Under the pieces are notes generated by a model. The model was not told where the DNA came from. It made no database searches and worked only from the letters and a program-made list of their open reading frames with translations. From the IMG/VR virus record IMGVR_UViG_3300032307_000622, positions 52,303 through 116,302 of that record: a stretch of 64,000 nucleotides of DNA, one strand, 5' to 3'. Below are positions 1-64,000 of this stretch, one piece after another. The DNA comes from a virus. How positions within the stretch are numbered: position 1 is the first letter of the stretch; each line of letters begins with the position of its first letter. The translations under genes and the position numbers were made by a program.

Positions 1-149
1 GAACTGGTGCAACATCTTTTGTAGAGGCATCAGGAGTAACAATAAGAAGCAAAAACTCCCACAAAACTTTAAATACCCAGTATTCAGCTGCACAATTAGT
101 AAAAACTGATACCGATATTTGGATACTATTAGGCGATCTTAAGGCATAG
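1..149 (+). CDS. C-terminal end of a tail fibre protein (partial)
   Basis: An open frame enters from the left edge (first full codon at base 3) and stops with TAG at 147-149, leaving about 48 residues. The end, ...WILLGDLKA, matches in style and spacing the last ~45 residues of the fibre protein at 9094-10665 (...WVVFGDLSA). Both have a GV(T) turn, a run like the QYSAAQLVK / QWSSATLFK pair, and a final W-x-x-x-G-D-L. This is probably a trimeric beta-structured fibre tip used more than once in this phage. The rest of the gene lies outside the window. Confidence 0.75.
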   Translation, partial: TGATSFVEASGVTIRSKNSHKTLNTQYSAAQLVKTDTDIWILLGDLKA

Positions 150-157
150 GAGGTCCA

Positions 158-1159
158 ATGTTAAATGCTGGAATCCTTGCATCTTCGTCTTCCCTAGTTT
201 TAGTGCCAGATCTATCAAACTTTAATCTTGCCCAGGTTAACTCAGCATTGCAGACAGCTGGGCTTGTTGTTGGCACTGTTACGACTACAGGAACAAACGC
301 TACACCATCAAATAGTGGACTAGTTTCCTCACAATCGCCAACTGCTGGAACGCTTGTTGAAAGATTTAGTCAGGTAAATTATGTAACCTACTCATATACA
401 GCACCAAGTCCAACACCAACACCAATTACGCCAACACCAGTTACACCAACCCCAGCAAACTGGTATGCAGCTGGGTGTTGTAACGGTTCTCCAATATATG
501 ATTCAGATAATGACTATAATACTCTTAATCAAAGATTTACAGCATCATGTGCTGGTGGAACGCTAACAAATACATCTATTGGTACTACATCTTTTATGTC
601 TGTGACCTGTACTCCAGCTCCAGTTCCAGCTCCATCACAAGATATTCCAGTTTGGTATGGTGCTGCCTGTTGTGGAGGAACTGCAATAACATCTTCAAGT
701 GCCGCTAGCTCGTCAAACGTTTATGACAATCTTGATGCAAACTGTATTGGCGGAACAATTTATAACGCAACAGTTATTTTGGGAACTTTTGGAAATCCAA
801 GTTATCCATCTATTAGCTGTACCTCAACACCTACACCAAGTACGCCAACACCAGGTGGAACAGTCTGGTATTGTAGCTATAGCGGAACTGATGGATCTGC
901 TAGAACAACCCAGACATCAGATTTAACACAAACAGGAGACTGTGACTATGCTGTTGTGTGTAGCACTTCTGGATATCCAGCCTACCCAAGCTATACCCCA
1001 TGTGGTGGCTCTACACCTACACCAACACCTACACCAACACCTACACCTACACCAACTCCATCTGGCGGAGGAACTTGTGGTTCTGCTTGTGGAAACTGTC
1101 TAGACTATGGATGTACATGGTATTACAGTGGACCATTTGGCCCATACTGCCAATGCTAA
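158..1159 (+). CDS. PASTA-domain, Cys-rich tail adhesin with Pro/Thr linkers
   Basis: The start ATG has AGGAGG about 5 bases upstream and lies 8 bases after the preceding fibre gene. Residues ~16-80 look like a PASTA domain (VPDLSNFNLAQVNSAL, then GLVSSQSPTAGTLV), a fold that in bacteria binds peptidoglycan or muropeptides. Two tandem Cys modules follow, each opening with W-Y-x-A-x-C-C and closing with S-x-x-C. A third, Cys-containing W-Y-C module comes next. (TP)n linkers separate them, and the C-terminus is a compact knot with eight or so Cys and Gly. The exported-type disulfide pattern and the place beside fibre genes suggest a receptor- or wall-binding virion protein. No catalytic motif is visible. 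Domain assignment is by eye. Confidence 0.7.
   Translation: MLNAGILASSSSLVLVPDLSNFNLAQVNSALQTAGLVVGTVTTTGTNATPSNSGLVSSQSPTAGTLVERFSQVNYVTYSYTAPSPTPTPITPTPVTPTPANWYAAGCCNGSPIYDSDNDYNTLNQRFTASCAGGTLTNTSIGTTSFMSVTCTPAPVPAPSQDIPVWYGAACCGGTAITSSSAASSSNVYDNLDANCIGGTIYNATVILGTFGNPSYPSISCTSTPTPSTPTPGGTVWYCSYSGTDGSARTTQTSDLTQTGDCDYAVVCSTSGYPAYPSYTPCGGSTPTPTPTPTPTPTPTPSGGGTCGSACGNCLDYGCTWYYSGPFGPYCQC
1013..1060 (+). repeat. (Thr-Pro)8 coding repeat
   Basis: Eight consecutive Thr-Pro dipeptides are encoded by alternating ACA/ACT and CCT/CCA codons. This forms an extended linker between the third Cys module and the C-terminal Cys knot of the adhesin. Shorter versions occur at ~408-450 and ~829-850. Confidence 0.9.
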
Positions 1160-1170
1160 AAATATCATTT

Positions 1171-1198
1171 TTGTGATCAAGCGAACTTGTGATATAAT
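1171..1198 (+). promoter_or_regulatory. Promoter TTGTGA-N16-TGATATAAT
   Basis: A -35-like TTGTGA at 1171-1176 and a perfect -10 TATAAT at 1193-1198 with an extended TG (1190-1191) sit in the short gap before the zinc protein at 1228. The predicted transcription start is near 1205, giving a leader of about 23 bases with an AGAGGA ribosome-binding site at 1211-1216. ATATCAT (1162-1168) and ATGATAT (1203-1209) form an inverted repeat around it. Confidence 0.65.
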
Positions 1199-1227
1199 TT
1201 TTATGATATGAGAGGACACGCCTTAAA

Positions 1228-1467
1228 ATGGAAGAAAACTTAAATCCTTGGCAAAAATATAAGAAAAATCTTGGTGACACCAGGGTTTGGGACATGGTAA
1301 ATCCAAATGCAGAACGAGTTGATGATGAGACTGCAGCAAAAAGGCTTGCAATTTGCAATGAGTGTCCAGAATTAATTAAACTTACAAAACAGTGCAAAAA
1401 GTGTGGATGCTTTATGGCTGCAAAAACTAAATTGGGTAGGGCCACCTGTCCTCTAGGGAAGTGGTAA
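1228..1467 (+). CDS. Small Cys-rich zinc-ribbon-like protein
   Basis: This 79-residue protein has its Cys in the C-terminal half: C-N-E-C-P, then C-K-K-C-G-C-F-M, and a terminal C-P-L-G-K-W. The set is suited to one zinc site. From memory, similar small proteins ending in CP-(L/I)-GKW often sit next to 2OG/Fe(II) oxygenase genes in phages of planktonic bacteria, as here, where an oxygenase gene starts 2 bases downstream. The function is unknown. It could be an adaptor for the neighbouring oxygenases or a DNA/RNA-binding factor. Its own extended -10 promoter starts this three-gene unit. Confidence 0.7.
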   Translation: MEENLNPWQKYKKNLGDTRVWDMVNPNAERVDDETAAKRLAICNECPELIKLTKQCKKCGCFMAAKTKLGRATCPLGKW

Positions 1468-1468
1468 T

Positions 1469-2065
1469 ATGAAAAAAATCGAACTTGCAACTGGAATTAT
1501 GGTTTATGATGATGTTATTCCAAATCATGAATCACTTGTAAACGACATTGAAGAAGTTGTGTCATCAGGAGCTGTCTCTTGGCAGGCCGCCGCAGTAAAG
1601 ACATATGACCAACCAGCAGTGGATACTAACAGTAGAGACACTAGCACAATATCTGTTCCATATAGCTCACAACCTGCGGTAGATTATTCAAATCCACAAA
1701 CAACTTTCTATGGAGAGCTATCAAACATTTTTTATTCAAGCTTTGATCCTATTGAGCGTGATTATATGAATTCTTTTGGGATAAACTTTAAAGATCATTA
1801 TCCTTGGGACATTCTAAAATATGGTATTGGTCAAAAGTTTACGAACCATATAGATGATCACACAGACTATCCACGTAGAGTTTCTACTGTTTACTATATG
1901 AATGATGATTACATGGGCGGTATGATTCATTTTCCAAGATTTAACCTTAGCTTCAAGCCAAAGGCAAATCAGATGATTCTCTTCCCATCAAACTATGTTT
2001 ATAACCACTCTGTTGTTCCAGTAATAGAGGGTACTCGCTATGCAGTTGTGAGCTGGATTAACTAG
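1469..2065 (+). CDS. 2OG/Fe(II)-dependent oxygenase, prolyl 4-hydroxylase type
   Basis: This 198-residue protein carries the double-stranded beta-helix signature of P4H-like dioxygenases. H127-x-D129 (in NHIDDH) and H180 (in NHSVV) are the likely iron ligands, and R190 is the likely 2-oxoglutarate-binding residue. Between them lies the typical Y-Y-M-N-D-x-Y-x-G-G stretch. The protein is predicted to hydroxylate a protein or small-molecule substrate using 2OG and O2; the substrate is unknown. It is transcribed with the zinc protein before it and abuts the next oxygenase-like gene. All four key residues are present, so it is probably active, unlike the relative at 12914. Confidence 0.85.
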   Translation: MKKIELATGIMVYDDVIPNHESLVNDIEEVVSSGAVSWQAAAVKTYDQPAVDTNSRDTSTISVPYSSQPAVDYSNPQTTFYGELSNIFYSSFDPIERDYMNSFGINFKDHYPWDILKYGIGQKFTNHIDDHTDYPRRVSTVYYMNDDYMGGMIHFPRFNLSFKPKANQMILFPSNYVYNHSVVPVIEGTRYAVVSWIN

Positions 2066-2066
2066 C

Positions 2067-2657
2067 ATGAAGGAACCAGTGATTCTAGACTCAGTATTGA
2101 GTTTTGAGGATCGTAACGAGCTTGTTAATGCAGTAAAAGACTATAAGCGATTTGAATTCCAGCCTGGATTTTCTAGATACATAGCATCAGATATGACAAT
2201 ATCAAAGTTGGGGGAACTGGCAAATAGCCTAATTCCATTAGCAAGAAAAACCTTTAATAGTAACACTTTGCTACCAAGCTATACGCTTTTTTCTCATTAT
2301 GAGGGAGCTAACCCACCACCAAGCTTGTACAAGCATAAAGATGACAATGCCTGTACATATACGATAGACCTATGCCTATATCAAACTGAGCCATGGGATT
2401 TATGGGTAGATGACAAATCATACACGCTACAAGAAAATCAAGCATTAGGGTACTATGGCAACGATCAACTTCATTGGCGAGAAAAGTTTCCAAAGCCAGG
2501 GGCTCAGCATGTTGCCATGGTATTTTTTCATTTTGTAGAACCAGATCATTGGTGGTTTACAAAGGGTAGCTCATATCTAAACGTTATTCGTGGACAACTT
2601 ACTAATGATGCTTGGGAAAAAAGCGAGTCAATTCGGAAAAGTATGAATAATGTCTAA
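2067..2657 (+). CDS. 2OG/Fe(II) oxygenase-like protein, QxHWR family
   Basis: 196 residues. H90-x-D92 and H136 (inside QLHWRE) are placed like the metal triad of 2OG oxygenases. The segment from the HxD to the HWR motif (strand, E-P-W-x-L-x-V-D, L-x-x-N-Q-A) aligns by eye with the three adjacent proteins at 51411, 52036 and 52621, so these form one family. The gene begins 1 base after the preceding oxygenase stop. Its 3' end overlaps the convergent lysozyme gene by 30 bases. Substrate unknown. Confident of the fold, less so of the activity. Confidence 0.75.
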   Translation: MKEPVILDSVLSFEDRNELVNAVKDYKRFEFQPGFSRYIASDMTISKLGELANSLIPLARKTFNSNTLLPSYTLFSHYEGANPPPSLYKHKDDNACTYTIDLCLYQTEPWDLWVDDKSYTLQENQALGYYGNDQLHWREKFPKPGAQHVAMVFFHFVEPDHWWFTKGSSYLNVIRGQLTNDAWEKSESIRKSMNNV

Positions 2658-3131
2658 AGCAGTATTCTTGGTTGACCAAGCACTCCAGTTTTTTCCACCA
2701 TTTGACATTTGATAAGCAATTCTTGCATTAGTTAGTGGATCATACAAATCCTCATTGGAGGATAGTCCATACTTTTTTCTACGATCAGGCCCCATTGAGC
2801 CAGTCATATTAATCTGAAATAATCCATAGCAATTGCTAGACTTGTTTAGTGCCATTGGTCTTTTTGTAGATTCCTTTACGACAATGGCCCAAGCATACCT
2901 TAGCTCATATCCCCTAAATCCAGCCTCTTTTAAAATTGAGATAAGCTCTTTATCAGATAACATGGTTTTTGGGGTTCTAGTAGACTTAATAATCTCGTAG
3001 TCTCCACGTTCAAATGAAACTGTGTACGTGTTTGGAACTACCAGGCTCTGAGTCTTTGGAGAATTCAAGAATCCAAATGTGGATATAGATAGGGTTGCAC
3101 TAATTAACCCAATAGCTATGATTACATGCAT
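2628..3131 (-). CDS. Lysozyme-like / SLT transglycosylase with N-terminal export signal
   Basis: 167 residues. A hydrophobic segment at ~2-22 (MHVIIAIGLISATLSIS...) looks like a signal peptide or anchor. The catalytic part carries the goose-lysozyme/SLT pattern: Glu at 87 (VVKEST), then N-x-x-C-Y-G-L-F-Q-I-N at ~100-108, which is the usual G-L-x-Q-I substrate-groove motif. It is predicted to cleave the glycan strands of peptidoglycan. The ATG overlaps the stop of the upstream NlpC/P60 gene (TAATG), so the two are translationally coupled, probably as a lysis cassette. No holin is recognisable nearby, and export by the host secretory system may replace it. Confidence 0.8.
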   Translation of the reverse strand: MHVIIAIGLISATLSISTFGFLNSPKTQSLVVPNTYTVSFERGDYEIIKSTRTPKTMLSDKELISILKEAGFRGYELRYAWAIVVKESTKRPMALNKSSNCYGLFQINMTGSMGPDRRKKYGLSSNEDLYDPLTNARIAYQMSNGGKNWSAWSTKNTALDIIHTFPN

Positions 3132-3769
3132 TAGTTTTCAAGTATCCTAACAAAGGTAATTTCGCTTTTCTTAAATTTTTCATCAGAAAGAGATACTAGC
3201 TCTGTTACAGTTCCCTTACGCCTAGCGTGAATGATTTCATTATTTCCAACGTATATCCCAATGTGATAATACTTTTCAGCATTATAGTGACGGAATGCAA
3301 CCAAATCTCCTACTTTGGGATAGTCCACATGAAATCCAGCATAAAGAGCTTGCTTTGTTGCAGAATGCTCTAGCTCAACACCAAGACCACGATAAAACCA
3401 AAGAGTCAGCCCTGAACAGTCCCACCCACTTGGGGTAGATCCACTAAATACATACCAGGTTTTATTTACATAGTTCCTTAGCTCAGAGACTCTTATTTCT
3501 AGCAATAGCTTGTTCTCTTTGAGCATCTTTTGTCGTTGTTTTTCAGCCTCAATCTCCAAGAGCTTTTCTTGTTGAATTTGAACAAGCTCTAATACGTCTT
3601 GTTGCTCTTGCCCAAACATCTCTGAGACGCTTTGGGGTATTACCTGACTATATGATTTTTCAGGCATCGTTGAATCTGATACAGCCTTGGCTTTTTCTGG
3701 GGTTTGAGTTGTAAGGCCCATAATAATTAGTCCAAAGACTACAATTGCAGCAATTTTTTTGTTATCCAT
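3131..3769 (-). CDS. NlpC/P60 cell-wall peptidase with N-terminal export signal
   Basis: The start at 3769 is chosen because a strong AGGAGG lies 7 bases upstream of it; a longer frame from a TTG at 3826 has no such site. The 212-residue protein has a hydrophobic N-terminus (~6-20) followed by TPEKAKA, like a signal peptide. A coiled-coil-like Glu/Gln/Lys-rich stretch spans ~55-95, and an NlpC/P60 domain spans ~95-212. Catalytic Cys118 (GWDCSGL), His169 (YYHIGIYVG) and a third polar residue near His181 are visible. It is predicted to cut peptide stems of peptidoglycan, and it forms a two-gene minus-strand lysis unit with the lysozyme. Confidence 0.85.
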   Translation of the reverse strand: MDNKKIAAIVVFGLIIMGLTTQTPEKAKAVSDSTMPEKSYSQVIPQSVSEMFGQEQQDVLELVQIQQEKLLEIEAEKQRQKMLKENKLLLEIRVSELRNYVNKTWYVFSGSTPSGWDCSGLTLWFYRGLGVELEHSATKQALYAGFHVDYPKVGDLVAFRHYNAEKYYHIGIYVGNNEIIHARRKGTVTELVSLSDEKFKKSEITFVRILEN

Positions 3770-3834
3770 TGCTACCTCCTTTTTATTCTTTTCGTAGTTA
3801 CGGCTCTTACACAGCCTCACCGACAATATTTTTA

Positions 3835-3909
3835 TTAGTGCGATAGCAATAAAATTGTCTGTTTTTTAGAGTTAGTACTCAATGTCACTTTGTTGTTACT
3901 CTGTTTCAT
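3835..3909 (-). CDS. Putative 24-residue upstream ORF in the lysis leader
   Basis: In the leader of the lysis operon an ATG at 3907-3909 follows an excellent ribosome-binding site (AGGAGG, about 7 bases away on the minus strand). It opens 24 codons (MKQSNNKVTLST...QTILLLSH) ending in TAA at 3835. It lies between the minus-strand promoter near 3959 and the peptidase start at 3769. The peptide resembles nothing I know. It may be a leader peptide that tunes expression of the lysins, or a very small protein. The main support is the strong ribosome-binding site. Confidence 0.4.
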   Translation of the reverse strand: MKQSNNKVTLSTNSKKQTILLLSH

Positions 3910-3951
3910 CGTTTTGTCCTCCTAGAACAAAAACTCCCTTTTCAGGAAGTT

Positions 3952-3987
3952 GGATATAATTATACCATTATTTAACCCCATGTTCAA
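3952..3987 (-). promoter_or_regulatory. Lysis-operon promoter TTGAAC-N17-TGGTATAAT
   Basis: Read on the minus strand, TTGAAC (3987-3982), a 17-base spacer and TATAAT (3964-3959) preceded by TGG form a near-consensus promoter. The predicted start is about 3952, which leaves a leader of roughly 180 bases before the peptidase. The -10 is part of a palindrome-like GGATATAATTATACC, which also reads TATAAT on the plus strand at 3955-3960, so this site may fire both ways. Confidence 0.65.
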
Positions 3988-3997
3988 CTTTTTTGCG

Positions 3998-4015
3998 TGG
4001 TATAATTATTGGATG
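3998..4015 (+). promoter_or_regulatory. Extended -10 promoter, leaderless start (TGGTATAAT-N6-ATG)
   Basis: TGGTATAAT at 3998-4006 is followed by exactly six bases and the ATG at 4013. A start site seven bases after the -10 would be the A of the start codon. No ribosome-binding site is present. Confidence 0.65.
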
Positions 4016-4516
4016 GCAACTGGACAATCGGACGCATATGATCTACCCTATCCATTAGCAGAGGATAATGTTAATGTTCATGGGGATATTAAGCAGCTAG
4101 TAGAAAAACTTGAGGCTGTCTTGCCCCTAGCATCATATTCACAGGTAAATGTGTTAAATAATAGTGGACAAGTAATTAATGCTGGAGATCCAGTATATGT
4201 TACTGGATATACCACTGCTACAACGGTAGCTAAAGCTACACAAAGTACAACGGCACCAATCTTAGGATTGGCAAAAAGTTCAATCGTTAACAATGCTAAT
4301 GGAATTGTTGTAGTGTCTGGAATCATTCAAAATATTAATACATCTGCATTTGCTGCTGGAGATATTTTGCATGCAGGAACAAACGGCGGACTGACTAACG
4401 CAGAATTGCCTGGCGGAGCAGTAGCCGTTGTTGTTTATGCAGCTGAAAATGGAATAGTCTCTGTTGACTCAAAAGGTAATGGAACATGGGGGGCACTAAA
4501 AGCTGGACTAGCTTAA
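4013..4516 (+). CDS. Virion surface/decoration-type protein
   Basis: The start at 4013 (MATGQSD) is preferred over a TTG at 3950, because the upstream codons overlap promoter sequence and a leaderless promoter ends at this ATG. The product has ~167 residues. From ~45 on it shows a repeated beta pattern (NNSGQVINAGDPVYVTG, AKSSIVNNANGIVVVSG, NTSAFAAGDILHAG) that is common in phage capsid-decoration and fibre proteins, where 'G-x-V/I-x-x-G-x-P/I-V-Y' strands pack into small barrels. It opens the plus-strand fibre module. Structural role inferred from this pattern and location. Confidence 0.65.
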   Translation: MATGQSDAYDLPYPLAEDNVNVHGDIKQLVEKLEAVLPLASYSQVNVLNNSGQVINAGDPVYVTGYTTATTVAKATQSTTAPILGLAKSSIVNNANGIVVVSGIIQNINTSAFAAGDILHAGTNGGLTNAELPGGAVAVVVYAAENGIVSVDSKGNGTWGALKAGLA

Positions 4517-4519
4517 TAG

Positions 4520-4537
4520 TGATATAATGATAAAATG
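4520..4537 (+). promoter_or_regulatory. Extended -10 promoter, leaderless start (TGATATAAT-N6-ATG)
   Basis: TGATATAAT at 4520-4528 precedes the ATG at 4535 by six bases, as upstream of 4013 and 5175. There is no ribosome-binding site between them. Confidence 0.65.
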
Positions 4538-4927
4538 GTAAGAACAGCTGCTTATAATGTAGGGAACACTCCTCCAAGAGTTACTTGGACAGTTGTTCGT
4601 GGCGATACCGCATCATTTAGGGCATACGTAACAGATGACTTCAAAGTAGCCTTAAATATCCCAGACTGGACAATTTCCATGAAGATCAAGCGTCCAAATC
4701 TTGCCATCAATGCTGGAAAGATTACGGATGATGCAACCCTTGTTTTAATTCTATCACCAGAACCCATTGATGGCGATGGGGCTGGAGAGTTTACAGTTTC
4801 TTTAACAGCAGAAGAGTCTAATGTTCTTCAAACTGGGGATATTTTTGACATCCAGCTATCTGATGCTACAAGAGTTTGGACAGTTGCTCAGGGCAGCATG
4901 ATAATTCTTGAAGATGTGACAGACTAA
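4535..4927 (+). CDS. Baseplate/fibre N-terminal domain protein (BppU-like)
   Basis: 130 residues. It resembles the N-terminal domain of phage baseplate upper proteins: V-V-R-G-D-T-A-S-F near 20-28, IPDWTISMKIKRP near 43-55, then alternating beta strands ending V-W-T-V-A-Q-G. Such domains attach fibres to the baseplate. It starts with no ribosome-binding site, directly after an extended -10, and its stop overlaps the next start (TAATG). Assignment rests on strand pattern rather than clear motifs. Confidence 0.6.
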   Translation: MVRTAAYNVGNTPPRVTWTVVRGDTASFRAYVTDDFKVALNIPDWTISMKIKRPNLAINAGKITDDATLVLILSPEPIDGDGAGEFTVSLTAEESNVLQTGDIFDIQLSDATRVWTVAQGSMIILEDVTD

Positions 4928-5151
4928 TGGCCTTTGTAAAGATTTCGGAACGCAACTATTCTTCTAAAATAAAAAAGCATTTTAGCTATGGCATTTTTAG
5001 AATTGGCAAAACTTCTAGAAAAGTAGAGATAAAAGAGGTTCTTCCTTTTAGGATTAAGTTTACAAATACCAACATTAGAAGCAACTATGGACCAGGTAAT
5101 GCTGCCCCAATCGGAATAGCAATTATTGGCCTAAACAATTACGTAATGTAA
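4927..5151 (+). CDS. Small basic hypothetical protein
   Basis: 74 residues, Lys/Arg-rich in the first half (ISERNYSSKIKKHFSYG), ending in a short hydrophobic stretch (PIGIAIIGLNNYVM). Its ATG overlaps the stop of the preceding gene, so it is likely translated by coupling. I recognise no family. Its place between two structural proteins suggests a minor fibre or baseplate component. Confidence 0.6.
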   Translation: MAFVKISERNYSSKIKKHFSYGIFRIGKTSRKVEIKEVLPFRIKFTNTNIRSNYGPGNAAPIGIAIIGLNNYVM

Positions 5152-5159
5152 ATAAACAA

Positions 5160-5177
5160 TGATATAATTTAATCATG
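5160..5177 (+). promoter_or_regulatory. Extended -10 promoter, leaderless start (TGATATAAT-N6-ATG)
   Basis: TGATATAAT at 5160-5168 with six bases to the ATG at 5175. It is the third copy of the same arrangement within 1.2 kb. Confidence 0.65.
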
Positions 5178-5621
5178 TCTAGAACAACCCTATCTTATGT
5201 AAAGACCAGATTTGAGACTGGTGACCGTCCAGAGCAGCAAGACTACGTTGACCTAATTGATACAGTGTCAGCCCAGTCAACTGACCTTGGTACTTTTGGA
5301 AATAACGAAAACACAATCAATGAAATCGAAAACGTAACAGTTCTTGATAGCTTTGATGCGACTGTTTGGAGAATGGTTAAGTACCTGATTTCTATTTCTA
5401 AAACCACAAACGGAGATAATAAGTTCTACGCAACAGAATTGACCATACTAGTTGACGGTAACAACGTTAATGTTAGCGAATATGGAACGATAGACAACGA
5501 TGGGAATATGGGAACCATAAGCGTCTCTAGAGCTGGAGATACAGTGGCAATTACACTAACTCCAGATTCAGTAATCAAGCCAGTAACTGTACGTTATGCA
5601 CGTATGGGACTTAAGGCATAG
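5175..5621 (+). CDS. Fibre-associated protein sharing the C-terminal domain of the large fibre
   Basis: 148 residues. The first ~55 residues (GDRPEQQDYVDLID...) resemble a short adaptor. The rest (~58-148) matches the last ~85 residues of the neighbouring 967-residue fibre: A-T-E-L-T-I-L-V against A-E-F-L-V-K-V, a shared (V/I)-x-E-Y-G-(T/I) with G-x-M, and a final V-x-V-x-x-x-L-x-A. This looks like an exchangeable C-terminal beta domain. It is translated from a leaderless-type start. Function in adsorption is inferred. Confidence 0.65.
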   Translation: MSRTTLSYVKTRFETGDRPEQQDYVDLIDTVSAQSTDLGTFGNNENTINEIENVTVLDSFDATVWRMVKYLISISKTTNGDNKFYATELTILVDGNNVNVSEYGTIDNDGNMGTISVSRAGDTVAITLTPDSVIKPVTVRYARMGLKA

Positions 5622-5638
5622 ACTAATAGGAGATAATA

Positions 5639-8542
5639 ATGGCAACAGTAAACAAGAATTTTAAGGTCAAGCATGGCTTGGTCGTTGAAGGTACCACAGG
5701 TACCATTGCTGGTGAGGACATCCTTACCAAAAAGCAAGAAGATATTGATTATATTATTGATCAAGTTGGTGGCTCTGGTGTTCCTACTAATACCCCAAAT
5801 ACCCTAGTCCTTCGTGATGAAAACGGAGACTTCGCTGCTAACGATATTACAGCAAATGAAATTAGCATTGGCTCAATAGGTCGCATTTACGATGACGGTG
5901 GCGACATGGTCATTGACAATCTTGATGGCAACGATGTTACGATTAATGCTGATGATATTAGACTTAATGCACAAGATGATGTTCGTGTCAGTGCAAACGA
6001 TTTAGTTCAGCTTACATCTAATAATGGAGACATTGAGCTGGTTGCAAATGGCAATGTCTACATTGGGACTGACAATAGTCCAGAATATGTGGTAGTTGCC
6101 AAGGGAACACTTGACAGCCACATTGGTGATGTAACTGTTGACGGCACTGCAGGAAACACTGTAACTGACAGAATTGCTACTGCTAAGCAGGAAGCTATTG
6201 ATGCTGGTTCTTCAGACGTAACCACTCACTCAAACCTTACAACTGGAGTTCACGGTGTAACTGGTGATGTTGTTGGAACAACTGACACTCAGACACTTAC
6301 AAACAAGACTCTTGGTTCTGGAACTAATCTTTCTGTAAACCTAGACATGAACGGTAACAAGATTGAAGATCTTGGAACACCTACTGCTGGTACAGATGCT
6401 ACAACTAAGAACTATGTAGACGATGGAGATACCGCAACTCTTGGTTCCGCCAACTCCTACACAGATGACGAAATTACTGCACTAGACACTTCTCTAAAGG
6501 CTTATGCAGACCAGGCAGAGTCAGATGCAATTAGCTCAGCAGCTTCAGCTGCAGCAGCTCTATATGCACCACTTGCTGGAGCAACCTTTACTGGTGATGT
6601 TATCCTTCCTGGAGACCCTACCCAGGCTCTAGGTGCAGCTACAAAGCAGTACGTAGACGCAGTTGCAGAAGGACTACACGTTCACGCATCTACAGTTGCA
6701 GCTACTACCGCAAACGTGGATCTTGCAACAGGTGGATTGCTAACAATTGATGGCGTAGGTCTTAATGAAGACGAGCGTGTTCTTGTTAAGAATCAGTCAA
6801 ATGCAACTCAGAACGGTATCTACCTAGCCAAGCCTGGTGCTTGGGTACGTGCAGATGACTACAACTCTGCTGCAGAAATTCAGGGTGGTGACTTTACCTT
6901 CGTAACTGGCGGTAACACTTACGCAAATACTGGATGGGTTCAGACAAATGTTGTAACAACTCTAGGAACATCCACAATTAACTTCGACCAGTTCTCTGGT
7001 GCTGGAGAATATGTTGCAGGTACTGGTCTAACTCTAAATGGAAACTCATTCGCTATTGATGATACCGTTACAGCTACCAAGTCTTACGTAGATGGCGAAA
7101 TTTCAGACCTAGACGCTGCTGCTCAAGGCTATGCAGATGATGCAGAGGTTGATGCAAAAGCGTACACTGATCAGCGTGAAAGTGCAATCACAACTGCTTA
7201 CCAAGGTTATGCAGATAACGCAGAAGCTGATGCAAAGCTTTACACAGATCAGGAAATTTCTGCTCTAAACACTGATGACATTGAAGAAGGTCTTACCAAC
7301 GAATACTTCACAGATGCTCGTGCGAAAGGATCTGCTGCAGATCTTTTGGTAAATGCTAATAAGACAAACATTACCATTACTGGAAACGAAGATGGTCTAA
7401 CCATTACTGCAGAAAATGGTGTTGCTCAGTCTACCACAGACGATTTGACTGAAGGATCAGCAAACCTATACTTCACAGATGCTCGTGCTCAGGCTGCAGT
7501 TGCAGGAGATATAACTACTGCAATAAACGCTCTTGACACTGATGCTATTGAAGAGGGCGTAGGCAATCTTTACTTTACAGATCAGCGAGCACTTACTGCT
7601 ACATCTTCAGCATATGACCCAGCAGGTTCTGCTCAGGGTGCTTATGACAATGCAGTGTCTTACACAAACACAACGCTTGAAAATTACACTCCAACAAACT
7701 CGCTAGATTCAGTAGTTGATAATTTTGGATTCCTCAAGCAAGAAGATCTTACAGGCTATGCAACAGAAACCTATGCTAATAATGCTGCAAATACAGCACA
7801 GCAAAATGCAGAAAGCTATGCAGATTCCAAGATCAGTGATTCCTCATCTGCCTCAGACAAGGTTTGGTCCGCATACAAGACAAGCACTGAGATTAGTCTT
7901 GCTCAGGCAGCTGCAGAGCTACACGCAGATAACGCAATTGCTGCTCTCGTAGATGCTGCACCATCAACTCTAGACACTCTAAATGAGTTGGCTGCAGCAC
8001 TTCAGGATAACCCAGACATCATTTCTGACCTTCAGGATATTGCTGCTGGAAAGCAGGATACACTAACTGCTGGAGCAAACATTGACATTACAGGGGCAAC
8101 AATCTCTGTAACTGGTCTAGACACTAACGATGTTTCTGAGGGTACAAACCTGTACTTTACAGACCAGAGAGCAATTGATGCAGTTCAGAATACAACTCCA
8201 GTCTTCTCAGCAGTTGATATTGATTCAGTTGCTAAGCAGGTTGCAGCAAGTCTTGAAGCATCAACAGCAGGACTTCAGGTAGCATATGCCTGGAACAAGT
8301 CAGAATATCGTTCAGCAGAATTCCTTGTAAAGGTTGAAACCTTGACAAACTCTGAAATTTCAAAGATTCTTCTGACACTTGATTCTTCAGACAACATTGC
8401 AATTACTGAATATGGAATTGTTGGAACAAATGGCTCAATGTCATCTGTTTCAGCAGGTATCTCAGGATCAGATGTACAACTTGAGGTAACAACCACTAAC
8501 AATAACTCAGTAGTTACTGTTATGGGAACTCTACTAGCATAA
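5639..8542 (+). CDS. Large tail fibre protein
   Basis: 967 residues, with AGGAG ahead of the ATG. N-terminus NKNFKVKHGLVVEG is shared with the protein at 8561. Visible modules: HSNLTTGVHGVTGDVVG, TDTQTLTNKTL, repeated 'TKNYVD' / 'TKQYVD' turns, LLTIDGVGLNEDERVLVKN-type module near 360-385, and four EG-x-x-N-(L/E)-YFTD-x-RA repeats from ~550 to ~845. A C-terminal beta domain is shared with the protein at 5175. The composition is typical of long trimeric fibres. No chaperone or enzymatic motif seen. Confidence 0.85.
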   Translation: MATVNKNFKVKHGLVVEGTTGTIAGEDILTKKQEDIDYIIDQVGGSGVPTNTPNTLVLRDENGDFAANDITANEISIGSIGRIYDDGGDMVIDNLDGNDVTINADDIRLNAQDDVRVSANDLVQLTSNNGDIELVANGNVYIGTDNSPEYVVVAKGTLDSHIGDVTVDGTAGNTVTDRIATAKQEAIDAGSSDVTTHSNLTTGVHGVTGDVVGTTDTQTLTNKTLGSGTNLSVNLDMNGNKIEDLGTPTAGTDATTKNYVDDGDTATLGSANSYTDDEITALDTSLKAYADQAESDAISSAASAAAALYAPLAGATFTGDVILPGDPTQALGAATKQYVDAVAEGLHVHASTVAATTANVDLATGGLLTIDGVGLNEDERVLVKNQSNATQNGIYLAKPGAWVRADDYNSAAEIQGGDFTFVTGGNTYANTGWVQTNVVTTLGTSTINFDQFSGAGEYVAGTGLTLNGNSFAIDDTVTATKSYVDGEISDLDAAAQGYADDAEVDAKAYTDQRESAITTAYQGYADNAEADAKLYTDQEISALNTDDIEEGLTNEYFTDARAKGSAADLLVNANKTNITITGNEDGLTITAENGVAQSTTDDLTEGSANLYFTDARAQAAVAGDITTAINALDTDAIEEGVGNLYFTDQRALTATSSAYDPAGSAQGAYDNAVSYTNTTLENYTPTNSLDSVVDNFGFLKQEDLTGYATETYANNAANTAQQNAESYADSKISDSSSASDKVWSAYKTSTEISLAQAAAELHADNAIAALVDAAPSTLDTLNELAAALQDNPDIISDLQDIAAGKQDTLTAGANIDITGATISVTGLDTNDVSEGTNLYFTDQRAIDAVQNTTPVFSAVDIDSVAKQVAASLEASTAGLQVAYAWNKSEYRSAEFLVKVETLTNSEISKILLTLDSSDNIAITEYGIVGTNGSMSSVSAGISGSDVQLEVTTTNNNSVVTVMGTLLA
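7282..8171 (+). repeat. Four YFTDxRA repeats in the fibre gene
   Basis: Near-identical coding units for E-G-x-x-N-(E/L)-Y-F-T-D-(A/Q)-R-A occur at about 7282-7323, 7450-7488, 7552-7590 and 8137-8171. They are separated by helical or Ala-rich spacers, and probably mark repeated shaft modules of the fibre. Confidence 0.8.
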
Positions 8543-8560
8543 TAAGGCAAAGGTGATAAA

Positions 8561-9022
8561 GTGACTGTAGAAAATAAAGACTTTAAAGTCAAGCATGGTC
8601 TTCAGGTTGCTAACGGCGGTATATTTGGTGCTGCAGTTGTGGTTGGTACTCCAACAGAAAATACACACGCTGCAACTAAAGAATATGTAGACTCTGTAGC
8701 AGCAGCTCCACTTGTCCCAATTGAGTCAGATGCCCCAGAGGCTCCAATAGATGGACAGATGTATTTTGATGCAGAATCAAAGAGATTAGCAATCTATCAT
8801 GATGGAGTTTGGACAACACTTGCAACATTGGCAGATGCCGCAGAGTTGCCACAACACATTCACGATACAGCAATTGGCGGTACTGGTTTAATCGTAAGTA
8901 CTTTCGTAGATGCTGGGTTTTATAACGATTCTTCTTCTACACCAGTAGATGCAGGATACTATAACACATCGTCTTGGAATGAGACTTGGGATGGCGGACT
9001 AGCTATCGACAACTTTAACTAA
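8561..9022 (+). CDS. Short fibre protein, paralogous N-terminus
   Basis: 153 residues, from GTG with AAGGTGA 4 bases upstream. Its first residues (ENKDFKVKHGLQVANG) repeat the N-terminus of the large fibre before it, and THAATKEYVDSVA is a shared fibre turn. The stretch DAPEAPIDGQMYFDAESKRLAIYHDGVW is typical of fibre head-binding domains (G-x-x-Y-F-D...L-x-I-Y-x-G-x-W). The C-terminus has two degenerate repeats (VDAGFYN, VDAGYYN). Probably a second, shorter fibre made with the large one. Confidence 0.75.
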   Translation: MTVENKDFKVKHGLQVANGGIFGAAVVVGTPTENTHAATKEYVDSVAAAPLVPIESDAPEAPIDGQMYFDAESKRLAIYHDGVWTTLATLADAAELPQHIHDTAIGGTGLIVSTFVDAGFYNDSSSTPVDAGYYNTSSWNETWDGGLAIDNFN

Positions 9023-9038
9023 TTCATAATAAAATAGA

Positions 9039-9054
9039 TGATATAATTATGAAT
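9039..9054 (+). promoter_or_regulatory. Extended -10 promoter TGATATAAT with leader
   Basis: TGATATAAT at 9039-9047 sits in the 71-base gap before the 523-residue fibre. The predicted start is near 9054, giving a ~40-base leader with an AGAGGAGA ribosome-binding site before the ATG at 9094. Confidence 0.55.
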
Positions 9055-9093
9055 AGAACACTTGGGTAAACCCCACTTAGAGGAGATATAGAC

Positions 9094-10665
9094 ATGGCAA
9101 CAAGAATGCAACAGCGACGAGGCACTGAGGCTCAGTGGACCTCTGCAGACCCAATCCTGGCTTCTGGAGAAATTGGTTTTGAGTCCGATACTGGTCAGTT
9201 TAAGATTGGTGATGGTATCAATCACTGGTCAGACCTATCCTACTTCAAGGATCTTAGCGATCTTGGTGGAACCCTAGATGATTATGTTCCACTAACTCAA
9301 AAAGGTTCAGACAATGGAGTTGCCACACTAGATGGCAATGGGTATGTTCCAGTTGACCAGCTTGGCAATGTTATTGGAGATGCTCCACAAATCTTGGATA
9401 CACTAGGAGAAATTGCTAGTGCTGTTAATGATGCAAATGGAATTGTGTCAAGCAAAATTGAAATTGCCATTGGAGAAGAAGCTACCGCTAGGGACACTGC
9501 AATAGACACTGCAGTTCAGACTCTAACTGGACTTATTAATGATGAAGAAAATGCTAGAATAGATGCAATTCACGACGAAGCTGATGCAAGAGCAGAGGCA
9601 ATCTCTAGTGCAATCGGAACCCACTCTAGCGACACTACAAACGTTCACGGTATCGCAGACACATCTTTGCTTGTTACAACAACAACTGCACAGGGCTATG
9701 TTTCCACTCACAATTCTGAGACTGAAAACGTGCACGGCATTGCAAGTACCGCAGACCTAGTAACAAAGTCTGCAACTCAATCTCTATCAAACAAGACCAT
9801 TAACACCGCAGACAATGACATCACAGTTGTAGCTGCAGACATTAGCGATGTTACTGCCTCTGCTGCAGAGCTTAATGTTCTTGACGGAATCACCGCCTCA
9901 ACTACAGAACTAAACTATGTAGACGGAGTGACATCTGCCATCCAGACTCAGCTAAATGCCAAGGCACCCATAGCTGACCCAACATTTACAGGAACTACCA
10001 CTACAGCAAATCTTTCTATTACTGGAAACCTTACTGTTGGCGGAACAACCACAACTGTTAATGCAACAGACTTGAGCATATCAGACCCACTAATTTACAT
10101 GTCTAGCGGAGCCTGGACAACAGATATCGTAGACGTAGGATTCCTTGCTGCTACAGGTGAAGTTGGAGGAACTGAGCAAGACCACAAGCACTCTGGATTG
10201 TTCCGTGACGTAAGTGATAACAAGAAATGGAAGCTTGTTTCGAATGTTCCACACCCAGTATCAAATACTGTAGACCTGACAAACGCTGCATACGACACCC
10301 TCAGATTGGGTGCGGTTGAGTTCTCTGATGGTGTACAGGTTAAGCAGGGTGTTCCATCCCTTACTGAAATTAACCAGAAGACATCTGCTTACACAACTGT
10401 TCTAACAGACCGTGATAAGCTTGTAGAGATTAATTCATCTTCTGGTGTAACTGTTACAATTCCTACAAACTCATCTGTGGCCTATCCAGTCGGAACATCA
10501 TTTGATATTCTGCAAACTGGAACTGGGCAGGTAACAATTGCTGGTGCAGGTGGCGTAACTGTAAATGCAACACCTGGACTAAAGCTACGTACTCAGTGGT
10601 CATCTGCCACCCTATTTAAGAGGGCAGAAAACACCTGGGTTGTCTTTGGAGACCTTTCAGCATAA
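9094..10665 (+). CDS. Tail fibre with tropism-determinant-like N-terminus
   Basis: 523 residues. The N-terminus (QQRRGTEAQWTSADPILASGE... then T-G-x-F-K-I-G-D-G) is the motif seen at the start of many phage receptor-binding proteins, as in the Bordetella phage major tropism determinant. Downstream are two (T)NVHGIA repeats, AELNVLDGITAS / TELNYVDGVTS repeats, a P-T-F-T-G-T turn, and a domain with VGFLAATG...HKHSGLFRDVSD. The C-terminal tip matches the partial protein at bases 1-149. Role in host recognition inferred. Confidence 0.85.
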   Translation: MATRMQQRRGTEAQWTSADPILASGEIGFESDTGQFKIGDGINHWSDLSYFKDLSDLGGTLDDYVPLTQKGSDNGVATLDGNGYVPVDQLGNVIGDAPQILDTLGEIASAVNDANGIVSSKIEIAIGEEATARDTAIDTAVQTLTGLINDEENARIDAIHDEADARAEAISSAIGTHSSDTTNVHGIADTSLLVTTTTAQGYVSTHNSETENVHGIASTADLVTKSATQSLSNKTINTADNDITVVAADISDVTASAAELNVLDGITASTTELNYVDGVTSAIQTQLNAKAPIADPTFTGTTTTANLSITGNLTVGGTTTTVNATDLSISDPLIYMSSGAWTTDIVDVGFLAATGEVGGTEQDHKHSGLFRDVSDNKKWKLVSNVPHPVSNTVDLTNAAYDTLRLGAVEFSDGVQVKQGVPSLTEINQKTSAYTTVLTDRDKLVEINSSSGVTVTIPTNSSVAYPVGTSFDILQTGTGQVTIAGAGGVTVNATPGLKLRTQWSSATLFKRAENTWVVFGDLSA

Positions 10666-10688
10666 TTAAAGAATTAAGGAGAATATAA

Positions 10689-11414
10689 ATGGCAGCAAAT
10701 AAAAGAGCAGGAAAGAAGTCTCTTGCACAAAATGATTATCTGGCTCCAGCAGCCCCATTAATTGGGACTGCGGAAGATACTGGAAGCGGTAGATCTTTTA
10801 ATGATGCCAAGGTTCTTGTAACATTTACTCCTCAGGGACCAAATGATGCTACTTCGTTCACAGTAACATCTTCTCCAGGAGGATATACTGCAACAGATTC
10901 ATCCTCTCCAGTTATTCTTACTGGGCTTCAGTCAGGAGTATCCTATACATTTACAGTAACAGCAACTAATTCTTATGGAACTTCTGCTCCATCTGCAGCT
11001 ACCTCTGCAATTACAGCAACAACTGTTCCTGCTGCCGTAGGTACGCCATCAGTTAGCTCCCCATCAGCTGGTATTGACAGAGTTAGTTGGGACGCTCCTG
11101 CAAATGGTGGAAAAGCTATTTCTAGCTATTACTGGTATTCCTCTGATGGAAAGTCTGGAACGACATCTTCAACAACAGTAGATGTTAGCCAGGAGCAGGG
11201 AACATCTCAGACATACCAGGTTTATGCAACGAATGCTAATGGAAATGGAGCATCGTCTCCAAGCTCAGCTTCAGTCACCACAACCTTCTCCTTTGCACCT
11301 TTTGGTGCGTTTGGATTCTCACCATTTGGATTCTCTCCATTCGGCTTCTCGCCCTTTGGCTTCTCTCCATTTGGGTTTGCTCCAAACTGGTATGGCTGTG
11401 CTGGCTGGTGCTAA
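10689..11414 (+). CDS. Fibronectin type III tail protein with FGFSP repeats
   Basis: 241 residues, with AAGGAGA before the ATG. Two FN3-like domains are visible. One at ~30-115 has the ...GLQSGVSYTFTVTATNSYGTSAPS signature; the second at ~118-200 has VSWDAPANGGKAISSYYW and YQVYATNANGNGASSPS. A tail of five FGF(S/A)P repeats follows, then a short Cys-containing end (NWYGCAGWC). FN3 domains are frequent in phage tail proteins and may aid weak carbohydrate binding. The repeat tail resembles aromatic tails in other phage virion proteins, of unknown role. Confidence 0.8.
   Translation: MAANKRAGKKSLAQNDYLAPAAPLIGTAEDTGSGRSFNDAKVLVTFTPQGPNDATSFTVTSSPGGYTATDSSSPVILTGLQSGVSYTFTVTATNSYGTSAPSAATSAITATTVPAAVGTPSVSSPSAGIDRVSWDAPANGGKAISSYYWYSSDGKSGTTSSTTVDVSQEQGTSQTYQVYATNANGNGASSPSSASVTTTFSFAPFGAFGFSPFGFSPFGFSPFGFSPFGFAPNWYGCAGWC
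11310..11384 (+). repeat. Five 15-base units encoding F-G-F-(S/A)-P
   Basis: Five consecutive 15-base units encode Phe-Gly-Phe-Ser/Ala-Pro. They differ mainly at synonymous third positions, which suggests that the peptide rather than the DNA repeat is selected. Confidence 0.85.
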
Positions 11415-11418
11415 AAAA

Positions 11419-11454
11419 TTGCAACAAAATCTCCTATAGTGTATAATAAAATAT
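11419..11454 (+). promoter_or_regulatory. Promoter TTGCAA-N17-TATAAT
   Basis: TTGCAA at 11419-11424, 17 bases, then TATAAT at 11442-11447 form a good sigma70-type promoter. The start is predicted near 11454, a ~20-base leader with AGGAG at 11461-11465 before the oxygenase gene at 11474. Confidence 0.7.
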
Positions 11455-11473
11455 ATCGTTAGGAGATTTTATT

Positions 11474-12133
11474 ATGGACACCATGTCCCCACTAAAAAGT
11501 GTAAGCCAATCAACACAACCACATCGCTTTTTTGAAGCTTTTTTGGATAATGACCTTGAAAAGTTAAAAACAGAGCTAATTGATAGGTACGAAAAGATTA
11601 GACGAGCAGAGGTCTCTGGGGTAGGAGATCTAAGAGAAGACGAGCTTTGGAAATCTTCCAATAGTGTCTCTACAATGAAATGGAGAGAATATAACGTCTT
11701 CCAGTTTCACATTGATGGGGTTCGCAAACTATATAACGCAGTTTCCCAAATGGTCAAAGATGCCTGTGCCCACTACGATCTAGATTTTCAAAAAGAGCAG
11801 TTTATGCTTCAGGGATGGTTTAACATTAATGAGGCACACAATGGAAAGCTAGACTGGCATGATCACGGAGGCAGCGGTGCTCCAAATTTCCATGGATATT
11901 ATTCAGTTTCTGCAGAACCATCAACAACTCACTACATTGTTTTTGGAACAGAAGTAGAAAACAACAATAAAAACAATCGTGCAATTCTCTCTGAGATGGG
12001 CCACCCTCATGCTATGGGGGACTGGGATTGGTCAGGACCTAGAATTACCATCGCATATGACGTAATACCACTAAGAAGCCTGCAGACTCCAGTAGGCATG
12101 ACACAGGAGCAGCATTGGATACCTCTAAACTAA
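11474..12133 (+). CDS. 2OG/Fe(II) oxygenase-like protein, HDH type (copy 1)
   Basis: 219 residues. N-terminal helical region (HRFFEAFLDNDLEKLK), then a DSBH-like half. W-H-D-H at 128-131 is followed by G-G-S-G-A and H-G-Y-Y, then GHPH at 176-179, and R190 in RITIAYD. This fits the 2OG oxygenase branch with a W-H-x-H motif, a distal His and an R-I-x-I-A-Y/F end. A close paralogue follows immediately and overlaps it by 19 bases. Substrate unknown. It has its own promoter. Confidence 0.65.
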   Translation: MDTMSPLKSVSQSTQPHRFFEAFLDNDLEKLKTELIDRYEKIRRAEVSGVGDLREDELWKSSNSVSTMKWREYNVFQFHIDGVRKLYNAVSQMVKDACAHYDLDFQKEQFMLQGWFNINEAHNGKLDWHDHGGSGAPNFHGYYSVSAEPSTTHYIVFGTEVENNNKNNRAILSEMGHPHAMGDWDWSGPRITIAYDVIPLRSLQTPVGMTQEQHWIPLN

Positions 12134-12768
12134 TTAGTCCAAAGCCACCACACAAGTTCTTTGACAGGTTCTTAGATAATGACCTAGATGATATGTACTC
12201 TTATCTTTATCTAAAGGCACAAGACTTAGTTGCTGGCAAAATTGGGAACGTCCCACAAGAAATTTTGTCAAAGTTTAATATCTATAATGGTGCACCAACA
12301 CAGCTAGGTGACTACTACAATATATTTACGTGGGATCATCCAGGAATAAAGAAGCTCAAGGATGCCTTAGCTGACACAATTCAAGAAGCCTGTGAGTATT
12401 ACGGAATTGACTATGCTAAGGAAAACTATTTTATTAATGGATGGTTTAATTTAGACTTTAAAACTGAGGGTGAGGGAGCTGGAGTTTCCCCACTTAAACA
12501 TCCAGAACACTATCACGACCACGCAGGTGGAACTGGAATTCCAGTATTCCATGGATATTACTGTGTAAACGCTGAGCCATCCTCAACCTTTTATAAAATA
12601 AAAGATACTGACACTGTTTTTGAAAATATTAATAAAAACAATAGATTAGTTGTTTCAGAAACTGGACATCCTCACGGCCGTGATGACTGGTTTGATGACA
12701 GATACAGGATTACAATTGCATACGATATTGCAAGCGAACCAATAATAAGAAATGGAGTTAAGCTTTGA
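12115..12768 (+). CDS. 2OG/Fe(II) oxygenase-like protein, HDH type (copy 2)
   Basis: 217 residues from a TTG start with AGGAG 5 bases upstream, inside the end of copy 1. It shares with copy 1 the N-terminal FFDRFLDNDLDD stretch, the central G-W-F-N, H-Y-H-D-H with G-G-T-G and H-G-Y-Y, NNKNN-like turn (NINKNNR), GHPH, and RITIAYD. It has an insertion of about 10 residues before the HDH motif. The two arose by tandem duplication. All candidate metal ligands are kept, so both may be active. Confidence 0.65.
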   Translation: MDTSKLISPKPPHKFFDRFLDNDLDDMYSYLYLKAQDLVAGKIGNVPQEILSKFNIYNGAPTQLGDYYNIFTWDHPGIKKLKDALADTIQEACEYYGIDYAKENYFINGWFNLDFKTEGEGAGVSPLKHPEHYHDHAGGTGIPVFHGYYCVNAEPSSTFYKIKDTDTVFENINKNNRLVVSETGHPHGRDDWFDDRYRITIAYDIASEPIIRNGVKL

Positions 12769-12902
12769 AAAAAGTAATATGTTTAATCATTGGGCATAAT
12801 CTACAGTCTAGCCAATGTCCAGTAACGAAGGCAAAGCTTTCATCCTGCAGTCGTTGCGGTATGGGGCAGGGCAAATCACACTCATCTATGAGTTTTAGCT
12901 AA
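12765..12902 (+). CDS. Small zinc-ribbon protein, DUF1660-like
   Basis: 45 residues from TTG with GGAG 7 bases upstream. The start codon overlaps the preceding TGA (TTGA). The sequence has K-x-I-C-L-I-I-G-H near the N-terminus, a C-P-V in the middle and C-S-R-C-G towards the end, the order found in small phage proteins with K-x-x-C-x-x-x-G-H...C-x-R-C-G. One zinc site is likely. The function is unknown. Coupling to the oxygenase copy 2 suggests co-expression. Confidence 0.6.
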   Translation: MKKVICLIIGHNLQSSQCPVTKAKLSSCSRCGMGQGKSHSSMSFS

Positions 12903-12913
12903 TTGGACTATTT

Positions 12914-13513
12914 ATGGAAATTGTAAAAGGCTTTTTATCAAGAGAAGACGTTGAGGTTGTTGCTAACTACATAGCAACTATAAAGTTTAATACCAAAGAC
13001 GAACATGTTCCACTACACGATAAGCTATATACAGAATATAATGCTCAGTTTGACCTTCACACACGTGGAGAAATGCCAGACTATATACTACAAATATTTT
13101 CCAAATATTCAAAAGCATTTTATGAAATTATAGAGTCTAGATTTCCAGGAGAATACCTTCCACCAATGTTTTCAAAGCACTATATTGCTAGGTACATGGT
13201 TGGTGCAGAAACTGGGCCACAGTTCGATAATACAAAGCCAAAAGGGACCTACAAGTCAATTATTTTTTGGAATAACGACTTCGATGGCGGCAACCTTGTA
13301 TTTCCTAAATTAGAAAAGACAGTAAAGCCAGAACCTGGCGATCTAGTCTTTTTTGAAGAGGGTGAAGAAAACATGTGTGCAATTACAAAAATTCTATCAA
13401 AGCCATTGTATTTTTCAGAAGCCTGGATTGGTAAAAAGGGACAGCTTTGGATGCCCAGTAACGAACCGTATGAGAAGGTTCAGTGGGATAACTGGGAAAT
13501 AAAAGGCTTTTAG
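12914..13513 (+). CDS. Degenerate 2OG oxygenase-fold protein
   Basis: 199 residues aligning by eye with the P4H-like protein at 1469: the IARYMVGAETGPQFDN segment, then IIFWNNDFDGGNLVFP and a PGDLVFF stretch before the last strand. However, the first metal motif H-x-D reads Q103-F-D105, and the distal His region reads E-N-M-C-A with no His. Two of three iron ligands are therefore missing, so it is probably non-catalytic, perhaps a binding or structural DSBH domain. It follows the small zinc protein by 11 bases and precedes the lectin-like tail gene. Confidence 0.65.
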   Translation: MEIVKGFLSREDVEVVANYIATIKFNTKDEHVPLHDKLYTEYNAQFDLHTRGEMPDYILQIFSKYSKAFYEIIESRFPGEYLPPMFSKHYIARYMVGAETGPQFDNTKPKGTYKSIIFWNNDFDGGNLVFPKLEKTVKPEPGDLVFFEEGEENMCAITKILSKPLYFSEAWIGKKGQLWMPSNEPYEKVQWDNWEIKGF

Positions 13514-13532
13514 TATGATAAAATAGACTACA

Positions 13533-16500
13533 ATGTCTAGTCCATCTAACCTCTATGCAGAAAAGATTTTTAGTGAGCATCCACTGGCACTTTGGGCTTT
13601 AGACGATGTGGTTGACTATAAGTCATTAATTACAGAATCTGACAGGAACATTTCTCTTTGGCCAGACATTTCTGGCGGAACAGCACAGACAGTATCTGTA
13701 GTTGACGAGCCATTTCCAAATAGCGTTACAACAGAAATTACTGGAAGTTTAACAGAAAACAGTTTTGCAGAAATAGAGTGCATTAGCCCCATAACAATTG
13801 GTGACGATGGGGTTCTCTTTTCTAGCCTAGATAGTGATTTGGGCACTTTCACAATAGGGTCATATTTTTATACAGACTCTGCCTATTTATCTAAGGTTGA
13901 AATTGGATATGAGTACTATGATACTGTATCTGGTAGCAACGTCCAAAGAACAAAATCATTTAATACTTCTGTTTCAGGCAGATGGTTCTTTGTTGCAGAA
14001 ACGTTCGATATCCCAAGCGACAACTCTAGCCTAAGACTTGTTATAAAAATTGAGTATTCTGGTGGTGCAGAATCAACAAACGACTATAAGTTCTTAATCA
14101 ATGGATTATCTCTTGGCCAATGGTCAGAAAACTTTAGCTCAACATCCCTTGGCTCTCAGATAATTGACATTCCTAGCAATATTTTAATTTCTGGAAAAGC
14201 AATTGAGGCAAAGTCATATGGGCTTCAGGAAACCCCAGGGTACTATCTAATAAAGTCATCTGGGTCAATCTCCTGTAAAAATGGTGGCCTGCCAATGGTT
14301 TATGGGGCATCAAATACAACAATCTTGTCTCCAAATGAAAATAAGCCATCGCTAATTGTTCCAGGCAATGGGTTCTTAAATGATTATGGAAAGTATAAGG
14401 ACTATACTGTTGAGTTTTGGATAAAGGTTTTGAATGACTCTTTAGAGCAAAAAAGAATCTTTGGTCCAATCTCTTCAAGTGACGGACTGTACGTAAAAGG
14501 CCCCTTTATTATTTTAAAAATTGGAAATTCTTATGGATCGTATTTTGTTGGTGAATGGTTTAGGCCAATGCTCATTAATATTAAATATGGCCCAACTTCA
14601 GCAGCATTGTTGATTAATGGAGAGGTTGTTATATCCTTATCTTTGTCAGAATCAGACATTAATTTTCCAGCAAAAATTAACAATCAAAAAGATCAGGACT
14701 GGCTAGGATTTTACTCTTATGAGGATGTTCCCACAATAGAGTTGGATTGTGTGGCTATCTATCCATACCAAGTATCACAAATACTTTCAAAAAGAAGGTG
14801 GGTCTACGGCCAGGGAGTTGAGTTCCCAGAAAATATTAATGCTGCTTATAGCGGAACTTCCGTATTTATTGATTCAACATTTGCAAAGCATTCAAATACA
14901 TACTCGTACCCTGATCTAGGAAAATGGGATCAGGGGGTTGTTGATAATCTTGTTACCGAAAATGGAATTCTTTCTGTTCCAAGCTATCAGCTACCCACTA
15001 TAGCTTTTAACAATAAAAACAGAGAGACCTGGATTAGAGACATTTCATTAGTACAAAATGAAGAAAAGAACTTTATGTGTCTAAGGCCAAACTCATCTTG
15101 GACAAATACAAATGGTTATTTTCTTATTGAAAATCTTGGATTTTTAGATAAAGACGTAAAGGGATTTTATGGAGTTTTTAAACAAAAATCTAAAAATCTT
15201 AACAAGGAAATTCTTTTTGAAATAGAAGATGTAGGCACGTCAAACTACTTACAAATATCTATTGATGATAGCCAAATAGTTTATACCATGTCTTATGGGT
15301 CGCAGTTGTCAACCATCTATACTTCAGAAATTAGATATGTTGGTGAAGAGTTTTCAATTGGTCTAGACTTCAGGGCATTCTCTGAATATTTTGGTGGCAA
15401 CACTGCAGCATTTTTTGGCAAAAAATCATCACTAAGGCTATATGTTGGTGGTAACAAAAAGTTTGAAAATAGCTTTAGTGGCAACATATACTCTATTGGA
15501 GTTTGTACGGAAAGAAACTTTTCTAAGATTTCACAATTTTTTAACACAAAAGGCTTGACACTTGACTATGTAGATATGTTTGGCGTTGACGGAGGAATCC
15601 CAATAACAGAATATTGGGAGACTCTTTATGACGGCAAGATTCCAACAACTACAACTTGGGATCTACACGTTAATCCAGACAGCAACTATCCTGCACCATC
15701 CATAGTGGCAACCCAATCCTTCGCTGACTTTATTGCAAGCTACACAGTTAAACTATTTGAGAATTTTGATAAATTCAACATAGGTGTTTCTGTAGATTCA
15801 TATTGGGAAGATTACATACCGCTAACCTATATGGCAAAGTATGTTACTGATCCAAATGGTGACTCCAGATATGATCTTGATTTTATTCAATTTAATGTTA
15901 ACTATCCAGCACCATCTAAATTTGTTCAGGAAGATGAGTCTAGTTCTTGGACATATGAGGAACTTAGAGAAAAGTTCTACTCTCCAGTTCAAAGAACCTA
16001 TGAATCATTAGATAATCAACTATTTACTGGATATGAAAATTATAACGATTTAAAAAATAAATCATTCAAAACTTATAAATACGATACCTTCGGAGCACAG
16101 GTCAGAACCTTTATAACATTCCAGTATTTGGCTTCAGGAGCAAATGCACCCTATAGCTATTTTACAAATACAATAAGGCCAGATAAGGACGGTACTCTCG
16201 TGCCTGGGTCATACGTTATAGGCTATGACGAAGATAGCAACCCAATCTATGACAGCTTTGAAAATACGATGTACGAGGTTGTTGACAATATGGTTATCTA
16301 TCCTCCAAAACATATAGACTTTAACGAACTAGCAATCGTTACACATATGGACATTGTCGTTGATGATATTGTTAGTCATCCAGTTCGAATAAGAAAGTTG
16401 CAATATGCGTCTCAGGCACTAAATGATTCAGTGCCAACAATGATTGGTACAAAGTTTGGTACAGAAATTTACCCATACAGAAAAACTGGCGTGTATTTTG

Positions 16501-17300
16501 ACTACAAAAACCTCAACCCTTTTACAACATACAGAGGATCTAGCCCATACCTGTACATGACAAGAAATAGCGGAATTGAGCTTAGAGGTAGATTCGATCC
16601 TCTTATTAATCGTGGTATAAAGATTCCTATAAATGCTACTAAGTCATCAGAGTACAGGGTAATTGCTATGCAAATGGCCATGCGGTATGACCAAGACTTT
16701 TTCCCATATTCGCCAATGCAGATTTTTGAAATAGAGTCAAAAAACTCTATAATTAAGTTTTACATGGTGTCTGTTCACCCTCAGGGCAAGAGGGCAAAGA
16801 TTTATGCAATTAACTCTAGAACTGGAAGACTAGAAAATGGAATCTCTTTTTACTGGAATGGCAAAATCGTAAAAGAGCCAGTCCTAACAGTGAAAGAATG
16901 GGGAATGCTGGGAATTGGATTCTCCAACAGTTTGATCTATGACAGGTATTTTGGAGGAATAAGGATTACTGGTCCAATTTTAATAAACAGTATTTCTCAC
17001 TACAAGAGCACAAGCCTACAAGAAGTTCAGCAAGTAACTACCAGGCCATGGTTTAAGGTTCGCTCAGTGGGACTAACTGAGTTTGACTGGCAATTCTGGG
17101 AGTCTTCCTATATCTGGAATGGTGTTTTGGTACTATCCTCAACAAGCTACTATGGGGTTGGCCCAGAAGATATCTATAAGACCTATACTGGAACAAACAA
17201 GATTATCGTTGATGATGAAAGAGTCTTTAGTCTTGGCAACTATGAGTATAGAGCATTAAATAACGTTATTTGGCAATCCAATGTGCTAAATGCGGTATAA
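13533..17300 (+). CDS. Large minor tail protein with lectin-like domains
   Basis: 1255 residues. The N-terminus (NLYAEKIFSEHPLALWALDD) is characteristic of large minor tail proteins of actinobacterial phages. Concanavalin A/LamG-like beta-sandwich features appear near 265-420 (YTVEFWIKV, ...SYFVGEWFRPMLINIKY, AALLINGEVV). The rest is beta-rich without motifs I can name. It probably binds host surface glycans from the tail tip. The start has no clear ribosome-binding site, and a weak -10 (TAAAAT at 13519-13524) lies 8 bases before ATG. It stands upstream of the head genes, separate from other tail genes. Confidence 0.75.
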   Translation: MSSPSNLYAEKIFSEHPLALWALDDVVDYKSLITESDRNISLWPDISGGTAQTVSVVDEPFPNSVTTEITGSLTENSFAEIECISPITIGDDGVLFSSLDSDLGTFTIGSYFYTDSAYLSKVEIGYEYYDTVSGSNVQRTKSFNTSVSGRWFFVAETFDIPSDNSSLRLVIKIEYSGGAESTNDYKFLINGLSLGQWSENFSSTSLGSQIIDIPSNILISGKAIEAKSYGLQETPGYYLIKSSGSISCKNGGLPMVYGASNTTILSPNENKPSLIVPGNGFLNDYGKYKDYTVEFWIKVLNDSLEQKRIFGPISSSDGLYVKGPFIILKIGNSYGSYFVGEWFRPMLINIKYGPTSAALLINGEVVISLSLSESDINFPAKINNQKDQDWLGFYSYEDVPTIELDCVAIYPYQVSQILSKRRWVYGQGVEFPENINAAYSGTSVFIDSTFAKHSNTYSYPDLGKWDQGVVDNLVTENGILSVPSYQLPTIAFNNKNRETWIRDISLVQNEEKNFMCLRPNSSWTNTNGYFLIENLGFLDKDVKGFYGVFKQKSKNLNKEILFEIEDVGTSNYLQISIDDSQIVYTMSYGSQLSTIYTSEIRYVGEEFSIGLDFRAFSEYFGGNTAAFFGKKSSLRLYVGGNKKFENSFSGNIYSIGVCTERNFSKISQFFNTKGLTLDYVDMFGVDGGIPITEYWETLYDGKIPTTTTWDLHVNPDSNYPAPSIVATQSFADFIASYTVKLFENFDKFNIGVSVDSYWEDYIPLTYMAKYVTDPNGDSRYDLDFIQFNVNYPAPSKFVQEDESSSWTYEELREKFYSPVQRTYESLDNQLFTGYENYNDLKNKSFKTYKYDTFGAQVRTFITFQYLASGANAPYSYFTNTIRPDKDGTLVPGSYVIGYDEDSNPIYDSFENTMYEVVDNMVIYPPKHIDFNELAIVTHMDIVVDDIVSHPVRIRKLQYASQALNDSVPTMIGTKFGTEIYPYRKTGVYFDYKNLNPFTTYRGSSPYLYMTRNSGIELRGRFDPLINRGIKIPINATKSSEYRVIAMQMAMRYDQDFFPYSPMQIFEIESKNSIIKFYMVSVHPQGKRAKIYAINSRTGRLENGISFYWNGKIVKEPVLTVKEWGMLGIGFSNSLIYDRYFGGIRITGPILINSISHYKSTSLQEVQQVTTRPWFKVRSVGLTEFDWQFWESSYIWNGVLVLSSTSYYGVGPEDIYKTYTGTNKIIVDDERVFSLGNYEYRALNNVIWQSNVLNAV

Positions 17301-17302
17301 TG

Positions 17303-17318
17303 TGGTATACTAATGGTT
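17303..17318 (+). promoter_or_regulatory. Extended -10 promoter TGGTATACT
   Basis: TGGTATACT at 17303-17311 lies seven bases before the ATG at 17319. A second TATAAT at 17296-17301 overlaps the previous stop codon. Either could start the head-gene transcript with almost no leader. Confidence 0.5.
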
Positions 17319-17696
17319 ATGAATTCTGAAAAAGAACAATTTCCTGGTCAAGTTGGTGACTCTAAGGTAACAATTTTAGATAAGCAGTATGACTGGGGTA
17401 TCTATTTCTGGAAGAAGGCTAACGGCAAGCCTTTTACAGATGGTCATGGAAACGTATTAAACATACCGTCCCATAGGGGTGACGCACTTCAGATTCATAA
17501 ATTGGTTCAGGAAGCTACGGCTCTTGGACAAGGGGATGGCTCATATGAGTTTATGCCAGGCGTGTCAAGAGTGTCTGATGAAGAGTATAGCGAACAGGTT
17601 GATAGGATGAAGCAGGGTCTGATTCCAAACCTGAATGACATAGGAGCAGTCATGGCAGCAAAAGAAACATTCGACAAGTATGGAAGTGACGATTAA
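17319..17696 (+). CDS. Hypothetical protein upstream of portal
   Basis: About 125 residues. ATG 17319 is preferred over ATG 17313 because the extended -10 ends at 17311. The sequence contains YDWGIYFWKKANGKPFTDGHGN and a charged C-terminal helix. Its stop overlaps the portal start (TAATG). No family recognised. The position immediately before the portal suggests a packaging or head-assembly role. Confidence 0.6.
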   Translation: MNSEKEQFPGQVGDSKVTILDKQYDWGIYFWKKANGKPFTDGHGNVLNIPSHRGDALQIHKLVQEATALGQGDGSYEFMPGVSRVSDEEYSEQVDRMKQGLIPNLNDIGAVMAAKETFDKYGSDD

Positions 17697-19324
17697 TGTC
17701 AGAACAGCACTACATTAGAGATCTTGGTTTGGCAGAACTTGACGAAGAGGTTAATGCTTTTAAGGATCAAGATCCATTTGCCAAGCACTGGGACAGCCTA
17801 AAGCTATTTTCAGGACTAGACAAGAACTTTAAGCGTAGGTCAGACAGAATCGCAAAGGCAGATGTTTCTGCAATCGGCAACAATGTCGATACGACTAATC
17901 AGAGATATCAGGATAGTGCAAAGACTGTAAGTCGTGGTATTGACGGTGCATACTCAAAAGAAATTAACCCTGGAATCGTATATCGTAACGGATATGGCAT
18001 GTTTGATGTCATTACTCCACCATGGAATCTTTATGAGCTAGCAAACTACTACGACACATCATTTGCCAACCACGCTGCTATTGATGCAAAGGTTGAGAAC
18101 ATTGTTGGCCTTGGATATGAGTTTAAAGAAACTCAAAGAACCCTTATGGCCTTGGAGTCATCTACCAATGAGTCTGCTACAGAAAAAGCACGAAAGAGAA
18201 TAGAACGTGCTAAAGTAGAAATGCGTGAATGGCTAGAGAGCCTAAACGATGATGACTCTTTTATCGTAACAATGGAAAAAGTTTTTACTGACGTTCAAGC
18301 GACTGGAAATGGCTATCTAGAGGTTGGTAGAACTGTCAGTGGCAAAATTGGATACCTTGGTCACATTCCATCAACCACAATGCGTGTCCGCAGATTGCGT
18401 GATGGATTTGTACAAATTATTGGGCAGAAGGTTGTTTATTTTAGAAACTTTGGGGCAAAGAATCAAAACCCACTAACTACTGATCCAAGACCAAACGAGA
18501 TCATTCACTTTAAGCAGTATTCACCACTAAATACTTTTTATGGTGTTCCAGATATCATGTCTGCTATTTCATCACTGCATGGAGATCAGTTGGCATCACA
18601 ATACAACATTGACTACTTTGGAAACAAGGCTGTTCCAAGGTATGTTGTGACACTAAAGGGTGCAAAGCTATCTGAAGAAGCTGAGGATAAGATGTTCAGG
18701 TTCCTACAGACAAGCCTAAAGGGCTCTAGCCACAGAACCTTGTACATTCCATTGCCAGCAGACTCTGACACCAACAAGGTTGAGTTTAAAATGGAACCAA
18801 TTGAAAATGGAGTACAGGAGGCATCGTTTAATGAATACCGCATTCGAAACCGTGACGATATTTTGGTTGCACATCAAGTTCCGCTTTCCAAAATCGGCGG
18901 AGGCGATTCATCAGCTATCGCAGCTGCTTTAGCACAGGATAGGACCTTTAAGGAACAGGTCGCAAGACCAGCACAAAGAAATCTGGAAAAGCTAATCAAT
19001 AAAATTGTTAAGGAGCAGACCGATATTCTAGAGCTCAAGTTTAACGAGCTCACCCTGACTGATGAAATTGCACAGTCTCAAATACTTGAACGCTACGTTA
19101 AGAATCAGATTATGGTTCCTAATGAAGCTAGAACGATTCTTGGATTGCCACAAAGGGCGGACGGAGATGAGCCGCTAGAGCTTAGTGCCAGGGCTGCAGC
19201 TGATGCCAAGGGAAATATGGCTGGATCCAAGACAAGGGATTCTGAAAGGGCAAACAACTCTTCAGATAATACTGCGACCATCTCTGGTCGTAATCCAAAG
19301 GGAGAGGGAAGATCTTCTCAGTAA
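17696..19324 (+). CDS. Phage portal protein
   Basis: 542 residues. The region NYYDTSFANHAAIDAKVENIVGLGYEF (~115-140) is the hallmark portal core, seen also in PBSX/HK97-type portals: P-P-W-N-L-Y-E-L-A, then I-D-A-K-V. Later come a G-D-Q-L-A-S-Q-Y-N-I-D-Y-F-G-N segment and IGGGDSSAIAAALAQDRTF, typical of portal C-terminal regions. The C-terminus is low-complexity (AAADAKGNMAGSKTRDSERANNSSD). It forms the dodecameric DNA gate of the capsid. It lies directly upstream of protease and capsid as usual, but the terminase is about 39 kb away. Confidence 0.9.
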   Translation: MSEQHYIRDLGLAELDEEVNAFKDQDPFAKHWDSLKLFSGLDKNFKRRSDRIAKADVSAIGNNVDTTNQRYQDSAKTVSRGIDGAYSKEINPGIVYRNGYGMFDVITPPWNLYELANYYDTSFANHAAIDAKVENIVGLGYEFKETQRTLMALESSTNESATEKARKRIERAKVEMREWLESLNDDDSFIVTMEKVFTDVQATGNGYLEVGRTVSGKIGYLGHIPSTTMRVRRLRDGFVQIIGQKVVYFRNFGAKNQNPLTTDPRPNEIIHFKQYSPLNTFYGVPDIMSAISSLHGDQLASQYNIDYFGNKAVPRYVVTLKGAKLSEEAEDKMFRFLQTSLKGSSHRTLYIPLPADSDTNKVEFKMEPIENGVQEASFNEYRIRNRDDILVAHQVPLSKIGGGDSSAIAAALAQDRTFKEQVARPAQRNLEKLINKIVKEQTDILELKFNELTLTDEIAQSQILERYVKNQIMVPNEARTILGLPQRADGDEPLELSARAAADAKGNMAGSKTRDSERANNSSDNTATISGRNPKGEGRSSQ

Positions 19325-19372
19325 TTTGTTAATAACTTATTCACATAGTTATTAACATGTTATAAAAGGAGG

Positions 19373-19378
19373 TATAAT
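19373..19378 (+). promoter_or_regulatory. Candidate -10 before protease gene
   Basis: TATAAT lies 9 bases before the ATG at 19388, immediately after AAAGGAGG (19365-19372). If the site is a promoter, the Shine-Dalgarno-like GGAGG would lie outside the transcript. If not, GGAGG with a 15-base spacing serves an upstream transcript. Unresolved. Confidence 0.35.
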
Positions 19379-19387
19379 TAAACTACC

Positions 19388-20740
19388 ATGACTATAGCAA
19401 AGGCACAGTGGAATTCTGAGGGCGATCTCGTTCGCCTATCCATGCCATTCTCTAAAGTAGATAAAGAGCGTAGAATCGTCTCTGGATTTGCCACACTTGA
19501 CAATGTGGACAGACAAAAGGATATTGTCACATCTGAAGCTTCTTTGAAGGCCTTCTCAAAATTCCGTGGCAACATTAGAGAAATGCACCAACCACTAGCT
19601 GTTGGTAAAATGGTAGCTTTTAAAGAAGACAAGTACTTTGACCCAGAGTCAAAAAAGTTTTATTCTGGAGTATATGTTTCTGCATATGTTTCAAAGGGTG
19701 CTCAGGATACCTGGGAAAAGGTTCTAGATGGTACCCTGTCTGGTTTTTCTATTGGTGGAAAAATGAATAAGTGGGATGACGCTTATGACGAAAAGATGGA
19801 CTCTACTATTCGAATTATTAAGGAATACGATCTAGTGGAACTATCACTAGTAGACACTCCAGCAAATCAGTTTGCAAATATTTTATCTGTTGAGAAAGTT
19901 GACGGTGTAGATGTGATAAAGGGTGATGGAGTAAATACAGAAATTGAAAATGTTTTCTGGGATCCAGAATCTCAAATTGTTATGCTATCTGAAAAAGAAG
20001 TTGAAATGAGTCCCACTTCTGGAGCCCCAATGCAGAATATAGGTTTCGTTGAGAAAAACGATAACGAAAAAACAGAAATGGTAAAATTCTTAGTTGATAG
20101 TGCTAAAGGCATTAATACAATTGAGATTAAGAAGGAGGCAAGTCCTATGACTGAAGAAAATACTACTGCAGCTGAAGATGCTGCGGTTGAAAAGTCACAA
20201 GAGGTCGCTCCAGAGGCAGAGGCCGTTGCTGAGGATGTTGTAAAGACAGACGAAGCTGAGGTTGCCAAGACAGATGACATGGATGAAGATGACAAAGAGG
20301 AAGAGTCCGAAGATGAAGACATGGACAAGTCCGCAAAGAAGTCTAAGGACATGGAAGAAGACAAGTCATATGATGACAAGAAGTCTGAAACTGTTGATGC
20401 AGCTGAAGAGGTATCTAAGTCAGACGATGCACTTGAAACTGCAGTTGCAGATATCAAGTCAACCGTTACCAAAGCCTTTAGCGATCTAACAGCAGTTGTT
20501 CAAGCTCAGGCTGAGCAGATTGCTGAACTACACAAATCTCTAGCTACAGTAAAGAATGAGGTAACTGCAAGCAAGGATGTGTTTAATGAGTTTGGAAAGA
20601 GGGTTGATGCTGTTGAGGCTGACACCGCTTTCCGTAAGTCTGGTGATCTAGGCGAGATCATTCAGGAAACTCAACCAGAACAGGTTGAGAAATCCCTATG
20701 GGGCGGTCGTTTCCTCAAAACTGCCGATTTATTTAGATAA
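19388..20740 (+). CDS. Prohead protease fused to scaffold domain
   Basis: 450 residues. Residues ~1-175 are an HK97-type prohead protease: RIVSGFATLDNVDRQ, R-E-M-H-Q-P with the catalytic His near 65, and L-S-G-F-S-I-G-G with the catalytic Ser near 119. The rest is very acidic (runs of Glu/Asp around 295-330) and ends in a coiled coil (LTAVVQAQAEQIAELHKSL region), as in scaffolding proteins. It should direct capsid assembly and then cleave scaffold and capsid. A separate internal start for the scaffold half is annotated below. Confidence 0.85.
   Translation: MTIAKAQWNSEGDLVRLSMPFSKVDKERRIVSGFATLDNVDRQKDIVTSEASLKAFSKFRGNIREMHQPLAVGKMVAFKEDKYFDPESKKFYSGVYVSAYVSKGAQDTWEKVLDGTLSGFSIGGKMNKWDDAYDEKMDSTIRIIKEYDLVELSLVDTPANQFANILSVEKVDGVDVIKGDGVNTEIENVFWDPESQIVMLSEKEVEMSPTSGAPMQNIGFVEKNDNEKTEMVKFLVDSAKGINTIEIKKEASPMTEENTTAAEDAAVEKSQEVAPEAEAVAEDVVKTDEAEVAKTDDMDEDDKEEESEDEDMDKSAKKSKDMEEDKSYDDKKSETVDAAEEVSKSDDALETAVADIKSTVTKAFSDLTAVVQAQAEQIAELHKSLATVKNEVTASKDVFNEFGKRVDAVEADTAFRKSGDLGEIIQETQPEQVEKSLWGGRFLKTADLFR
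20147..20740 (+). CDS. Nested in-frame scaffold protein (internal start)
   Basis: Inside the protease gene, AAGGAGG at 20132-20138 is followed by 8 bases and an in-frame ATG at 20147. This is a better ribosome-binding site than that of the full-length gene. Translation from here gives 197 residues (MTEENTTAAEDAA...), exactly the acidic plus coiled-coil half without the protease. Phage lambda uses the same logic (Nu3 within C). Separate production would supply scaffold in excess over protease. Confidence 0.65.
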   Translation: MTEENTTAAEDAAVEKSQEVAPEAEAVAEDVVKTDEAEVAKTDDMDEDDKEEESEDEDMDKSAKKSKDMEEDKSYDDKKSETVDAAEEVSKSDDALETAVADIKSTVTKAFSDLTAVVQAQAEQIAELHKSLATVKNEVTASKDVFNEFGKRVDAVEADTAFRKSGDLGEIIQETQPEQVEKSLWGGRFLKTADLFR

Positions 20741-20763
20741 AAATCACTTAGGAGGTGACAATT

Positions 20764-21906
20764 ATGTCGGAAGAAATTATTAAGAATCAGCCAGGAGAGT
20801 CTGGCGAGCTAGGAGGCACAGCTCCTGGTCTATATCAAGGACAGGGTGCTTTTGCATCTGGTTCAGACGCAGGTGCTAACATTCCTGGTAACTATACTAA
20901 TGGTGGTGTTGTTAACAACATCCCAAATGCTGAGCTAGGTCTTACATCTGGTCCAAACGCTGTTAACCCTTCAGGTGATGCAGGCAGTGGTATCCTACGC
21001 CCTGAACAGGCACGTCGTTTTATTGACTACGTGTGGGATGCAACAGTTCTCGCCAAGGATGGCCGCCGTGTAACCATGAGAGCCAACACAATGGAGCTTG
21101 AGAAGGTTAACGTTGGAGAGCGTGTAATTCGTGCAGCTGCACAGGCTCTGGGTAACTACGAAAACACTGGTGCTCAGTTCACCAAGGTAGAACTTACAAC
21201 CAAGAAGATTCGTCTTGACTGGGAAGTATCTGCTGAAGCTCTAGAAGACGGAATTGAAGGAGGTGCACTCGAAGACCACCTTGTACGTTTGATGACAAAC
21301 GCATTTGCGAATGACATTGAAGATCTAGCGATCAACGGTACAGGAACTGGAAACGATGCATTCCTTTCAATTATGAACGGATTCGTAAACCAGGCTAAGA
21401 CTGGTGACGCACACGAGTCTGTTGTAACCGTAGCTGACAATGCTTGGACTCCAGAGGTAATGCAAAACATTATCTTGGCAATGCCACGTAAGTACCGTGC
21501 ACTTAAGAACAACCTTAAGTTCTACGCTGGTACTGACGCATTCCAGGGAATCATCAAGCACAACGGTACCCTAGCTGACGCTATTGCTGAAGCATTTGCT
21601 GGAACTCCAGCAGGTACCCCAGCTAACCGTCAGGCTTACCTAGATGGTACTGGACAGACTTTCGGTGGAGCACGTACTACTCGTGTTCTAGGTGTAGATG
21701 TTCAGGAAGTTCCTTACTACCCTGCAGGTTATGTAGACCTTACATTCCCTCAGAACCGTGTATGGGGTTTCCAGCGTGACATCACAGTAAACCGTGAGTA
21801 CAAGCCAAAGAAGGACACCATTGAGTACACCGTATTCGTACGCTTTGGTATCACTTGGGAAGAAGAGGATGCAATTGCATTCGCAGATGCAGGAGCAGAC
21901 AGCTAG
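20764..21906 (+). CDS. Major capsid protein, HK97 fold
   Basis: 380 residues from ATG 20764, which sits 8 bases after GGAGG; the upstream in-frame GTG at 20755 lies inside that site. The first ~75 residues are flexible and Gly/Asn-rich, perhaps a delta-domain-like arm. The core includes ILRPEQARRFIDYVWDATVLAKDGRRV, E-L-T-T-K-K-I-R-L-D-W-E-V and AINGTGTGNDAFLSIMNGF, typical for actinophage capsids. Codon use is more regular than in neighbouring genes (many GGT, CGT, AAG, TAC), as expected for high expression. A strong terminator follows. Confidence 0.9.
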   Translation: MSEEIIKNQPGESGELGGTAPGLYQGQGAFASGSDAGANIPGNYTNGGVVNNIPNAELGLTSGPNAVNPSGDAGSGILRPEQARRFIDYVWDATVLAKDGRRVTMRANTMELEKVNVGERVIRAAAQALGNYENTGAQFTKVELTTKKIRLDWEVSAEALEDGIEGGALEDHLVRLMTNAFANDIEDLAINGTGTGNDAFLSIMNGFVNQAKTGDAHESVVTVADNAWTPEVMQNIILAMPRKYRALKNNLKFYAGTDAFQGIIKHNGTLADAIAEAFAGTPAGTPANRQAYLDGTGQTFGGARTTRVLGVDVQEVPYYPAGYVDLTFPQNRVWGFQRDITVNREYKPKKDTIEYTVFVRFGITWEEEDAIAFADAGADS

Positions 21907-21926
21907 TCTGTAACTGAATTCCTTTT

Positions 21927-21962
21927 AGGGGGCAGGAGTTTTTTGGCTCCTGCCCTCTTTTC
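21927..21962 (+). terminator. Rho-independent terminator after capsid gene
   Basis: GGGCAGGAG (21930-21938) pairs with CTCCTGCCC (21947-21955) around an 8-base T-rich loop, followed by TCTTTTC. It ends the capsid transcript. A new promoter begins 7 bases downstream. Confidence 0.85.
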
Positions 21963-21968
21963 AATATC

Positions 21969-21984
21969 TGTTATAATTATAGTT
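21969..21984 (+). promoter_or_regulatory. Extended -10 promoter TGTTATAAT
   Basis: TGTTATAAT at 21969-21977 follows the capsid terminator. The start is predicted near 21984, giving a 13-base leader containing TAGGAGGT before the ATG at 21997. Confidence 0.6.
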
Positions 21985-21996
21985 TAGGAGGTTATT

Positions 21997-22464
21997 ATGT
22001 CTGAAAATACAAATAACGAAGATGTCGTACCAGCAATGCTAGAGCCAGGTGAAGCAGTCATTCCACTAGAATATGCAAAAAAGAATGAAGATGCTATCAA
22101 TAGCCTAGTCGAGAAGTACAAAGAGTCTGTAGAAGTTGCAGAAGCTAAGGAAGCAGAAGAAGATAATATTGTATCTGCTCCAGAGCCAGTAGAAGAAAAG
22201 CCAGCACTTGGCTTTGTGGCAAACGGTGTCATGGGATCAACCACTGTACCAGCTAAGTCTCAAAAGAAAGAGACTGTTGTAAAGAAGAAGGAAAAGAAGG
22301 ATATCACAGCAGTTTACTCCACAAGGAATGTAACCTGGAATGGTGTCGGAAAAGTCTACATTGGATACAACATTGTTACAAAAGAAGCAGCTGACAAGTG
22401 GGCAACTCGTGACCACATCCGCATTGCAACTCCAGAAGAGGTTGCTAGGGAGTACGGCGTATAA
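21997..22464 (+). CDS. Head-tail region protein with VPAMLxPGE motif
   Basis: 155 residues. Near the N-terminus it has D-V-V-P-A-M-L-E-P-G-E-A-V-I-P, almost the same as two sites in the tape measure of this phage (near residues 675 and 2387). A middle section rich in Glu/Ala/Lys follows. The C-terminal ~55 residues (YSTRNVTWNGVGKVYIGYNIV...DHIRIATPEEVAREYG) recur in actinophage proteins encoded just after the capsid. Probably a connector or capsid-associated factor. Well expressed by its own promoter and a perfect AGGAGG. Confidence 0.65.
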   Translation: MSENTNNEDVVPAMLEPGEAVIPLEYAKKNEDAINSLVEKYKESVEVAEAKEAEEDNIVSAPEPVEEKPALGFVANGVMGSTTVPAKSQKKETVVKKKEKKDITAVYSTRNVTWNGVGKVYIGYNIVTKEAADKWATRDHIRIATPEEVAREYGV

Positions 22465-23379
22465 ATGGAGATTTTGAGAGTCGCTGAGAATATTAGCTCA
22501 AATGGAATTGGGGTTACGATTCAGGTACCAGGAACACACTCTGAAAGAGAGCATGTTCTGACGATAACTGATCTCAGCGATCTCTCTATCTCTACATCAA
22601 TCATTGACACTTCTGGCGGTAGCCAGCTTACTTTCTATCTTGATCCTAGGTATGATGCATCTTACTCAGTTGATCTATCATTAGAAAATGTATCAATCTT
22701 TTCAGAATCTTATGATTTGATTAGACCATATGTAAATCCAAATAGCATGGGGTCTACTGCATCAGAAATAGCAGAATACAAGAAGTGGGAAATTATAGCT
22801 AGAACCATAATTGACAATTATGCAGAGGGCGTTGATTTCTATAACAAGAAGTCAGTTTATCAAACTAGAGGGTCAAATGCTGACTATATGCCAGTATGGA
22901 AAAATGCCAATTCGGTATTAAAGGTTTACGAAAACAATATTCTAATATATGATATTAATGACCCAGATTCCTATGCAGATGAGTTCCGCATAACTCTAGA
23001 TAAGTCTGCAATATACAGAGTTGAGTCTGGAGAGGCCAACAGAATATCATCTCCAACAATAAAGCTACCAGCTAGCAGCGGAGATATTGCAACTGCTATT
23101 TTTAACTACGGAACTTTCCCAGAACGATATGACTACACCTTTATTCTTGATGAGGGCTTTTCAAGTCTGCCAACAGATATCGTCTACGCTACAGAGATGC
23201 TGATAGATGATCTTAAATGCGGTAAGCTTGACTACTACCAGAGATATGTCACATCTTACAACACTGACCAATTTAGAATTCAATTCGATAAGAGCATGTT
23301 AGAGGGAACAGGAAATATAGTAGTCGATAAGATACTTGACAAGTATGCTAAGCCTATTAAAAAAGTCGGAGTATTGTAA
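22465..23379 (+). CDS. Head-tail connector / adaptor protein
   Basis: 304 residues, starting directly after the previous stop. An N-terminal beta domain (~1-95) precedes a helical segment (SEIAEYKKWEIIARTIIDNYAEGVDF). The C-terminus LPTDIVYATEMLIDDLKCGKLDYYQRY ... VVDKILDKYAKP is like head-completion adaptors, where a conserved (V/I)DxIL(D)KY precedes the end. Position between capsid and neck proteins supports this. Family not certain. Confidence 0.6.
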   Translation: MEILRVAENISSNGIGVTIQVPGTHSEREHVLTITDLSDLSISTSIIDTSGGSQLTFYLDPRYDASYSVDLSLENVSIFSESYDLIRPYVNPNSMGSTASEIAEYKKWEIIARTIIDNYAEGVDFYNKKSVYQTRGSNADYMPVWKNANSVLKVYENNILIYDINDPDSYADEFRITLDKSAIYRVESGEANRISSPTIKLPASSGDIATAIFNYGTFPERYDYTFILDEGFSSLPTDIVYATEMLIDDLKCGKLDYYQRYVTSYNTDQFRIQFDKSMLEGTGNIVVDKILDKYAKPIKKVGVL

Positions 23380-23828
23380 TGGCTGTTTGCGAAACCCCAG
23401 ACTTCATCTACCCAATGACAATGAATATTTTTTATCCCATAGTTGAGCAAGGCCCCTATGGTAATGTGAAAAGACAATGGATGCACGACAAGACTGCTGT
23501 TTGCAGTTTGTCTTCAGGTAGCGGAACTTCGACAGAAGAAGTTAAGCCAAACATTAATATTACGCAAGATACTATAATTGTTGGAAGAGTTAAAAGCGAC
23601 ATAAGGGTTTCTTCAAAAAAGGAAAACAATAGCATAAATAACATTCTTGTTACAAATATTTGTGATAGATCTGGAAACAGTATTTATAGCGAAACTGCTG
23701 GTCCACGTGCTGGCAAACCAACCCTGTTTGAGGTAGCCTCTAATGAACCAGTTGTCGGACCATTTGGATTAGTAGAGTACTACAAGGTAGTTTTACGCAG
23801 GTCTGAGAATCAGGCGGTAGAGATATGA
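23379..23828 (+). CDS. Head-tail stopper-like neck protein
   Basis: 149 residues, beta-rich (FYPIVEQGPYGNVKRQWMHDKTAVCSL, VGPFGLVEYYKVVLRRS). TAATG overlap with the preceding gene and ATGA overlap with the next. Order and size match the stopper (second head-completion) position of siphophages: adaptor, stopper, neck, terminator. Sequence alone gives no firm family. Confidence 0.5.
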   Translation: MAVCETPDFIYPMTMNIFYPIVEQGPYGNVKRQWMHDKTAVCSLSSGSGTSTEEVKPNINITQDTIIVGRVKSDIRVSSKKENNSINNILVTNICDRSGNSIYSETAGPRAGKPTLFEVASNEPVVGPFGLVEYYKVVLRRSENQAVEI

Positions 23829-24499
23829 AGATGAGAACTGACGATTCGGTTTTTATGAAAGATATGCAGAACATCATTGATTACTCAATAGGCTTTCTAG
23901 ATGGCGTACAAAGAGGAAAGAATAGGTTTTTTGAAAACCTTGGCAAAAAGACTATTGACTCAGTTAAAAACTATGTAGATACTATGGCAAAGGTTGATGA
24001 CCAATTGCTACAGCATGTTTATGAGTGGGGCATGTCTGGAAGTCCAGATGCAAGGCTTTTTGACCTAGACTATTCAATAAGAAATAATGGTCTCTCAATT
24101 GGTTCAACGTTTAAGCAATCTACTTCTGTAAAGGCTGGATCCAATGTTCCTTTTTATGACAAGGCAAGAATTATGGAAGAAGGCATTCCAGTAACAATTC
24201 GTCCAAAAACTGCAAAGACGCTCGTTTTTGATGTAAATGGGGAAACAGTTTTTTCAAAAGGTCCAGTCAACGTTGTTAATCCAGGTGGTATGGCAGCCCA
24301 GGGTGGACTTCAAAAAACACTAGATAGATTCTTTGATGTATACTTTAGTCAAGCCTTCTTGTACTCAAGCGGTATCTCTGACTATCTAAAGAAGCCTAGC
24401 CTCTATAAGAAAAATATTAATGCAGGTAAGCGTGGAGGAAGAGCCACTGGAATATCTACAGGGTATAGATGGATAGCTAACGCAGGAGCAGAAGCATGA
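23825..24499 (+). CDS. Neck / tail-completion protein (HK97 gp10-like position)
   Basis: 224 residues. A helical N-terminus (IIDYSIGFLDGVQRGKNRFFENLGKKTIDSVKNYVD) leads into a beta section with DKARIMEEGIPVTIRPKTAKTLVF, the pattern of gp10-type neck proteins where A-x-x-x-E-x-G-x-x-x-x-x-P is followed by strands. ATGA junctions on both sides place it in a tightly coupled connector operon. Probable role: joining head and tail. Confidence 0.6.
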   Translation: MKMRTDDSVFMKDMQNIIDYSIGFLDGVQRGKNRFFENLGKKTIDSVKNYVDTMAKVDDQLLQHVYEWGMSGSPDARLFDLDYSIRNNGLSIGSTFKQSTSVKAGSNVPFYDKARIMEEGIPVTIRPKTAKTLVFDVNGETVFSKGPVNVVNPGGMAAQGGLQKTLDRFFDVYFSQAFLYSSGISDYLKKPSLYKKNINAGKRGGRATGISTGYRWIANAGAEA

Positions 24500-25164
24500 G
24501 CATAAGGTCAGCAGAAGAAGTTTCCAATGGTTTAATAAATACTCCAATGCTTTGGATAAATGAGTATTTAAAAGAAAAGCTGGCAAACTTTTTAGAAATT
24601 GGAGTTCCATTTTTTCCACCATCGCCAAACACTATAGATGATCTGACAGAAACATTTGTTAATATTGGTGGTCAAAATTATGGATATGGTGGAATTCGTT
24701 GCACCTATGATAGGCTAACAAGGCTTAGAAGATCTCCAATGCCACATATTAAGGGCGAGCAGCTTTTGTATTACTTCTTTGCAACTTCAGAGGGTGTGAC
24801 AGAAAAAATGGTAGCAGTAACAGAGCTAACCCTGAGACTAATGGATCGTGAAGATGAGACTGCAGAAGAGATTAATAATTGGGCCAAGGGTAAGACATTT
24901 GCTGGACTTTCTCCAAAATTCTACTTTCACAAATTTAGGGTATATCAGCTAGAAGAGGTAGCAGACATCATAGACTTTGGAACAGCCAGAACATATGGTG
25001 GAAACAAGATAATCATTGAATATCAGTATCATTTGGTGCCAGAGCTAAATCCAGAATGGAATGATCCAGATTATCCTAATAATTCTGGAATAAACATAAA
25101 TGGTGGAGAAGGTTTTGATGAGACCAAACCATATGATCCAAATAAGTATCTACCTATATCCTAA
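24496..25164 (+). CDS. Tail terminator-like protein
   Basis: 222 residues. It starts within the preceding stop (ATGA). Contains LTRLRRSPMPHIKGEQLLYYFFATSEG and a helical middle with KMVAVTELTLRLMDREDETAEEINNWA, then FHKFRVYQLEEVADIIDFGTAR and a Pro/Asn-rich acidic end. The last gene before the tail tube, the usual place of the tail terminator. Assigned mainly by position. Confidence 0.5.
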   Translation: MSIRSAEEVSNGLINTPMLWINEYLKEKLANFLEIGVPFFPPSPNTIDDLTETFVNIGGQNYGYGGIRCTYDRLTRLRRSPMPHIKGEQLLYYFFATSEGVTEKMVAVTELTLRLMDREDETAEEINNWAKGKTFAGLSPKFYFHKFRVYQLEEVADIIDFGTARTYGGNKIIIEYQYHLVPELNPEWNDPDYPNNSGININGGEGFDETKPYDPNKYLPIS

Positions 25165-25169
25165 AAGGC

Positions 25170-25185
25170 TGGTATACTTAACTTG
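25170..25185 (+). promoter_or_regulatory. Extended -10 promoter TGGTATACT for tail tube
   Basis: TGGTATACT at 25170-25178 overlies the end of the connector operon. The start is predicted near 25185, giving a ~45-base leader ending in AGAAGAGGTG before the ATG at 25230. Confidence 0.55.
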
Positions 25186-25229
25186 AGGAAACAACGCCCA
25201 CTAATTCAAAAGAAGAAGAGGTGAATATT

Positions 25230-25874
25230 ATGGCATATACACGTGGTTCAAGTGCTAACATTATTGTTGGTGCTGCAGCACTATTTACTTATGAAGCTGG
25301 AGACCTTTCAGACACAGACCTACCAGCAGTGGTAGACGGCACATCCTTTAAGGATACGCTAAGTACTGATACAGACTTCCGTAACGTAGGTTACACCATG
25401 AATGGTTTGGAGCTTCAGTTCCAGCCAGACTTTGGTGAGGTACAGGTTGACCAGGTTCTTGACGTTGCAAAGCTTTACAAGCAGGGCATGCAGGTTAACC
25501 TAAACACAACCTTCGCAGAAGCAACACTAGAGAATCTACTGTTCGCTCTTGCAGGCCAGGATGATGATCTTGCGAACATCGCATCTGGTCAATGGGCAGC
25601 AGGAAACCCAGCACTAAATCTATCTGCAGGTGACATTGGAGAATGTCCAGTAGAGCGTGGTTTGGTTGCGGTTGGTCCAGGTACAGGTGACTGTGCAATT
25701 GGTGACGAACTAGAGCGTATTTACGTAGCGTATCGTGCACTTTCGATTGAGAGTGTTACAGTTGGTGCAAAGCGTGATGAGGCTACTATGTTTGAGGTTT
25801 CATTCCGTTTGCTACCAAATGACAGTGCTTCGTACGGTAAGATTGTTGACCGTACAATTCCAGCTCAGTCATAA
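25230..25874 (+). CDS. Major tail (tube) protein
   Basis: 214 residues from ATG 25230; the in-frame GTG at 25221 falls inside the AGAGGTG ribosome-binding site. Beta-rich sequence with GYTMNGLELQFQPDFGEVQVDQVLDVAKLYKQG, a typical tube-protein stretch, and VEVSFRLLPN-like C-terminal strand (FEVSFRLLPNDSASYG). Codon use resembles the capsid gene, another sign of heavy expression. It is flanked by its own promoter and a terminator, so it can be made at a different level from its neighbours. Confidence 0.8.
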   Translation: MAYTRGSSANIIVGAAALFTYEAGDLSDTDLPAVVDGTSFKDTLSTDTDFRNVGYTMNGLELQFQPDFGEVQVDQVLDVAKLYKQGMQVNLNTTFAEATLENLLFALAGQDDDLANIASGQWAAGNPALNLSAGDIGECPVERGLVAVGPGTGDCAIGDELERIYVAYRALSIESVTVGAKRDEATMFEVSFRLLPNDSASYGKIVDRTIPAQS

Positions 25875-25890
25875 ACTATAATTTAATAGC

Positions 25891-25923
25891 AAGGCCGTTT
25901 AGCTTTATAGCTAAGCGGCTTTT
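25891..25923 (+). terminator. Rho-independent terminator after tail tube gene
   Basis: GCCGTTTAGC (25894-25903) pairs with GCTAAGCGGC (25910-25919), with one G-U pair, around a TTTATA loop; AAG/TTT extend the stem, and TTTT follows. The next promoter starts 6 bases downstream. Confidence 0.85.
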
Positions 25924-25928
25924 GCATT

Positions 25929-25946
25929 TGGTATACTTATTGGATG
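25929..25946 (+). promoter_or_regulatory. Extended -10 promoter, leaderless start (TGGTATACT-N6-ATG)
   Basis: TGGTATACT at 25929-25937 with six bases to the ATG at 25944 and no ribosome-binding site. It directly follows the tail tube terminator. Confidence 0.65.
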
Positions 25947-26627
25947 CCAACAAAGATATACGACTCAGATACCGTCAGCCTAATAGACGGAACTGAGATA
26001 TACGTGACTCCACTTAAGATCAAGTATCTAAAGGAGTTTATGATTAAGTTTGAAGAGGTCAGAAAGGCAACAAACGATGACCAGGCAATAGACAGCTTGG
26101 TTCAGTGCGTTAAGATTGCCATGAAACAATACTGCCCTAGAATAAAGACTATAGAAGATGTGGAAGATTCAATAGATCTTGCCACAATGTATAAAATAAT
26201 AGATGTTGCAGCTGGCATATCTCTAAAAGAGAATTCTGAAAAGCCTATCAAAGATCAGGCAAATGAGGGAGGAAGCTGGGACGAGCTAGATCTTGCAAAA
26301 CTAGAATCTGAAGTATTTTTGCTGGGTATCTGGAAAGACTATGAAGAACTAGAAACATCTCTTTCTATGCCTGAACTAGTTGCAACACTATCCTCAAAAC
26401 GAGAGCTAGACTATCAAAGCAAAAAATTCTTGGCTGCAATCCAGGGCATAGACCTAGATGAGCAATCTGGTAAAAAGGATGCTTGGCAAGAAATGAAGGC
26501 TAGAGTCTTCAGTAGAGGAAAAGCAAAAGATGCAAATGATATAACAGCACTACAAGGCCCAAATGCTCAAAAGGCTGGATTCGGAATTGGCCTAGGCATA
26601 GGCTATGAGGATTTGACTAAAAAATAA
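25944..26627 (+). CDS. Tail assembly chaperone, long form
   Basis: 227 residues. The first ~95 residues (LIDGTEIYVTPLKIKYLKEFM ... KIAMKQY ... AAGISL) are paralogous to the whole protein at 26681. The remaining part (WDELDLAKLESEVFLLGIWKDYEELETSL ... YQSKKFLAAIQGIDLDEQ) resembles the C-terminal extension that siphophages usually add by ribosomal frameshift (lambda G-T). Here the long form is a continuous gene. It lies between tail tube and tape measure, the standard chaperone slot. It should coat the tape measure during tail assembly. Confidence 0.75.
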   Translation: MPTKIYDSDTVSLIDGTEIYVTPLKIKYLKEFMIKFEEVRKATNDDQAIDSLVQCVKIAMKQYCPRIKTIEDVEDSIDLATMYKIIDVAAGISLKENSEKPIKDQANEGGSWDELDLAKLESEVFLLGIWKDYEELETSLSMPELVATLSSKRELDYQSKKFLAAIQGIDLDEQSGKKDAWQEMKARVFSRGKAKDANDITALQGPNAQKAGFGIGLGIGYEDLTKK

Positions 26628-26637
26628 GGCCTCCGTG

Positions 26638-26653
26638 TGTTATAATTGATTGA
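26638..26653 (+). promoter_or_regulatory. Extended -10 promoter TGTTATAAT
   Basis: TGTTATAAT at 26638-26646 lies between the two chaperone genes. The predicted start near 26653 gives a 28-base leader with GAGAGGA before the ATG at 26681. Confidence 0.6.
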
Positions 26654-26680
26654 CCCAAAATGGTTATATGAGAGGAAAAA

Positions 26681-27007
26681 ATGTCTACAACAATTAATGA
26701 GGAAAAGAAAGTCCTACTTATTGATGGCACAGAGATTAGCGTTCGTCCACTAAAGATTTCGCTACTTCGTGACTTCATGAAGAAGTTTGACGATATTTCA
26801 AAGGTTGCTGATGACAACAATAAATCCATGGATATCCTGATGCAGTGTGCTCAAATTGCTATGAAGCAGTACAAGCCAGAAATTGCTGAAGATATCAAGA
26901 AGCTAGAGGACCTTCTAGACCTGCCTACAGTTTACGTAATTGTAGAAGCAGCATCTGGTATCAATCTTGGCGGAACAGGGATTGTTGGAACTACAGCAGC
27001 AAATTAA
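26681..27007 (+). CDS. Tail assembly chaperone, short form
   Basis: 108 residues matching the N-terminal domain of the upstream long form: L-I-D-G-T-E-I-x-V-x-P-L-K-I, F-M-x-K-F, (V/M)-Q-C-x-x-I-A-M-K-Q-Y, A-(A/S)-G-I-(S/N)-L. It lacks the C-terminal extension and ends in a Gly-rich tail (GGTGIVGTTAAN). It therefore corresponds to the short (G-like) chaperone. It has its own promoter, so the ratio of short to long form is probably set by transcription rather than frameshifting. Confidence 0.75.
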   Translation: MSTTINEEKKVLLIDGTEISVRPLKISLLRDFMKKFDDISKVADDNNKSMDILMQCAQIAMKQYKPEIAEDIKKLEDLLDLPTVYVIVEAASGINLGGTGIVGTTAAN

Positions 27008-27029
27008 CAACGAATAGAGGTGCGAATGA

Positions 27030-30000
27030 ATGGCTGATATTGAGACCAGTATTGGTATCAATCTTGATACGTCCAATGCACTAGCAGCTATTAAGAATCT
27101 CCAAAGAGAGATTTCAGCCTTTCATACCGCTCTCGCCAGGGGCTCATCAACTGCCGCTGCCGCTTCTGCCAGTCTACAAAAAGACTTAATAAACAACCTA
27201 AATGCTACTGGCAAATTCTCTGCCAGCATGACTAACATTAAGTCAACGACTGAATCATTTACTTCTGCACTAGAAAAAAACAAATTCTCCATGGGAGAAT
27301 ACTTCCGCTATGCAGGTGGAGCAAGCAAGACCTTTGGCCAAAACTTTACAAAAGAATTTAACACAATTGAGAAGGTAGCTCGTGAAAGAGTTAAAGACCT
27401 TCAGACACAGTACATACAGCTTGGAAGAAATGCCAACGGATCTCTAGAAGCAATAAAGATCAGACCAATGGTGCTTGATCTTAAAGATGCTGGAACACAG
27501 ATGCAGATTGCTGCACAAAAGCAGCAAATTTTTAATCAGCTTCTTCAGCAAGGTTCAACAAACCTTTTGAATTTTGGTAAGAACACCCAGTGGGCTGGTA
27601 GACAGCTTATGGTTGGTTTCACTATTCCATTGTCTGTATTCGGAAATCTTGCTGCAAAAACCTTTATGGACCTTGAGAAACAGGCCATTAAGTTTAAGCG
27701 TGTTTATGGAGAGTTATTTACATCTCCAGAAGAAACAGACTCAATGATCAAGTCTCTTCAAGAGCTTGCCTTAGAATTTACGAAATATGGTGTTGCAGTA
27801 GAAAGTACCATGGATCTTGCAGCATCAGCTGCAGCTATGGGTAAAACTGGAACAGATCTTTTGGGGCAGGTTACTGAAGCAAACAGACTAGCAGTCCTTG
27901 GTAACGTAGAACAACAGCAGGCACTAGAAACAACTATTTCTGTAACCAATGCTTTTGGGGTAGCGACAGAAGACCTTGCTAGCAAAATTGACTTTTTGAA
28001 CGCAGTTGAAAACCAAACTGTAACATCTATTGAAGACTTGACCATTGCCATTCCTAAAGCAGGTCCAGTTGTTCAACAGCTTGGTGGAAACGTAGAAGAC
28101 CTAGCTTTCTTCCTGACAGCGATGAAGGAAGGTGGAATTAATGCATCTGAAGGTGCTAACGCTCTAAAGTCTGGTCTTGCATCTTTGATTAACCCAACAG
28201 GCAGAGCAGCAGAAATGCTTTCTGGATTTGGAATTAACATCAAGGGCATTGTTGAGGCCAACAAGGGTGACGTTAAGGGTATCGTAATTGATTTTGCAAA
28301 AGCCTTAGACACACTAGACCCACTAAACCGTGCACAGGCAATTGAGCAGCTATTTGGTAAGTTCCAGTTTTCACGTCTTTCCACTCTATTCCAAAACGTA
28401 ATTGCCGAAGGTACTCAGGCAGAAAGAGTTTTGGCACTAACAAATGCAACCACAGCTGAGCTAGCAGCTTTGTCAGAAAAAGAACTTGGAAGTGTTGCAG
28501 ATTCTACAACCTTTAGATTCCAAAAAGCTATTGAAGAATTGAGGGTAGCGATTGCACCAATTGGAGAACAATTCTTAAAAGCAGTTACTCCAATTCTAGA
28601 ATTTGTAACTAAAATTTTAAACTCTTTCAACTCTATGAATGAGGGAGTCAGAAACTTTGTTGTTGTTGGTGGAGCAATTCTGGCAGGTCTTGGTCCAGTA
28701 TTCTTAATGCTATTTGGTCTTTTAGCCAATGGTGTAGCCAATATAATTAAGGGATTCTCTGCAGTCAGAGGCCTATTCCAAAAAACCAAAGAGTCTACAA
28801 CGACCCTTGGTGAACAAATGGACTACATGACTCGTGAACAGTTGGAGGCAGCAGCTGTAGCATCTTCTTTGGAACGTGCACACATGCAACTAGAGCAAAG
28901 GTTCACTTCTGAAAAAGATGCGGTAATAAGGCTTATTGAAGTTTACAATAAGGCTATTCAGGCAAAAGCTAGATTCTCAACTGTTCCTGGTGTTGGTCCT
29001 GCAACAGGAATAAAGCTTGCATCTGGAATTGTTTCAGTTCCTGGTCCAAAGGGTGCTGGAGACATTGTTCCTGCAATGCTTTCTCCAGGTGAGGCAGTTA
29101 TTCCAGCAGATAAGGCCAAGCAATATGCACCACTGATTAATGCAATGATTTCTGGAAACATACCTGGATACCAGTTTGGTAAAAAGGCCGATATTGCACA
29201 AGGATTTAGATCTACTGGAAGTTTCTACACCAATGCTTCTCATATGGCAGGCCTTGATCCAGAATCACTTATGGCAAGTGTTAGAGCTGCTGGCCAGGCT
29301 GATGTGGAATTTGGCGATCTAGAAATTAGGCTTGTAAAGCTAGTTCCAATTCTAGATGAATACGGAAAACAAATTGAGCTTAATGGTAAAAAGCAGCTAG
29401 AGGCAATAGAAACAATTAAGAGGGTAAGAGATTTAACAGAAGAGGATGTTAAGGATCAAACTGCTTTTGTGCGTGGTCAAACTTTTGGTGGAACAACAGT
29501 TCTAGAATCAGCTGCAAGAAATTCTGGTGCATATGAGGCATCTCGTAGAGCACTTGCAAGGCAAGGTATTGATGGTGCAAGAGGTGCTTCATTTACTCTA
29601 CAAGACGTAGTGTCCATGGGAGAAGGTGCTGAGTTAGCACTTGAGCAGGCAGCTTCTAGCGGACAAGACATGGCAACTGCATTTAATAAAAATGCAAAAA
29701 GATCAGAGCAGGTTCAGGCTGAGCTAGAGCTGCTTGTCAGAGAAGCAAGGGAAGCTCGTGAAGCCCTTTCCTCATCTAGCTCAATTGAAAAGCAGTATGC
29801 TTTTTCTAGAGACAGAGCAGTTACAGGAATACAGCAAGCACTACTAAGAGATAACCAGTATTCTTCTGACATCGAAAGGGCAGCAGAGGCACAGAGAAGG
29901 GTCGCTACTGTTGACCAACAATATGCAAGATTGCGTCAGAGTGGTTTGGATGAGGTAGAGGCATTAACAAGAGCACAGTCAATGCTTCAAGCTAAAATGG

Positions 30001-33000
30001 TTTCTGCCTCTACGGCAGTGGATGGCTTTATTACCATTGTTGCTGGACAAGGTTCTGCATCCAAGTTTGCCCTAAGGCCAACAGCAGCATTTGGAAAGGC
30101 CGCATCAAGAGGTTACAGTATTGAGGGCGGACCAGAGGCTATTTCTGCAGGTCGTGGGCCAAGTGCAGCTGACTTAATGACAAAACGTGTAAAAGAAATA
30201 GAGGCACTTGGACATAGCACAGAAATAGCTATGCAGATGGCATTTGATGAAATTATGGATGCCGCAAGACGAGGACTAAGAATTAGTTCTCCTTCAGGAA
30301 CATTTGACGAGCTAGCCATGAATGTAGAGGCTGGTGTTAATCAAGCAGGCCCAGAAGTAAGGGAAGCTGGTCAAGCATTGGGCACAGGAGTCGCTCAATC
30401 AGTTAATGCAGTTGCTCAAAAAATTTACAAGGTACCAGGTGCAAGACGTGCTACAACAGACCAGTCTGTATACTTGCAGGCTATGTCAGATCAGATATCT
30501 GGAATTGTTGCAAGAGGTGCTCAAACACAAAATAGATTTATTTCACCAAATGTGGGTCCAGCCACCATGGCATCAGACATAGCATCAAGAAAGCTACTCC
30601 TGGTTGCAGGAAATGCAGAAGAGGCATCTTCTAAACTAAGTAGCTTTGGCACTAAGGCAATGAATGCTAGCTTTGCCATGAGCTCCATAGCTGCAGCATC
30701 ATCTATATTTGGAAATGATCTTGGCTGGCTTAGCGAAGCAATTTACGGAATTACAACAGGTTTGTTTGCTCTTACAGGAATCGTACAGGTTCTCTCTATG
30801 CTTGAGGCTAAACGAGCTGCAATTGCAGCAAAAGAAGGTGCAAAGAATCTTATTGATGGAATCCTGAATGCACTTTCTGGAACAAAGATTGGTCAATCAG
30901 TAACCATGGCTGGTGGATTGGGTGCCTTAAAAACTGGTAAGCTGTCAACAAATCTTTCAAACTTAGCTGTAATAGCTAGAACACTTTGGTCCAACCTAAG
31001 CTGGGTAAGCCAGGGTCTGTTAAAACTAGCTCCAATTGTTGGAATGTCTGTTATAGCATTTGGTGCGATTGCTCAAGCCTCAAAGGATAGTAGAGCAAGA
31101 CTTGACTTTATGGGTAAGGCTGCATTCACGGCAGGAGAAAATCTTAAAGCAATTGCTGGAATCATTGGCTTTGATCCAATCAGAGATCCTTCAGAGTATG
31201 GAAGAGGAATACAAGCTCCTGCTACTGGAACAAGTGTTTCAGAACAAATTGGTGCAAGCGATCTGGCAAATAGCGATGCACTAAATAGTCTTATTGCAGA
31301 AAATGGAACTTATTTCCAAGAGTTTGAAGGATTGAAGAAGGCATCACTTGAACAAGCTGGACAACAGATGACTTCGCTCATGAATCAGCTTATTGCCATT
31401 TCTCCTGAGGGTACCGATATATCTAAGATTAGAGAGTTCGTTATTGCTCTTGCAAACAAGGCTGGAAAAGAAGGAATAACTCTAGGAATTGCAGTAAATC
31501 CATATGCAGACCCAGAAACATTTGATCAGAATATTTCAGCAGTTATTGAAGATTTGCAAGGCAGAACTACTGAGCTTGCTACTGATATAGTTGAAAGACA
31601 AAGAGAACTTTCTCCAAGTGGTCAGCCAATTAAATCAGGTTCATCAAAGGGAAGGCAACTACAGGTTCAATTTGGGGCTGATGCTAGACAAGTCTTTAAT
31701 GAAACAGCCTCAGCTTTTGAACAACTCAGAACAGCTCTAGGTGCAGGAACTATTGGACTAGACGAGTTTAACCTTCGTTCAGAAACACTAACCAACAACT
31801 TAAAGAATATACCATCACTAATTGCAAGTCCAGCAATGAATGAGCTAATAGCAACCTATGGAATTGATGGAGAGCTTGTTTCTGGAATAACAAATCTGAC
31901 CAATAAGCTTGCACTTCTTCAAGCACTTCAGATGGGGGCAGTAGTTGATCCTGCAATCATAACTGCACTTGATGCTGCTGATGATGCTAATGCCACTGAT
32001 GCCGAAAAGGCTGCAGGAGCACAAGCCCTGATAGATCTTGAAAATGCAAAGGAGGCCGCAATTGAAGATACTATTGATGCTTCTAAAAAATTAGCTGAGC
32101 AAAATATAAAGACTCAGGCATCTGTAGACCTATCCGCCATAGAAACTGAGATAACTCAAAATAAAGAAATACTTGATCTGGCACCAAAGCTTGTTAAAGC
32201 TGGTATGGACGAGGCTGATGCATATGAGGCATTGACTGATGCAAAGTGGCAGAATATTTTTGCTAGTGCAAAGATTAAAGACTTAGAGGCAGACCCAGAT
32301 GGAAATGTCACAACAAATATTGATGCTGCTGTAGAAGCCTACAATAGATGGAAGGGTAGCATAGAGGCAGTTGATGATGCAAATGAAAAGGCTACATCTT
32401 TAAAGAATTTTGATGACTATGTTAAGGACCTAGAGGAAGATAAAAAGATCAAGGCTGATCTTGAATCTAATTCAAAATTGGCAGCAGATGCTCAGCTAAT
32501 TCTTAATAATGAAATGCTAAAATCAGCATATGTTGCTGCAGTTGCTAACGGAACTGTTGATGAGTTTATCACAACCCTTGCTAAATATAAAAACCTTGCT
32601 CCAGCTACTGGTGGTACTGCAGAACAAACTCCTTTTGAGCAAGCAATTGAGCAGCTAAAGGATCAAAGAAAAGAAATTATCAACACGTCTTCAGCATTCA
32701 ACAAACTTAGGTCTGCTGGAGTTGAGGTTACTAAAGCATTTAGAATTGCCAAAGATCCAATTCTTGCTGCTGCTTTGGCTGCAGAAAAGGTTGGTACCAA
32801 AAAGTGGAAAGAACTTGTTGCTCTTATAAATAAGGTTAATGCAGAAGCAGCTGTAGCAGAACTAAGAAATCTAACTAATCAGAATATTGCAGAGTCTGAG
32901 ACTACTCAGCAAATAGCTTCTATCGAAAAGTACCTATCTAAGATTGGATATACTGCTGAGCAGGTTGAAAGGGTCACATCTCAGATCGGAAACAACCCAG

Positions 33001-34406
33001 ACATTCTTAAGAAGTTTGCTGATGACATTAAGGATGGAAAGGTTAACGCAAAATCAATTAGAGACTATCTTGCATCAGTTAAAAACATTAAGATTGGCCT
33101 GACTATTGAAGACATGGAAAATAAGGTTAACCAAGCTTTCTCAGATATATCTGCTGCCTTTGCTGCAAAGAGAGAGCAGATAAGTATTGATTTTGAAATG
33201 GGCACAAATATCAGTGGTAAGAATAAGATTAATCCATTAACAGGTCTACCATACAACACAACTGCAATTCAAAAATCTATCAAGGAAGCACAGGAATATA
33301 TTGCAGAAAGAGAATTCTCAATAGATAACTATGAGTACCAGCTCATGGGCATTCAAGAAAAAGAAGAAAAGATTAATGAATCCTATGACAAGAGAATTGA
33401 TGCCCTTGACAAGGTTCAAAAGCTTAATGAAAAGAATGCACAAATTGGTAAAGACCAGCTCAACATTGCCAATGCTCTAGCAACAGGAGACATTGCGGCA
33501 GCAGCAGCAGCTGTCCAGGAGGCAAGACAAAACGAAGCATCCAGAGCTATTGATTCTCAAAAGAATGCTCTTGAGGCTGCAAGAGAAGTAGAGCTTTCTA
33601 AAGTTCTTGCTACCAATGGAATGACTCGTGTTCAAATTGAATCTAAGATTAAAACACTTAAGGATGAAATTCTTAAAAAAGAAGAAGAGACTCTTGAGCC
33701 ACAGCAAAGAGCTTTGGACCTAGCTAATGGCTACAAAGACGCAGCAGATAAGTCAGTAACATATCTTGAGAAAAATGAGTCAGAGTGGAAGAAGATAGAG
33801 AATGGAGTTAGGCTTGCTAAGGTAGAGGCTGAGGGGTACAAGAAGGCTATTGAAGATGCTATCGCACTAATACCACAACTACAAGCAGGATTTGCTGCAG
33901 GCGGACTTGGCAATAATGGACAAAATGTAGATCCAAACAAGGCAAGAATTGATGCTCTGAACAAGCAGATTACTGCTAACCGCACAGCAGTAGCAGCAAG
34001 TAAGGGAACCACAGCAAATGACAAGAGGTTGATGGCACAAAACGTTAAGCTAATCAAGGAGTTGCGTGACCTAACTGGAGATCCAACTGCTGGAAAGCCA
34101 ACCAAAAAGAACTGGGGTGGACTTATTAAGAAGTTCTCTATGGGAGGATTTGCGATGGGTAGCGATACAGTTCCAGCAATGCTAACACCAGGTGAGTTTG
34201 TAGTTAGAAAATATGCCGTTAAGGATTTTGGATTGGACAGGTTGAAGTCAATAAATAACGGAACCTTCAATGGCGAATCAGTGTATAATTATGAGTTGAA
34301 CGTGAATATGTCTGGAACAAATCTAAGTGCAGACGATGTTGCAAGAACTGTTATATCTAAGATTAAGCAGATAGATTCACAAAGAATAAGAGGAAATAGT
34401 TTCTAA
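27030..34406 (+). CDS. Tail tape measure protein
   Basis: 2458 residues, the largest gene here. Residues ~220-430 contain the TP901-type tape measure core (EKQAIKFKRVYGELFTS, LAASAAAMGKTG, SVTNAFGVATEDLASKIDFLNAVENQT, KEGGINASEGANALKSGLASL). Hydrophobic segments occur near 550-575 and 1215-1370, followed by long Ala/Glu/Lys helices. VPAMLSPGEAVIP (~675) and VPAMLTPGEFVVR (~2387) are repeated motifs. At roughly 1.5 angstroms per residue the tail would be near 370 nm, long for a siphovirus. Its start is 22 bases after the short chaperone. Confidence 0.9.
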   Translation: MADIETSIGINLDTSNALAAIKNLQREISAFHTALARGSSTAAAASASLQKDLINNLNATGKFSASMTNIKSTTESFTSALEKNKFSMGEYFRYAGGASKTFGQNFTKEFNTIEKVARERVKDLQTQYIQLGRNANGSLEAIKIRPMVLDLKDAGTQMQIAAQKQQIFNQLLQQGSTNLLNFGKNTQWAGRQLMVGFTIPLSVFGNLAAKTFMDLEKQAIKFKRVYGELFTSPEETDSMIKSLQELALEFTKYGVAVESTMDLAASAAAMGKTGTDLLGQVTEANRLAVLGNVEQQQALETTISVTNAFGVATEDLASKIDFLNAVENQTVTSIEDLTIAIPKAGPVVQQLGGNVEDLAFFLTAMKEGGINASEGANALKSGLASLINPTGRAAEMLSGFGINIKGIVEANKGDVKGIVIDFAKALDTLDPLNRAQAIEQLFGKFQFSRLSTLFQNVIAEGTQAERVLALTNATTAELAALSEKELGSVADSTTFRFQKAIEELRVAIAPIGEQFLKAVTPILEFVTKILNSFNSMNEGVRNFVVVGGAILAGLGPVFLMLFGLLANGVANIIKGFSAVRGLFQKTKESTTTLGEQMDYMTREQLEAAAVASSLERAHMQLEQRFTSEKDAVIRLIEVYNKAIQAKARFSTVPGVGPATGIKLASGIVSVPGPKGAGDIVPAMLSPGEAVIPADKAKQYAPLINAMISGNIPGYQFGKKADIAQGFRSTGSFYTNASHMAGLDPESLMASVRAAGQADVEFGDLEIRLVKLVPILDEYGKQIELNGKKQLEAIETIKRVRDLTEEDVKDQTAFVRGQTFGGTTVLESAARNSGAYEASRRALARQGIDGARGASFTLQDVVSMGEGAELALEQAASSGQDMATAFNKNAKRSEQVQAELELLVREAREAREALSSSSSIEKQYAFSRDRAVTGIQQALLRDNQYSSDIERAAEAQRRVATVDQQYARLRQSGLDEVEALTRAQSMLQAKMVSASTAVDGFITIVAGQGSASKFALRPTAAFGKAASRGYSIEGGPEAISAGRGPSAADLMTKRVKEIEALGHSTEIAMQMAFDEIMDAARRGLRISSPSGTFDELAMNVEAGVNQAGPEVREAGQALGTGVAQSVNAVAQKIYKVPGARRATTDQSVYLQAMSDQISGIVARGAQTQNRFISPNVGPATMASDIASRKLLLVAGNAEEASSKLSSFGTKAMNASFAMSSIAAASSIFGNDLGWLSEAIYGITTGLFALTGIVQVLSMLEAKRAAIAAKEGAKNLIDGILNALSGTKIGQSVTMAGGLGALKTGKLSTNLSNLAVIARTLWSNLSWVSQGLLKLAPIVGMSVIAFGAIAQASKDSRARLDFMGKAAFTAGENLKAIAGIIGFDPIRDPSEYGRGIQAPATGTSVSEQIGASDLANSDALNSLIAENGTYFQEFEGLKKASLEQAGQQMTSLMNQLIAISPEGTDISKIREFVIALANKAGKEGITLGIAVNPYADPETFDQNISAVIEDLQGRTTELATDIVERQRELSPSGQPIKSGSSKGRQLQVQFGADARQVFNETASAFEQLRTALGAGTIGLDEFNLRSETLTNNLKNIPSLIASPAMNELIATYGIDGELVSGITNLTNKLALLQALQMGAVVDPAIITALDAADDANATDAEKAAGAQALIDLENAKEAAIEDTIDASKKLAEQNIKTQASVDLSAIETEITQNKEILDLAPKLVKAGMDEADAYEALTDAKWQNIFASAKIKDLEADPDGNVTTNIDAAVEAYNRWKGSIEAVDDANEKATSLKNFDDYVKDLEEDKKIKADLESNSKLAADAQLILNNEMLKSAYVAAVANGTVDEFITTLAKYKNLAPATGGTAEQTPFEQAIEQLKDQRKEIINTSSAFNKLRSAGVEVTKAFRIAKDPILAAALAAEKVGTKKWKELVALINKVNAEAAVAELRNLTNQNIAESETTQQIASIEKYLSKIGYTAEQVERVTSQIGNNPDILKKFADDIKDGKVNAKSIRDYLASVKNIKIGLTIEDMENKVNQAFSDISAAFAAKREQISIDFEMGTNISGKNKINPLTGLPYNTTAIQKSIKEAQEYIAEREFSIDNYEYQLMGIQEKEEKINESYDKRIDALDKVQKLNEKNAQIGKDQLNIANALATGDIAAAAAAVQEARQNEASRAIDSQKNALEAAREVELSKVLATNGMTRVQIESKIKTLKDEILKKEEETLEPQQRALDLANGYKDAADKSVTYLEKNESEWKKIENGVRLAKVEAEGYKKAIEDAIALIPQLQAGFAAGGLGNNGQNVDPNKARIDALNKQITANRTAVAASKGTTANDKRLMAQNVKLIKELRDLTGDPTAGKPTKKNWGGLIKKFSMGGFAMGSDTVPAMLTPGEFVVRKYAVKDFGLDRLKSINNGTFNGESVYNYELNVNMSGTNLSADDVARTVISKIKQIDSQRIRGNSF

Positions 34407-35068
34407 TGGCTACCAATAATTATATGTCTGGAAGAAGAAAGTATGACAGGCCACAAGCCCTGCTATTTTCAGAAAACCCAGGAGTAATTGATGATGGAGC
34501 TCGTGTTCCAATTGGACATGAGTCTGGCACAAATACTGTTTCAGTATCTAACCCAAGGCTGCTAGACCAGTTTATGATTCTTTCTGACGATAATCGTCAA
34601 CCAATAGATGTAAAAATTATTAGAATAGAAAATCGTGAACGTATGGTTAATGGGAGGATGCGTTCACATCATATAGCAGACAAGAGATCCTTCTCTATTT
34701 CTTGGACCATGCTTCCATCTAGGTCATTTTCATCTAAGCCAAATTTTTCAATTAATACTGGAGAAACAGGCCTCAATGTTTCTGGAAGTCCTACGTTAGC
34801 CGATAATAGGTATACGACAGATGGTGGTGCAGGTGGTGTAGAACTAAAAGACTGGTATGACAGACACAAAGGATCTTTTTGGGTTTTTGTAGCATACGAC
34901 AATTATAAAGAGCTTGGTCTGGCTCATCCAAACAACATTCTTGCAACGCTACAAAGATATAATGAAGTTGTAGAAATGTACATAACAGACTTCAATTATT
35001 CAATTCAGAAGCGTGGTGGAACGAACTACGACTTGTGGAATATATCAATGACACTTGAGGAAGTTTAG
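34406..35068 (+). CDS. Distal tail / minor tail protein
   Basis: 220 residues, TAATG-coupled to the tape measure. Beta-rich, with SVSNPRLLDQFMILSDDNRQPIDVKIIRIENRERMVNGRMRSH and a C-terminal MYITDFNYSIQKRGGTNYDLWNISMTLEEV. The latter resembles the strand order of distal tail proteins, where a tube-like domain ends in a 'W-x-x-x-L-x-L-x-E' strand. Position right after the tape measure supports Dit or an equivalent hub protein. Confidence 0.6.
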   Translation: MATNNYMSGRRKYDRPQALLFSENPGVIDDGARVPIGHESGTNTVSVSNPRLLDQFMILSDDNRQPIDVKIIRIENRERMVNGRMRSHHIADKRSFSISWTMLPSRSFSSKPNFSINTGETGLNVSGSPTLADNRYTTDGGAGGVELKDWYDRHKGSFWVFVAYDNYKELGLAHPNNILATLQRYNEVVEMYITDFNYSIQKRGGTNYDLWNISMTLEEV

Positions 35069-35069
35069 T

Positions 35070-38000
35070 ATGTTTCAAGATGTCTTGTTACAAAATCACC
35101 TAGAGACAGCCAGCTCAGTAAAGTCTGAGTCTATTGTTATTGCTGAATGGAACATGAATTCCTTAGAGAATATTCGTACACTTGGCAACTACAGGCATCG
35201 TCCACTAGACCCATCAGGCTCAGTATACAAGACAACAATTAATACGTTTGATCCAAATGATGATGGAAATTTTTACACTAATGCAACCTACTCTGATGTT
35301 AAGGTTGATGGTGGATTTAGAGACAACAACCAGCCAATATTTTTTGAGTCAAGGATTGAAAAAGAGCAATCCCTATATTCCCTAGAAGAATGTTTTGGAA
35401 AATTCAGGCCAAGATCTGGAATCAATAAGCTAAGATATTTTGATAATAAATTCTCACATCACAGCAACATAAATATGGCCCAGAGACCAAGATACTATAT
35501 GGCAGATAAGTATGACTCTTTTAAGTATTGGACATCTTATAGAATTGAAAATAATATAGAAAGAGGAATTGCCAAAAATAGTTTTAATGGTCAATTCTTT
35601 ATTGACGATGCAGCACCATTTGTTGTTTATAAGGAAAGTGTTCCAGCAAATAGATTAACCATAAAAATGCAGACCAATGTTGGAGATATTGATCTAGGAC
35701 CATTTTCAAATTCTTTTGGATCATTTCCAGATCCACTATATGGAAATTCAAACAAGACTACCCCAGTTAAGTGGAAGATTCAAACACTGCAAGACGGTGC
35801 ATGGGTAGATGCAAAAACTTTTGATGCAAGTTCTACACGACTAGATGGCTCTCCAATAGTTGGTTCAGATGGCTATGTAGAACTATATTTTGGAATGATT
35901 GTCCCTAGAGAGTATATGGGTATATTTAAGCATGCAGGCATCTTGTACTCAGATTTAGTTTTGCCAAAAAACCCTTTTGAGGGCGAAGCCTTTTTGGTAA
36001 AAAGCAGTGATGACGATCTAGGGCAATATCACATATGGTTCAACAACTCATATAGAACATTTACTCCAACATATGGATGGATGCTGTATCATGAGTCTGA
36101 TGTAATTTTGAATGGGTTGGTTGAAAACTTGTCCAATCCAGATACCTATATTGATATTGGCTCAGGGAAAAGACGGTACAGGGACATAGAATATATTTCT
36201 GGTATAAGGGTTGTTGTAGACACTATGAATAAAATAGACTCAACCTTTGACTTAATTGAAATGTCACCAAGACTAGTTGGAGACATATCAGATATGGTTC
36301 TGGACTTTAATGTTAGCAAGCATGCATCAGATCTTGGTGTTAGCGGTTTACCAGTTGGACAGCTTTTGGCATCATCTGGAAGCTTGTCAATTTTTGATGA
36401 AGCCCAAGTCTTCAATAGCAATAATCCAGATAGCCTGGTTTCAGCTCATCTAGATAAGAAAATTAAGTTTAAGTTTTATGAAGCGATTTTAGAAGCAGAA
36501 GATATTGCAAATTACTATGTACCAATAAAAACACTATACTCTGACACAATGCCTAAAACCGATAGCAATTCAAAAAGAGTTACTATTCCTCTCAGAGATA
36601 TGTTTTTTTATTTTGAATCACTAACAGCACCACAAATATTTCTCCAAAATGTTTCTGTTAGCTATGCAGTGTCTTTCCTATTGGACAACATAGGATTCTC
36701 TAACTATATGTTTAAGAGGGCACCTGGAGAAACTGAAATGACGATTCCTAGTTTCTTTATTGGAACAGACAAGTCTGTTGCCCAAGTTCTTCAAGATATA
36801 GCAGTTTCTACACAAACTGCAATGTTCTTTGATGAGTACAATAACTTTATTATGATGAGCAAAAACTATATGTTGCCATCAGAATCAGAAAGACCAACTG
36901 ACATCTCTCTATATGGGCAAGACATTCTAGTAGACTCTAATGGAAACGAATACCCATATATAGATCAAGTTAGCTCAGTTGCAATGCTTCCAAAAGACAA
37001 GTTTGGTGGAGCATATACGGTTGGAGTTAACCAGGAAATATATGTATGGTCAGACACCCAGAATTCTCCAGTATCTGCAGGCCTTTATCGTAGAACTAAA
37101 AATCCTGCAAACATTGTAGAAATTTCAGCTGAAAACAATAGCATCTACAATGACGGTAGAATCAATTACACCTCTAGGTCTTTGCAAAAAACTTATGGTT
37201 CTATTAGACAAGCATATCTTTTAGACCAGGACAAAACATGGGTATATAAGCCAGCATTGCTTTGGGAGGTAACTGGCACTGACAGAACTAGGTCAATCAA
37301 TGGAGAAATCTCTAGTCAGTCATCCTATGTTTTAGGAGCAATGCCATTAAATTCTCGTCTTAGTGAAAGGGTTCCCCAAGTAGTCAACCATAGGGTTGTA
37401 GACAATATCATGGACCTTGGTGAAGGTGTTTACTGGATTACCAGATATAACGGATACTTTTATGCTAATGGAGAAATTATACGGTATGACGCTGTTCAAT
37501 TTAATATTCCTAAAACTGTTTCCACATCAACTGGGGTATCTGTTGTAGACAACAATGTTTGGATTACTAGCATTGAGGAGTATGACAGCTATTTCTCTAA
37601 GCTTTCTTTTAATGGAAAAATTTACCCAACAGGTTTGGTAAGAATATACTCACAACCAAAATATGAAACTGTAGATGGGGTTGCTAGGTTAAAGAATGGA
37701 CCAGTTGAGAAACACGGTAGAGGCCAGTTTGGAACCACAATCTCTAGCCATGAAGCAGGGCTTAGCGACTATTGGTCTAACCCATCTAACAGAAAAGCAT
37801 GTGTTATGGACTCATCATACCTATTTTCTGATAAAGACATTCCAGCAACTGCAATTGGACCAGCTGGTATTAGTCCATCAATTGCGTCAAAAACTACTGT
37901 TAATGGGGTAATAAAGAATTTCCTAAGCTCCTCATACATAACTGAATCAGAGCTTAATGGTCTTAGATCTACACAAACTGGAACCGTTCAATCGTCTGCA

Positions 38001-39515
38001 CTAATCTTGAATGGTCCATCATTTACAACTACAGAAAAGCCCCTAGACTCTGTTACATATGTTCACAAAGCACTTGGAGATCACTATAGACACTTTGGCA
38101 CTAGAATGAGAATTGTTGGCAAATCAGAAAACAATCTAGATAAGTTTCAAACTCCTATAGGAAGCACACCATATTATTCTGGAATTGGTGTCAATGACTC
38201 TACTGTAAACATTGCTGGCTCCTCTGGAGGACTGGCAGTGATGGTAAACCCACAAACAAATGTTGGATATTATTTTGAGCTAATTGCTTTATCAGATACG
38301 AAGTTGGAAAATTCTACGAACAACGATATCTACAATATTATTTTTTATAAGGTAAAGCAAAAGAATGGAACCACAGAAGCAATCCCAATAAAATTGTGGG
38401 CAGGCCTAACCCAAATTCTAGTAGATAGTGGAACATTTGTTGGACAGTCTAGAATAATTGGCGAAGAAGCTACAACCGTATACGACCTTGCTGTAGAGTA
38501 TGAAAACATAGGTTCATCAAGAAAGTTCTATCTTTATTTAAATAATAATATTGTTGCCATTGTGGAAGATGATGACCCTTTGCCAATTTATAACAATATG
38601 GCACTCTTTGTACGTGGATCTGCAAGGTGCATGTTTGAAAATCTTTATGCAATAACAAACAACTATAGCAGGGACACCTCCTATATTTTGGATACGCCAG
38701 TAAATTCTGTTTTTGGCGATGACGAAATTAGCGTAAATGAGTCATTTAGAAAGTACTCCATGAGCGGTATGATTCAATCAACATATCTTTCTGGAATAGC
38801 CTCAGCATCTCCGCCAAAGTACAATCTTTACTTTGAGGAATTTGGAACCATCATGAGGGAAGCTGCATATTTTAATGTTCGATATGATAAAGCATATCCA
38901 GCACTATATGCCAAGCTATCTCCAACATTTAATAATTTAAAGGGATACACAACATCTGGATTTGTGGCTGGAGCCTATGGTGCAGAGTTTTTGATCTTTA
39001 ATTCTACAGATACCGCTCTAAGCCTGGACGAATCCAGCGGAAACTATTTAAGAATACAGGGCGTGACATTTACGCAACAGTCTTCAAATGAATTAACTGT
39101 AGATGATTATTTTGCAAAGAAGAGTGACTCCTCTAATCCACAAATATCTGGATCGAACTTAGTCTATTCTCCTTTGGTCGCAGAGCAAGAATTTTTAGAC
39201 ATAAAATATAGTCGTGCAACCCATGGCAGAAAAGAGTTTTCTCTAGATGCAGAATATGTTCAGACTAGAGATGACGCAAACTCTTTGATGGGCTGGCTTG
39301 TTTCAAAAATTATGAAACCTAGAAAGTCTGTAGGGTTAAAAATATTTTCAATGCCAATCTTGCAACTTGGAGATATTGTAAATATTAGGTACATGAATAA
39401 GAAGGGCTTTGACGAAATAGCTTCTGATAACTCTAGGTTTGTGATATATAGCATAGAGTATAATAGAACACCCAATGGACCAGAAATGACCGTATTTTTA
39501 AGTGAGGTAGTCTAA
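35070..39515 (+). CDS. Large baseplate hub / tail-associated protein
   Basis: About 1481 residues from ATG 35070, with GAGGAAG 6 bases upstream; a TTG at 35055 would overlap the previous gene. Beta-rich throughout. The end (LDAEYVQTRDDANSLMGWLVSKIMKPRKSVGLKIFSMPILQLGDIVNIRYM) is like the hub domain of tail-associated Tal-type proteins, where D-A-x-x-L-x-x-W/L is followed by a Q-x-G-D-x-V strand. A LamG-like section lies near 1030-1190. It probably forms the tail tip; no clear peptidase or lysozyme motif seen. Confidence 0.7.
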   Translation: MFQDVLLQNHLETASSVKSESIVIAEWNMNSLENIRTLGNYRHRPLDPSGSVYKTTINTFDPNDDGNFYTNATYSDVKVDGGFRDNNQPIFFESRIEKEQSLYSLEECFGKFRPRSGINKLRYFDNKFSHHSNINMAQRPRYYMADKYDSFKYWTSYRIENNIERGIAKNSFNGQFFIDDAAPFVVYKESVPANRLTIKMQTNVGDIDLGPFSNSFGSFPDPLYGNSNKTTPVKWKIQTLQDGAWVDAKTFDASSTRLDGSPIVGSDGYVELYFGMIVPREYMGIFKHAGILYSDLVLPKNPFEGEAFLVKSSDDDLGQYHIWFNNSYRTFTPTYGWMLYHESDVILNGLVENLSNPDTYIDIGSGKRRYRDIEYISGIRVVVDTMNKIDSTFDLIEMSPRLVGDISDMVLDFNVSKHASDLGVSGLPVGQLLASSGSLSIFDEAQVFNSNNPDSLVSAHLDKKIKFKFYEAILEAEDIANYYVPIKTLYSDTMPKTDSNSKRVTIPLRDMFFYFESLTAPQIFLQNVSVSYAVSFLLDNIGFSNYMFKRAPGETEMTIPSFFIGTDKSVAQVLQDIAVSTQTAMFFDEYNNFIMMSKNYMLPSESERPTDISLYGQDILVDSNGNEYPYIDQVSSVAMLPKDKFGGAYTVGVNQEIYVWSDTQNSPVSAGLYRRTKNPANIVEISAENNSIYNDGRINYTSRSLQKTYGSIRQAYLLDQDKTWVYKPALLWEVTGTDRTRSINGEISSQSSYVLGAMPLNSRLSERVPQVVNHRVVDNIMDLGEGVYWITRYNGYFYANGEIIRYDAVQFNIPKTVSTSTGVSVVDNNVWITSIEEYDSYFSKLSFNGKIYPTGLVRIYSQPKYETVDGVARLKNGPVEKHGRGQFGTTISSHEAGLSDYWSNPSNRKACVMDSSYLFSDKDIPATAIGPAGISPSIASKTTVNGVIKNFLSSSYITESELNGLRSTQTGTVQSSALILNGPSFTTTEKPLDSVTYVHKALGDHYRHFGTRMRIVGKSENNLDKFQTPIGSTPYYSGIGVNDSTVNIAGSSGGLAVMVNPQTNVGYYFELIALSDTKLENSTNNDIYNIIFYKVKQKNGTTEAIPIKLWAGLTQILVDSGTFVGQSRIIGEEATTVYDLAVEYENIGSSRKFYLYLNNNIVAIVEDDDPLPIYNNMALFVRGSARCMFENLYAITNNYSRDTSYILDTPVNSVFGDDEISVNESFRKYSMSGMIQSTYLSGIASASPPKYNLYFEEFGTIMREAAYFNVRYDKAYPALYAKLSPTFNNLKGYTTSGFVAGAYGAEFLIFNSTDTALSLDESSGNYLRIQGVTFTQQSSNELTVDDYFAKKSDSSNPQISGSNLVYSPLVAEQEFLDIKYSRATHGRKEFSLDAEYVQTRDDANSLMGWLVSKIMKPRKSVGLKIFSMPILQLGDIVNIRYMNKKGFDEIASDNSRFVIYSIEYNRTPNGPEMTVFLSEVV

Positions 39516-39516
39516 G

Positions 39517-40014
39517 ATGGTAGATGCAGTTCCAACGCAATATTTCTTGGAGACCAAGGTATCTCCACCAAGGCCTGCTATTAAAATAGCTACACCAGAC
39601 CTAATATTAGAAAATAACGAACAAGTTCAAATTGATGTTATGACAGACCTAATCTTTGAAGATATTGGTGGTCAAGAGATAATTAATATTGCTAGAAACG
39701 ATTCTGTCAATGGGCAAAACATTCGGTATAGCCCAATCAAAAACCTATTGGACATTAACTTTCAATATAACTCTAAAAACATTATATCCCTTGAGAACAC
39801 ATCAGAAACCTTTTTCAATAACTTTCCGATTAAGCTAGATGCCCACATTCCAAATGTTGGTAATGGTCCAAACGGAGAGTATGTTTATATAGATAGTCAA
39901 ACTGGAAATCTAATTATAAATGTTATAAATATGCAGAATAATGAGCAGGTGGAGGTCCAGATTTTGGCTGCAGGACAGATCCTAGATGATACAATATATG
40001 AGGATGAATCATGA
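39517..40014 (+). CDS. Minor tail protein, hypothetical
   Basis: 165 residues, one base after the hub gene and overlapping the next by ATGA. An acidic, Asn-rich beta protein (DLILENNEQVQIDVMTDLIF, NLIINVINMQNNEQVEVQIL). No family recognised. A structural role at the baseplate is inferred from operon position. Confidence 0.6.
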   Translation: MVDAVPTQYFLETKVSPPRPAIKIATPDLILENNEQVQIDVMTDLIFEDIGGQEIINIARNDSVNGQNIRYSPIKNLLDINFQYNSKNIISLENTSETFFNNFPIKLDAHIPNVGNGPNGEYVYIDSQTGNLIINVINMQNNEQVEVQILAAGQILDDTIYEDES

Positions 40015-41168
40015 TAACTAATACTGGCAAAGACATTATTGCAAAATATTTAATTGGACAGGCTCCAGCCTATGCCTCATATATTGCCGTTGGCTGTGGT
40101 GCCAGGCCACTAGCCTCTGACGCAACTCTTGGTGATTACTCTGAAAAAAGAAACTTAGATTTTGAAATGTTTAGAGTACCTATTGTTTCTAGAGGATATG
40201 TTAATGAAAATGATATATCTAAAGTTGTGTTTACAGCTGAACTACCATCAGAAGAAAGATATGAAATAACAGAAGTTGGAGTTTATTCGGCTGGGTCTAA
40301 CCCTGCAGTTGGTGCCAACGGTAGCAAAACCATTTATGCTTTTAACAATGAGGCTTGGGAATATCACACCGTAAGCCCAGCACAAGCAATTGCTATTCCA
40401 ACCATATATGAGCCACTAGACGGAGACTTTAGAGACAACACAATTCATGACGAGGTTGGCTATCCAGCTTACAACAAGCCAGTATTTCAAACAAATGCAG
40501 ACAATCGAATATTTACTGACGAGGATAGAGTTGCTAGGCATGAAAGATGTAGATTCTTAAATAACATGATTGCGATTGCTGGCAATGATTCAACATTAAA
40601 CGTTTCTGGCGGTCACCTGTCTCCAACAGCAGGATCAAACCACATACATTTACTTGGTGCAAACCTAGATTTAAATCAGAATGCACCAAATGATGAATTG
40701 CGTCTTGCGTTTTCAGTAATCAATAAGGTGGTGGATGGTCCAGATCCAGACAAGGTAAAGATTTTACTAGAGTTTGCATCTACAGATGTTCACAATGAGG
40801 CTGGATCGCAATATGCAAGATTTGAGGTAATCTTAGAAAACGGAAATACCCAGGGCAAGCATGATTTTTCAACTAATAGATACGTGGTTGCCAAAAAGCA
40901 AATGCAGGAGTTATATAAGAGCACAGGGTTTACCTGGAGCACTGTTGACGTAGTTAAGATTTATGCGTCTGTAGAAAAGAACGGAACTCCATCAGCAGAC
41001 TACTATGTTTGTCTAGACGCACTAAGGCTTCAAAATCTGTCTTCAGCAAACCCTCTATACGGTTTGACAGGATACTCAGTTATTAGAAATACAGACTCAA
41101 GAGCAATCGTAAAGTCAGCAAACACAACTAACTTTATAGAGTTTAGGTTTGCAATGGGAGTGCAGTAA
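40011..41168 (+). CDS. Baseplate / fibre-attachment protein
   Basis: 385 residues. The N-terminal 100 (MITNTGKDIIAKYLIGQAPAYASYIAVGCGARPL ... YEITEVGVYSA) resembles phage tail-collar or fibre-attachment proteins, which share 'T-x-x-G-x-x-x-I-x-x-x-L' and 'I-x-E-x-G-(V/L)-(Y/F)'. The C-terminal half is a beta-sandwich-like region (NHIHLLGANLDLNQNAPNDELRLAF, ...YYVCLDALRLQNLSS), as in carbohydrate-binding domains. Coupled to both neighbours (ATGA, TAATG). Confidence 0.65.
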   Translation: MITNTGKDIIAKYLIGQAPAYASYIAVGCGARPLASDATLGDYSEKRNLDFEMFRVPIVSRGYVNENDISKVVFTAELPSEERYEITEVGVYSAGSNPAVGANGSKTIYAFNNEAWEYHTVSPAQAIAIPTIYEPLDGDFRDNTIHDEVGYPAYNKPVFQTNADNRIFTDEDRVARHERCRFLNNMIAIAGNDSTLNVSGGHLSPTAGSNHIHLLGANLDLNQNAPNDELRLAFSVINKVVDGPDPDKVKILLEFASTDVHNEAGSQYARFEVILENGNTQGKHDFSTNRYVVAKKQMQELYKSTGFTWSTVDVVKIYASVEKNGTPSADYYVCLDALRLQNLSSANPLYGLTGYSVIRNTDSRAIVKSANTTNFIEFRFAMGVQ

Positions 41169-41671
41169 TGGCAGATCCTGGAATCAAAAACGTAACAATT
41201 TTTAATAATGATCTACCAATTATAAATTCAAAAGTAAAGGGGTATGCTGTCCGATATCGCATCGTGTCTGAGGATAAAAACAGAGTTTCACATTGGTCAC
41301 CAACACACTATATTGATGCAGGCTATGTCTACCTTCCCCAACTGACTCCAGAAGTAACAAAGTCTGGGAACACCATTTCAATAGTTTGGAATAAGGTTCG
41401 GATACAAAAATCTGGCAACCTAATTGGAACAATTAGAGACTATGATATTTGGGTTAAATGGGGCAAGGACGGAGAGGGTGACTGGATTTATGATGGCAAA
41501 TCAAACATAAATAGCATATCTATGATAATTCCGCCAACATACTCAGTAAATGGTGTTGATCAAGAAGAGCGACCAGACGAACTATCTTTAGAGATTTACC
41601 TGGAGAGCGTCCCAGTATCAAGGAGCAACCAGCAGCTTTTGGTCTATTCTCTATCCCAGATTACCGTTTAG
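41168..41671 (+). CDS. Minor tail protein with FN3-like fold
   Basis: 167 residues. VKGYAVRYRIVSEDKNRVSHWSPTHYID and TISIVWNKVRIQKSGNLIGTIRDYDIWVKWG look like two strand blocks of a fibronectin III-type domain (W-S-P turn, Y-D-I-W-V-K-W). TAATG-coupled to the preceding baseplate gene, last gene of that transcript unit. Structural. Confidence 0.6.
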   Translation: MADPGIKNVTIFNNDLPIINSKVKGYAVRYRIVSEDKNRVSHWSPTHYIDAGYVYLPQLTPEVTKSGNTISIVWNKVRIQKSGNLIGTIRDYDIWVKWGKDGEGDWIYDGKSNINSISMIIPPTYSVNGVDQEERPDELSLEIYLESVPVSRSNQQLLVYSLSQITV

Positions 41672-41690
41672 TGATATAATATAAGTTATG
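41672..41690 (+). promoter_or_regulatory. Extended -10 promoter, leaderless start (TGATATAAT-N7-ATG)
   Basis: TGATATAAT at 41672-41680, partly overlapping the previous stop codon, with seven bases to the ATG at 41688. No ribosome-binding site. Confidence 0.6.
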
Positions 41691-42134
41691 GCTAAAATTC
41701 CACTTCCCCAAAGAGGGCAACCAGTAGATCTTACATATTTGTACGAAATTGCAAATGCTGTTAACAACCTATCAACACAAATATCTCCATCTTCGTATAA
41801 GTATGTCACAGTGGATACCCCTACTTCTGGAAAGCAAAATGTTAAGGCATCAGAGGCAAAAATTATTGGTGGGTATATTGAGGTAGCAAACAATAGTACT
41901 GTTTCAGCCTCTAACGAAAAAGAGTTTTCGTATGCCATAACTGGTGGAGAATTTAAGTATGCACCAATAGTTACCGCTACCCCAGTTATGATAGGAACTA
42001 CTGATGCTGGAAAAAGTGCTAGCATAATTTTAAAAAATGTAACAACCTCAAAGGTTGAGGGTGTAGTAAAGTTTAACGTTTCTGGTGATGCCAAGGTAGG
42101 AATTAATTTAATTATCATTGGCATTCCAAACTAA
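41688..42134 (+). CDS. Small fibre/baseplate protein
   Basis: 148 residues. The helical N-terminus (PVDLTYLYEIANAVNNLSTQI) resembles trimerising fibre starts; the rest is beta-rich (FSYAITGGEFKYAPIVTATPVMIG, GVVKFNVSGDAKVGINLIIIG). The final domain looks like a compact fibre head. Last structural gene before the replication module. Translated from a leaderless-type start. Confidence 0.6.
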   Translation: MAKIPLPQRGQPVDLTYLYEIANAVNNLSTQISPSSYKYVTVDTPTSGKQNVKASEAKIIGGYIEVANNSTVSASNEKEFSYAITGGEFKYAPIVTATPVMIGTTDAGKSASIILKNVTTSKVEGVVKFNVSGDAKVGINLIIIGIPN

Positions 42135-42144
42135 GGGAATCATC

Positions 42145-42690
42145 GTGCCCATTAATAAAAAAGGCAGCATTGAGCAAGAAGGGTACAACTCTGCACCAAT
42201 AATTCCTGGCAGCAAAAAAGTGTGGTTCTTAAATGGTGACCTTGTTAGAGTTCATCATCACAATAAATCAAATGGCATAATGTCTGTTTATAATATTATT
42301 CAAGATAGAATTGAAAGTTGTTTAATTAGTGATTTTAAGAAAAATCGTGAAAGAGCTTTTACTGTTGGAGAAACGGCAACTCTTGTAAATAGACACAAAA
42401 AGTATATGCCCAGCCTAATGAAGCGTGGTATTATTCCACATCCCACAGGATCGCAAAAGGGCGGATCAACAGGCTGGCAGGTAAGAAGTTATTATTCAGA
42501 GTCGCAAGTTAGAGAAATTCGTGATATACTTGCCTCATATCATATGGGTAGGCCAAGAGGAGACAGGCTTATTACCAATGACATCACTCCATCCAAACAA
42601 GAGTTGACAAGGCGTATGGGGGATGGTATACTAACGTATACAAGGACAGAAGACGGAAGATTTATTCCAATTTGGAGTGAATCAATATAG
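42145..42690 (+). CDS. MerR/excisionase-like DNA-binding regulator
   Basis: 181 residues from GTG 42145, with AAGGGA upstream; the longer frame from TTG 42118 overlaps the previous gene. The centre and C-terminus hold a helix-turn-helix of winged-helix (MerR) type: F-T-V-G-E-T-A-T-L-V-N-R-H, then L-M-K-R-G-I-I-P-H-P and a Y-Y-S-E-S-Q-V-R-E-I motif, as in 'Y-x-x-x-D/E-V-x-x-I' of MerR proteins. A likely transcription switch between structural and replication genes. The promoter for the next genes lies inside its 3' end. Confidence 0.6.
   Translation: MPINKKGSIEQEGYNSAPIIPGSKKVWFLNGDLVRVHHHNKSNGIMSVYNIIQDRIESCLISDFKKNRERAFTVGETATLVNRHKKYMPSLMKRGIIPHPTGSQKGGSTGWQVRSYYSESQVREIRDILASYHMGRPRGDRLITNDITPSKQELTRRMGDGILTYTRTEDGRFIPIWSESI
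42604..42639 (+). promoter_or_regulatory. Consensus promoter TTGACA-N17-TATACT
   Basis: A perfect -35 TTGACA (42604-42609), a 17-base spacer and TATACT (42627-42632) lie within the end of the regulator gene. The start is predicted near 42639, ~65 bases before the first replication-module gene. This is the best match to sigma70 consensus seen in the window and probably an early promoter. Confidence 0.75.
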
Positions 42691-42703
42691 TTAGGAAATG
42701 GGT

Positions 42704-42895
42704 ATGGAAGAGACTAAGGTCACTGTATCGCTAGGATATACACTTAATTTGGGTAATTTTCAATCACTAAGAATTGATATAGGCATTCAAGACTCCAAGA
42801 GAAATGGAGAAACAACCAACGATGCCTTTGAGCGTGTTTATAAATACGTTGAATCTAAGCTTTCAGAAAAAATTGCTGAGAACCAGGAAAGCTAA
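42704..42895 (+). CDS. Small hypothetical protein of the replication module
   Basis: 63 residues. ATG 42704 is chosen over 42698 because AGGA is 7 bases away from it. Sequence: VTVSLGYTLNLGNFQSLRIDIG, then a helix (DAFERVYKYVESKLSEKI). The N-terminal two-strand-plus-helix shape is seen in many small phage replication-module proteins, without known function. Stop overlaps the next start (TAATG). Confidence 0.6.
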   Translation: MEETKVTVSLGYTLNLGNFQSLRIDIGIQDSKRNGETTNDAFERVYKYVESKLSEKIAENQES

Positions 42896-43206
42896 TGGCA
42901 GTAGAACGCAAAGACCGAATGGCTTTGCTTTCTCGCTATAGCAAGCTGCATACAGCTAAGTATAAAGAAAAGCCATTATTAAACCTAAATGTTGAGCAGT
43001 GGTCAGCAGATGCTCTTATAGAGTCCTACGGAATAGCATTCTGCTATGATCTGCTAGAATACTATTTTGAAGTTGCTCAGTCTCCAACATGGAAATATTT
43101 TGCTAACTATGCAGACAAACTAATTGAAGCAAGAGAAGATTACAAGAAAGATTTACAGGAAAGGGCTGAACGCCGTAAGGCAGCTAGGGTATGGTTAAGT
43201 GAATAA
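42895..43206 (+). CDS. Small helical protein upstream of helicase (loader-like position)
   Basis: 103 residues, almost all helical and basic at the end (QERAERRKAARVWLSE). WSADALIESYGIAFCYDLLEYYFEVA sits in the middle. It precedes the replicative helicase and overlaps it by 8 bases, the position where phages often keep a helicase loader or an adaptor. No loader motif is visible, so this is position-based. Confidence 0.5.
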   Translation: MAVERKDRMALLSRYSKLHTAKYKEKPLLNLNVEQWSADALIESYGIAFCYDLLEYYFEVAQSPTWKYFANYADKLIEAREDYKKDLQERAERRKAARVWLSE

Positions 43207-44419
43207 TACAGAGTCTAAACTAATTTCTGCAGTTCTTGCAGACAAGCAAATACACGTTCTTTTGCAGGCAAATGTTGATACCTTGCTTCGTACCCACAAT
43301 GATATTTGGAATTTTATAAGAAACTATTCTGAAAATAATGGCTCCTTGCCACCATCCACATTGGTAGTAGAAAAGTTTAGAGACTTTCAGCCAGTTAATG
43401 AGGTGGGATCTACAAAGCATCACCTGGAGGAGCTGCAGACTGAATATCTTAATGACAGCCTAAAGGATATTCTTCGTTCTGCTGCAACTGAGGTACAGGG
43501 TGGACAAGGCTCAAAGGCACTGGAAGAGCTTATAACAAAAACTTCTGAGCTAAAGAAAAACACTTCTGTCATTAGAGATATTGATGCTACAGATTTAGAA
43601 TCAGCTGTAGCGTATTACGAAAATGTTCAAAAGCAAAAAGAGCTGGGTCAGCTTGGAATTAAAACTGGCCTAGCAGGTTTCGACAACTATCTTCCTGCAG
43701 GAATTATGCCAGGACAGCTTGGTGTGTTTCTGGCTTATCCAGGTATTGGTAAGTCCTGGATGGCTCTATACTTTGCGGTACAGGCATGGAAGCAAGGCAA
43801 ATCACCATTGGTAATTTCGCTTGAGATGAGCGAGACAGAAGTTCGTAACCGTGTGTTTACAATTATGGGTGATGGACTTTGGTCACATCGTAAACTTAGT
43901 GATGGACAAATAGATATAGATGATCTTAAGCGTTGGCACAAAAAGGATTTGTCTGGCAAGCCAGAATTCCACATCATATCTAATGATTCTGGAGGAGACA
44001 TAACTCCATCAGTTATTCGTGGAAAGATTGATCAATACAAGCCAGATCTAATAATTGTAGACTATCTTCAGCTAATGAGTCCTAATCAGAAATCGGACAA
44101 TGAAACTGTTCGCATGAAGAACTTGTCACGTGAACTAAAGCTTCTCGCTATTAGTGAAGAAATTCCAATTATTGCAATCTCCTCAGCAACGCCAGATGAC
44201 GTTACAAAGCTAGACACTGTTCCAACTTTGGGGCAGACTGCGTGGTCTCGTCAAATAGCCTATGATGCTGACTGGGTCCTGGCTCTTGGCCGTGCAACCA
44301 ACTCAGATATCATTGAATGTGTATTCCGAAAGAATCGTAATGGCTTTATGGGCGAATTCTTAGTTCAGGCTGATTTCGACAAGGGCTGGTACAAATACAA
44401 GGATTTTGAAGATAACTAG
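43199..44419 (+). CDS. DnaB-like replicative DNA helicase
   Basis: 406 residues from GTG 43199. N-terminal DnaB-type helical domain (~1-105), then a RecA-fold ATPase. Walker A is P-G-I-G-K-S at 181-186; S-L-E-M-S-E-T-E (the 'LEM' motif of DnaB) is near 203-210; Walker B is DLIIVDYLQLM near 281-291, and R-x-x-S-R-x-L-K-x-L-A follows. This is the ring helicase that unwinds the replication fork. It sits just before primase, like DnaB and DnaG functions in other phages. Confidence 0.9.
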   Translation: MNNTESKLISAVLADKQIHVLLQANVDTLLRTHNDIWNFIRNYSENNGSLPPSTLVVEKFRDFQPVNEVGSTKHHLEELQTEYLNDSLKDILRSAATEVQGGQGSKALEELITKTSELKKNTSVIRDIDATDLESAVAYYENVQKQKELGQLGIKTGLAGFDNYLPAGIMPGQLGVFLAYPGIGKSWMALYFAVQAWKQGKSPLVISLEMSETEVRNRVFTIMGDGLWSHRKLSDGQIDIDDLKRWHKKDLSGKPEFHIISNDSGGDITPSVIRGKIDQYKPDLIIVDYLQLMSPNQKSDNETVRMKNLSRELKLLAISEEIPIIAISSATPDDVTKLDTVPTLGQTAWSRQIAYDADWVLALGRATNSDIIECVFRKNRNGFMGEFLVQADFDKGWYKYKDFEDN

Positions 44420-44420
44420 T

Positions 44421-44434
44421 TATAATAAAACATG
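44421..44434 (+). promoter_or_regulatory. Leaderless-type -10 (TATAAT-N5-ATG)
   Basis: TATAAT at 44421-44426 begins right after the helicase stop and lies 5 bases before the ATG at 44432. No extended TG and no clear -35, so weaker than the other leaderless sites. Confidence 0.45.
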
Positions 44435-44782
44435 TTTCAACAGAATGTTCACCACAAGCCAATAAAGAAATTCGGTCTTGACGGTGTTATTAATGATGAG
44501 TCAAATATTGCCAGGCTCAAAATTGAATATGTACGACTGCTATTGTTAGAGATGAGGCTGTCTGGATATGTCCCAAGATTGGATATTGACCCAGACTTTA
44601 CAATAAGGTATAATGAACAAAAGAATTACTTTGAATTTAAGTTATCAATACATGGTGTTTATATAGGGAAAAGAAGAATAGAATGCATAGTGGGGATAGA
44701 CGGAACAACGGTGGTGTCTACACAGCCGAACAGATTAACAGAGTTTTATCTGGGGCAGGCATCTCAATCGAATCTGAAGTAG
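44432..44782 (+). CDS. Hypothetical protein overlapping primase
   Basis: 116 residues. FGLDGVINDESNIARLKIEYVRLLLLEMRLSGYVPRLDIDPDFTIRY followed by FEFKLSIHGVYIGKRRIECIVGIDG. No ribosome-binding site. Its last 100 bases overlap the primase start in another frame. The N-terminal helix plus beta sheet resembles small proteins found beside primase in actinophages; I cannot name a family. Confidence 0.6.
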   Translation: MFQQNVHHKPIKKFGLDGVINDESNIARLKIEYVRLLLLEMRLSGYVPRLDIDPDFTIRYNEQKNYFEFKLSIHGVYIGKRRIECIVGIDGTTVVSTQPNRLTEFYLGQASQSNLK

Positions 44783-45627
44783 ATTCTGACTATATTATAT
44801 TCTGTCCTTTTCATAGCAATCACAGATCTCCAGCTGGAGAGGTAGACAAGAGTACTGGAACCTTCTTCTGCTTTTCTTGTCATCACGTTGCAAGTTTGGT
44901 AGAGCTTATTATGCATACATCATCTAGGTCTTATTTTGAATCAGTCCGTTTTATTAAAAGCAAAGAGACAGAGTCTGATCTACTGCAAGAGGTTGGAAAA
45001 AAGCTACAATCAAAACCAGACTTTATTCAATTTGACCAAGTACTTCTTAAAAGACTAAATCAGCAGGCACTAGAATCCCCTAGGGCAATGCGTTACTATG
45101 CAGGAAGATCAATCACGGAAGAGTCTGTAAAAAAGTTCTCTCTGGGGTTTTCTGAGAAGCAAGACATGGTGACAGTCCCTGTTCACTCCCCAGATGGAAT
45201 GGAAATTGGGTTTGTTGGCAGATCCATAGAGGGTAAGGAATTTAAGAATACACCAGGCCTTCCTAAAGGGAAAACATTATTCAACATTCATAGAACAAAA
45301 TCATCTAGCAAAGTTTATGTGGTAGAATCATCATTTGATGCCATAAGGCTAGATCAGTGTGGATTTTCTGCCGTGGCTACCCTGGGTGCAAACGTGTCCA
45401 GTGCACAAATAGACTTGCTACAAAAATACTTCAATAACATCATTGTTATTGCTGATAATGATGAGGCAGGCGGTAACATGAAAAACCGAATTATTGAAAG
45501 ATTAGGGTCTCGTGTCACTGTTGTTAAATTAGATAAACAATATAAGGATATTGGTGATATGTCAGATGAGGCAATTAGAAATATAGACTCATCATTTGAC
45601 AAGTCTATTGCCAGTATGCTACAATAA
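44683..45627 (+). CDS. DNA primase (CHC2-like zinc finger plus TOPRIM)
   Basis: 314 residues. C44-P-F-H47 and C63-F-S-C66 form the primase zinc site. The TOPRIM part follows: V-V-E-S-S-F-D-A-I-R-L with the catalytic Glu, and I-A-D-N-D-E-A-G-G with the D-x-D. No other start upstream of the zinc finger is available, so the 100-base overlap with the preceding gene is real. Makes RNA primers for the polymerase encoded downstream. Short for a DnaG, lacking the helicase-binding C-terminus. Confidence 0.9.
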   Translation: MHSGDRRNNGGVYTAEQINRVLSGAGISIESEVDSDYIIFCPFHSNHRSPAGEVDKSTGTFFCFSCHHVASLVELIMHTSSRSYFESVRFIKSKETESDLLQEVGKKLQSKPDFIQFDQVLLKRLNQQALESPRAMRYYAGRSITEESVKKFSLGFSEKQDMVTVPVHSPDGMEIGFVGRSIEGKEFKNTPGLPKGKTLFNIHRTKSSSKVYVVESSFDAIRLDQCGFSAVATLGANVSSAQIDLLQKYFNNIIVIADNDEAGGNMKNRIIERLGSRVTVVKLDKQYKDIGDMSDEAIRNIDSSFDKSIASMLQ

Positions 45628-45632
45628 TAAAC
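45596..45632 (+). promoter_or_regulatory. Promoter TTGACA-N18-TACAAT
   Basis: TTGACA at 45596-45601 and TACAAT at 45620-45625 sit in the end of the primase gene. The start is predicted near 45632; AAGGAG precedes the ATG at 45655. This gives the SSB-like gene extra expression. Confidence 0.65.
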
Positions 45633-45654
45633 CGTTACAAAAACAAGGAGAAAA

Positions 45655-46308
45655 ATGAGTATAACTAGAGGGCTAAAAGATATCGGAGCATTAGTCGATA
45701 AGCCAAAATATGAAAACACAGGAACAAAGGTACGATGGGTAAAGCTAGCAGATGGACAGTCTGCCAAGATTCGTTTTATTGAAGAGCTTGACCAGGAATC
45801 AGCTAACTACAGTGCAGACCGTGGTCTTGCTATCGTAGTTAAGGAACACACAAATCCAAAGGATTACAAGCGTAAGGCCTTGGACACCATGGACACTGAG
45901 GGTCGTGACTGGGCAGAAGAGATGCACCGCAAGGACCCCAAGGCAGGCTGGAAGGCTCGTCTTCGTTTTTACTGCAACGTTCTAGTTGATGATGGAACAG
46001 AGGAGCCGTACGTAGCCGTATGGTCGCAGGGTGTCTCTAAGCAGTCAGCATTCAACACTCTTCGTGAGTATGCACTAGAGACTGGATCCATCTCAAATCT
46101 TGAGTGGAAGATTAAGCGTAATGGGCAGGGAACTGAGACCAACTACACACTCATTCCAATGAAGCCAGACGTAGAACCATTTAAGTGGGACGGCATTGAG
46201 CCATTTAATTTGGACACTGTTGTTCGCCATGTGCCATATGCAGAGCAAGAGGCATTCTACCTAGGGTTTGATAGCCCATCTGCAACTTCAAGCAATATTG
46301 ATTGGTAG
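45655..46308 (+). CDS. Single-stranded DNA-binding protein-like
   Basis: 217 residues. Features of phage SSBs: W-V-K-L-A-D-G-Q-S-A-K-I-R-F near 29-42, a conserved central stretch (KARLRFYCNVLVDDGTEEPYVAVWSQG), and an acidic/hydrophobic C-terminal tip (SSNIDW), the type that recruits replication proteins. Codon use is highly biased (CGT, GGT, AAG, GAG), as for an abundant protein. Own promoter and downstream terminator support strong monocistronic expression. Confidence 0.75.
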   Translation: MSITRGLKDIGALVDKPKYENTGTKVRWVKLADGQSAKIRFIEELDQESANYSADRGLAIVVKEHTNPKDYKRKALDTMDTEGRDWAEEMHRKDPKAGWKARLRFYCNVLVDDGTEEPYVAVWSQGVSKQSAFNTLREYALETGSISNLEWKIKRNGQGTETNYTLIPMKPDVEPFKWDGIEPFNLDTVVRHVPYAEQEAFYLGFDSPSATSSNIDW

Positions 46309-46318
46309 TAATAAGTTG

Positions 46319-46353
46319 ATGAGGGTAGCACAACAGCTACCCTCATTTGCTTT
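46319..46353 (+). terminator. Rho-independent terminator after SSB gene
   Basis: ATGAGGGTAGC (46319-46329) pairs perfectly with GCTACCCTCAT (46336-46346) around ACAACA, followed by TTGCTTT. Ends the SSB transcript before the polymerase promoter. Confidence 0.85.
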
Positions 46354-46360
46354 ACACGTC

Positions 46361-46396
46361 TTGACAATGTGTCAAAAATATGCAATAATTTTTACA
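46361..46396 (+). promoter_or_regulatory. Polymerase promoter with -35 inside a dyad
   Basis: TTGACA (46361-46366), a 17-base spacer and AATAAT (46384-46389) form the promoter. TTGACA-ATG-TGTCAA (46361-46375) is an inverted repeat covering the -35, so a repressor or activator could bind here. A similar repeat lies at 58223. The leader of ~27 bases carries AAGGAAA. Confidence 0.6.
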
Positions 46397-46422
46397 AATA
46401 GGTAAACAAGATTAAGGAAAAA

Positions 46423-49400
46423 ATGAGTTACGTAGGTCTTCACGTACATACACACTATAGTTTGTTTGATGGAATTGCAACTCCACAAGAATATGTCGAT
46501 AGGGCTGCTGCACTAAACATGCCTGCTATTGCAATCACAGACCATGGATCTCTTTCTGGTCACAGAGAAATGTTTCGTGCTGCAAAGGAAAAGGGCATCA
46601 AGCCAATCCTGGGCATTGAGGGGTATATTACAAAAGACAGGCTTGACCACGAAGACAAGAAGAGCAAGAACGACCCACTTGACCTTAACTACAACCACCT
46701 AATTATTCTTGCCAAAAATGATATTGGGCTTCAAAATCTAAACAAGCTAAATGAAATTGCTTGGACTGAGGGCTTCTTTAAAAAGCCACGCATTGACTGG
46801 GAAGTTCTAGAAAAATATAAAGAGGGTCTCATTGTTACCTCTGGCTGCCTATCTGGTGTTTTGGCAAAAGCTATTGAGTCAGACAATCTAGCATATGCGA
46901 AGAAGCACATTAAGTGGTGCAAGGATACTTTTGGTGACGATTACTACATTGAGGTAATGCCACACAATCCCCCAGAAATTAACAAGATGCTTTTAGAGTT
47001 GTCAGACGAGTTTGGTGTAAAGCCAGTCGTTACTCCAGACTGCCACCACTCCGACCCAGCTCAAAAAGAAATCCAGGAGCTGAAGCTTATCCTTAACTCA
47101 TACGCAAACAAGACTGAAAAGGATGTTACGTATGAAGAGTCCAAGGAATATGATAACTTAATGGATCGCTTGGACTACTTGTATGGTGCAGATCGACAGA
47201 TGTCCTTTAATAAGTTTGAGATTCATCTACTATCAAATGAAGAAATGCACCAGGCAATGAGTGCACAGGGCATTGATAGAGAAGACATGTATGAGACAAC
47301 TCTTGAGATTATGAATAAGATTGAGGAATACTCAATAAAAGATAACCAAGACTTGCTACCAGTTCAATATCAAAATCCAAATGAAGAGCTTGCTAACTTG
47401 GCAATGGATGGACTTAGAGAACGTGGCTTAGACAAGAATCAGGAATACCTAGACAGGTTAAAAGAAGAGCTAGAGGTTATTGCAAATAAAAACTTTGGGC
47501 CATACTTTCTTGTTGTCCGTAATATGATTTCGTGGGCAAAGAAAGAGGGGATTATGGTTGGTCCAGGTCGTGGATCTTCTGCAGGATCTCTGCTTTGCTA
47601 CACCCTAGGCATTACTGACATTGATCCTATTCAGCACGGACTTTTGTTTTTCCGATTTATCAATCCAGAACGTAACGACTTCCCAGATATTGATACAGAC
47701 ATTCAGGATTCACGTCGTGAAGAGGTAAAGGATTATCTTGTTAGGCAGTATCGTCACGTAGCGTCTATTGCAACCTTTCTAGAATTTAAGGGCAAGGGAA
47801 TTGTTAGAGATATTGCACGTGTGCTAAACATCCCACTTGTTGATGTAAACAAGGTATTGAAGCTTGTAGATGATTGGGATGACTATTGCACTTCAAAACA
47901 GACAGCTTGGTTCCGTGAAAAGTATCCAGAAATTGAAGAGTATGGAGAACAGTTGCGAGGTCGCATTCGTGGAACTGGTATTCACGCAGCTGGAGTTGTA
48001 ACTGCTAAGGAGCCTATCTTTAAGTATGCTCCAATGGAGACAAGAACTGCTCCAGGAACAAAAGAAAGAATTCCAGTAGTTGCAGTAGACATGACAGAAG
48101 CAGAGCGTATTGGTCTTATTAAGATTGATGCACTTGGTCTAAAAACTTTGTCAGTAATTCAGGATACATTAAAAATTATTGACGGTAGAAGTAGCAGGAA
48201 GATTGACCTACACTCAATTAACATGGAAGATGCTAATGTCTATACAATGCTATCTGATGGATATACGAAAGGTGTCTTCCAATGTGAAGCTACACCATAC
48301 ACAAATCTTCTAGTTAAGATGGGCGTTAAAAACTTTGCAGAGCTTGCAGCATCTAATGCTCTAGTTCGTCCAGGTGCAATGAACACTATTGGTAAAGACT
48401 ATATTGCTCGTAAGCATGGTAAGCAAAACATTAGCTATCACCACGAAGTTATGAAGTCATTTACTGCAGAAACCTATGGATGTGTTTTGTATCAGGAGCA
48501 GGTTATGCAGGCCTGTACTGAGCTTGGCGGAATGACCATGGCTGAAGCTGACAAGGTTCGTAAGATCATTGGTAAGAAAAAGGATGCTAAAGAGTTTGAC
48601 CAGTTTAGGGAAAAGTTCGTAAAGGGTGCATCTAGGTACATCTCTCCTAACTTGGCAGAAGACCTATGGCATGACTTTGAGGCACACGCAGGGTACTCTT
48701 TTAACAAGTCTCACGCTGTGGCATACTCAACAGTTTCCTATTGGACTGCATGGTTAAAGTATTACTACCCTATTGAGTTTATGTACTCTCTACTTAAAAA
48801 TGAGAGTGACAAAGATGCTCGCACTGAGTATTTGATTGAAGCCAAGCGTATGGGTATTTCTATCAAACTTCCACACATCAATGAGTCAGACATTGACTTT
48901 AAGATTGAGGGCAAGGGAATTCGTTTTGGACTGAGTGCAATTAAGTATATTTCAGATAACATTGCTAGCAAATATATGGCTGCACGTCCATTTAGCTCTT
49001 ATGCTGAATTAGAAGAGTTTACCTTTACAAAGGGAAGTGGTGTTAACAGTCGTGCACTCCAGGCACTGAGACTAGTTGGTGCTGCAACTTTTGAGGATAA
49101 TCCAAGAAACGATGAAGAAATTCGTGAAAACCTATATGAGTATTTAAACTTGCCAGAGTTTAACACATCTATTCCTGCACACTATCATGCCTTTATTAAT
49201 GATATAGAGGAGTACGAAGAAAAGGGAGTCTTCGTTTTGATGGGAATGGTAAAGAATATAAAACGCAGCAAGGGCTGGTCACGTGTAGAAATTCTAGACA
49301 AAACTGGTAGCGTTGGTATTTTTGATGAAGAGCAGACAACAATTGAAAGCGGAAAAACCTATATGGTCTTAGCTAGCGATAATAGAATTGTCTCTGCTGT

Positions 49401-49701
49401 ACCAGTAGACGAGCTTAAAGGTTCTACAAATGGCTTTATTAAATTCTTAAACTACAGAATGTTGCCATATAAAGATGATCAAAAGTTTGTGGTATCATTT
49501 AAGCCACGAGTTACAAAAGCAGGTAAAAAGATGGCATCGCTAGTTCTGGCAGATACCGATAGAGACCTGCATGCTGTAACCGTTTTCCCTACAGCTTTTG
49601 CAAAAGCATATATGAAAATTGAAGAGGGTAATGCCTATAACTTTACCTTTGGACAAACTAAAGATGGAACTGTCATTATGGAAGACGTTGAAAGCGTCTA
49701 A
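46423..49701 (+). CDS. dnaE: C-family DNA polymerase III alpha subunit (DnaE-type)
   Basis: 1092 residues. N-terminal PHP domain with H7-x-H9, D40-H41 and E66, and a later P-D-C-H-H; the metal-binding residues are kept, so intrinsic PHP proofreading is possible. The polymerase active site includes GPGRGSSAGSLLCY and the catalytic D-x-D in F-P-D-I-D-T-D (~420-426); later F-N-K-S-H-A-V-A-Y-S is the conserved thumb/fingers segment. A helix-hairpin-helix and OB region follow near 880-1090. A bacterial-type replicase is uncommon in phages. Makes the genome copies with the helicase and primase encoded upstream. Confidence 0.95.
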   Translation: MSYVGLHVHTHYSLFDGIATPQEYVDRAAALNMPAIAITDHGSLSGHREMFRAAKEKGIKPILGIEGYITKDRLDHEDKKSKNDPLDLNYNHLIILAKNDIGLQNLNKLNEIAWTEGFFKKPRIDWEVLEKYKEGLIVTSGCLSGVLAKAIESDNLAYAKKHIKWCKDTFGDDYYIEVMPHNPPEINKMLLELSDEFGVKPVVTPDCHHSDPAQKEIQELKLILNSYANKTEKDVTYEESKEYDNLMDRLDYLYGADRQMSFNKFEIHLLSNEEMHQAMSAQGIDREDMYETTLEIMNKIEEYSIKDNQDLLPVQYQNPNEELANLAMDGLRERGLDKNQEYLDRLKEELEVIANKNFGPYFLVVRNMISWAKKEGIMVGPGRGSSAGSLLCYTLGITDIDPIQHGLLFFRFINPERNDFPDIDTDIQDSRREEVKDYLVRQYRHVASIATFLEFKGKGIVRDIARVLNIPLVDVNKVLKLVDDWDDYCTSKQTAWFREKYPEIEEYGEQLRGRIRGTGIHAAGVVTAKEPIFKYAPMETRTAPGTKERIPVVAVDMTEAERIGLIKIDALGLKTLSVIQDTLKIIDGRSSRKIDLHSINMEDANVYTMLSDGYTKGVFQCEATPYTNLLVKMGVKNFAELAASNALVRPGAMNTIGKDYIARKHGKQNISYHHEVMKSFTAETYGCVLYQEQVMQACTELGGMTMAEADKVRKIIGKKKDAKEFDQFREKFVKGASRYISPNLAEDLWHDFEAHAGYSFNKSHAVAYSTVSYWTAWLKYYYPIEFMYSLLKNESDKDARTEYLIEAKRMGISIKLPHINESDIDFKIEGKGIRFGLSAIKYISDNIASKYMAARPFSSYAELEEFTFTKGSGVNSRALQALRLVGAATFEDNPRNDEEIRENLYEYLNLPEFNTSIPAHYHAFINDIEEYEEKGVFVLMGMVKNIKRSKGWSRVEILDKTGSVGIFDEEQTTIESGKTYMVLASDNRIVSAVPVDELKGSTNGFIKFLNYRMLPYKDDQKFVVSFKPRVTKAGKKMASLVLADTDRDLHAVTVFPTAFAKAYMKIEEGNAYNFTFGQTKDGTVIMEDVESV

Positions 49702-49729
49702 CAACTTAATAAGGAATGGAGCTAAAATA

Positions 49730-49951
49730 ATGATTACCGTATATACAAAACCAGCATGCGTTCAGTGTGATGCCACAAAAAGATTGCTGACAAAGCATGG
49801 ACTAAGCTTTGAAACAATTGACATTACAGAAGACCAGTTAGCCTATGACAAAATCATATCTATGGGCTTTAAGTCAGCTCCAGTTGTAATAACAGACAAC
49901 GATTCTTGGGCTGGCTTTAATCCAGACAAGATTAATGGATTGGCTGCCTAA
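49730..49951 (+). CDS. nrdH: NrdH-type glutaredoxin
   Basis: 73 residues from ATG 49730 with AAGGA-ATGGAG upstream. Active site C-V-Q-C at 9-12 is the NrdH signature (glutaredoxins have CPYC), and S-A-P-V-V with the later W-x-G-F-x-P match the family. It should pass electrons to the class Ib ribonucleotide reductase. The reductase genes nrdI-E-F lie about 10 kb away, instead of next to it as in bacterial operons. Overlaps the RecA gene region. Confidence 0.9.
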   Translation: MITVYTKPACVQCDATKRLLTKHGLSFETIDITEDQLAYDKIISMGFKSAPVVITDNDSWAGFNPDKINGLAA

Positions 49952-49952
49952 T

Positions 49953-50966
49953 ATGACAACAATAGAAGAAGCGTTAGCACAACTAGATCCTAAAATAAGA
50001 AAAAGGCTTGGTCCAGCGGTTGGCATTAAGACTGAGCTTCAGCCAACACCAAGTCCAGGATTAAACAGGGCATTGGGTGGTGGCCTTCCATATGGTAGAC
50101 AGGTTCTTTTGTGGGGTAGCAAGTCTAGTGCAAAGTCATCTCTTTGCTTGCAGACCATAGGAATGGCACAGAAAGACGGAAAGCTTTGTGCCTGGGTAGA
50201 TGCAGAAATGTCTTATGATGAAGAGTGGGCAAAAAAGCTTGGTGTAGATACCACTCAGCTGATTTATTCTGAAGCTAGAAGTATCAATGACATGGTTGAT
50301 GTGACTGTTGCACTTTTGGATGCAGGTGTAGACCTGATTGTCATAGACTCAATTAGCTCATTATTGCCAGCAGTATACTTTGAGAAAGATTCAACAGAGC
50401 TAAAGCAGTTGGACCAAACAAAGCAAATTGGTTCAGAGTCTAAGGACTTGAAGCATGCATGGATGATGATAAATTATGCAAATAATCAAAAGAAGCCTGC
50501 CCTTGTTATTGCTATTTCTCAAGCAAGAAATAACATCACAGCAATGTATACGCAATCAGTACCTACTGGAGGAAATGCAACACAATTCTTTTCGTCCACA
50601 ATAGTTAAGCTGTTCTCGTCTGGCTCTGATGCTCAGGCAATCAAGGGAAAGATTAAGGTTGGAGACAAGCTTATTGAACAAAAGTTGGGTCGCAAGGTTC
50701 GCTGGGAAGTTCAAAATTCTAAGACATCTGCACCAGGAGATAGTGGTGAGTATGACTTTTATTTTAAGGGAGACAGTCTTGGAATAGACTCAGTGGGAGA
50801 TCTAGTAGATACTGCTGAAATGTTGGGTATTGTAGAGAGAACTGGTGCTTGGTACATTCTTCCAGATGGATCTAAGTTGCAGGGTAGAGAAGCTTTTGTT
50901 ACTCATATCAAGAACGATATAGAGCTTCAAGAGACAATTAGGAACAAGGTCAATGGCGAAGTATAA
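49953..50966 (+). CDS. recA: RecA-like recombinase
   Basis: 337 residues from ATG 49953 (an in-frame ATG at 49935 would overlap nrdH by 17 bases). Walker A is G55-S-K-S-S-A-K-S-S, with Ala where RecA has Gly before the Lys. Walker B-like DLIVIDSISSLLP and the DNA-loop segment (SVPTGGNATQFFSSTIVKLF) follow. Shorter than bacterial RecA and lacking its typical C-terminal domain. Performs strand exchange in replication-linked recombination. Encoded between nrdH and nucleases. Confidence 0.85.
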   Translation: MTTIEEALAQLDPKIRKRLGPAVGIKTELQPTPSPGLNRALGGGLPYGRQVLLWGSKSSAKSSLCLQTIGMAQKDGKLCAWVDAEMSYDEEWAKKLGVDTTQLIYSEARSINDMVDVTVALLDAGVDLIVIDSISSLLPAVYFEKDSTELKQLDQTKQIGSESKDLKHAWMMINYANNQKKPALVIAISQARNNITAMYTQSVPTGGNATQFFSSTIVKLFSSGSDAQAIKGKIKVGDKLIEQKLGRKVRWEVQNSKTSAPGDSGEYDFYFKGDSLGIDSVGDLVDTAEMLGIVERTGAWYILPDGSKLQGREAFVTHIKNDIELQETIRNKVNGEV

Positions 50967-51141
50967 TGTTTACAATGGAGAATTTCCATGCCATACTTGC
51001 AAAACTATAGTTACCAGTCTTAGGCAATACCTGGACTCTGGAGAGCTTACTTGGCTTTGTCCTCAGAATCATCTAAGCACGGTAAACCTAAAGCCAGTTA
51101 AAAAAACAAAGAAAGACTATGAGCGAGAAAAGCGAAAGTAA
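50953..51141 (+). CDS. Small zinc-ribbon protein
   Basis: 62 residues overlapping the end of RecA by 14 bases. C-H-T-C at 13-16 and C-P-Q-N-H near 36-40 (a zinc ribbon with three Cys and one His), then a very basic tail (KPVKKTKKDYEREKRK). Probably binds nucleic acid. It overlaps the next gene too (23 bases). Confidence 0.6.
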   Translation: MAKYNVYNGEFPCHTCKTIVTSLRQYLDSGELTWLCPQNHLSTVNLKPVKKTKKDYEREKRK

Positions 51142-51403
51142 GCGAATTAACGCTAAGCAGCATAAAAACTCTGGACGTGGAACCCATAAGGGGGATGCGA
51201 CCTGGAAAAACTTTACTGTTGACTTTAAAGAGGTTCAGAAATCTTTTACTATCAATAAGGACGTTTGGGCCAAGGCAGTCACAGATGCTATTCGGAATGG
51301 AAATGATCCTGCGATCATGGTTGTCATTGGAAAAGATGGAGTTAAGACAAGGCTTGCGGTTATAGAAGCCTCGCTGCTTGAGCAAATTATTGATGGTGTA
51401 TAA
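51119..51403 (+). CDS. Putative small PD-(D/E)XK nuclease / resolvase-like protein
   Basis: 94 residues. The conserved core is H-K-N-S-G-R-G-T-H-K-G-D-A-T-W followed by F-T-V-D-F-K-E. The spaced D...D-x-K arrangement fits a minimal PD-(D/E)XK nuclease, and small proteins with N-S-G-R-x-x-x-K-G-D occur near recombination genes in phages, where some are called Holliday junction resolvases. C-terminal part has a beta strand (PAIMVVIG) and KTRLAVI. Active-site reading is mine and needs structure modelling. Its stop codon lies inside the next promoter. Confidence 0.45.
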   Translation: MSEKSESKRINAKQHKNSGRGTHKGDATWKNFTVDFKEVQKSFTINKDVWAKAVTDAIRNGNDPAIMVVIGKDGVKTRLAVIEASLLEQIIDGV

Positions 51404-51413
51404 TTAAGATATG
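51399..51413 (+). promoter_or_regulatory. Leaderless-type promoter overlapping a stop codon (TATAAT-N6-ATG)
   Basis: TATAAT at 51399-51404 contains the TAA stop of the previous gene, and the next ATG is six bases later. A partial -35 TTGAGC lies at 51378-51383 with a short 15-base spacer. No ribosome-binding site. Confidence 0.6.
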
Positions 51414-52046
51414 AAATACGCAGACTTAGTAGCATCTCAGCCATACGTAAGCAATCAGGACTTCAAGCCTTTGGTTGTTTCAGATGTATTATTGCCAGAA
51501 CAAATATCAGAAATTTACTCCGCAGTTTCTGCTTTACCAGAAAGCCAAACAAGAATTCAGCCCTGGGCTGGGCATAAAATTTGGGACACCAGGTTTTCAA
51601 AAGAGATTGAAGACAGGATAACTGCTGTTGCCCAATCTGTTTTGGGAGACATCGTGGTCTTAAATTATGACTATTCTTTTGCAAGATACTCTAGAAAGTT
51701 TGGCTATGAGTGTAAGCTATTCCCACACTACGATACTAGAGAAGCACAAAGAATAACCTTTGACATTCAACTAAAGGCATCTGAGCCCTGGGCGGTAGTT
51801 GTGGAAGGCGAGCCATTTTACCTAGAGGATAACCAAGGCTTAATTTTTGCAGGAACCCAGCAAATCCATTGGAGAGAAAATAAAACAATAGCTGAGGATG
51901 CAGAAATTGATATGATTTTTTGTCATCTAGAGTATGTCAACACATTGCCACTTGATGAGGGGCAGGAAGATATTCTGCGTGAAAGAGCAAGCTTTTTAAT
52001 GCATGAGTCTGGAATTGGAAATGAGGTAGTTACAAATGAAGTTTGA
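51411..52046 (+). CDS. 2OG/Fe(II) oxygenase-like protein, QxHWR family (cluster copy 1)
   Basis: 211 residues. H106-x-D108 (F-P-H-Y-D-T), then F-D-I-Q-L-x-x-x-E-P-W-x-V-V-V-E-G, and H153 in Q-Q-I-H-W-R-E. These match the protein at 2067 and the next two genes. All three metal ligands are present. The C-terminal tail is helical and acidic. Starts a three-gene cluster placed between recombination genes. Substrate unknown; protein, nucleotide or DNA are all possible. Confidence 0.7.
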   Translation: MKYADLVASQPYVSNQDFKPLVVSDVLLPEQISEIYSAVSALPESQTRIQPWAGHKIWDTRFSKEIEDRITAVAQSVLGDIVVLNYDYSFARYSRKFGYECKLFPHYDTREAQRITFDIQLKASEPWAVVVEGEPFYLEDNQGLIFAGTQQIHWRENKTIAEDAEIDMIFCHLEYVNTLPLDEGQEDILRERASFLMHESGIGNEVVTNEV

Positions 52047-52617
52047 TGAAATAAATGTTGTGGTTAAAGATTTGCTGACTGAGTCAGAAATCAAAGAAAT
52101 TTATGCAATGGTTGATCAGTCATACAATAAGTTTATTATGCCACATCTAGGTCAGCAAGTATCTGACTTCAGAATGCCTGACTCTGTTATGGAAAAAATT
52201 CTTAAAGTTTCTAAAGAGATATCTGGATACGATGATTTAATTCTAGAGGCATATCAGTTTGCTAGATATGAAAAATTTATTAGAGAAGATGGTGTGACAT
52301 CAATTCCAAAGTTGGCACCACACCATGACACATTCGATCAGCCAAGGTTTACCTTTGACTATCAGCTAGGATCAAATATTTCTTGGCCCATCGTTGTTGA
52401 AGGAAATGAATCTGTATTGAAAGATAATGAGGCTGTAACTTTTAGTGGAACTCACCAAGTTCACTGGAGGCCAGAGCGAGAGTGGACTGAGGGCGAATAC
52501 ATGGACATGATATTCTGCCACCTGCATTCTCCAAGTTTTCCTGTAAACTCATCAGAGCACAATGACCTCATGCTTGCCAGAGCAAAAGACTATCGTGAAA
52601 AAATTGGAATTGAGTAA
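52036..52617 (+). CDS. 2OG/Fe(II) oxygenase-like protein, QxHWR family (cluster copy 2)
   Basis: 193 residues, overlapping the previous gene by 11 bases. P-H96-H-D98 gives the H-x-D, followed by F-T-F-D-Y-Q-L-G, and H143 in Q-V-H-W-R-P. The pattern I-V-V-E-G-N-E-S-V-L-K-D-N-E-A matches its neighbour. Metal triad intact. Clearly a paralogue of the flanking two genes, so the cluster arose by tandem duplication. Confidence 0.7.
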   Translation: MKFDEINVVVKDLLTESEIKEIYAMVDQSYNKFIMPHLGQQVSDFRMPDSVMEKILKVSKEISGYDDLILEAYQFARYEKFIREDGVTSIPKLAPHHDTFDQPRFTFDYQLGSNISWPIVVEGNESVLKDNEAVTFSGTHQVHWRPEREWTEGEYMDMIFCHLHSPSFPVNSSEHNDLMLARAKDYREKIGIE

Positions 52618-52620
52618 TAG

Positions 52621-53352
52621 ATGCCAATTGCAAAAATGCATAAATATCTCACTGGATTTGACAGATACAATAAAACTCTACCAATATACATAGAAAAGCC
52701 CTTCACAGCCTCACAGGCAGAAGAGCTTCGTAATTCTATAGATTCTATACGTTCACGTCCATTGGCCTCAGAGATCCTGCCAGGTGACAAAGAAGAGTTT
52801 ACGAGCAGCACAAGTAGGCTGGACCCAAGAATAATGACACATATGTCAAGAATGATTATTGAATTTATTTGTCCAAAATCCATAGAGTCTGTAATGGACT
52901 CATACTGTAAGCCAGTCCACAAAGATGAAATAAAGCTTGCACATTACAGCTACATAGACTATAATTTAAAGTACGGTGATGGAAGGTATGAGCCATCACT
53001 GCCACCACATATTGACAGTACTGAAAATCTTGTGACATTCAACTATCAGCTTGGTGGCAACATTGACTGGGATATTTACATAGATGGAGAAAAGCATAGC
53101 CTTAAAACTGGAGATGCCATAATTTTTAGTGCAGTTAACCAAGTTCATTGGAGACCAAAGCGTGAGTGGAAAGAGGGGGACTTTTTGGAAATTGTAACCT
53201 TTGACTATTCTCCACCAACAGATTGGGCTTTTACAGGAGAAGACGATCCAATTGATCCAAACAAATATCCAGAAAAGATGCGAGAATACCTAGAAGAATT
53301 GTCAACGAAAAAGCAGTACCAGGATGCATGGAACATGTATAATAGACTTTAA
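52621..53352 (+). CDS. 2OG/Fe(II) oxygenase-like protein, QxHWR family (cluster copy 3)
   Basis: 243 residues, starting 3 bases after copy 2. P-P-H130-I-D132, F-N-Y-Q-L-G-G-N-I-D-W-D-I-Y-I-D-G, L-K-T-G-D-A, and H176 in N-Q-V-H-W-R-P-K-R-E-W. Metal triad intact. It has a longer N-terminus and a C-terminal helical extension ending KKQYQDAWNMYNRL. The closest relative is copy 2. Confidence 0.7.
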   Translation: MPIAKMHKYLTGFDRYNKTLPIYIEKPFTASQAEELRNSIDSIRSRPLASEILPGDKEEFTSSTSRLDPRIMTHMSRMIIEFICPKSIESVMDSYCKPVHKDEIKLAHYSYIDYNLKYGDGRYEPSLPPHIDSTENLVTFNYQLGGNIDWDIYIDGEKHSLKTGDAIIFSAVNQVHWRPKREWKEGDFLEIVTFDYSPPTDWAFTGEDDPIDPNKYPEKMREYLEELSTKKQYQDAWNMYNRL

Positions 53353-53373
53353 CAATAAAAAAGAAAGAAAATA

Positions 53374-53679
53374 ATGCAGCAAGATAAAACAACAATAGAG
53401 ATGGTAAATGGTCTGGCAGAGATAGCTGACTTCATGAATGATGAAGAGCTAACCCAGGCCCTAACCGTTATTGCAAAGTTAATTATTAAGCCAGACATTC
53501 CTATGAATGTTGCTACACTTGAAATTGTTAGACTGCAAGCTATTGCGGCTAAGATGGCATTTCGTGCAACCTGGATGGTTAATGTTGAAAAAGGAAATAG
53601 GGAGAAGAAGAACATCTACTTTACCGCACATGAGGCAATCTCTGATCTAGTCTCAGCACTAAAGTATATTGTTCGATAG
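53374..53679 (+). CDS. Hypothetical helical protein
   Basis: 101 residues, all-helical in appearance (MVNGLAEIADFMNDEELTQALTVIAKLI, LEIVRLQAIAAKMAFRATWM). A purine-rich upstream region with no strong ribosome-binding site. Conserved between RecA and Cas4-like exonuclease in actinophage-style modules. No function can be assigned from sequence. Confidence 0.6.
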   Translation: MQQDKTTIEMVNGLAEIADFMNDEELTQALTVIAKLIIKPDIPMNVATLEIVRLQAIAAKMAFRATWMVNVEKGNREKKNIYFTAHEAISDLVSALKYIVR

Positions 53680-53687
53680 GGTATATC

Positions 53688-54500
53688 ATGGCTAAAAGTT
53701 TATTGAAGCAGGTTATGTTAGAAACCAAAAGGGTTCCTTTTAAGAAAACATTTCTTGATACAGACGCATTGATCCAAAAAATTAATTCTGGATATACTGT
53801 AAACAGAACAGAAAAGTTTCAGAAAAAGAATTCTTTTGCACCAAGCACTATCGCATATTCTCATGGAGAATGCCCAAGATACTGGTATCTGGCTTTTGAA
53901 GGAGCCGTCTTTCAAGATAATGCAGATGCTTATGGTGCAGCAAATATGACATCTGGTACAAAGTCTCACGAAAGAATTCAGGAAGCTATGGCAAACGTGC
54001 CAGGCCTTCTCCTAGATTCTGAGTTTAAGGTGACTTATGAAAATCCACCAATCTTTGGTTTTGGAGATGTTCTTCTTAATTGGGAAGATGCCCCATTGCT
54101 TGGTGAGATCAAGACAATGCCACATGAAGGTTTTGAGTATCGTAAAAATGCTGGTAAGCCAAAGACTGGACACCTAATCCAGCTTTTGATTTACATGAAG
54201 ATACTTAATAAAAACAAAGCAATACTAATTTATGAAAACAAGAATAACCATGAATTGTTGGTATTCCCAATTGAATTAAATGCGTATATGTATGAGTGGG
54301 TAGAGAACACATTTGAATGGATGAAGACAGTTCGTGGTGCATGGGAAAAGAAAACCCTGCCAACCAAAAACTATAGATCTAATTCCAAAATCTGCAAGAC
54401 ATGTCCAATTAGGGATGCTTGTGAAAATGCTGGGCTGGGAGACATCGAAATAAAGTCACTGGAGCCCTTGGATGAAGACAAAGCATTGTCAGTGGTGTGA
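53688..54500 (+). CDS. Cas4-like / RecB-type PD-(D/E)XK exonuclease with Fe-S cysteines
   Basis: 270 residues. Nuclease core: G-F-G-D127, E140-I-K142, and a Q-L-L-I-Y-M motif (QxxxY type) near 160. Four cysteines, C62 (GECPRYWY) with C236, C239 and C245 (C-K-T-C-P-I-R-D-A-C), are spaced as in Cas4 and AddB, which hold a [4Fe-4S] cluster. It is predicted to resect DNA ends for RecA. There is no CRISPR array in the window, so a recombination role is more likely. Overlaps the next gene by 29 bases. Confidence 0.85.
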   Translation: MAKSLLKQVMLETKRVPFKKTFLDTDALIQKINSGYTVNRTEKFQKKNSFAPSTIAYSHGECPRYWYLAFEGAVFQDNADAYGAANMTSGTKSHERIQEAMANVPGLLLDSEFKVTYENPPIFGFGDVLLNWEDAPLLGEIKTMPHEGFEYRKNAGKPKTGHLIQLLIYMKILNKNKAILIYENKNNHELLVFPIELNAYMYEWVENTFEWMKTVRGAWEKKTLPTKNYRSNSKICKTCPIRDACENAGLGDIEIKSLEPLDEDKALSVV

Positions 54501-54771
54501 CACTCAGTTCGAGACAGATATAACTTATCAGATATACTGCTCTGTGCAGTGTAGAGATTCTGCTACAAAAGAAAAGATTGCAGCTAGATATCATATATCA
54601 CGTAGGAAAAAAAGAACTGGTAAAGTTAGGCTTTGCAATTCTTGTGGAGCAAGCCTGTCAATATATAATGATGACTCGCTATGTCAAAACTGCTTGATCA
54701 ATCCAAAGGAAGTGTCTAAAATTTTAAAACAGATTAAGGGACTTGCAAATGGCAGGAATAAAAAAGAGTAG
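54472..54771 (+). CDS. Double zinc-ribbon protein
   Basis: 99 residues with two zinc sites: C-Q-W-C ... C-S-V-Q-C near 7-27, and C-N-S-C ... C-Q-N-C near 55-74. A basic linker (HISRRKKRTGKVR) joins them and a Lys-rich helix ends the protein. Likely nucleic-acid binding, perhaps a transcription or recombination accessory. Nested between exonuclease and RuvC-like resolvase with overlaps on both sides. Confidence 0.65.
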   Translation: MKTKHCQWCDTQFETDITYQIYCSVQCRDSATKEKIAARYHISRRKKRTGKVRLCNSCGASLSIYNDDSLCQNCLINPKEVSKILKQIKGLANGRNKKE

Positions 54772-55324
54772 CGAAAAACCTAAAAATATATGTGCAATTG
54801 ATGCTAGCACTCATAGCTTAGCTTTTGCAATTTTTTCAGACAACAACTTGGTAAAGTGTGGCAAAATTAAGTTTGAAGGGGCTAACGCTTACCAAAAGCT
54901 TGGCGATGCTGCAAAAAAGTCTATGCCATTCTTTAAGTTATTTGAAATAGATGCGATTGTTATTGAGCACACAGTGTTTATGAATAGTCCAAAGACTGCA
55001 TCAGATCTTGCATTAATTCAAGGTGCCCTACTTGGTGCAGCAAAAATTTCTGGAGTATCAACAGCAGGATCTATCAATCCTATTACTTGGCAAAGCTTTA
55101 TTGGAAACAACAAGTTGTCCGCAAAAGAAAAGCAAGACCTTATGGCTGAGTTTCCTGGCAAATCAAAAAATTGGTATCAGAATAAGTCCAGAGAGATTCG
55201 CAAACAAAGAACAATTAAGTTTGTTAATACTTACTATGATAAAGATATAACTGATGATGATGTCGCAGATGCAATTGGTATTGGCCACTACGCAATTAAC
55301 AATTGGGGAAAGATTGACAAATAA
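54749..55324 (+). CDS. RuvC-like Holliday junction resolvase
   Basis: 191 residues from ATG 54749, with AAGGGA about 8 bases upstream; an in-frame TTG at 54743 is less likely. RNase H-like core: D18 in C-A-I-D-A-S-T, E73 in I-V-I-E-H-T, and D-D-D-V-A-D-A near the C-terminus, the acidic tetrad of RuvC-type nucleases. Predicted to resolve branched DNA before packaging. The terminase genes are about 0.7 kb downstream. Confidence 0.8.
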   Translation: MAGIKKSSEKPKNICAIDASTHSLAFAIFSDNNLVKCGKIKFEGANAYQKLGDAAKKSMPFFKLFEIDAIVIEHTVFMNSPKTASDLALIQGALLGAAKISGVSTAGSINPITWQSFIGNNKLSAKEKQDLMAEFPGKSKNWYQNKSREIRKQRTIKFVNTYYDKDITDDDVADAIGIGHYAINNWGKIDK

Positions 55325-55477
55325 ATGAGCAAGCTGTATACTAGTGAGGCATGGTTGAAAAAAAGATACCATGTTGATAAGAAAACTCCACAAGAAATTG
55401 CAAAAGAATGCAACACTAGCGTGGAAACTATATACGTATATCTTGCTAAATTTGGACTAAGGAAGTCACGTAGATGA
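55325..55477 (+). CDS. Small helix-turn-helix protein
   Basis: 50 residues, starting 1 base after the resolvase stop, ATGA overlap with the next gene. SEAWLKKRYHVDKKTPQEIA then CNTSVETIYVYLAKFGLRK: a helix-turn-helix of the kind where 'K-T-P-x-E-I-A-x-x-x-x-x-S-x-x-T-I' is the recognition unit. Often such domains accompany nucleases or terminases; here it may be a small DNA-binding adaptor or regulator. Confidence 0.7.
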   Translation: MSKLYTSEAWLKKRYHVDKKTPQEIAKECNTSVETIYVYLAKFGLRKSRR

Positions 55478-55740
55478 ATACAATTAATGACATAAACAGA
55501 GTTTGCAACGAAATCAGAGATATGCTGATGAGCAAAAACTTATCTTATGGAGACTCTGCACTAAGCCCTGTAAGAATTTTCTCAAAGGCAGATGCCACTG
55601 AGCAAATTTTGGTTAGGATAGATGACAAGATTTCAAGATTTGCCAGGGGCAGAAGCTATCCAGGAGATAACGACATAGATGACCTAATTGGATATCTAGT
55701 TTTGCTAAAAATTGCTAAGGGAAGGCTGGCTAGTGCGTAA
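55474..55740 (+). CDS. Nucleotide-modification-associated domain 1-like protein
   Basis: 88 residues. N-L-S-Y-G-D-S-A, R-I-F-S-K-A-D, I-L-V-R-I-D-D-K-I-S-R-F, and D-I-D-D-L-I-G-Y-L form a helical all-alpha pattern that matches my memory of the Nmad1/DUF1599 family (K-x-x-D/S-Y-G-D-A, then R-x-x-D-K-x-x-R and a D-x-x-x-D-L-x-x-Y). The family is linked by context to phages with modified bases, but the biochemical role is not established. Coupled to both neighbours. Confidence 0.45.
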   Translation: MNTINDINRVCNEIRDMLMSKNLSYGDSALSPVRIFSKADATEQILVRIDDKISRFARGRSYPGDNDIDDLIGYLVLLKIAKGRLASA

Positions 55741-56038
55741 AAAGGCGGCACAGGTCAAGGAGACATATCTTATAAAGGAAGACTCCATAGAAATCGATGG
55801 CTTCTTGATTAGTCGTGGTGATATAATTAAGATCCAGGGTGAGCATGGGGTGAAGTTTAAGTTTCATAGCTTTGTTACAAACTCAGTTTCTGGAGCACAG
55901 TGGATCGATTGTTTTGAATTTGTTATGGGAAGATCTTCAGTGTTTAGGTCTTTCTCTCCAGATAGAGTAAAGAGAATACCAGTAAAAAGAAAGAGGGTGG
56001 CACGTGTCAACAGAGGAACAGCTAATCCAGCATCTTGA
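55733..56038 (+). CDS. Hypothetical protein
   Basis: 101 residues from GTG 55733 (AAGGGAAGG upstream; longer frames read through the previous gene). Beta-rich core (IEIDGFLISRGDIIKIQGEHGVKFKFHSFVT, AQWIDCFEF) and a very basic C-terminal tail (RVKRIPVKRKRVARVNRG). It resembles small single-domain proteins encoded before terminase in some actinophages and could bind DNA. Function unknown. Contains an internal TGATATAAT site. Confidence 0.6.
   Translation: MRKKAAQVKETYLIKEDSIEIDGFLISRGDIIKIQGEHGVKFKFHSFVTNSVSGAQWIDCFEFVMGRSSVFRSFSPDRVKRIPVKRKRVARVNRGTANPAS
55819..55827 (+). promoter_or_regulatory. Internal extended -10 (TGATATAAT), possible terminase promoter
   Basis: A full TGATATAAT lies inside the preceding coding region, about 180 bases before the small terminase start. 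It could provide a late transcript for the packaging genes. No -35 is visible. Confidence 0.35.
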
Positions 56039-56540
56039 TGATGTTAATCGTGTTGTAGAAAAGTATCTTCAGGGAGCTGAGCCAACCCAAATTTCTAAAG
56101 AGCTAGCAATGCCTCGTCAAAAGGTAATGCTATATATTAATGAGTGGAAGCAGATGGCTTCTGACAATGCTGCAATTCGTGCACGAGCAAAAGAAGCTCT
56201 CGTTGGAGCAGACACTCACTACAACAAACTTATTCAAAAAGCATATGAGGTTATTGATGATGCCACAACTACAGCTAACCTAAATGCAAAAACTTCTGCA
56301 ATCAAGCTTGTGCTAGACATTGAGGCCAAGCGTATTGACATGCTGCAAAAAGCTGGCCTGCTAGAAAATAAAGAGTTGGCTGAAGAGATGCTTGAGATTG
56401 AGCGTAAGCAAGACATTCTTGTAGGAATCCTTAGAGACATTGCTTCTGAATATCCACAAATTCGTGACGAAATTATGAGAAGGCTATCAGCAGTTTCTAA
56501 AGAGCAACAGGTGATTACGGTAGTGCACAGCGATGTTTGA
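56004..56540 (+). CDS. terS: Small terminase subunit
   Basis: 178 residues from GTG 56004, preceded by a purine-rich GAGGGTGG. N-terminal helix-turn-helix region (VVEKYLQGAEPTQISKELAMPRQKVMLYINEWK), a long central helix (LVLDIEAKRIDMLQKAGLLENKELAEEMLEIERKQDILV), and a C-terminal stretch like terminase oligomerisation tails. It directly precedes and overlaps TerL. Recognises phage DNA for packaging. Confidence 0.75.
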   Translation: MSTEEQLIQHLDDVNRVVEKYLQGAEPTQISKELAMPRQKVMLYINEWKQMASDNAAIRARAKEALVGADTHYNKLIQKAYEVIDDATTTANLNAKTSAIKLVLDIEAKRIDMLQKAGLLENKELAEEMLEIERKQDILVGILRDIASEYPQIRDEIMRRLSAVSKEQQVITVVHSDV

Positions 56541-58308
56541 TGATTTTATAGAAGTCTTAAAAGCTGACATCTTTGAAGAAAAGCCAGTAGACGCTAAGAC
56601 CTTTGTTGAGGGCGAAGACTATTTGGCACAGCCACCACTATCTGATATTCAGTACGACATTGTAGAGGCCATGAGCCAGATATATCGACTAGAAGATTTG
56701 ATAGACATTATGGGCGAAGAAAAGGGAAGGCAGCACTATGCAAAGTATACAAAAAATGAAATTATTCTTCAGCTTGGAAAAGGTTCTGGAAAAGATTTTA
56801 CCTCAACAGTTGCATGTGCCTATATTGTATACAAGCTTTTATGCCTTAAAGATCCTGCACGATATTTTGGTAAGCCTAGTGGTGATGCCATTGATATCAT
56901 TAACGTTGCGATCAACGCACAGCAAGCGAAAAACGTATTCTTTAAAGGCTTTAAGACAAAGATTGAGAAGTCCTCTTGGTTCTCTGGTAAGTTTTATGCC
57001 AAGGCTGAATCAATTGAGTTTGACAAATCTATCACAGTATATTCTGGACACTCGGAAAGAGAGTCACACGAGGGTCTTAACCTTATCTTGGCGGTACTTG
57101 ATGAGATCTCTGGATTTGCTACTGAAATTGGAACTGGCAATGACCAAGGTAAAACAGCAGACAACATCTATAAAGCCTTCCGTGCGTCAGTAGACTCTCG
57201 TTTCCCAGACCTAGGTAAGGTAGCACTGCTATCATTCCCACGCTTTCCAGGAGACTTTATTTCCCAAAGATACGATGCGGTTATTGCAGAAAAAGATTCA
57301 GTTACAAAGACTCACAAGTTTGTTATGAATCCAGAACTTCCAGAAGATGCAGAGGGAAATTCTTTAGAGATTCAGTGGGATGAAGAAACAATCATTTCTT
57401 ATAAATATCCAGGAGTGTTTGCATTAAAGCGTCCGACCTGGGTTGTAAACCCAACAAGAAAAATTGATGACTTTAAGTTAGCGTTTTATACTGATATTGG
57501 AGATGCCATGCAGAGATTTGCATGTGTGCCTACCTTTGCCTCAGATGCCTTTTTTAAGCAACAGGAAAAGGTTCGTGCCTGTATGACAATTAGAAATCCA
57601 ATAGACAGTGCAAAAAGATTTGATGAGACATTCAAGCCAGATCCTGAAAAAACATATTTTGTTCATGCTGACCTTGCACAAAAGCATGACAAGTGTGCTG
57701 TTGCAATTGCTCACGTAGAAAAATGGGTATCTGTCCAGGTAATGAGAGATTATGAACAGGTTGTCCCTATGGTAATTGTAGATGCAGTCGTATACTGGGA
57801 GCCAAAGATTGAAGGACCTGTAAACCTTTCTGAGGTAAAGCAATGGATTCAAAATTTAAGAAGGCAGGGCTTTAATATTGGAATGGTTTCATTTGACCGT
57901 TGGCAGTCATTTGATATTCAGAATGAGCTAAAGCAAGTTGGCATGAGAACTGAAACGGTATCTGTTGCTAAAAAGCATTATGAAGATATGGCTATGCTAA
58001 TATACGAAGAAAGGTTGGCAATGCCAGCTATTGATTTGTTATTTGAAGAACTAACAGAGCTTAAGATTATGAAAAATAATCGTGTAGATCACCCAAGAAA
58101 GCTGTCCAAGGACTTGGCGGATGCTGTTTGTGGTGCTGTCTTTGGTGCAATATCTCATACGTCAAAGCCACAAAACCTTGAGGTAGAGGTTCATACTTTT
58201 AGGGACAGGCCTAAAAATCAGCTTGACATGAATGTCAACAATGTGATAAAATATAAACCTATGCCCAAAGATGTGGCAGATTATTTACAAAGATTTGATT
58301 TGATATAA
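56533..58308 (+). CDS. terL: Large terminase subunit
   Basis: 591 residues. Walker A G-K-G-S-G-K-D at 82-88, Walker B L-I-L-A-V-L-D190-E191 and the following coupling segment. The nuclease domain starts at Y-F-V-H-A-D-L-A-Q-K-H-D with its first Asp, continues with S-F-D-R-W-Q-S-F-D (second acidic motif), and ends in D-L-A-D-A-V-C-G (third). It cuts concatemers and pumps DNA into the capsid. Unusually it lies with the recombination genes and far from the portal. Confidence 0.9.
   Translation: MFDDFIEVLKADIFEEKPVDAKTFVEGEDYLAQPPLSDIQYDIVEAMSQIYRLEDLIDIMGEEKGRQHYAKYTKNEIILQLGKGSGKDFTSTVACAYIVYKLLCLKDPARYFGKPSGDAIDIINVAINAQQAKNVFFKGFKTKIEKSSWFSGKFYAKAESIEFDKSITVYSGHSERESHEGLNLILAVLDEISGFATEIGTGNDQGKTADNIYKAFRASVDSRFPDLGKVALLSFPRFPGDFISQRYDAVIAEKDSVTKTHKFVMNPELPEDAEGNSLEIQWDEETIISYKYPGVFALKRPTWVVNPTRKIDDFKLAFYTDIGDAMQRFACVPTFASDAFFKQQEKVRACMTIRNPIDSAKRFDETFKPDPEKTYFVHADLAQKHDKCAVAIAHVEKWVSVQVMRDYEQVVPMVIVDAVVYWEPKIEGPVNLSEVKQWIQNLRRQGFNIGMVSFDRWQSFDIQNELKQVGMRTETVSVAKKHYEDMAMLIYEERLAMPAIDLLFEELTELKIMKNNRVDHPRKLSKDLADAVCGAVFGAISHTSKPQNLEVEVHTFRDRPKNQLDMNVNNVIKYKPMPKDVADYLQRFDLI
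58223..58259 (+). promoter_or_regulatory. Promoter with -35 in an inverted repeat, within terL
   Basis: TTGACAT-GA-ATGTCAA (58223-58238) is a perfect 7-bp inverted repeat whose first half is a consensus -35. TGATAAAAT (58244-58252) gives the -10 with an 18-base spacer. The start is near 58259. It would drive the secreted protein gene and perhaps nrdI-E-F. Confidence 0.6.
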
Positions 58309-58333
58309 ATCAAAAACAAAACAAAGGAGAAAA

Positions 58334-59260
58334 ATGACTTCTATTAAGAAGCCTTTAATTGCTATTGCCTCTGCAGTAGCACTAATTGGATCTGTAATTC
58401 TTGCAGGTCCTGCTAATGCAGCTACCACAGCACTTACTGTTGCTGGTTCTGCCCCTGCTACAGCTGGTACTTCCTCTGCAACTGCGGTTGCTCTCCCAGT
58501 ACCTGCTGATAACAGTGTAGATTCTGCTGATGTTCTACGCATCGCATTGTCTAACCTAGTTGCTGGAAGCAATGTTGTAGTTTCTGCAACAAATGCAAGA
58601 GTAGTTACTTCAATTACATCTGGTTCTGCTGTTGTAAAGGCAGATGCTGGAACTACTTCAGCAACTATTCCTACTGGTACAGGAACAACTGCAGACATTT
58701 ATGTATACACCACAACAACTTTGACTGGTACTGTAGCAGTAACTGCAAACAATGCTACTACTACATACTTTGTTAAGGGTAATGCTGGTGCTGCGTACAA
58801 CCTAGCAGTTGTTGCACCAACAGTTGCCAACCTGGGTGCAGCTGTAGAAGTTACTGCAACTGTAACTGACGTATTTGGTAATGCTGTAACTAACGCTACC
58901 ATTTCGTCTACAGTTATTCGTGGTACACTAGGTTCATTCTCATACGATGCAACCGATAAGCGTTATGAGGCAACTCTAACTGCTCCTGCTACTGCAGGAA
59001 ATACAGTGATTGCAAACACAATTACTGCTTCTGCTGTTGCAGGTCTTGCAAAGCCAGTAACTGAGGTTATCTCTACAATTTCTGTAGCAGACCTTTCTGG
59101 ACAGGTAGCAACACTTAGTGCACAGGTTGCAACGCTAACTGCTCAGTTGGCTGCAGCTGAGGCTAAGGCTGTTGAGAATCGCAAGGCACACAACAAGCTT
59201 GCCAGAGAGTGGAACAAGAAGTTCCCACGTGCAAAGGTAAAGCTAATTAGCTCAAAGTAA
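58334..59260 (+). CDS. Secreted surface protein, host-like
   Basis: 308 residues with AAAGGAG before ATG. A classical signal peptide: KK, hydrophobic core ~8-24, and cleavage motif A-N-A near 30. The mature part is Ala/Thr/Val-rich and looks like two or more Ig-like beta domains (...VAVTANNATTTYFVKG..., VEVTATVTDVFGNAVTNATISS). It ends in a heptad coiled coil (LSGQVATLSAQVATLTAQLAAAEAKA) and a basic tail. No LPXTG or membrane anchor. The composition resembles surface proteins of the presumed host; it may mask receptors or alter the cell surface during infection. Confidence 0.75.
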   Translation: MTSIKKPLIAIASAVALIGSVILAGPANAATTALTVAGSAPATAGTSSATAVALPVPADNSVDSADVLRIALSNLVAGSNVVVSATNARVVTSITSGSAVVKADAGTTSATIPTGTGTTADIYVYTTTTLTGTVAVTANNATTTYFVKGNAGAAYNLAVVAPTVANLGAAVEVTATVTDVFGNAVTNATISSTVIRGTLGSFSYDATDKRYEATLTAPATAGNTVIANTITASAVAGLAKPVTEVISTISVADLSGQVATLSAQVATLTAQLAAAEAKAVENRKAHNKLAREWNKKFPRAKVKLISSK

Positions 59261-59276
59261 ACAAGATAGACTAGCG

Positions 59277-59309
59277 AGGGGAGCGGTAGAGATGCCCTCC
59301 CCTTTGCTG
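59277..59309 (+). terminator. Probable terminator after secreted protein gene
   Basis: AGGGGAG (59277-59283) pairs with CTCCCCT (59297-59303), the AGC/GCT flanks extending it; loop of 13 bases. The T-tract is weak (TTGCTGTCTC), so termination may be partial and let transcription reach nrdI. Confidence 0.65.
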
Positions 59310-59339
59310 TCTCTAAATTTTAAAAAGGAGTTAGAATAG

Positions 59340-59733
59340 ATGTCCATACAAATTGTATATTTTTCTAACTATTCGGGAAATACAAAAAGATTTGTGGAGA
59401 AACTAAATGGAACTACTACTCGTATTCCTATTGATTGGGATAACTCTAGCCCCACTATTGTTCATAGCGAGTATGTTCTTGTTGTACCCACTTATGGTGG
59501 AGGTAGCGAAAAAACTGCAATCCCACGACAGGTTCGACATTTTTTAAATATCGAACAAAACAGAAGCCTATTGCGTGGAGTAATAGGTACTGGCAATACA
59601 AATTTTGGAGAGCATTACTGCAAAGCAGCAGATGTGATCTCAGCAAAAACAGGTGTACCTATAATTGCTAGGGTAGAAATATTCGGCACTGATGAGGATG
59701 TTAACAAAATAAAAGAGAGGTTAGAATTACTGT

Positions 59734-59741
<8 letters not shown>
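59340..59741 (+). CDS. nrdI: NrdI flavodoxin
   Basis: 133 residues with AAAAGGAG upstream. FMN-binding loop [10 protein letters not shown] near 9-18, the V-P-T-Y-G-G-G-S-E near 49-57, and G-T-G-N-T-N-F-G near 83-90, all conserved in NrdI. It activates the manganese cofactor of NrdF. Its end overlaps nrdE by 8 bases. Confidence 0.92.
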
Positions 59742-62792
<3,051 letters not shown>

Positions 62793-62806
62793 AAAATAGT
62801 ATAGAG

Positions 62807-62838
62807 AGGGGCATGGCTACGGCTATGCCCTTTTTTAT
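62807..62838 (+). terminator. Strong rho-independent terminator with UACG loop
   Basis: GGGCATGGC (62809-62817) pairs with GCTATGCCC (62822-62830), one G-U pair, closing a TACG tetraloop (UNCG type, very stable), followed by six T. End of the nrd transcript. Confidence 0.92.
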
Positions 62839-62841
62839 TTA

Positions 62842-62864
62842 TATAATCTAGTATAATAGTACTA
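62842..62864 (+). promoter_or_regulatory. Two candidate -10 boxes before the last gene
   Basis: TATAAT occurs at 62842-62847 and again at 62852-62857, just after the nrd terminator. The second predicts a start near 62864 and a ~42-base leader. The -35 region is T-rich and not recognisable. Confidence 0.5.
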
Positions 62865-62905
62865 GGAAATAACGTTCTAGACACCCCTCCTAGGAAGTGA
62901 TTTAA

Positions 62906-64000
62906 ATTAAGAATAAATTTTTTAGAGCCTCTGCTGCAATAATTTTATCATTCTTGCCAGTATTTGGCATAGCCGATATGGCGAATGCGAACTGTGTGAA
63001 TCCAGGTCAGGTGGCTGCTGTAGCAGCTGCCCAACAGGCATCTTCATCTGAGCCAGTAGTTGTAGAAATCAACACCTGTGGTGGAGACGATGTCTCTTAT
63101 CAGGTCCCACTGTCCGTCAATGTTACCTTTGATGGGGTAAGCTATGACAGAATCTATGCGACAACAAATTCAGTAATCACCTTTGGTAGACCAGACGGTA
63201 CCTATTGGACCTATCCAAGCACACCATCAATCTCTTTATACTCTTTTGACTGGGTTGTATACCCACAATGGAGGAACGATGAGCACTTAATTATTAGATC
63301 TTCTGATGGAGGATTTCAGGTAGATATTTCTGCCAGACCTATTTGGCTACAAAATACACCAGAGCCAACAAATATCGTTATTACAGCTGCTATTCTTTCA
63401 GATGGCACGGTAGCCATGGCTTACACTTTAAGTGGTCCAGAATATCCACAGAACAATCCAAGAACTGGTGTACGCCTTAACGATGGGACTGTCGTAGACT
63501 TTGAGACATATGGAATTCAGGAAACAGAAGAGACCCCAGAGCTGGCCCCAGAACCAACTACTGAATCACCTTTTGTTCCAGAGCCAACCCCAACACCCAC
63601 TGAGTCCCCCACAGTATCCCCAGAACCAACACCTACCCCCACAGAATCACCTACAACATCTCCTGAGCCCACACCTACGCCCACAGAGTCTCCAACACCA
63701 ACTCCACCCCCATCTGTAAGTGCTCCAGTTGTTCCAGAAGGTGCAACAGTGGTTCAGGAAAACTCTAGCTTTTCAGTAGTTGCTCCACAAGGACAAAGAG
63801 TTGCAAGCGTTTCGGGATATTATGGAGACCCTAATGATGGAACTCGTGGTCAAGACGTTTCGTCAATTTTATTCGACCTAATTGGTGGATCAACTTCTGC
63901 AACAGTTGAGGTCTCAAATACTGTATTTGGAAATGACCCAGCTCCTGGAACACCAAAGGTTCTTATTTTTCTTGTAGTTTATGAGGATGTCCCAGTTGCC
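62906..64000 (+). CDS. Secreted Pro/Thr-rich protein (partial, ATT start)
   Basis: The open frame runs to the right edge (365 codons). An in-frame TAA lies at 62903-62905, immediately before the ATT at 62906. No ATG, GTG or TTG in frame precedes the obvious signal peptide (KNKFFRASAAIILSFLPVFG...ANA). AGGAAG is 8 bases before this ATT. The mature N-terminus has C-V-N and T-C-G-G-D (possible disulfide), a beta domain up to ~200, a Pro/Thr/Ser/Glu linker, and a second beta domain after it. Probably surface-exposed and host-like. If ATT is not the start, the gene is broken. Confidence 0.65.
   Translation, partial: MKNKFFRASAAIILSFLPVFGIADMANANCVNPGQVAAVAAAQQASSSEPVVVEINTCGGDDVSYQVPLSVNVTFDGVSYDRIYATTNSVITFGRPDGTYWTYPSTPSISLYSFDWVVYPQWRNDEHLIIRSSDGGFQVDISARPIWLQNTPEPTNIVITAAILSDGTVAMAYTLSGPEYPQNNPRTGVRLNDGTVVDFETYGIQETEETPELAPEPTTESPFVPEPTPTPTESPTVSPEPTPTPTESPTTSPEPTPTPTESPTPTPPPSVSAPVVPEGATVVQENSSFSVVAPQGQRVASVSGYYGDPNDGTRGQDVSSILFDLIGGSTSATVEVSNTVFGNDPAPGTPKVLIFLVVYEDVPVA
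63581..63715 (+). repeat. Pro/Thr/Glu/Ser-rich coding repeat
   Basis: Repeated units encode E-P-T-P-T-P-T-E-S-P-T with small changes, about three times. An extended linker between two beta domains of the secreted protein, like cell-surface stalks. Confidence 0.8.

Follow-up and report, generated by a model that had tools for sequence, protein, structure and literature searches.

DSBH genes of the window and of the whole record

The window analyzed here is a 64,000-nt stretch covering positions 52303-116302 of the 116,302-b virus record of an uncultured phage. It carries eight genes of the DSBH (2OG/Fe(II) oxygenase) type, distributed over two tail regions and one recombination region, as an earlier sequence-only reading had placed them. 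All eight ORFs named there were present at the given starts and encode proteins of 193-243 aa. Their assignment to the DSBH type stood, but the description as eight oxygenases did not, as the set comprises seven together with one degenerate paralogue, 12914. For the whole record the count was 14 DSBH genes, not 8 (5 P4H-like, 1 Asp/Arg-hydroxylase-like, 6 "QxHWR" and 2 "HDH"), with the six further genes located outside the window at record positions 7152, 9152, 16223, 26595, 42514 and 43127. A NodU-type carbamoyltransferase sits between two of the P4H-like genes (record 7152-9844), and the record also encodes a Trp_halogenase (tryptophan-halogenase-like) gene and collagen-like Gly-X-Y stretches in which Pro occupies Y.

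One or two such genes had been taken as common in phages of planktonic bacteria, and eight as a striking expansion. A profile search of related freshwater phages detected 8-15 DSBH genes each, the numbers differing between relatives, and the identical profiles gave at least eight each for the cyanophages S-SM1, S-PM2 and S-SCSM1. The published count for S-SCSM1 is 24 2OG-Fe(II) oxygenase genes (PMC9602691). These counts rule out eight as an unprecedented number.

Oxygenase genes next to repeat-bearing fibre genes

The first tail region is organized as follows.

158..1159 (+): fibre-like protein with a PASTA domain (5.5e-8), candidate substrate of the 1469/2067 module
1228..1467 (+): DUF6171 zinc-ribbon protein, tail-module companion (PF19668, 7.3e-6, just under the cut-off)
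1469..2065 (+): P4H-like 2OG/Fe(II) oxygenase, HID...H...R intact (alignment A3)
2067..2657 (+): QxHWR-type DSBH protein (phrog_2954, 1.1e-13), HKD...HWR intact

The 158-1159 protein has several short Thr-Pro runs (TPTPTP...), 11 of 40 residues being Pro, and a Cys/Trp/Tyr-rich C-terminus; in relatives, proteins with TP, APTPV or PPV repeats take its position. The match of 1469 to PF13640 lies above the curated cut-off (2.8e-15; 57.5 bits against 27). Among loci selected by QxHWR, P4H was immediately upstream of QxHWR in 76/80, and a Pro-repeat protein followed by P4H and QxHWR was seen in 47 of 48 cases. QxHWR-P4H fusion proteins exist in cyanophages. Downstream of P4H-QxHWR, relatives carry genes that, read from sequence, are glycosyltransferase-, epimerase- and carbamoyltransferase-like, and the DUF6171 gene is retained in relatives without the tail-module oxygenases.

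The second tail region contains the HDH pair and the degenerate paralogue.

10689..11414 (+): fn3-domain fibre protein (fn3, 6.6e-10), candidate substrate of the HDH pair
11474..12133 (+): HDH-type DSBH protein 1, PF13759-like (profile A5)
12115..12768 (+): HDH-type DSBH protein 2, tandem paralogue (41% identity; AlphaFold, PDB 2rg4/3bvc)
12914..13513 (+): degenerate P4H-like paralogue (sub-threshold PF13640 match, 0.0017)

The tail of the 10689-11414 protein is a Phe-rich (GFSPF)n repeat ending in NWYGCAGWC, and such repeats also occur in relatives. For 11474 and 12115 there was no significant Pfam match, PF13759 included; phrog_2696, used as an HDH profile, had no match within the record, and a PDB sequence search with alignments A4 and A5 gave no relevant match. 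Profile-profile comparison, on the other hand, linked HDH profile A5 to PF13759-type cyanophage and pelagiphage proteins with a probability of 95.6%, and two of those proteins exceed the PF13759 cut-off themselves. The AlphaFold model of 12115, built with homologues (pLDDT 94.9), had as its best PDB folds 2rg4 and 3bvc, which we take to be PF13759-like structures, followed by PHD2 and the P. putida P4H. The residues of the HxH...H...R motif (H134, H136, H187 and R198) are each conserved at 95% in 119 sequences, and the pattern recurs in alignment A7.

In 12914, HxD has become QFD, the distal His is Cys and the Arg is gone. The corresponding clade is conserved, and HxD or Arg is kept in none of its 21 members, while the motif is intact in 42/42 sister proteins. 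Judged by its residues, 12914 is therefore DSBH-like but has probably lost oxygenase function; it may be a pseudo-oxygenase that probably retained a binding or partner role.

A QxHWR island in the recombination operon

The remaining DSBH genes of the window form a triplet within the recombination region.

49935..50966 (+): RecA-like recombinase, conserved left flank of the island (sequence, synteny)
51119..51403 (+): Holliday-junction-resolvase-family protein, left flank (phrog_2002, 1.4e-21)
51411..52046 (+): QxHWR-type DSBH protein, island copy 1
52036..52617 (+): QxHWR-type DSBH protein, island copy 2 (modelled)
52621..53352 (+): QxHWR-type DSBH protein, island copy 3
53374..53679 (+): phrog_9818 protein, right flank (9.3e-25)
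53688..54500 (+): Cas4-type nuclease, right flank (phrog_1706, 2.4e-44, also phrog_1990)

The island is syntenic in 10/10 genomes, with 2-5 paralogues in each, and the triplet (51411-53352) differs in kind from the tail-region oxygenases.

As a query, alignment A1 (six QxHWR paralogues) proved too divergent, and the collection search was run with single-protein queries. The four copies in the window (2067, 51411, 52036 and 52621) match phrog_2954 (1e-13 to 4e-3); none of them has a significant match in Pfam. The AlphaFold model of 52036, the sole QxHWR member modelled (with homologues; pLDDT 93.1), has an all-beta core with the DSBH fold, so that models of both divergent types, this one and that of 12115, returned the fold on which the sequence-only reading had staked its case. 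The best PDB folds for 52036 were PHD1, PHD2 and vCPH (E 1e-6 to 1e-5, TM 0.5-0.6), with AlkB-family structures also among the matches, below the prolyl hydroxylases. In 62 sequences the 2-His-1-carboxylate ligands H96, D98 and H143 are invariant, within an invariant set of H, D, H, W and R; about 10 residues past the distal His, where a 2OG-binding Arg or Lys would be expected, there is no conserved basic residue, and the invariant Arg (R145), the predicted 2OG-binding residue, lies two past that His. Profile-profile comparison of QxHWR with P4H was not significant (probability 1.1%), and homology between the two thus rests on fold and motif.

The QxHWR family corresponds to PHROG 2954/3531, "ferrochelatase" (T4-GC 615), with a profile-profile probability of 99.1% (E 1e-18), and this PHROG family has relatives in 150 phage records. 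PF00762 (ferrochelatase) matched neither the QxHWR copies of the window (E up to 1) nor the cyanophage and pelagiphage proteins that share the name (E up to 0.1). The chelatase alpha/beta fold is not what the DSBH model shows, and the BFVD model of the S-SM1 "Ferrochelatase" E3SI68 matches that of 52036 (E 8e-9, TM 0.52-0.57). With the HxD...HWR motif in addition, we rejected ferrochelatase as the identity of QxHWR, and on the sequences and predicted models the label of the PHROG family is not supported. PMC11561400 draws an ecological conclusion from the name, and PMC9599517 builds an argument about heme on it.

Repeat type and oxygenase type across relatives

Loci were recruited with the fn3 fibre, a query that contained no oxygenase, and partners were scored within four genes downstream. 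Phe-repeat fibres were followed by HDH in 12/13 cases, and Pro-repeat fibres by P4H in 30/32 and by HDH in 1/32. In a second count, which assigned tail class by composition and took the first oxygenase downstream as the partner, Phe/Tyr-rich tails had 15 HDH, 1 P4H and 4 with none, and Pro-rich tails had 34 P4H, 2 HDH and 2 with none. The association between tail class and partner (Fisher p 5.6e-8) treats rows as independent, many contigs being near-copies, and the repeat classes were set after inspection of the sequences. Some Phe/Tyr tails have little or no Pro. Among loci recruited by another tail gene, P4H was just downstream in only 6 of the 11 contigs in which a Pro-repeat fibre was flagged, and the other five kept the Pro-repeat fibre and DUF6171, with the adjacent P4H absent. 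Both tail types occur on one fibre family, interleaved on a tree of fibre N-termini; the best tree has ~7 tail-type and ~6 partner changes, mostly concordant, with just one supported independent switch pair. That single pair means that clade ancestry could account for much of the matching. The kind of repeat predicts the kind of oxygenase in the related freshwater phages, which suggests that these phages may hydroxylate their own tail fibres.

Proposed fibre hydroxylation and alternative explanations

We favor, at a probability of roughly 0.55, an explanation with two roles for one fold, in which the tail-region enzymes would be fibre hydroxylases, the QxHWR island would have another target and 12914 would be a pseudo-oxygenase. 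Fold, motifs, gene order and repeat-to-oxygenase matching are its support, along with the QxHWR-P4H fusions, the collagen-like stretches of the record, the island synteny and the fibre-adjacent clusters of S-SCSM1 and Pelagibacter phage Mosig. Against it stand the single supported switch pair, the setting of repeat classes after inspection, the five contigs with a Pro-repeat fibre but no adjacent P4H, the short Pro runs of 158-1159 and the scarcity of Pro in some Phe/Tyr tails. The 1469+2067 and 11474+12115 sets would modify the phage's own fibre proteins post-translationally, each set being inherited as a cassette immediately 3´ of a fibre gene whose C-terminal tail is repetitive, and fitting the repeat chemistry: P4H, often with QxHWR, for Pro-rich tails and tandem HDH for Phe/Tyr-rich tails. 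We infer that the fibre is synthesized and its repeats are then hydroxylated by Fe(II)/2-oxoglutarate/O2 chemistry, and that the modified stalk may be stiffened, or primed for sugars from the glycosyltransferases often encoded downstream in relatives. The QxHWR triplet would be a separate, lineage-conserved and fast-diverging set whose own target would most likely be a protein of host or phage encountered early in infection. Among the options raised earlier, hydroxylation of tail proteins thus gains specific support for the tail-region genes from fibre adjacency and repeat matching, and DNA base modification has none beyond the position of the island.

The matching could also be an artefact of shared ancestry, with two phage clades each carrying one fibre type and one functionally unlinked oxygenase set. 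The single supported switch pair and the many near-copy contigs speak for this, but the interleaving of both tail types on one fibre family, the ~6-7 mostly concordant changes of the best tree and the direct adjacency of oxygenase and fibre genes make it rather unlikely. Unlikely, too, is that the island acts on DNA, through base modification or AlkB-like repair, with the tail genes in some other role. Its conserved place (10/10 genomes) between RecA and Cas4/RuvC in a recombination operon fits such an activity, as do the AlkB-family structures among the fold matches and the location of some cyanophage P4H-domain genes near uvsX/uvsY, with a suggested function in repair (PMC2984593). The best folds are prolyl hydroxylases and not AlkB, however, the QxHWR family also occurs in tail modules, at a distance from DNA genes, and none of the genes examined, under partial annotation, was recognised as a hypermodification partner.

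Improbable in our view is a role as auxiliary metabolic genes, which would deplete 2-oxoglutarate or alter host metabolism in some other way, the tail site serving as a cargo hot-spot. Such a role was proposed for cyanophages (PMC3037559; similarly framed in PMC9602691 and PMC11561400) and suits the variable gene numbers and the lack of the tail cassette in some close relatives, but predicts neither HDH after Phe-rich and P4H after Pro-rich fibres nor P4H and QxHWR genes that lie side by side or are fused. We are just as doubtful that the enzymes act on sugars or small molecules, in surface-glycan or natural-product-like chemistry, together with the carbamoyltransferase, the tryptophan-halogenase-like gene and glycosyltransferases. 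The carbamoyltransferase between P4H-like genes, Trp_halogenase and the sugar-related genes downstream of P4H-QxHWR in relatives would all agree with this; no sugar genes adjoin the window's own tail modules, though, and the repeat matching favors protein substrates.

Relation to known systems

In animal collagen and plant hydroxyproline-rich glycoproteins, a repeat stalk is hydroxylated by P4H and glycosylation comes next. The analogy differs in that phage proteins are concerned here and that the modification of their fibres is a proposal. For Phe-rich repeats, we know of no precedent for P4H-style hydroxylation followed by glycosylation. A tentative extension, to which we give somewhat less than even odds, is that freshwater actinophages have exchangeable cassettes of a fibre tail and its cognate oxygenase, in which an fn3 base carries a Pro-, Phe- or Tyr/Asn-rich tail with a matching hydroxylase. 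Such cassettes would be a phage counterpart of collagen and extensin maturation, and the Phe/Tyr-repeat class an unprecedented hydroxylation substrate.

PBCV-1 likewise encodes a P4H, vCPH (5c5t), which is among the best folds for QxHWR and whose peptide substrates are reportedly Pro-rich repeats of the virus itself. It differs from the phages considered here in being a eukaryotic algal virus that has no tail fibre and does not carry distinct oxygenase types in matched sets. Evidence for 4-hydroxyproline in PBCV-1 proteins, along with the virus-encoded P4H, was described by Eriksson et al. (1999), a paper cited in PMC9301287, a survey that encountered an abundant viral P4H gene and called its use "cryptic".

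The new part is the substrate evidence, the matching of fibre repeats; a literature search, with most subscription journals outside its scope, found no repeat-matched or tail-fibre-directed phage hydroxylase. Few unexplained genes of aquatic phages are as common as those for 2OG/Fe(II) oxygenases, and some studies count them as metabolic. If tail-fibre maturation is their role, a large class of genes regarded as metabolic would instead encode enzymes that modify structural proteins and bear on host recognition, and the adjoining repeat would be a ready peptide substrate for testing each oxygenase. As in our phage, S-SCSM1, S-SM1, Mosig and HTVC023P-type pelagiphages have PF13640, PF13759 and QxHWR genes in tandem, with tail fibre genes often next to them. 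Those clusters were interpreted as metabolic, with QxHWR called ferrochelatase, and repeat matching was not reported there; in S-SCSM1 and Pelagibacter phage Mosig, we found that the oxygenase clusters adjoin tail-fibre genes.

Oxygenase-type genes across the record

All eight 2OG/Fe(II) oxygenase-like ORFs that the sequence-only reading had picked out in the window are present. The window covers 52303-116302 of a virus record of 116,302 bases. The rest of the record (52 kb beyond the window) was read too and contains six further double-stranded beta-helix (DSBH)-type genes, which extends the earlier observation from eight genes to 14 in the full record, with the putative ligands intact in 13.

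Oxygenase-type genes beyond the window
record 7152, P4H-like (prolyl 4-hydroxylase-like)
record 9152, P4H-like
record 16223, P4H-like
record 26595, Asp/Arg beta-hydroxylase-like (PF05118, 9.4e-15)
record 42514, QxHWR
record 43127, QxHWR

The sequence-only reading considered eight such genes a striking expansion. Using the same profiles, however, we found that nine related contigs carry 8-15 oxygenase-type genes each and that S-SM1, S-PM2 and S-SCSM1 have at least eight, the last having 24 by a published count (PMC9602691). For pelagiphages, eight non-orthologous types have been reported (PMC9599517). The gene number is thus not the surprising part, the expansion being already known in kind.

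The host is likely actinobacterial, because the terminase resembles those of Streptomyces siphophages such as Gilson and Yaboi (~54% identical; genomes roughly 130 kb) and an ORF at record 14672 is WhiB-like by sequence. We also noted a NodU-type carbamoyltransferase gene flanked by two P4H-like genes (record 7152-9844), a tryptophan-halogenase-like gene (record 22161-23363; PF04820, 8e-32) and a class Ib ribonucleotide reductase set (window 59340-62792), in which a 704-aa ORF between NrdI and class Ib NrdF fits the large subunit.

Divergent types have an oxygenase fold

Profile search identified 1469 as a clear PF13640 member. The QxHWR proteins had no significant Pfam match and matched phrog_2954 instead. 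No variation was seen at H96, D98, H143, W144 or R145 across 62 aligned QxHWR sequences. The family lacks the Arg/Lys usually found behind the distal His, which leaves R145 as the sole invariant basic candidate. For 52036, a structure model that drew on 44 relatives (pLDDT 93.1) is closest in the PDB to PHD1, a putative oxygenase, PHD2 and PBCV-1 vCPH. The HDH type (11474 and 12115) is widespread among viral contigs, with 250 stretches confirmed. It mostly occurs as two genes in tandem (exactly two in 65 of 82 loci), and its model (pLDDT 94.9) matches 2rg4 and 3bvc. By profile comparison it matches PF13759-type proteins of cyanophages and pelagiphages (95.6%), and in the HDH and PF13759-type proteins alike His replaces the HxD carboxylate. 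The DSBH fold proposed for these divergent types is therefore borne out by models of both.

The QxHWR family is the one catalogued as phrog_2954 and phrog_3531, and HxD...HWR is present in four phage "ferrochelatases", in which a PF00762 match was sought and none found.

Phage "ferrochelatases" (coordinates local to each fetched stretch)
S-SM1, L176:2256-3372
S-PM2, L177:1273-1881
ACG-2014f, L276:6263-7351
Mosig, L277:5839-6609

The BFVD model of the S-SM1 protein matches our QxHWR model, and the ACG-2014f and S-SCSM1 proteins are QxHWR-P4H fusions. Given the 2OG-oxygenase fold and motif without a ferrochelatase match, we rejected ferrochelatase identity. The name is widely propagated: tblastn with one such protein hit 150 phage records, and most among the matches listed are annotated as ferrochelatase. 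Both the seasonal enrichment of "ferrochelatase (phrog2954)" (PMC11561400) and the heme link built on phage ferrochelatases (PMC9599517) are better read as results on co-occurring 2OG-type oxygenases.

HxD...H motifs were also seen in phage "DNA endonuclease V" proteins (PHROG 274/2297); of four tested against PF13640, three gave weak matches (4e-5 to 2e-3). Judged by sequence, these probably form another group of misnamed oxygenases.

Phage "DNA endonuclease V" proteins (coordinates as before)
Mosig, L277:6609-7121
S-MbCM7, L275:7546-8542
S-H9-1, L278:7531-8037

Fibre repeats and oxygenase types in tail modules

Two tail modules lie in the window.

Tail modules, in gene order
158-2657, TP-repeat/PASTA protein, DUF6171, P4H, QxHWR
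10689-13513, fn3 fibre with (GFSPF)n, HDH, HDH, degenerate P4H

In loci recruited by QxHWR, P4H lies immediately upstream of QxHWR in 76/80, and just upstream of these pairs are long TP, APTPV, APIP or PPV repeat proteins (Pro-repeat proteins then P4H and QxHWR, 47/48). We also recruited 80 loci with the fn3 fibre as the only query, so that oxygenases play no part in selection. Here one fibre base carries varied tails, including (VFGFSPFG)n, (PPFFPFFP)n and YNYSNF repeats, and some Hint/intein-like ends. Within four genes downstream, HDH follows 12 of 13 Phe-repeat fibres, while Pro-repeat fibres are followed by P4H in 30/32 and by HDH in 1/32. A second tabulation, with tail class set by composition and the first oxygenase downstream taken as partner, gave 15 HDH, one P4H and four none for Phe/Tyr-rich fibres, and two HDH, 34 P4H and two none for Pro-rich fibres; the lone Phe/Tyr-rich fibre paired with P4H has a PYFP repeat just under the Pro threshold. 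The Fisher p for the repeat/oxygenase table is 5.6e-8, with rows that are not independent and repeat-class thresholds chosen after the sequences had been inspected. On the fibre-base tree there are ~7 tail changes and ~6 partner changes, among which only one independent pair has good branch support. When loci were recruited by another tail gene, P4H followed the flagged Pro-repeat fibre in 6/11 contigs, which weakens the matching claim; the remaining five retain the fibre and DUF6171 without P4H, so either the TP module is optional or another P4H of the genome serves it.

Collagen-like Gly-X-Y stretches are encoded at record 45361 and again at 49454, where five triplets carry Pro at Y; these tail-region proteins span record 45361-50155. 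Gly-X-Y with Pro at Y is a classical P4H context. We hold with moderate confidence that the tail-region oxygenase genes modify fibre proteins. Repeat-matched fibre/oxygenase cassettes are new as far as the literature searched shows, and this reading is open to direct testing.

DUF6171 zinc-ribbon genes adjoin tail fibres regardless of oxygenases (window 1228-1467, record 44027-44224 and many relatives). Hint/intein-like C-termini, sometimes past the repeat, were seen on relatives' fn3 fibres (L015:2298-3572, L196, L198, L212 and L056), the L015 end matching PF14890 at 1.8e-5, under the cut-off.

A conserved island and a degenerate paralogue

The QxHWR island (51411-53352) has RecA/resolvase on one side and phrog_9818/Cas4/RuvC-like genes on the other. 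An equivalent island of two to five QxHWR genes is found in 10/10 genomes examined, our own included, and its proteins are a median 44% identical to our copies, compared with 71% for flanking genes; by these sequence comparisons, the island is conserved yet fast-evolving. Direct service to the fibres is unlikely. The main rival, action on DNA, would suit the recombination neighbours, but we favour a protein early in infection as the island's target.

The sequence-only reading counted at least eight oxygenase-like proteins; all the named ORFs are real, but the P4H-like 12914 (window 12914-13513) has lost its catalytic residues, with HxD changed to QFD, the distal His to Cys and the Arg lost. 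In its clade of 21 distinct sequences (two rows wrongly assigned to it by the filter were taken out by eye), HxD and Arg are each found in 0/21, whereas the motif is intact in 42/42 homologues outside it. Because the clade retains conserved motifs, its sequences suggest that it is kept for a non-catalytic role. Degenerate and intact P4H-like genes stand in tandem in many relatives, and other members of the degenerate clade are at L024:12912-13511 and L018:12900-13505.

Follow-up and report, generated by a model that had tools for sequence, protein, structure and literature searches.

Leaderless genes of Actinobacteria, which reportedly make up more than 20% of all genes there, are recognised by a TANNNT motif some 12 bp ahead of their start (PMC3160421). 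In Mycobacterium tuberculosis, ATG and GTG are used at similar frequencies in leaderless and leadered genes, and TGN-extended promoters, only 7% of the total, are yet the strongest class (PMC3898074). In Cluster O mycobacteriophages such as Corndog, leaderless promoters have been predicted, of SigA-like type and with the +1 falling on the start codon; a divergent pair is among them (PMC4351075). Each element has been described before: leaderless genes in Actinobacteria, promoters of the extended -10 kind, and actinophage promoters that give no leader (PMC3160421, PMC3898074, PMC4351075). The Stanwilliamsviridae phages of Streptomyces (Tomas, Daubenski, LukeCage) resemble the phage studied here in head-tail gene order, and their portal proteins are 46-48% identical to its own. 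Messages of the Thermus phage P23-45 are reportedly leaderless. In P23-45, gp39 displaces sigma region 4, and the middle and late promoters are of the extended -10 type (Berdygulova 2011 and Tagami 2014, reviewed in PMC7403470).

We analysed a stretch of 64,000 nucleotides (hereafter the window), corresponding to bases 52303-116302 of a 116,302-base IMG/VR virus record; the remainder of the record was analysed as L001-L003. The promoter-start units found in it share the features common to the Actinobacteria leaderless genes: a box resembling a -10 element some 12 bp ahead of the start, no Shine-Dalgarno (SD) sequence and no -35 element (PMC3160421, PMC3898074). The wording differs, since the phage box is a near-perfect TATAAT or TATACT with TG in most families, whereas the probable host order has TAnnnT with TG in about 5%. 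Unlike the M. tuberculosis leaderless genes (PMC3898074), the phage units start almost exclusively with AUG (AUG:GUG 248:1). In Cluster O, few promoters per genome were predicted, by -35/-10 scoring (PMC4351075), whereas here there are many units with an extended -10 and no -35, which are kept throughout a large group and serve specific virion genes. The P23-45 middle and late promoters are alike in belonging to the extended -10 class and in being read by host polymerase; however, phage and host are unrelated, and gp39 is the known sigma-4-displacing factor there (PMC7403470), whereas a WhiB gene is the only candidate found here. In the Streptomyces relatives, TATAATN6ATG was found 11 times against 0 for the control, a smaller excess and at other genes. 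Orthologous promoters in Tomas were rejected because they are not at the same genes: the unit is absent from its major tail and protease genes. The relation to Stanwilliamsviridae is seen in portal and gene order; a low-stringency DNA search with 7 kb gave no long match.

The first-pass annotation had pointed to three genes, at 4013, 4535 and 5175, as preceded by TG(G/A)-TATAAT, exactly six nucleotides and ATG, without SD. Direct reading of the letters confirms this arrangement. The predicted features are listed below; homolog counts, here and throughout, take each distinct upstream sequence once and do not equate it with an independent lineage.

3998..4015, + strand: extended -10 leaderless promoter and start, TGG-TATAAT-TATTGG-ATG (sequence and homologs)
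4013..4516, + strand: gene 4013, 167 aa, head-fibre/decoration-like (AlphaFold and weak structure matches)
4520..4537, + strand: extended -10 leaderless promoter and start, TGA-TATAAT-GATAAA-ATG (43/43 distinct homologs)
4535..4927, + strand: gene 4535, 130 aa, phrog_1084, tail-tip/baseplate Ig-like (family match and predicted structure)
4927..5151, + strand: gene 4927, its start overlapping the gene 4535 stop (TAATG)
5160..5177, + strand: extended -10 leaderless promoter and start, TGA-TATAAT-TTAATC-ATG (45/45 distinct homologs, 42 with N6)
5175..5621, + strand: gene 5175, 148 aa, baseplate/tail-fibre connector-like (phrog_967, family match)

Homologs of gene 4013 carry TATA(A/C)T 6-9 nt before the ATG in 32 of 33 distinct cases, and an SD in none. 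Its AlphaFold model (pLDDT 79) weakly matches the T1 capsid decoration protein 9kzj_H (E 5e-5) and the phi29 head fibre base 6qyy. The promoter at 4520 begins directly after the upstream stop codon, in an intergenic gap of 18 nt, and all 43 distinct homologs of gene 4535 have TATA(A/C)T 5-9 nt before the ATG. The gene 4535 product is predicted to be Ig-like (pLDDT 89). Its model matches the tail tip of T5 (7qg9_L, E 9e-7) as well as baseplates of DT57C, Douge and 80alpha; no relatives of the gene turned up when phage records were searched at the DNA and protein level. In relatives, gene 4927 has no promoter and little SD, and it is probably translationally coupled to gene 4535. The TAATG overlap thus indicates that leaderless genes can head small operons.

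The motif is in clear excess over shuffled sequence. In the window, TGNTATAATN6ATG occurs 3 times against 0.09 expected and TATAATN6ATG 5 times against 1.13 expected; none of 100 shuffles reached 3 and 5, respectively. Over the whole 116-kb record, TATAATN6ATG occurs 13 times against 1 for the reversed-pattern control. At eleven of these sites the ATG begins an ORF of 40 aa or more, against 0.24 expected and a maximum of 2 in 100 first-order Markov simulations, and most spacings other than k=6 give about 1 such TATAAT-Nk-ATG in the genome. Shuffles, simulations, reversed pattern and other spacings thus reject a chance origin. A general trait of A+T-rich phages was likewise rejected: three cyanophages had no TGnTATAATN6ATG and no clear excess of TATAATN6ATG. 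One Limnohabitans phage had a single TGn site.

Relatives were gathered for gene 4535, the portal, 41688, 44432, 51411 and one left-arm gene; the start was located in each and the upstream sequence read. Twenty related phage genomes contain 128 TGnTATAATN6ATG (3-13 per phage of the group) against 1 for the reversed control. Genes fall into two clean classes, those with TATA(A/C)T 4-9 nt before the ATG, where an SD is nearly always missing, and those without the box. The box was found in 0 of 24-69 homologs each for 5639, 8561, 9094, the portal (17696), the major capsid gene (20755), 27030, 40011, 43199 and 45655, and these genes mostly have an SD. Among all homologs, a box 5-9 nt before the ATG is followed by no SD in 325 cases and by an SD in 2, whereas a box 10-34 nt away has an SD in between in 64 cases and none in 18. 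Some genes occur in both forms. Homologs of 41688 comprise 42 leaderless starts and 6 with an SD, those displayed having TATAAT further upstream. A second phrog_1084 gene, at L003:10170-10517 (G000 50170), is a distant paralog of gene 4535 (17% identity); it is leaderless in this genome and two relatives and has promoter plus SD in seven relatives.

The anatomy of the unit was examined in 58 mutually divergent N6 upstreams, in the choice of which TG played no part. T is present at -15 in 86% and G at -14 in 95%, and neither the 6-nt spacer nor the -35 region is conserved. With one representative for each of 58 rough gene families, TG stands at -15/-14 in 41 (p about 1e-37 against 6%), the clustering being coarse (40% identity, first 25 residues) and liable to split homologs. 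In the same families, matches to a -35 element equal those at random positions. The comparison shows that TG at -15/-14, TATA(A/C)T at -12 to -7 and AUG at +1 behave as one constrained unit.

Four more genes (25944, 41688, 44432 and 51411) had been annotated with a -10 box 5-7 nt before the ATG, and all four boxes are kept in relatives. The details needed small corrections: 25944 has TGG-TATACT-N6, spacing at 41688 is N7, and the TGn that precedes the hexamer in the extended -10 class is missing at 44432 and reduced at 51411 to a TG directly adjacent, with no n. Two further units, at 17319 (TGG-TATACT-N7) and at the protease gene 19388 (TATAAT-N9), had been overlooked.

17303..17321, + strand: predicted unit TGG-TATACT-N7-ATG (46/55 homologs)
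17319..17696, + strand: small gene upstream of the portal, in the position of Tomas gp50 (synteny)
19373..19390, + strand: predicted near-leaderless unit TATAAT-N9-ATG before the capsid protease gene (44/53 homologs)
19388..20740, + strand: head maturation protease (phrog_9427, 4e-119)
25929..25946, + strand: predicted unit TGG-TATACT-N6-ATG (19/24 homologs with TATA(A/C)T at N6)
25944..26627, + strand: gene in the major-tail-protein position (synteny with Tomas gp60; phrog_10504)
41672..41690, + strand: predicted unit TGA-TATAAT-N7-ATG (42/48 homologs leaderless)
41688..42134, + strand: gene 41688, 148 aa, no family match
44421..44434, + strand: predicted unit TATAAT-N5-ATG, no TGn, fused to the upstream stop TAG (32/32 homologs, k 5-7)
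44432..44782, + strand: gene 44432, 116 aa, phrog_17515 (family match)
51399..51413, + strand: predicted unit TATAAT-N6-ATG, TG adjacent, no n (7/7 homologs)
51411..52046, + strand: gene 51411, 211 aa, weak phrog_2954 match

The ORF caller had placed the start of the small pre-portal gene at 17313, only 1 nt after the -10 box. Because this is too close, the true start is probably the ATG at 17319. Homologs of the protease gene that have the box mostly show k=9 or 8, and the 25944 homologs beyond the 19 of 24, where displayed, have TACAAT or TACACT, also at N6. Gaps holding promoter and start usually measure 7-23 nt, and the upstream stop codon often touches the promoter, as in TAGTGATATAATATAAGTTATG at 41688. 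Genome-wide, TGnTATA(A/C)T occurs 40 times, 13 times in the leaderless position and 11 times within 60 nt before an SD-led ORF, some of which may be chance.

Two divergent gene pairs, each with leaderless promoters on both strands, lie at L001:18930-19075 (G000 18978-/19021+) and L002:4970-5120 (G000 25019-/25069+). Their minus-strand promoters share an identical 15-mer, GCTACATGATATACT. A perfect TTGACA 17 bp from TGnTATA(A/C)T was seen only at window position 42624 and at G000 19954; by the criteria used, neither site is within 60 nt before a gene start, and both are possibly early or RNA promoters.

The first-pass annotation also took the design to be that of virion genes. Many of the genes with the unit are virion genes, but an SD leads the portal, major capsid and tape-measure genes and several of the fibre genes. 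The unit also precedes two left-arm genes, one Stealth-like and one Asp/Asn-hydroxylase-like, and so is not restricted to virion genes. The leaderless design is selective and not the general expression mode of virion genes. Within the fibre region, a fibre-like gene at 9094-10665 of the window has an Mtd_N domain. Elsewhere in this region there are short DNA matches (77-89%) to records of cyanophages and of Streptomyces phages, which suggest exchange of fibre modules across host phyla.

The comparative evidence strongly supports the proposal that these are leaderless-type extended -10 promoters. We read them as sigma-A-type, -35-independent extended -10 promoters giving leaderless mRNAs, with a probability of roughly 0.92. 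Host RNA polymerase would melt the near-consensus -10 and begin transcription at the A of the AUG, some 7 nt further on; where N is 7-9, it would start instead 1-3 nt before the AUG. Host ribosomes would then begin on the leaderless mRNA by recognising its 5' AUG, as with many host genes. Being near-perfect, TGnTATAAT probably lets these promoters act strongly with no activator. With a length of about 14-18 bp, a unit can sit in the gap that separates one gene's stop codon from the start of the next, so that a gene or mini-operon may be expressed on its own, with no SD leader. This would hold, for example, for 4013, 4535 with the coupled 4927, 5175, the pre-portal gene, the protease gene, the gene in the major-tail position, 41688, 44432 and 51411.

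The spacing ranges from 5 to 9 across genes, with a mode of 6 (N8-9 in the protease gene, N7 at 17319, N6-9 in 4013 homologs). Since it is not always 6, a leader of 1-3 bases may precede the AUG in some mRNAs. It is possible, though we hold it to be somewhat unlikely, that the promoters are real but many starts fall 1-5 nt before the AUG, giving very short leaders rather than none. The start choice of RNA polymerase is usually flexible by 1-2 nt, which would allow this, as would the spacing of 7 at 17319 and 41688 and of 8-9 in the protease gene and most 4013 homologs. However, N6 is a sharp mode across families, and this spacing is also where the peak lies in the probable host order.

That host order comes from evidence independent of the promoters. 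Leaderless starts had been taken as pointing to the host class; alone they are no proof, but Actinobacteria are backed by the WhiB and portal genes. Of the 22 records searched for WhiB, 17 score above the cut-off, among them this genome, where the WhiB-like gene lies in the left arm (G000 14684-14857, L167). The portal is closest to those of the Streptomyces Stanwilliamsviridae, and is 77% identical to that of a contig binned with an Actinomycetota MAG. Thus this phage group of lakes most likely infects Actinobacteria, and we infer, from the one binned phage contig, a probable host order compatible with Nanopelagicales. In two genomes of this order (G026 and G035; about 1.4 Mb, 46-48% GC), TANNNT peaks 6-7 nt before starts, in 60/379 and 31/192 genes, against about 9 and 6 elsewhere. 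This peak indicates that the probable host makes leaderless mRNAs of the same geometry. Its -10 boxes are weak TAnnnT with a G/C-rich middle, and TG is present in 5/91. A consensus shared by host and phage was rejected, as 21 genomes of the order have no surplus of TATAATN6ATG. TGnTATAAT occurs 0-4 times per genome, below the reversed control, in G001 (excluding some contigs read as N), G023, G026, G030 and G035, which suggests that the probable host order avoids near-perfect extended -10 sites.

Because the -10 wording differs in the probable host, a phage-modified polymerase is conceivable. A dedicated hyper-consensus leaderless class could be combined with a phage factor, for instance a WhiB-like protein on sigma region 4, that redirects polymerase from -35-dependent host promoters to extended -10 promoters by analogy with P23-45 gp39. 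We consider this improbable. The wide presence of WhiB, in records where no sigma region-4 gene is over cut-off, would suit it, as would the units lacking a -35 and the near absence of TGnTATAAT from the probable host order; WhiB7 binds SigA region 4 (PMC3905903), and P23-45 extended -10 promoters are less affected by gp39 (PMC7403470). On the other hand, M. tuberculosis promoters show no conserved -35 motif anyway (PMC3898074), and a phage WhiB may act otherwise, the TM4 WhiB being described as a transcriptional inhibitor of WhiB2 (cited in PMC10202952). Late promoters driven by a phage sigma were rejected, no sigma region-4 gene (PF04545) being over the family cut-off in the 22 records, with one sub-threshold hit. 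If the WhiB proposal were true, a WhiB-steered switch would move transcription and SD-independent translation to phage genes in one step.

Evidence of a different kind comes from the sequence before 25944.

25889..25925, + strand: terminator-like hairpin abutting the 25944 promoter (folding and covariation)

The hairpin folds at -24.1 kcal/mol (z -5.3), and 6 of 7 consensus pairs have two-sided changes in 26 aligned sequences. In aligned relatives, its T tract runs into TGnTATACT. A simple terminator scan missed it, probably because the T run is interrupted; folding and covariation detected it. Since the hairpin abuts the promoter, the 25944 transcript could hardly start elsewhere. This weighs against TATAAT being no promoter at all, with translation of long upstream transcripts by coupling to the preceding stop at an A+T-rich start region. 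Gaps of mostly 7-23 nt, promoters that touch the upstream stop and the apparent coupling of 4927 would fit such a mechanism; however, the order TG-n-TATAAT and its fixed spacing persist despite differing upstream sequence, TG at -15/-14 plays no part in coupling, and SD-led neighbours lack the motif, so we regard it as very improbable. That the motif is kept merely by recent common descent of one cassette, parts of which are common to many relatives, is refuted by 58 rough families with unrelated N-termini, by the unconserved 6-nt spacer and by the homologs that gain an SD on losing the spacing, and is hardly credible.

Sigma-A-type extended -10 promoters giving leaderless mRNAs thus remain our preferred reading. 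As far as our literature searching went, what appears new is that units combining a near-consensus extended -10 with a leaderless start serve virion genes selectively and across the whole group, in a wording that seems nearly missing from the probable host. Gene regulation is little studied in phages of uncultured freshwater Actinobacteria, and the units provide a testable cis-code, TGn-TATAAT or TATACT-N5-9-ATG. This code corrects start sites such as 17319, marks the heads of mini-operons and is a sequence hallmark for spotting actinophage contigs. The fused promoter-start, 15-18 bp long, could be a minimal expression part in Actinobacteria. Finally, homologous genes that shift between leaderless and SD-led starts offer a natural experiment on the switching of initiation mode.
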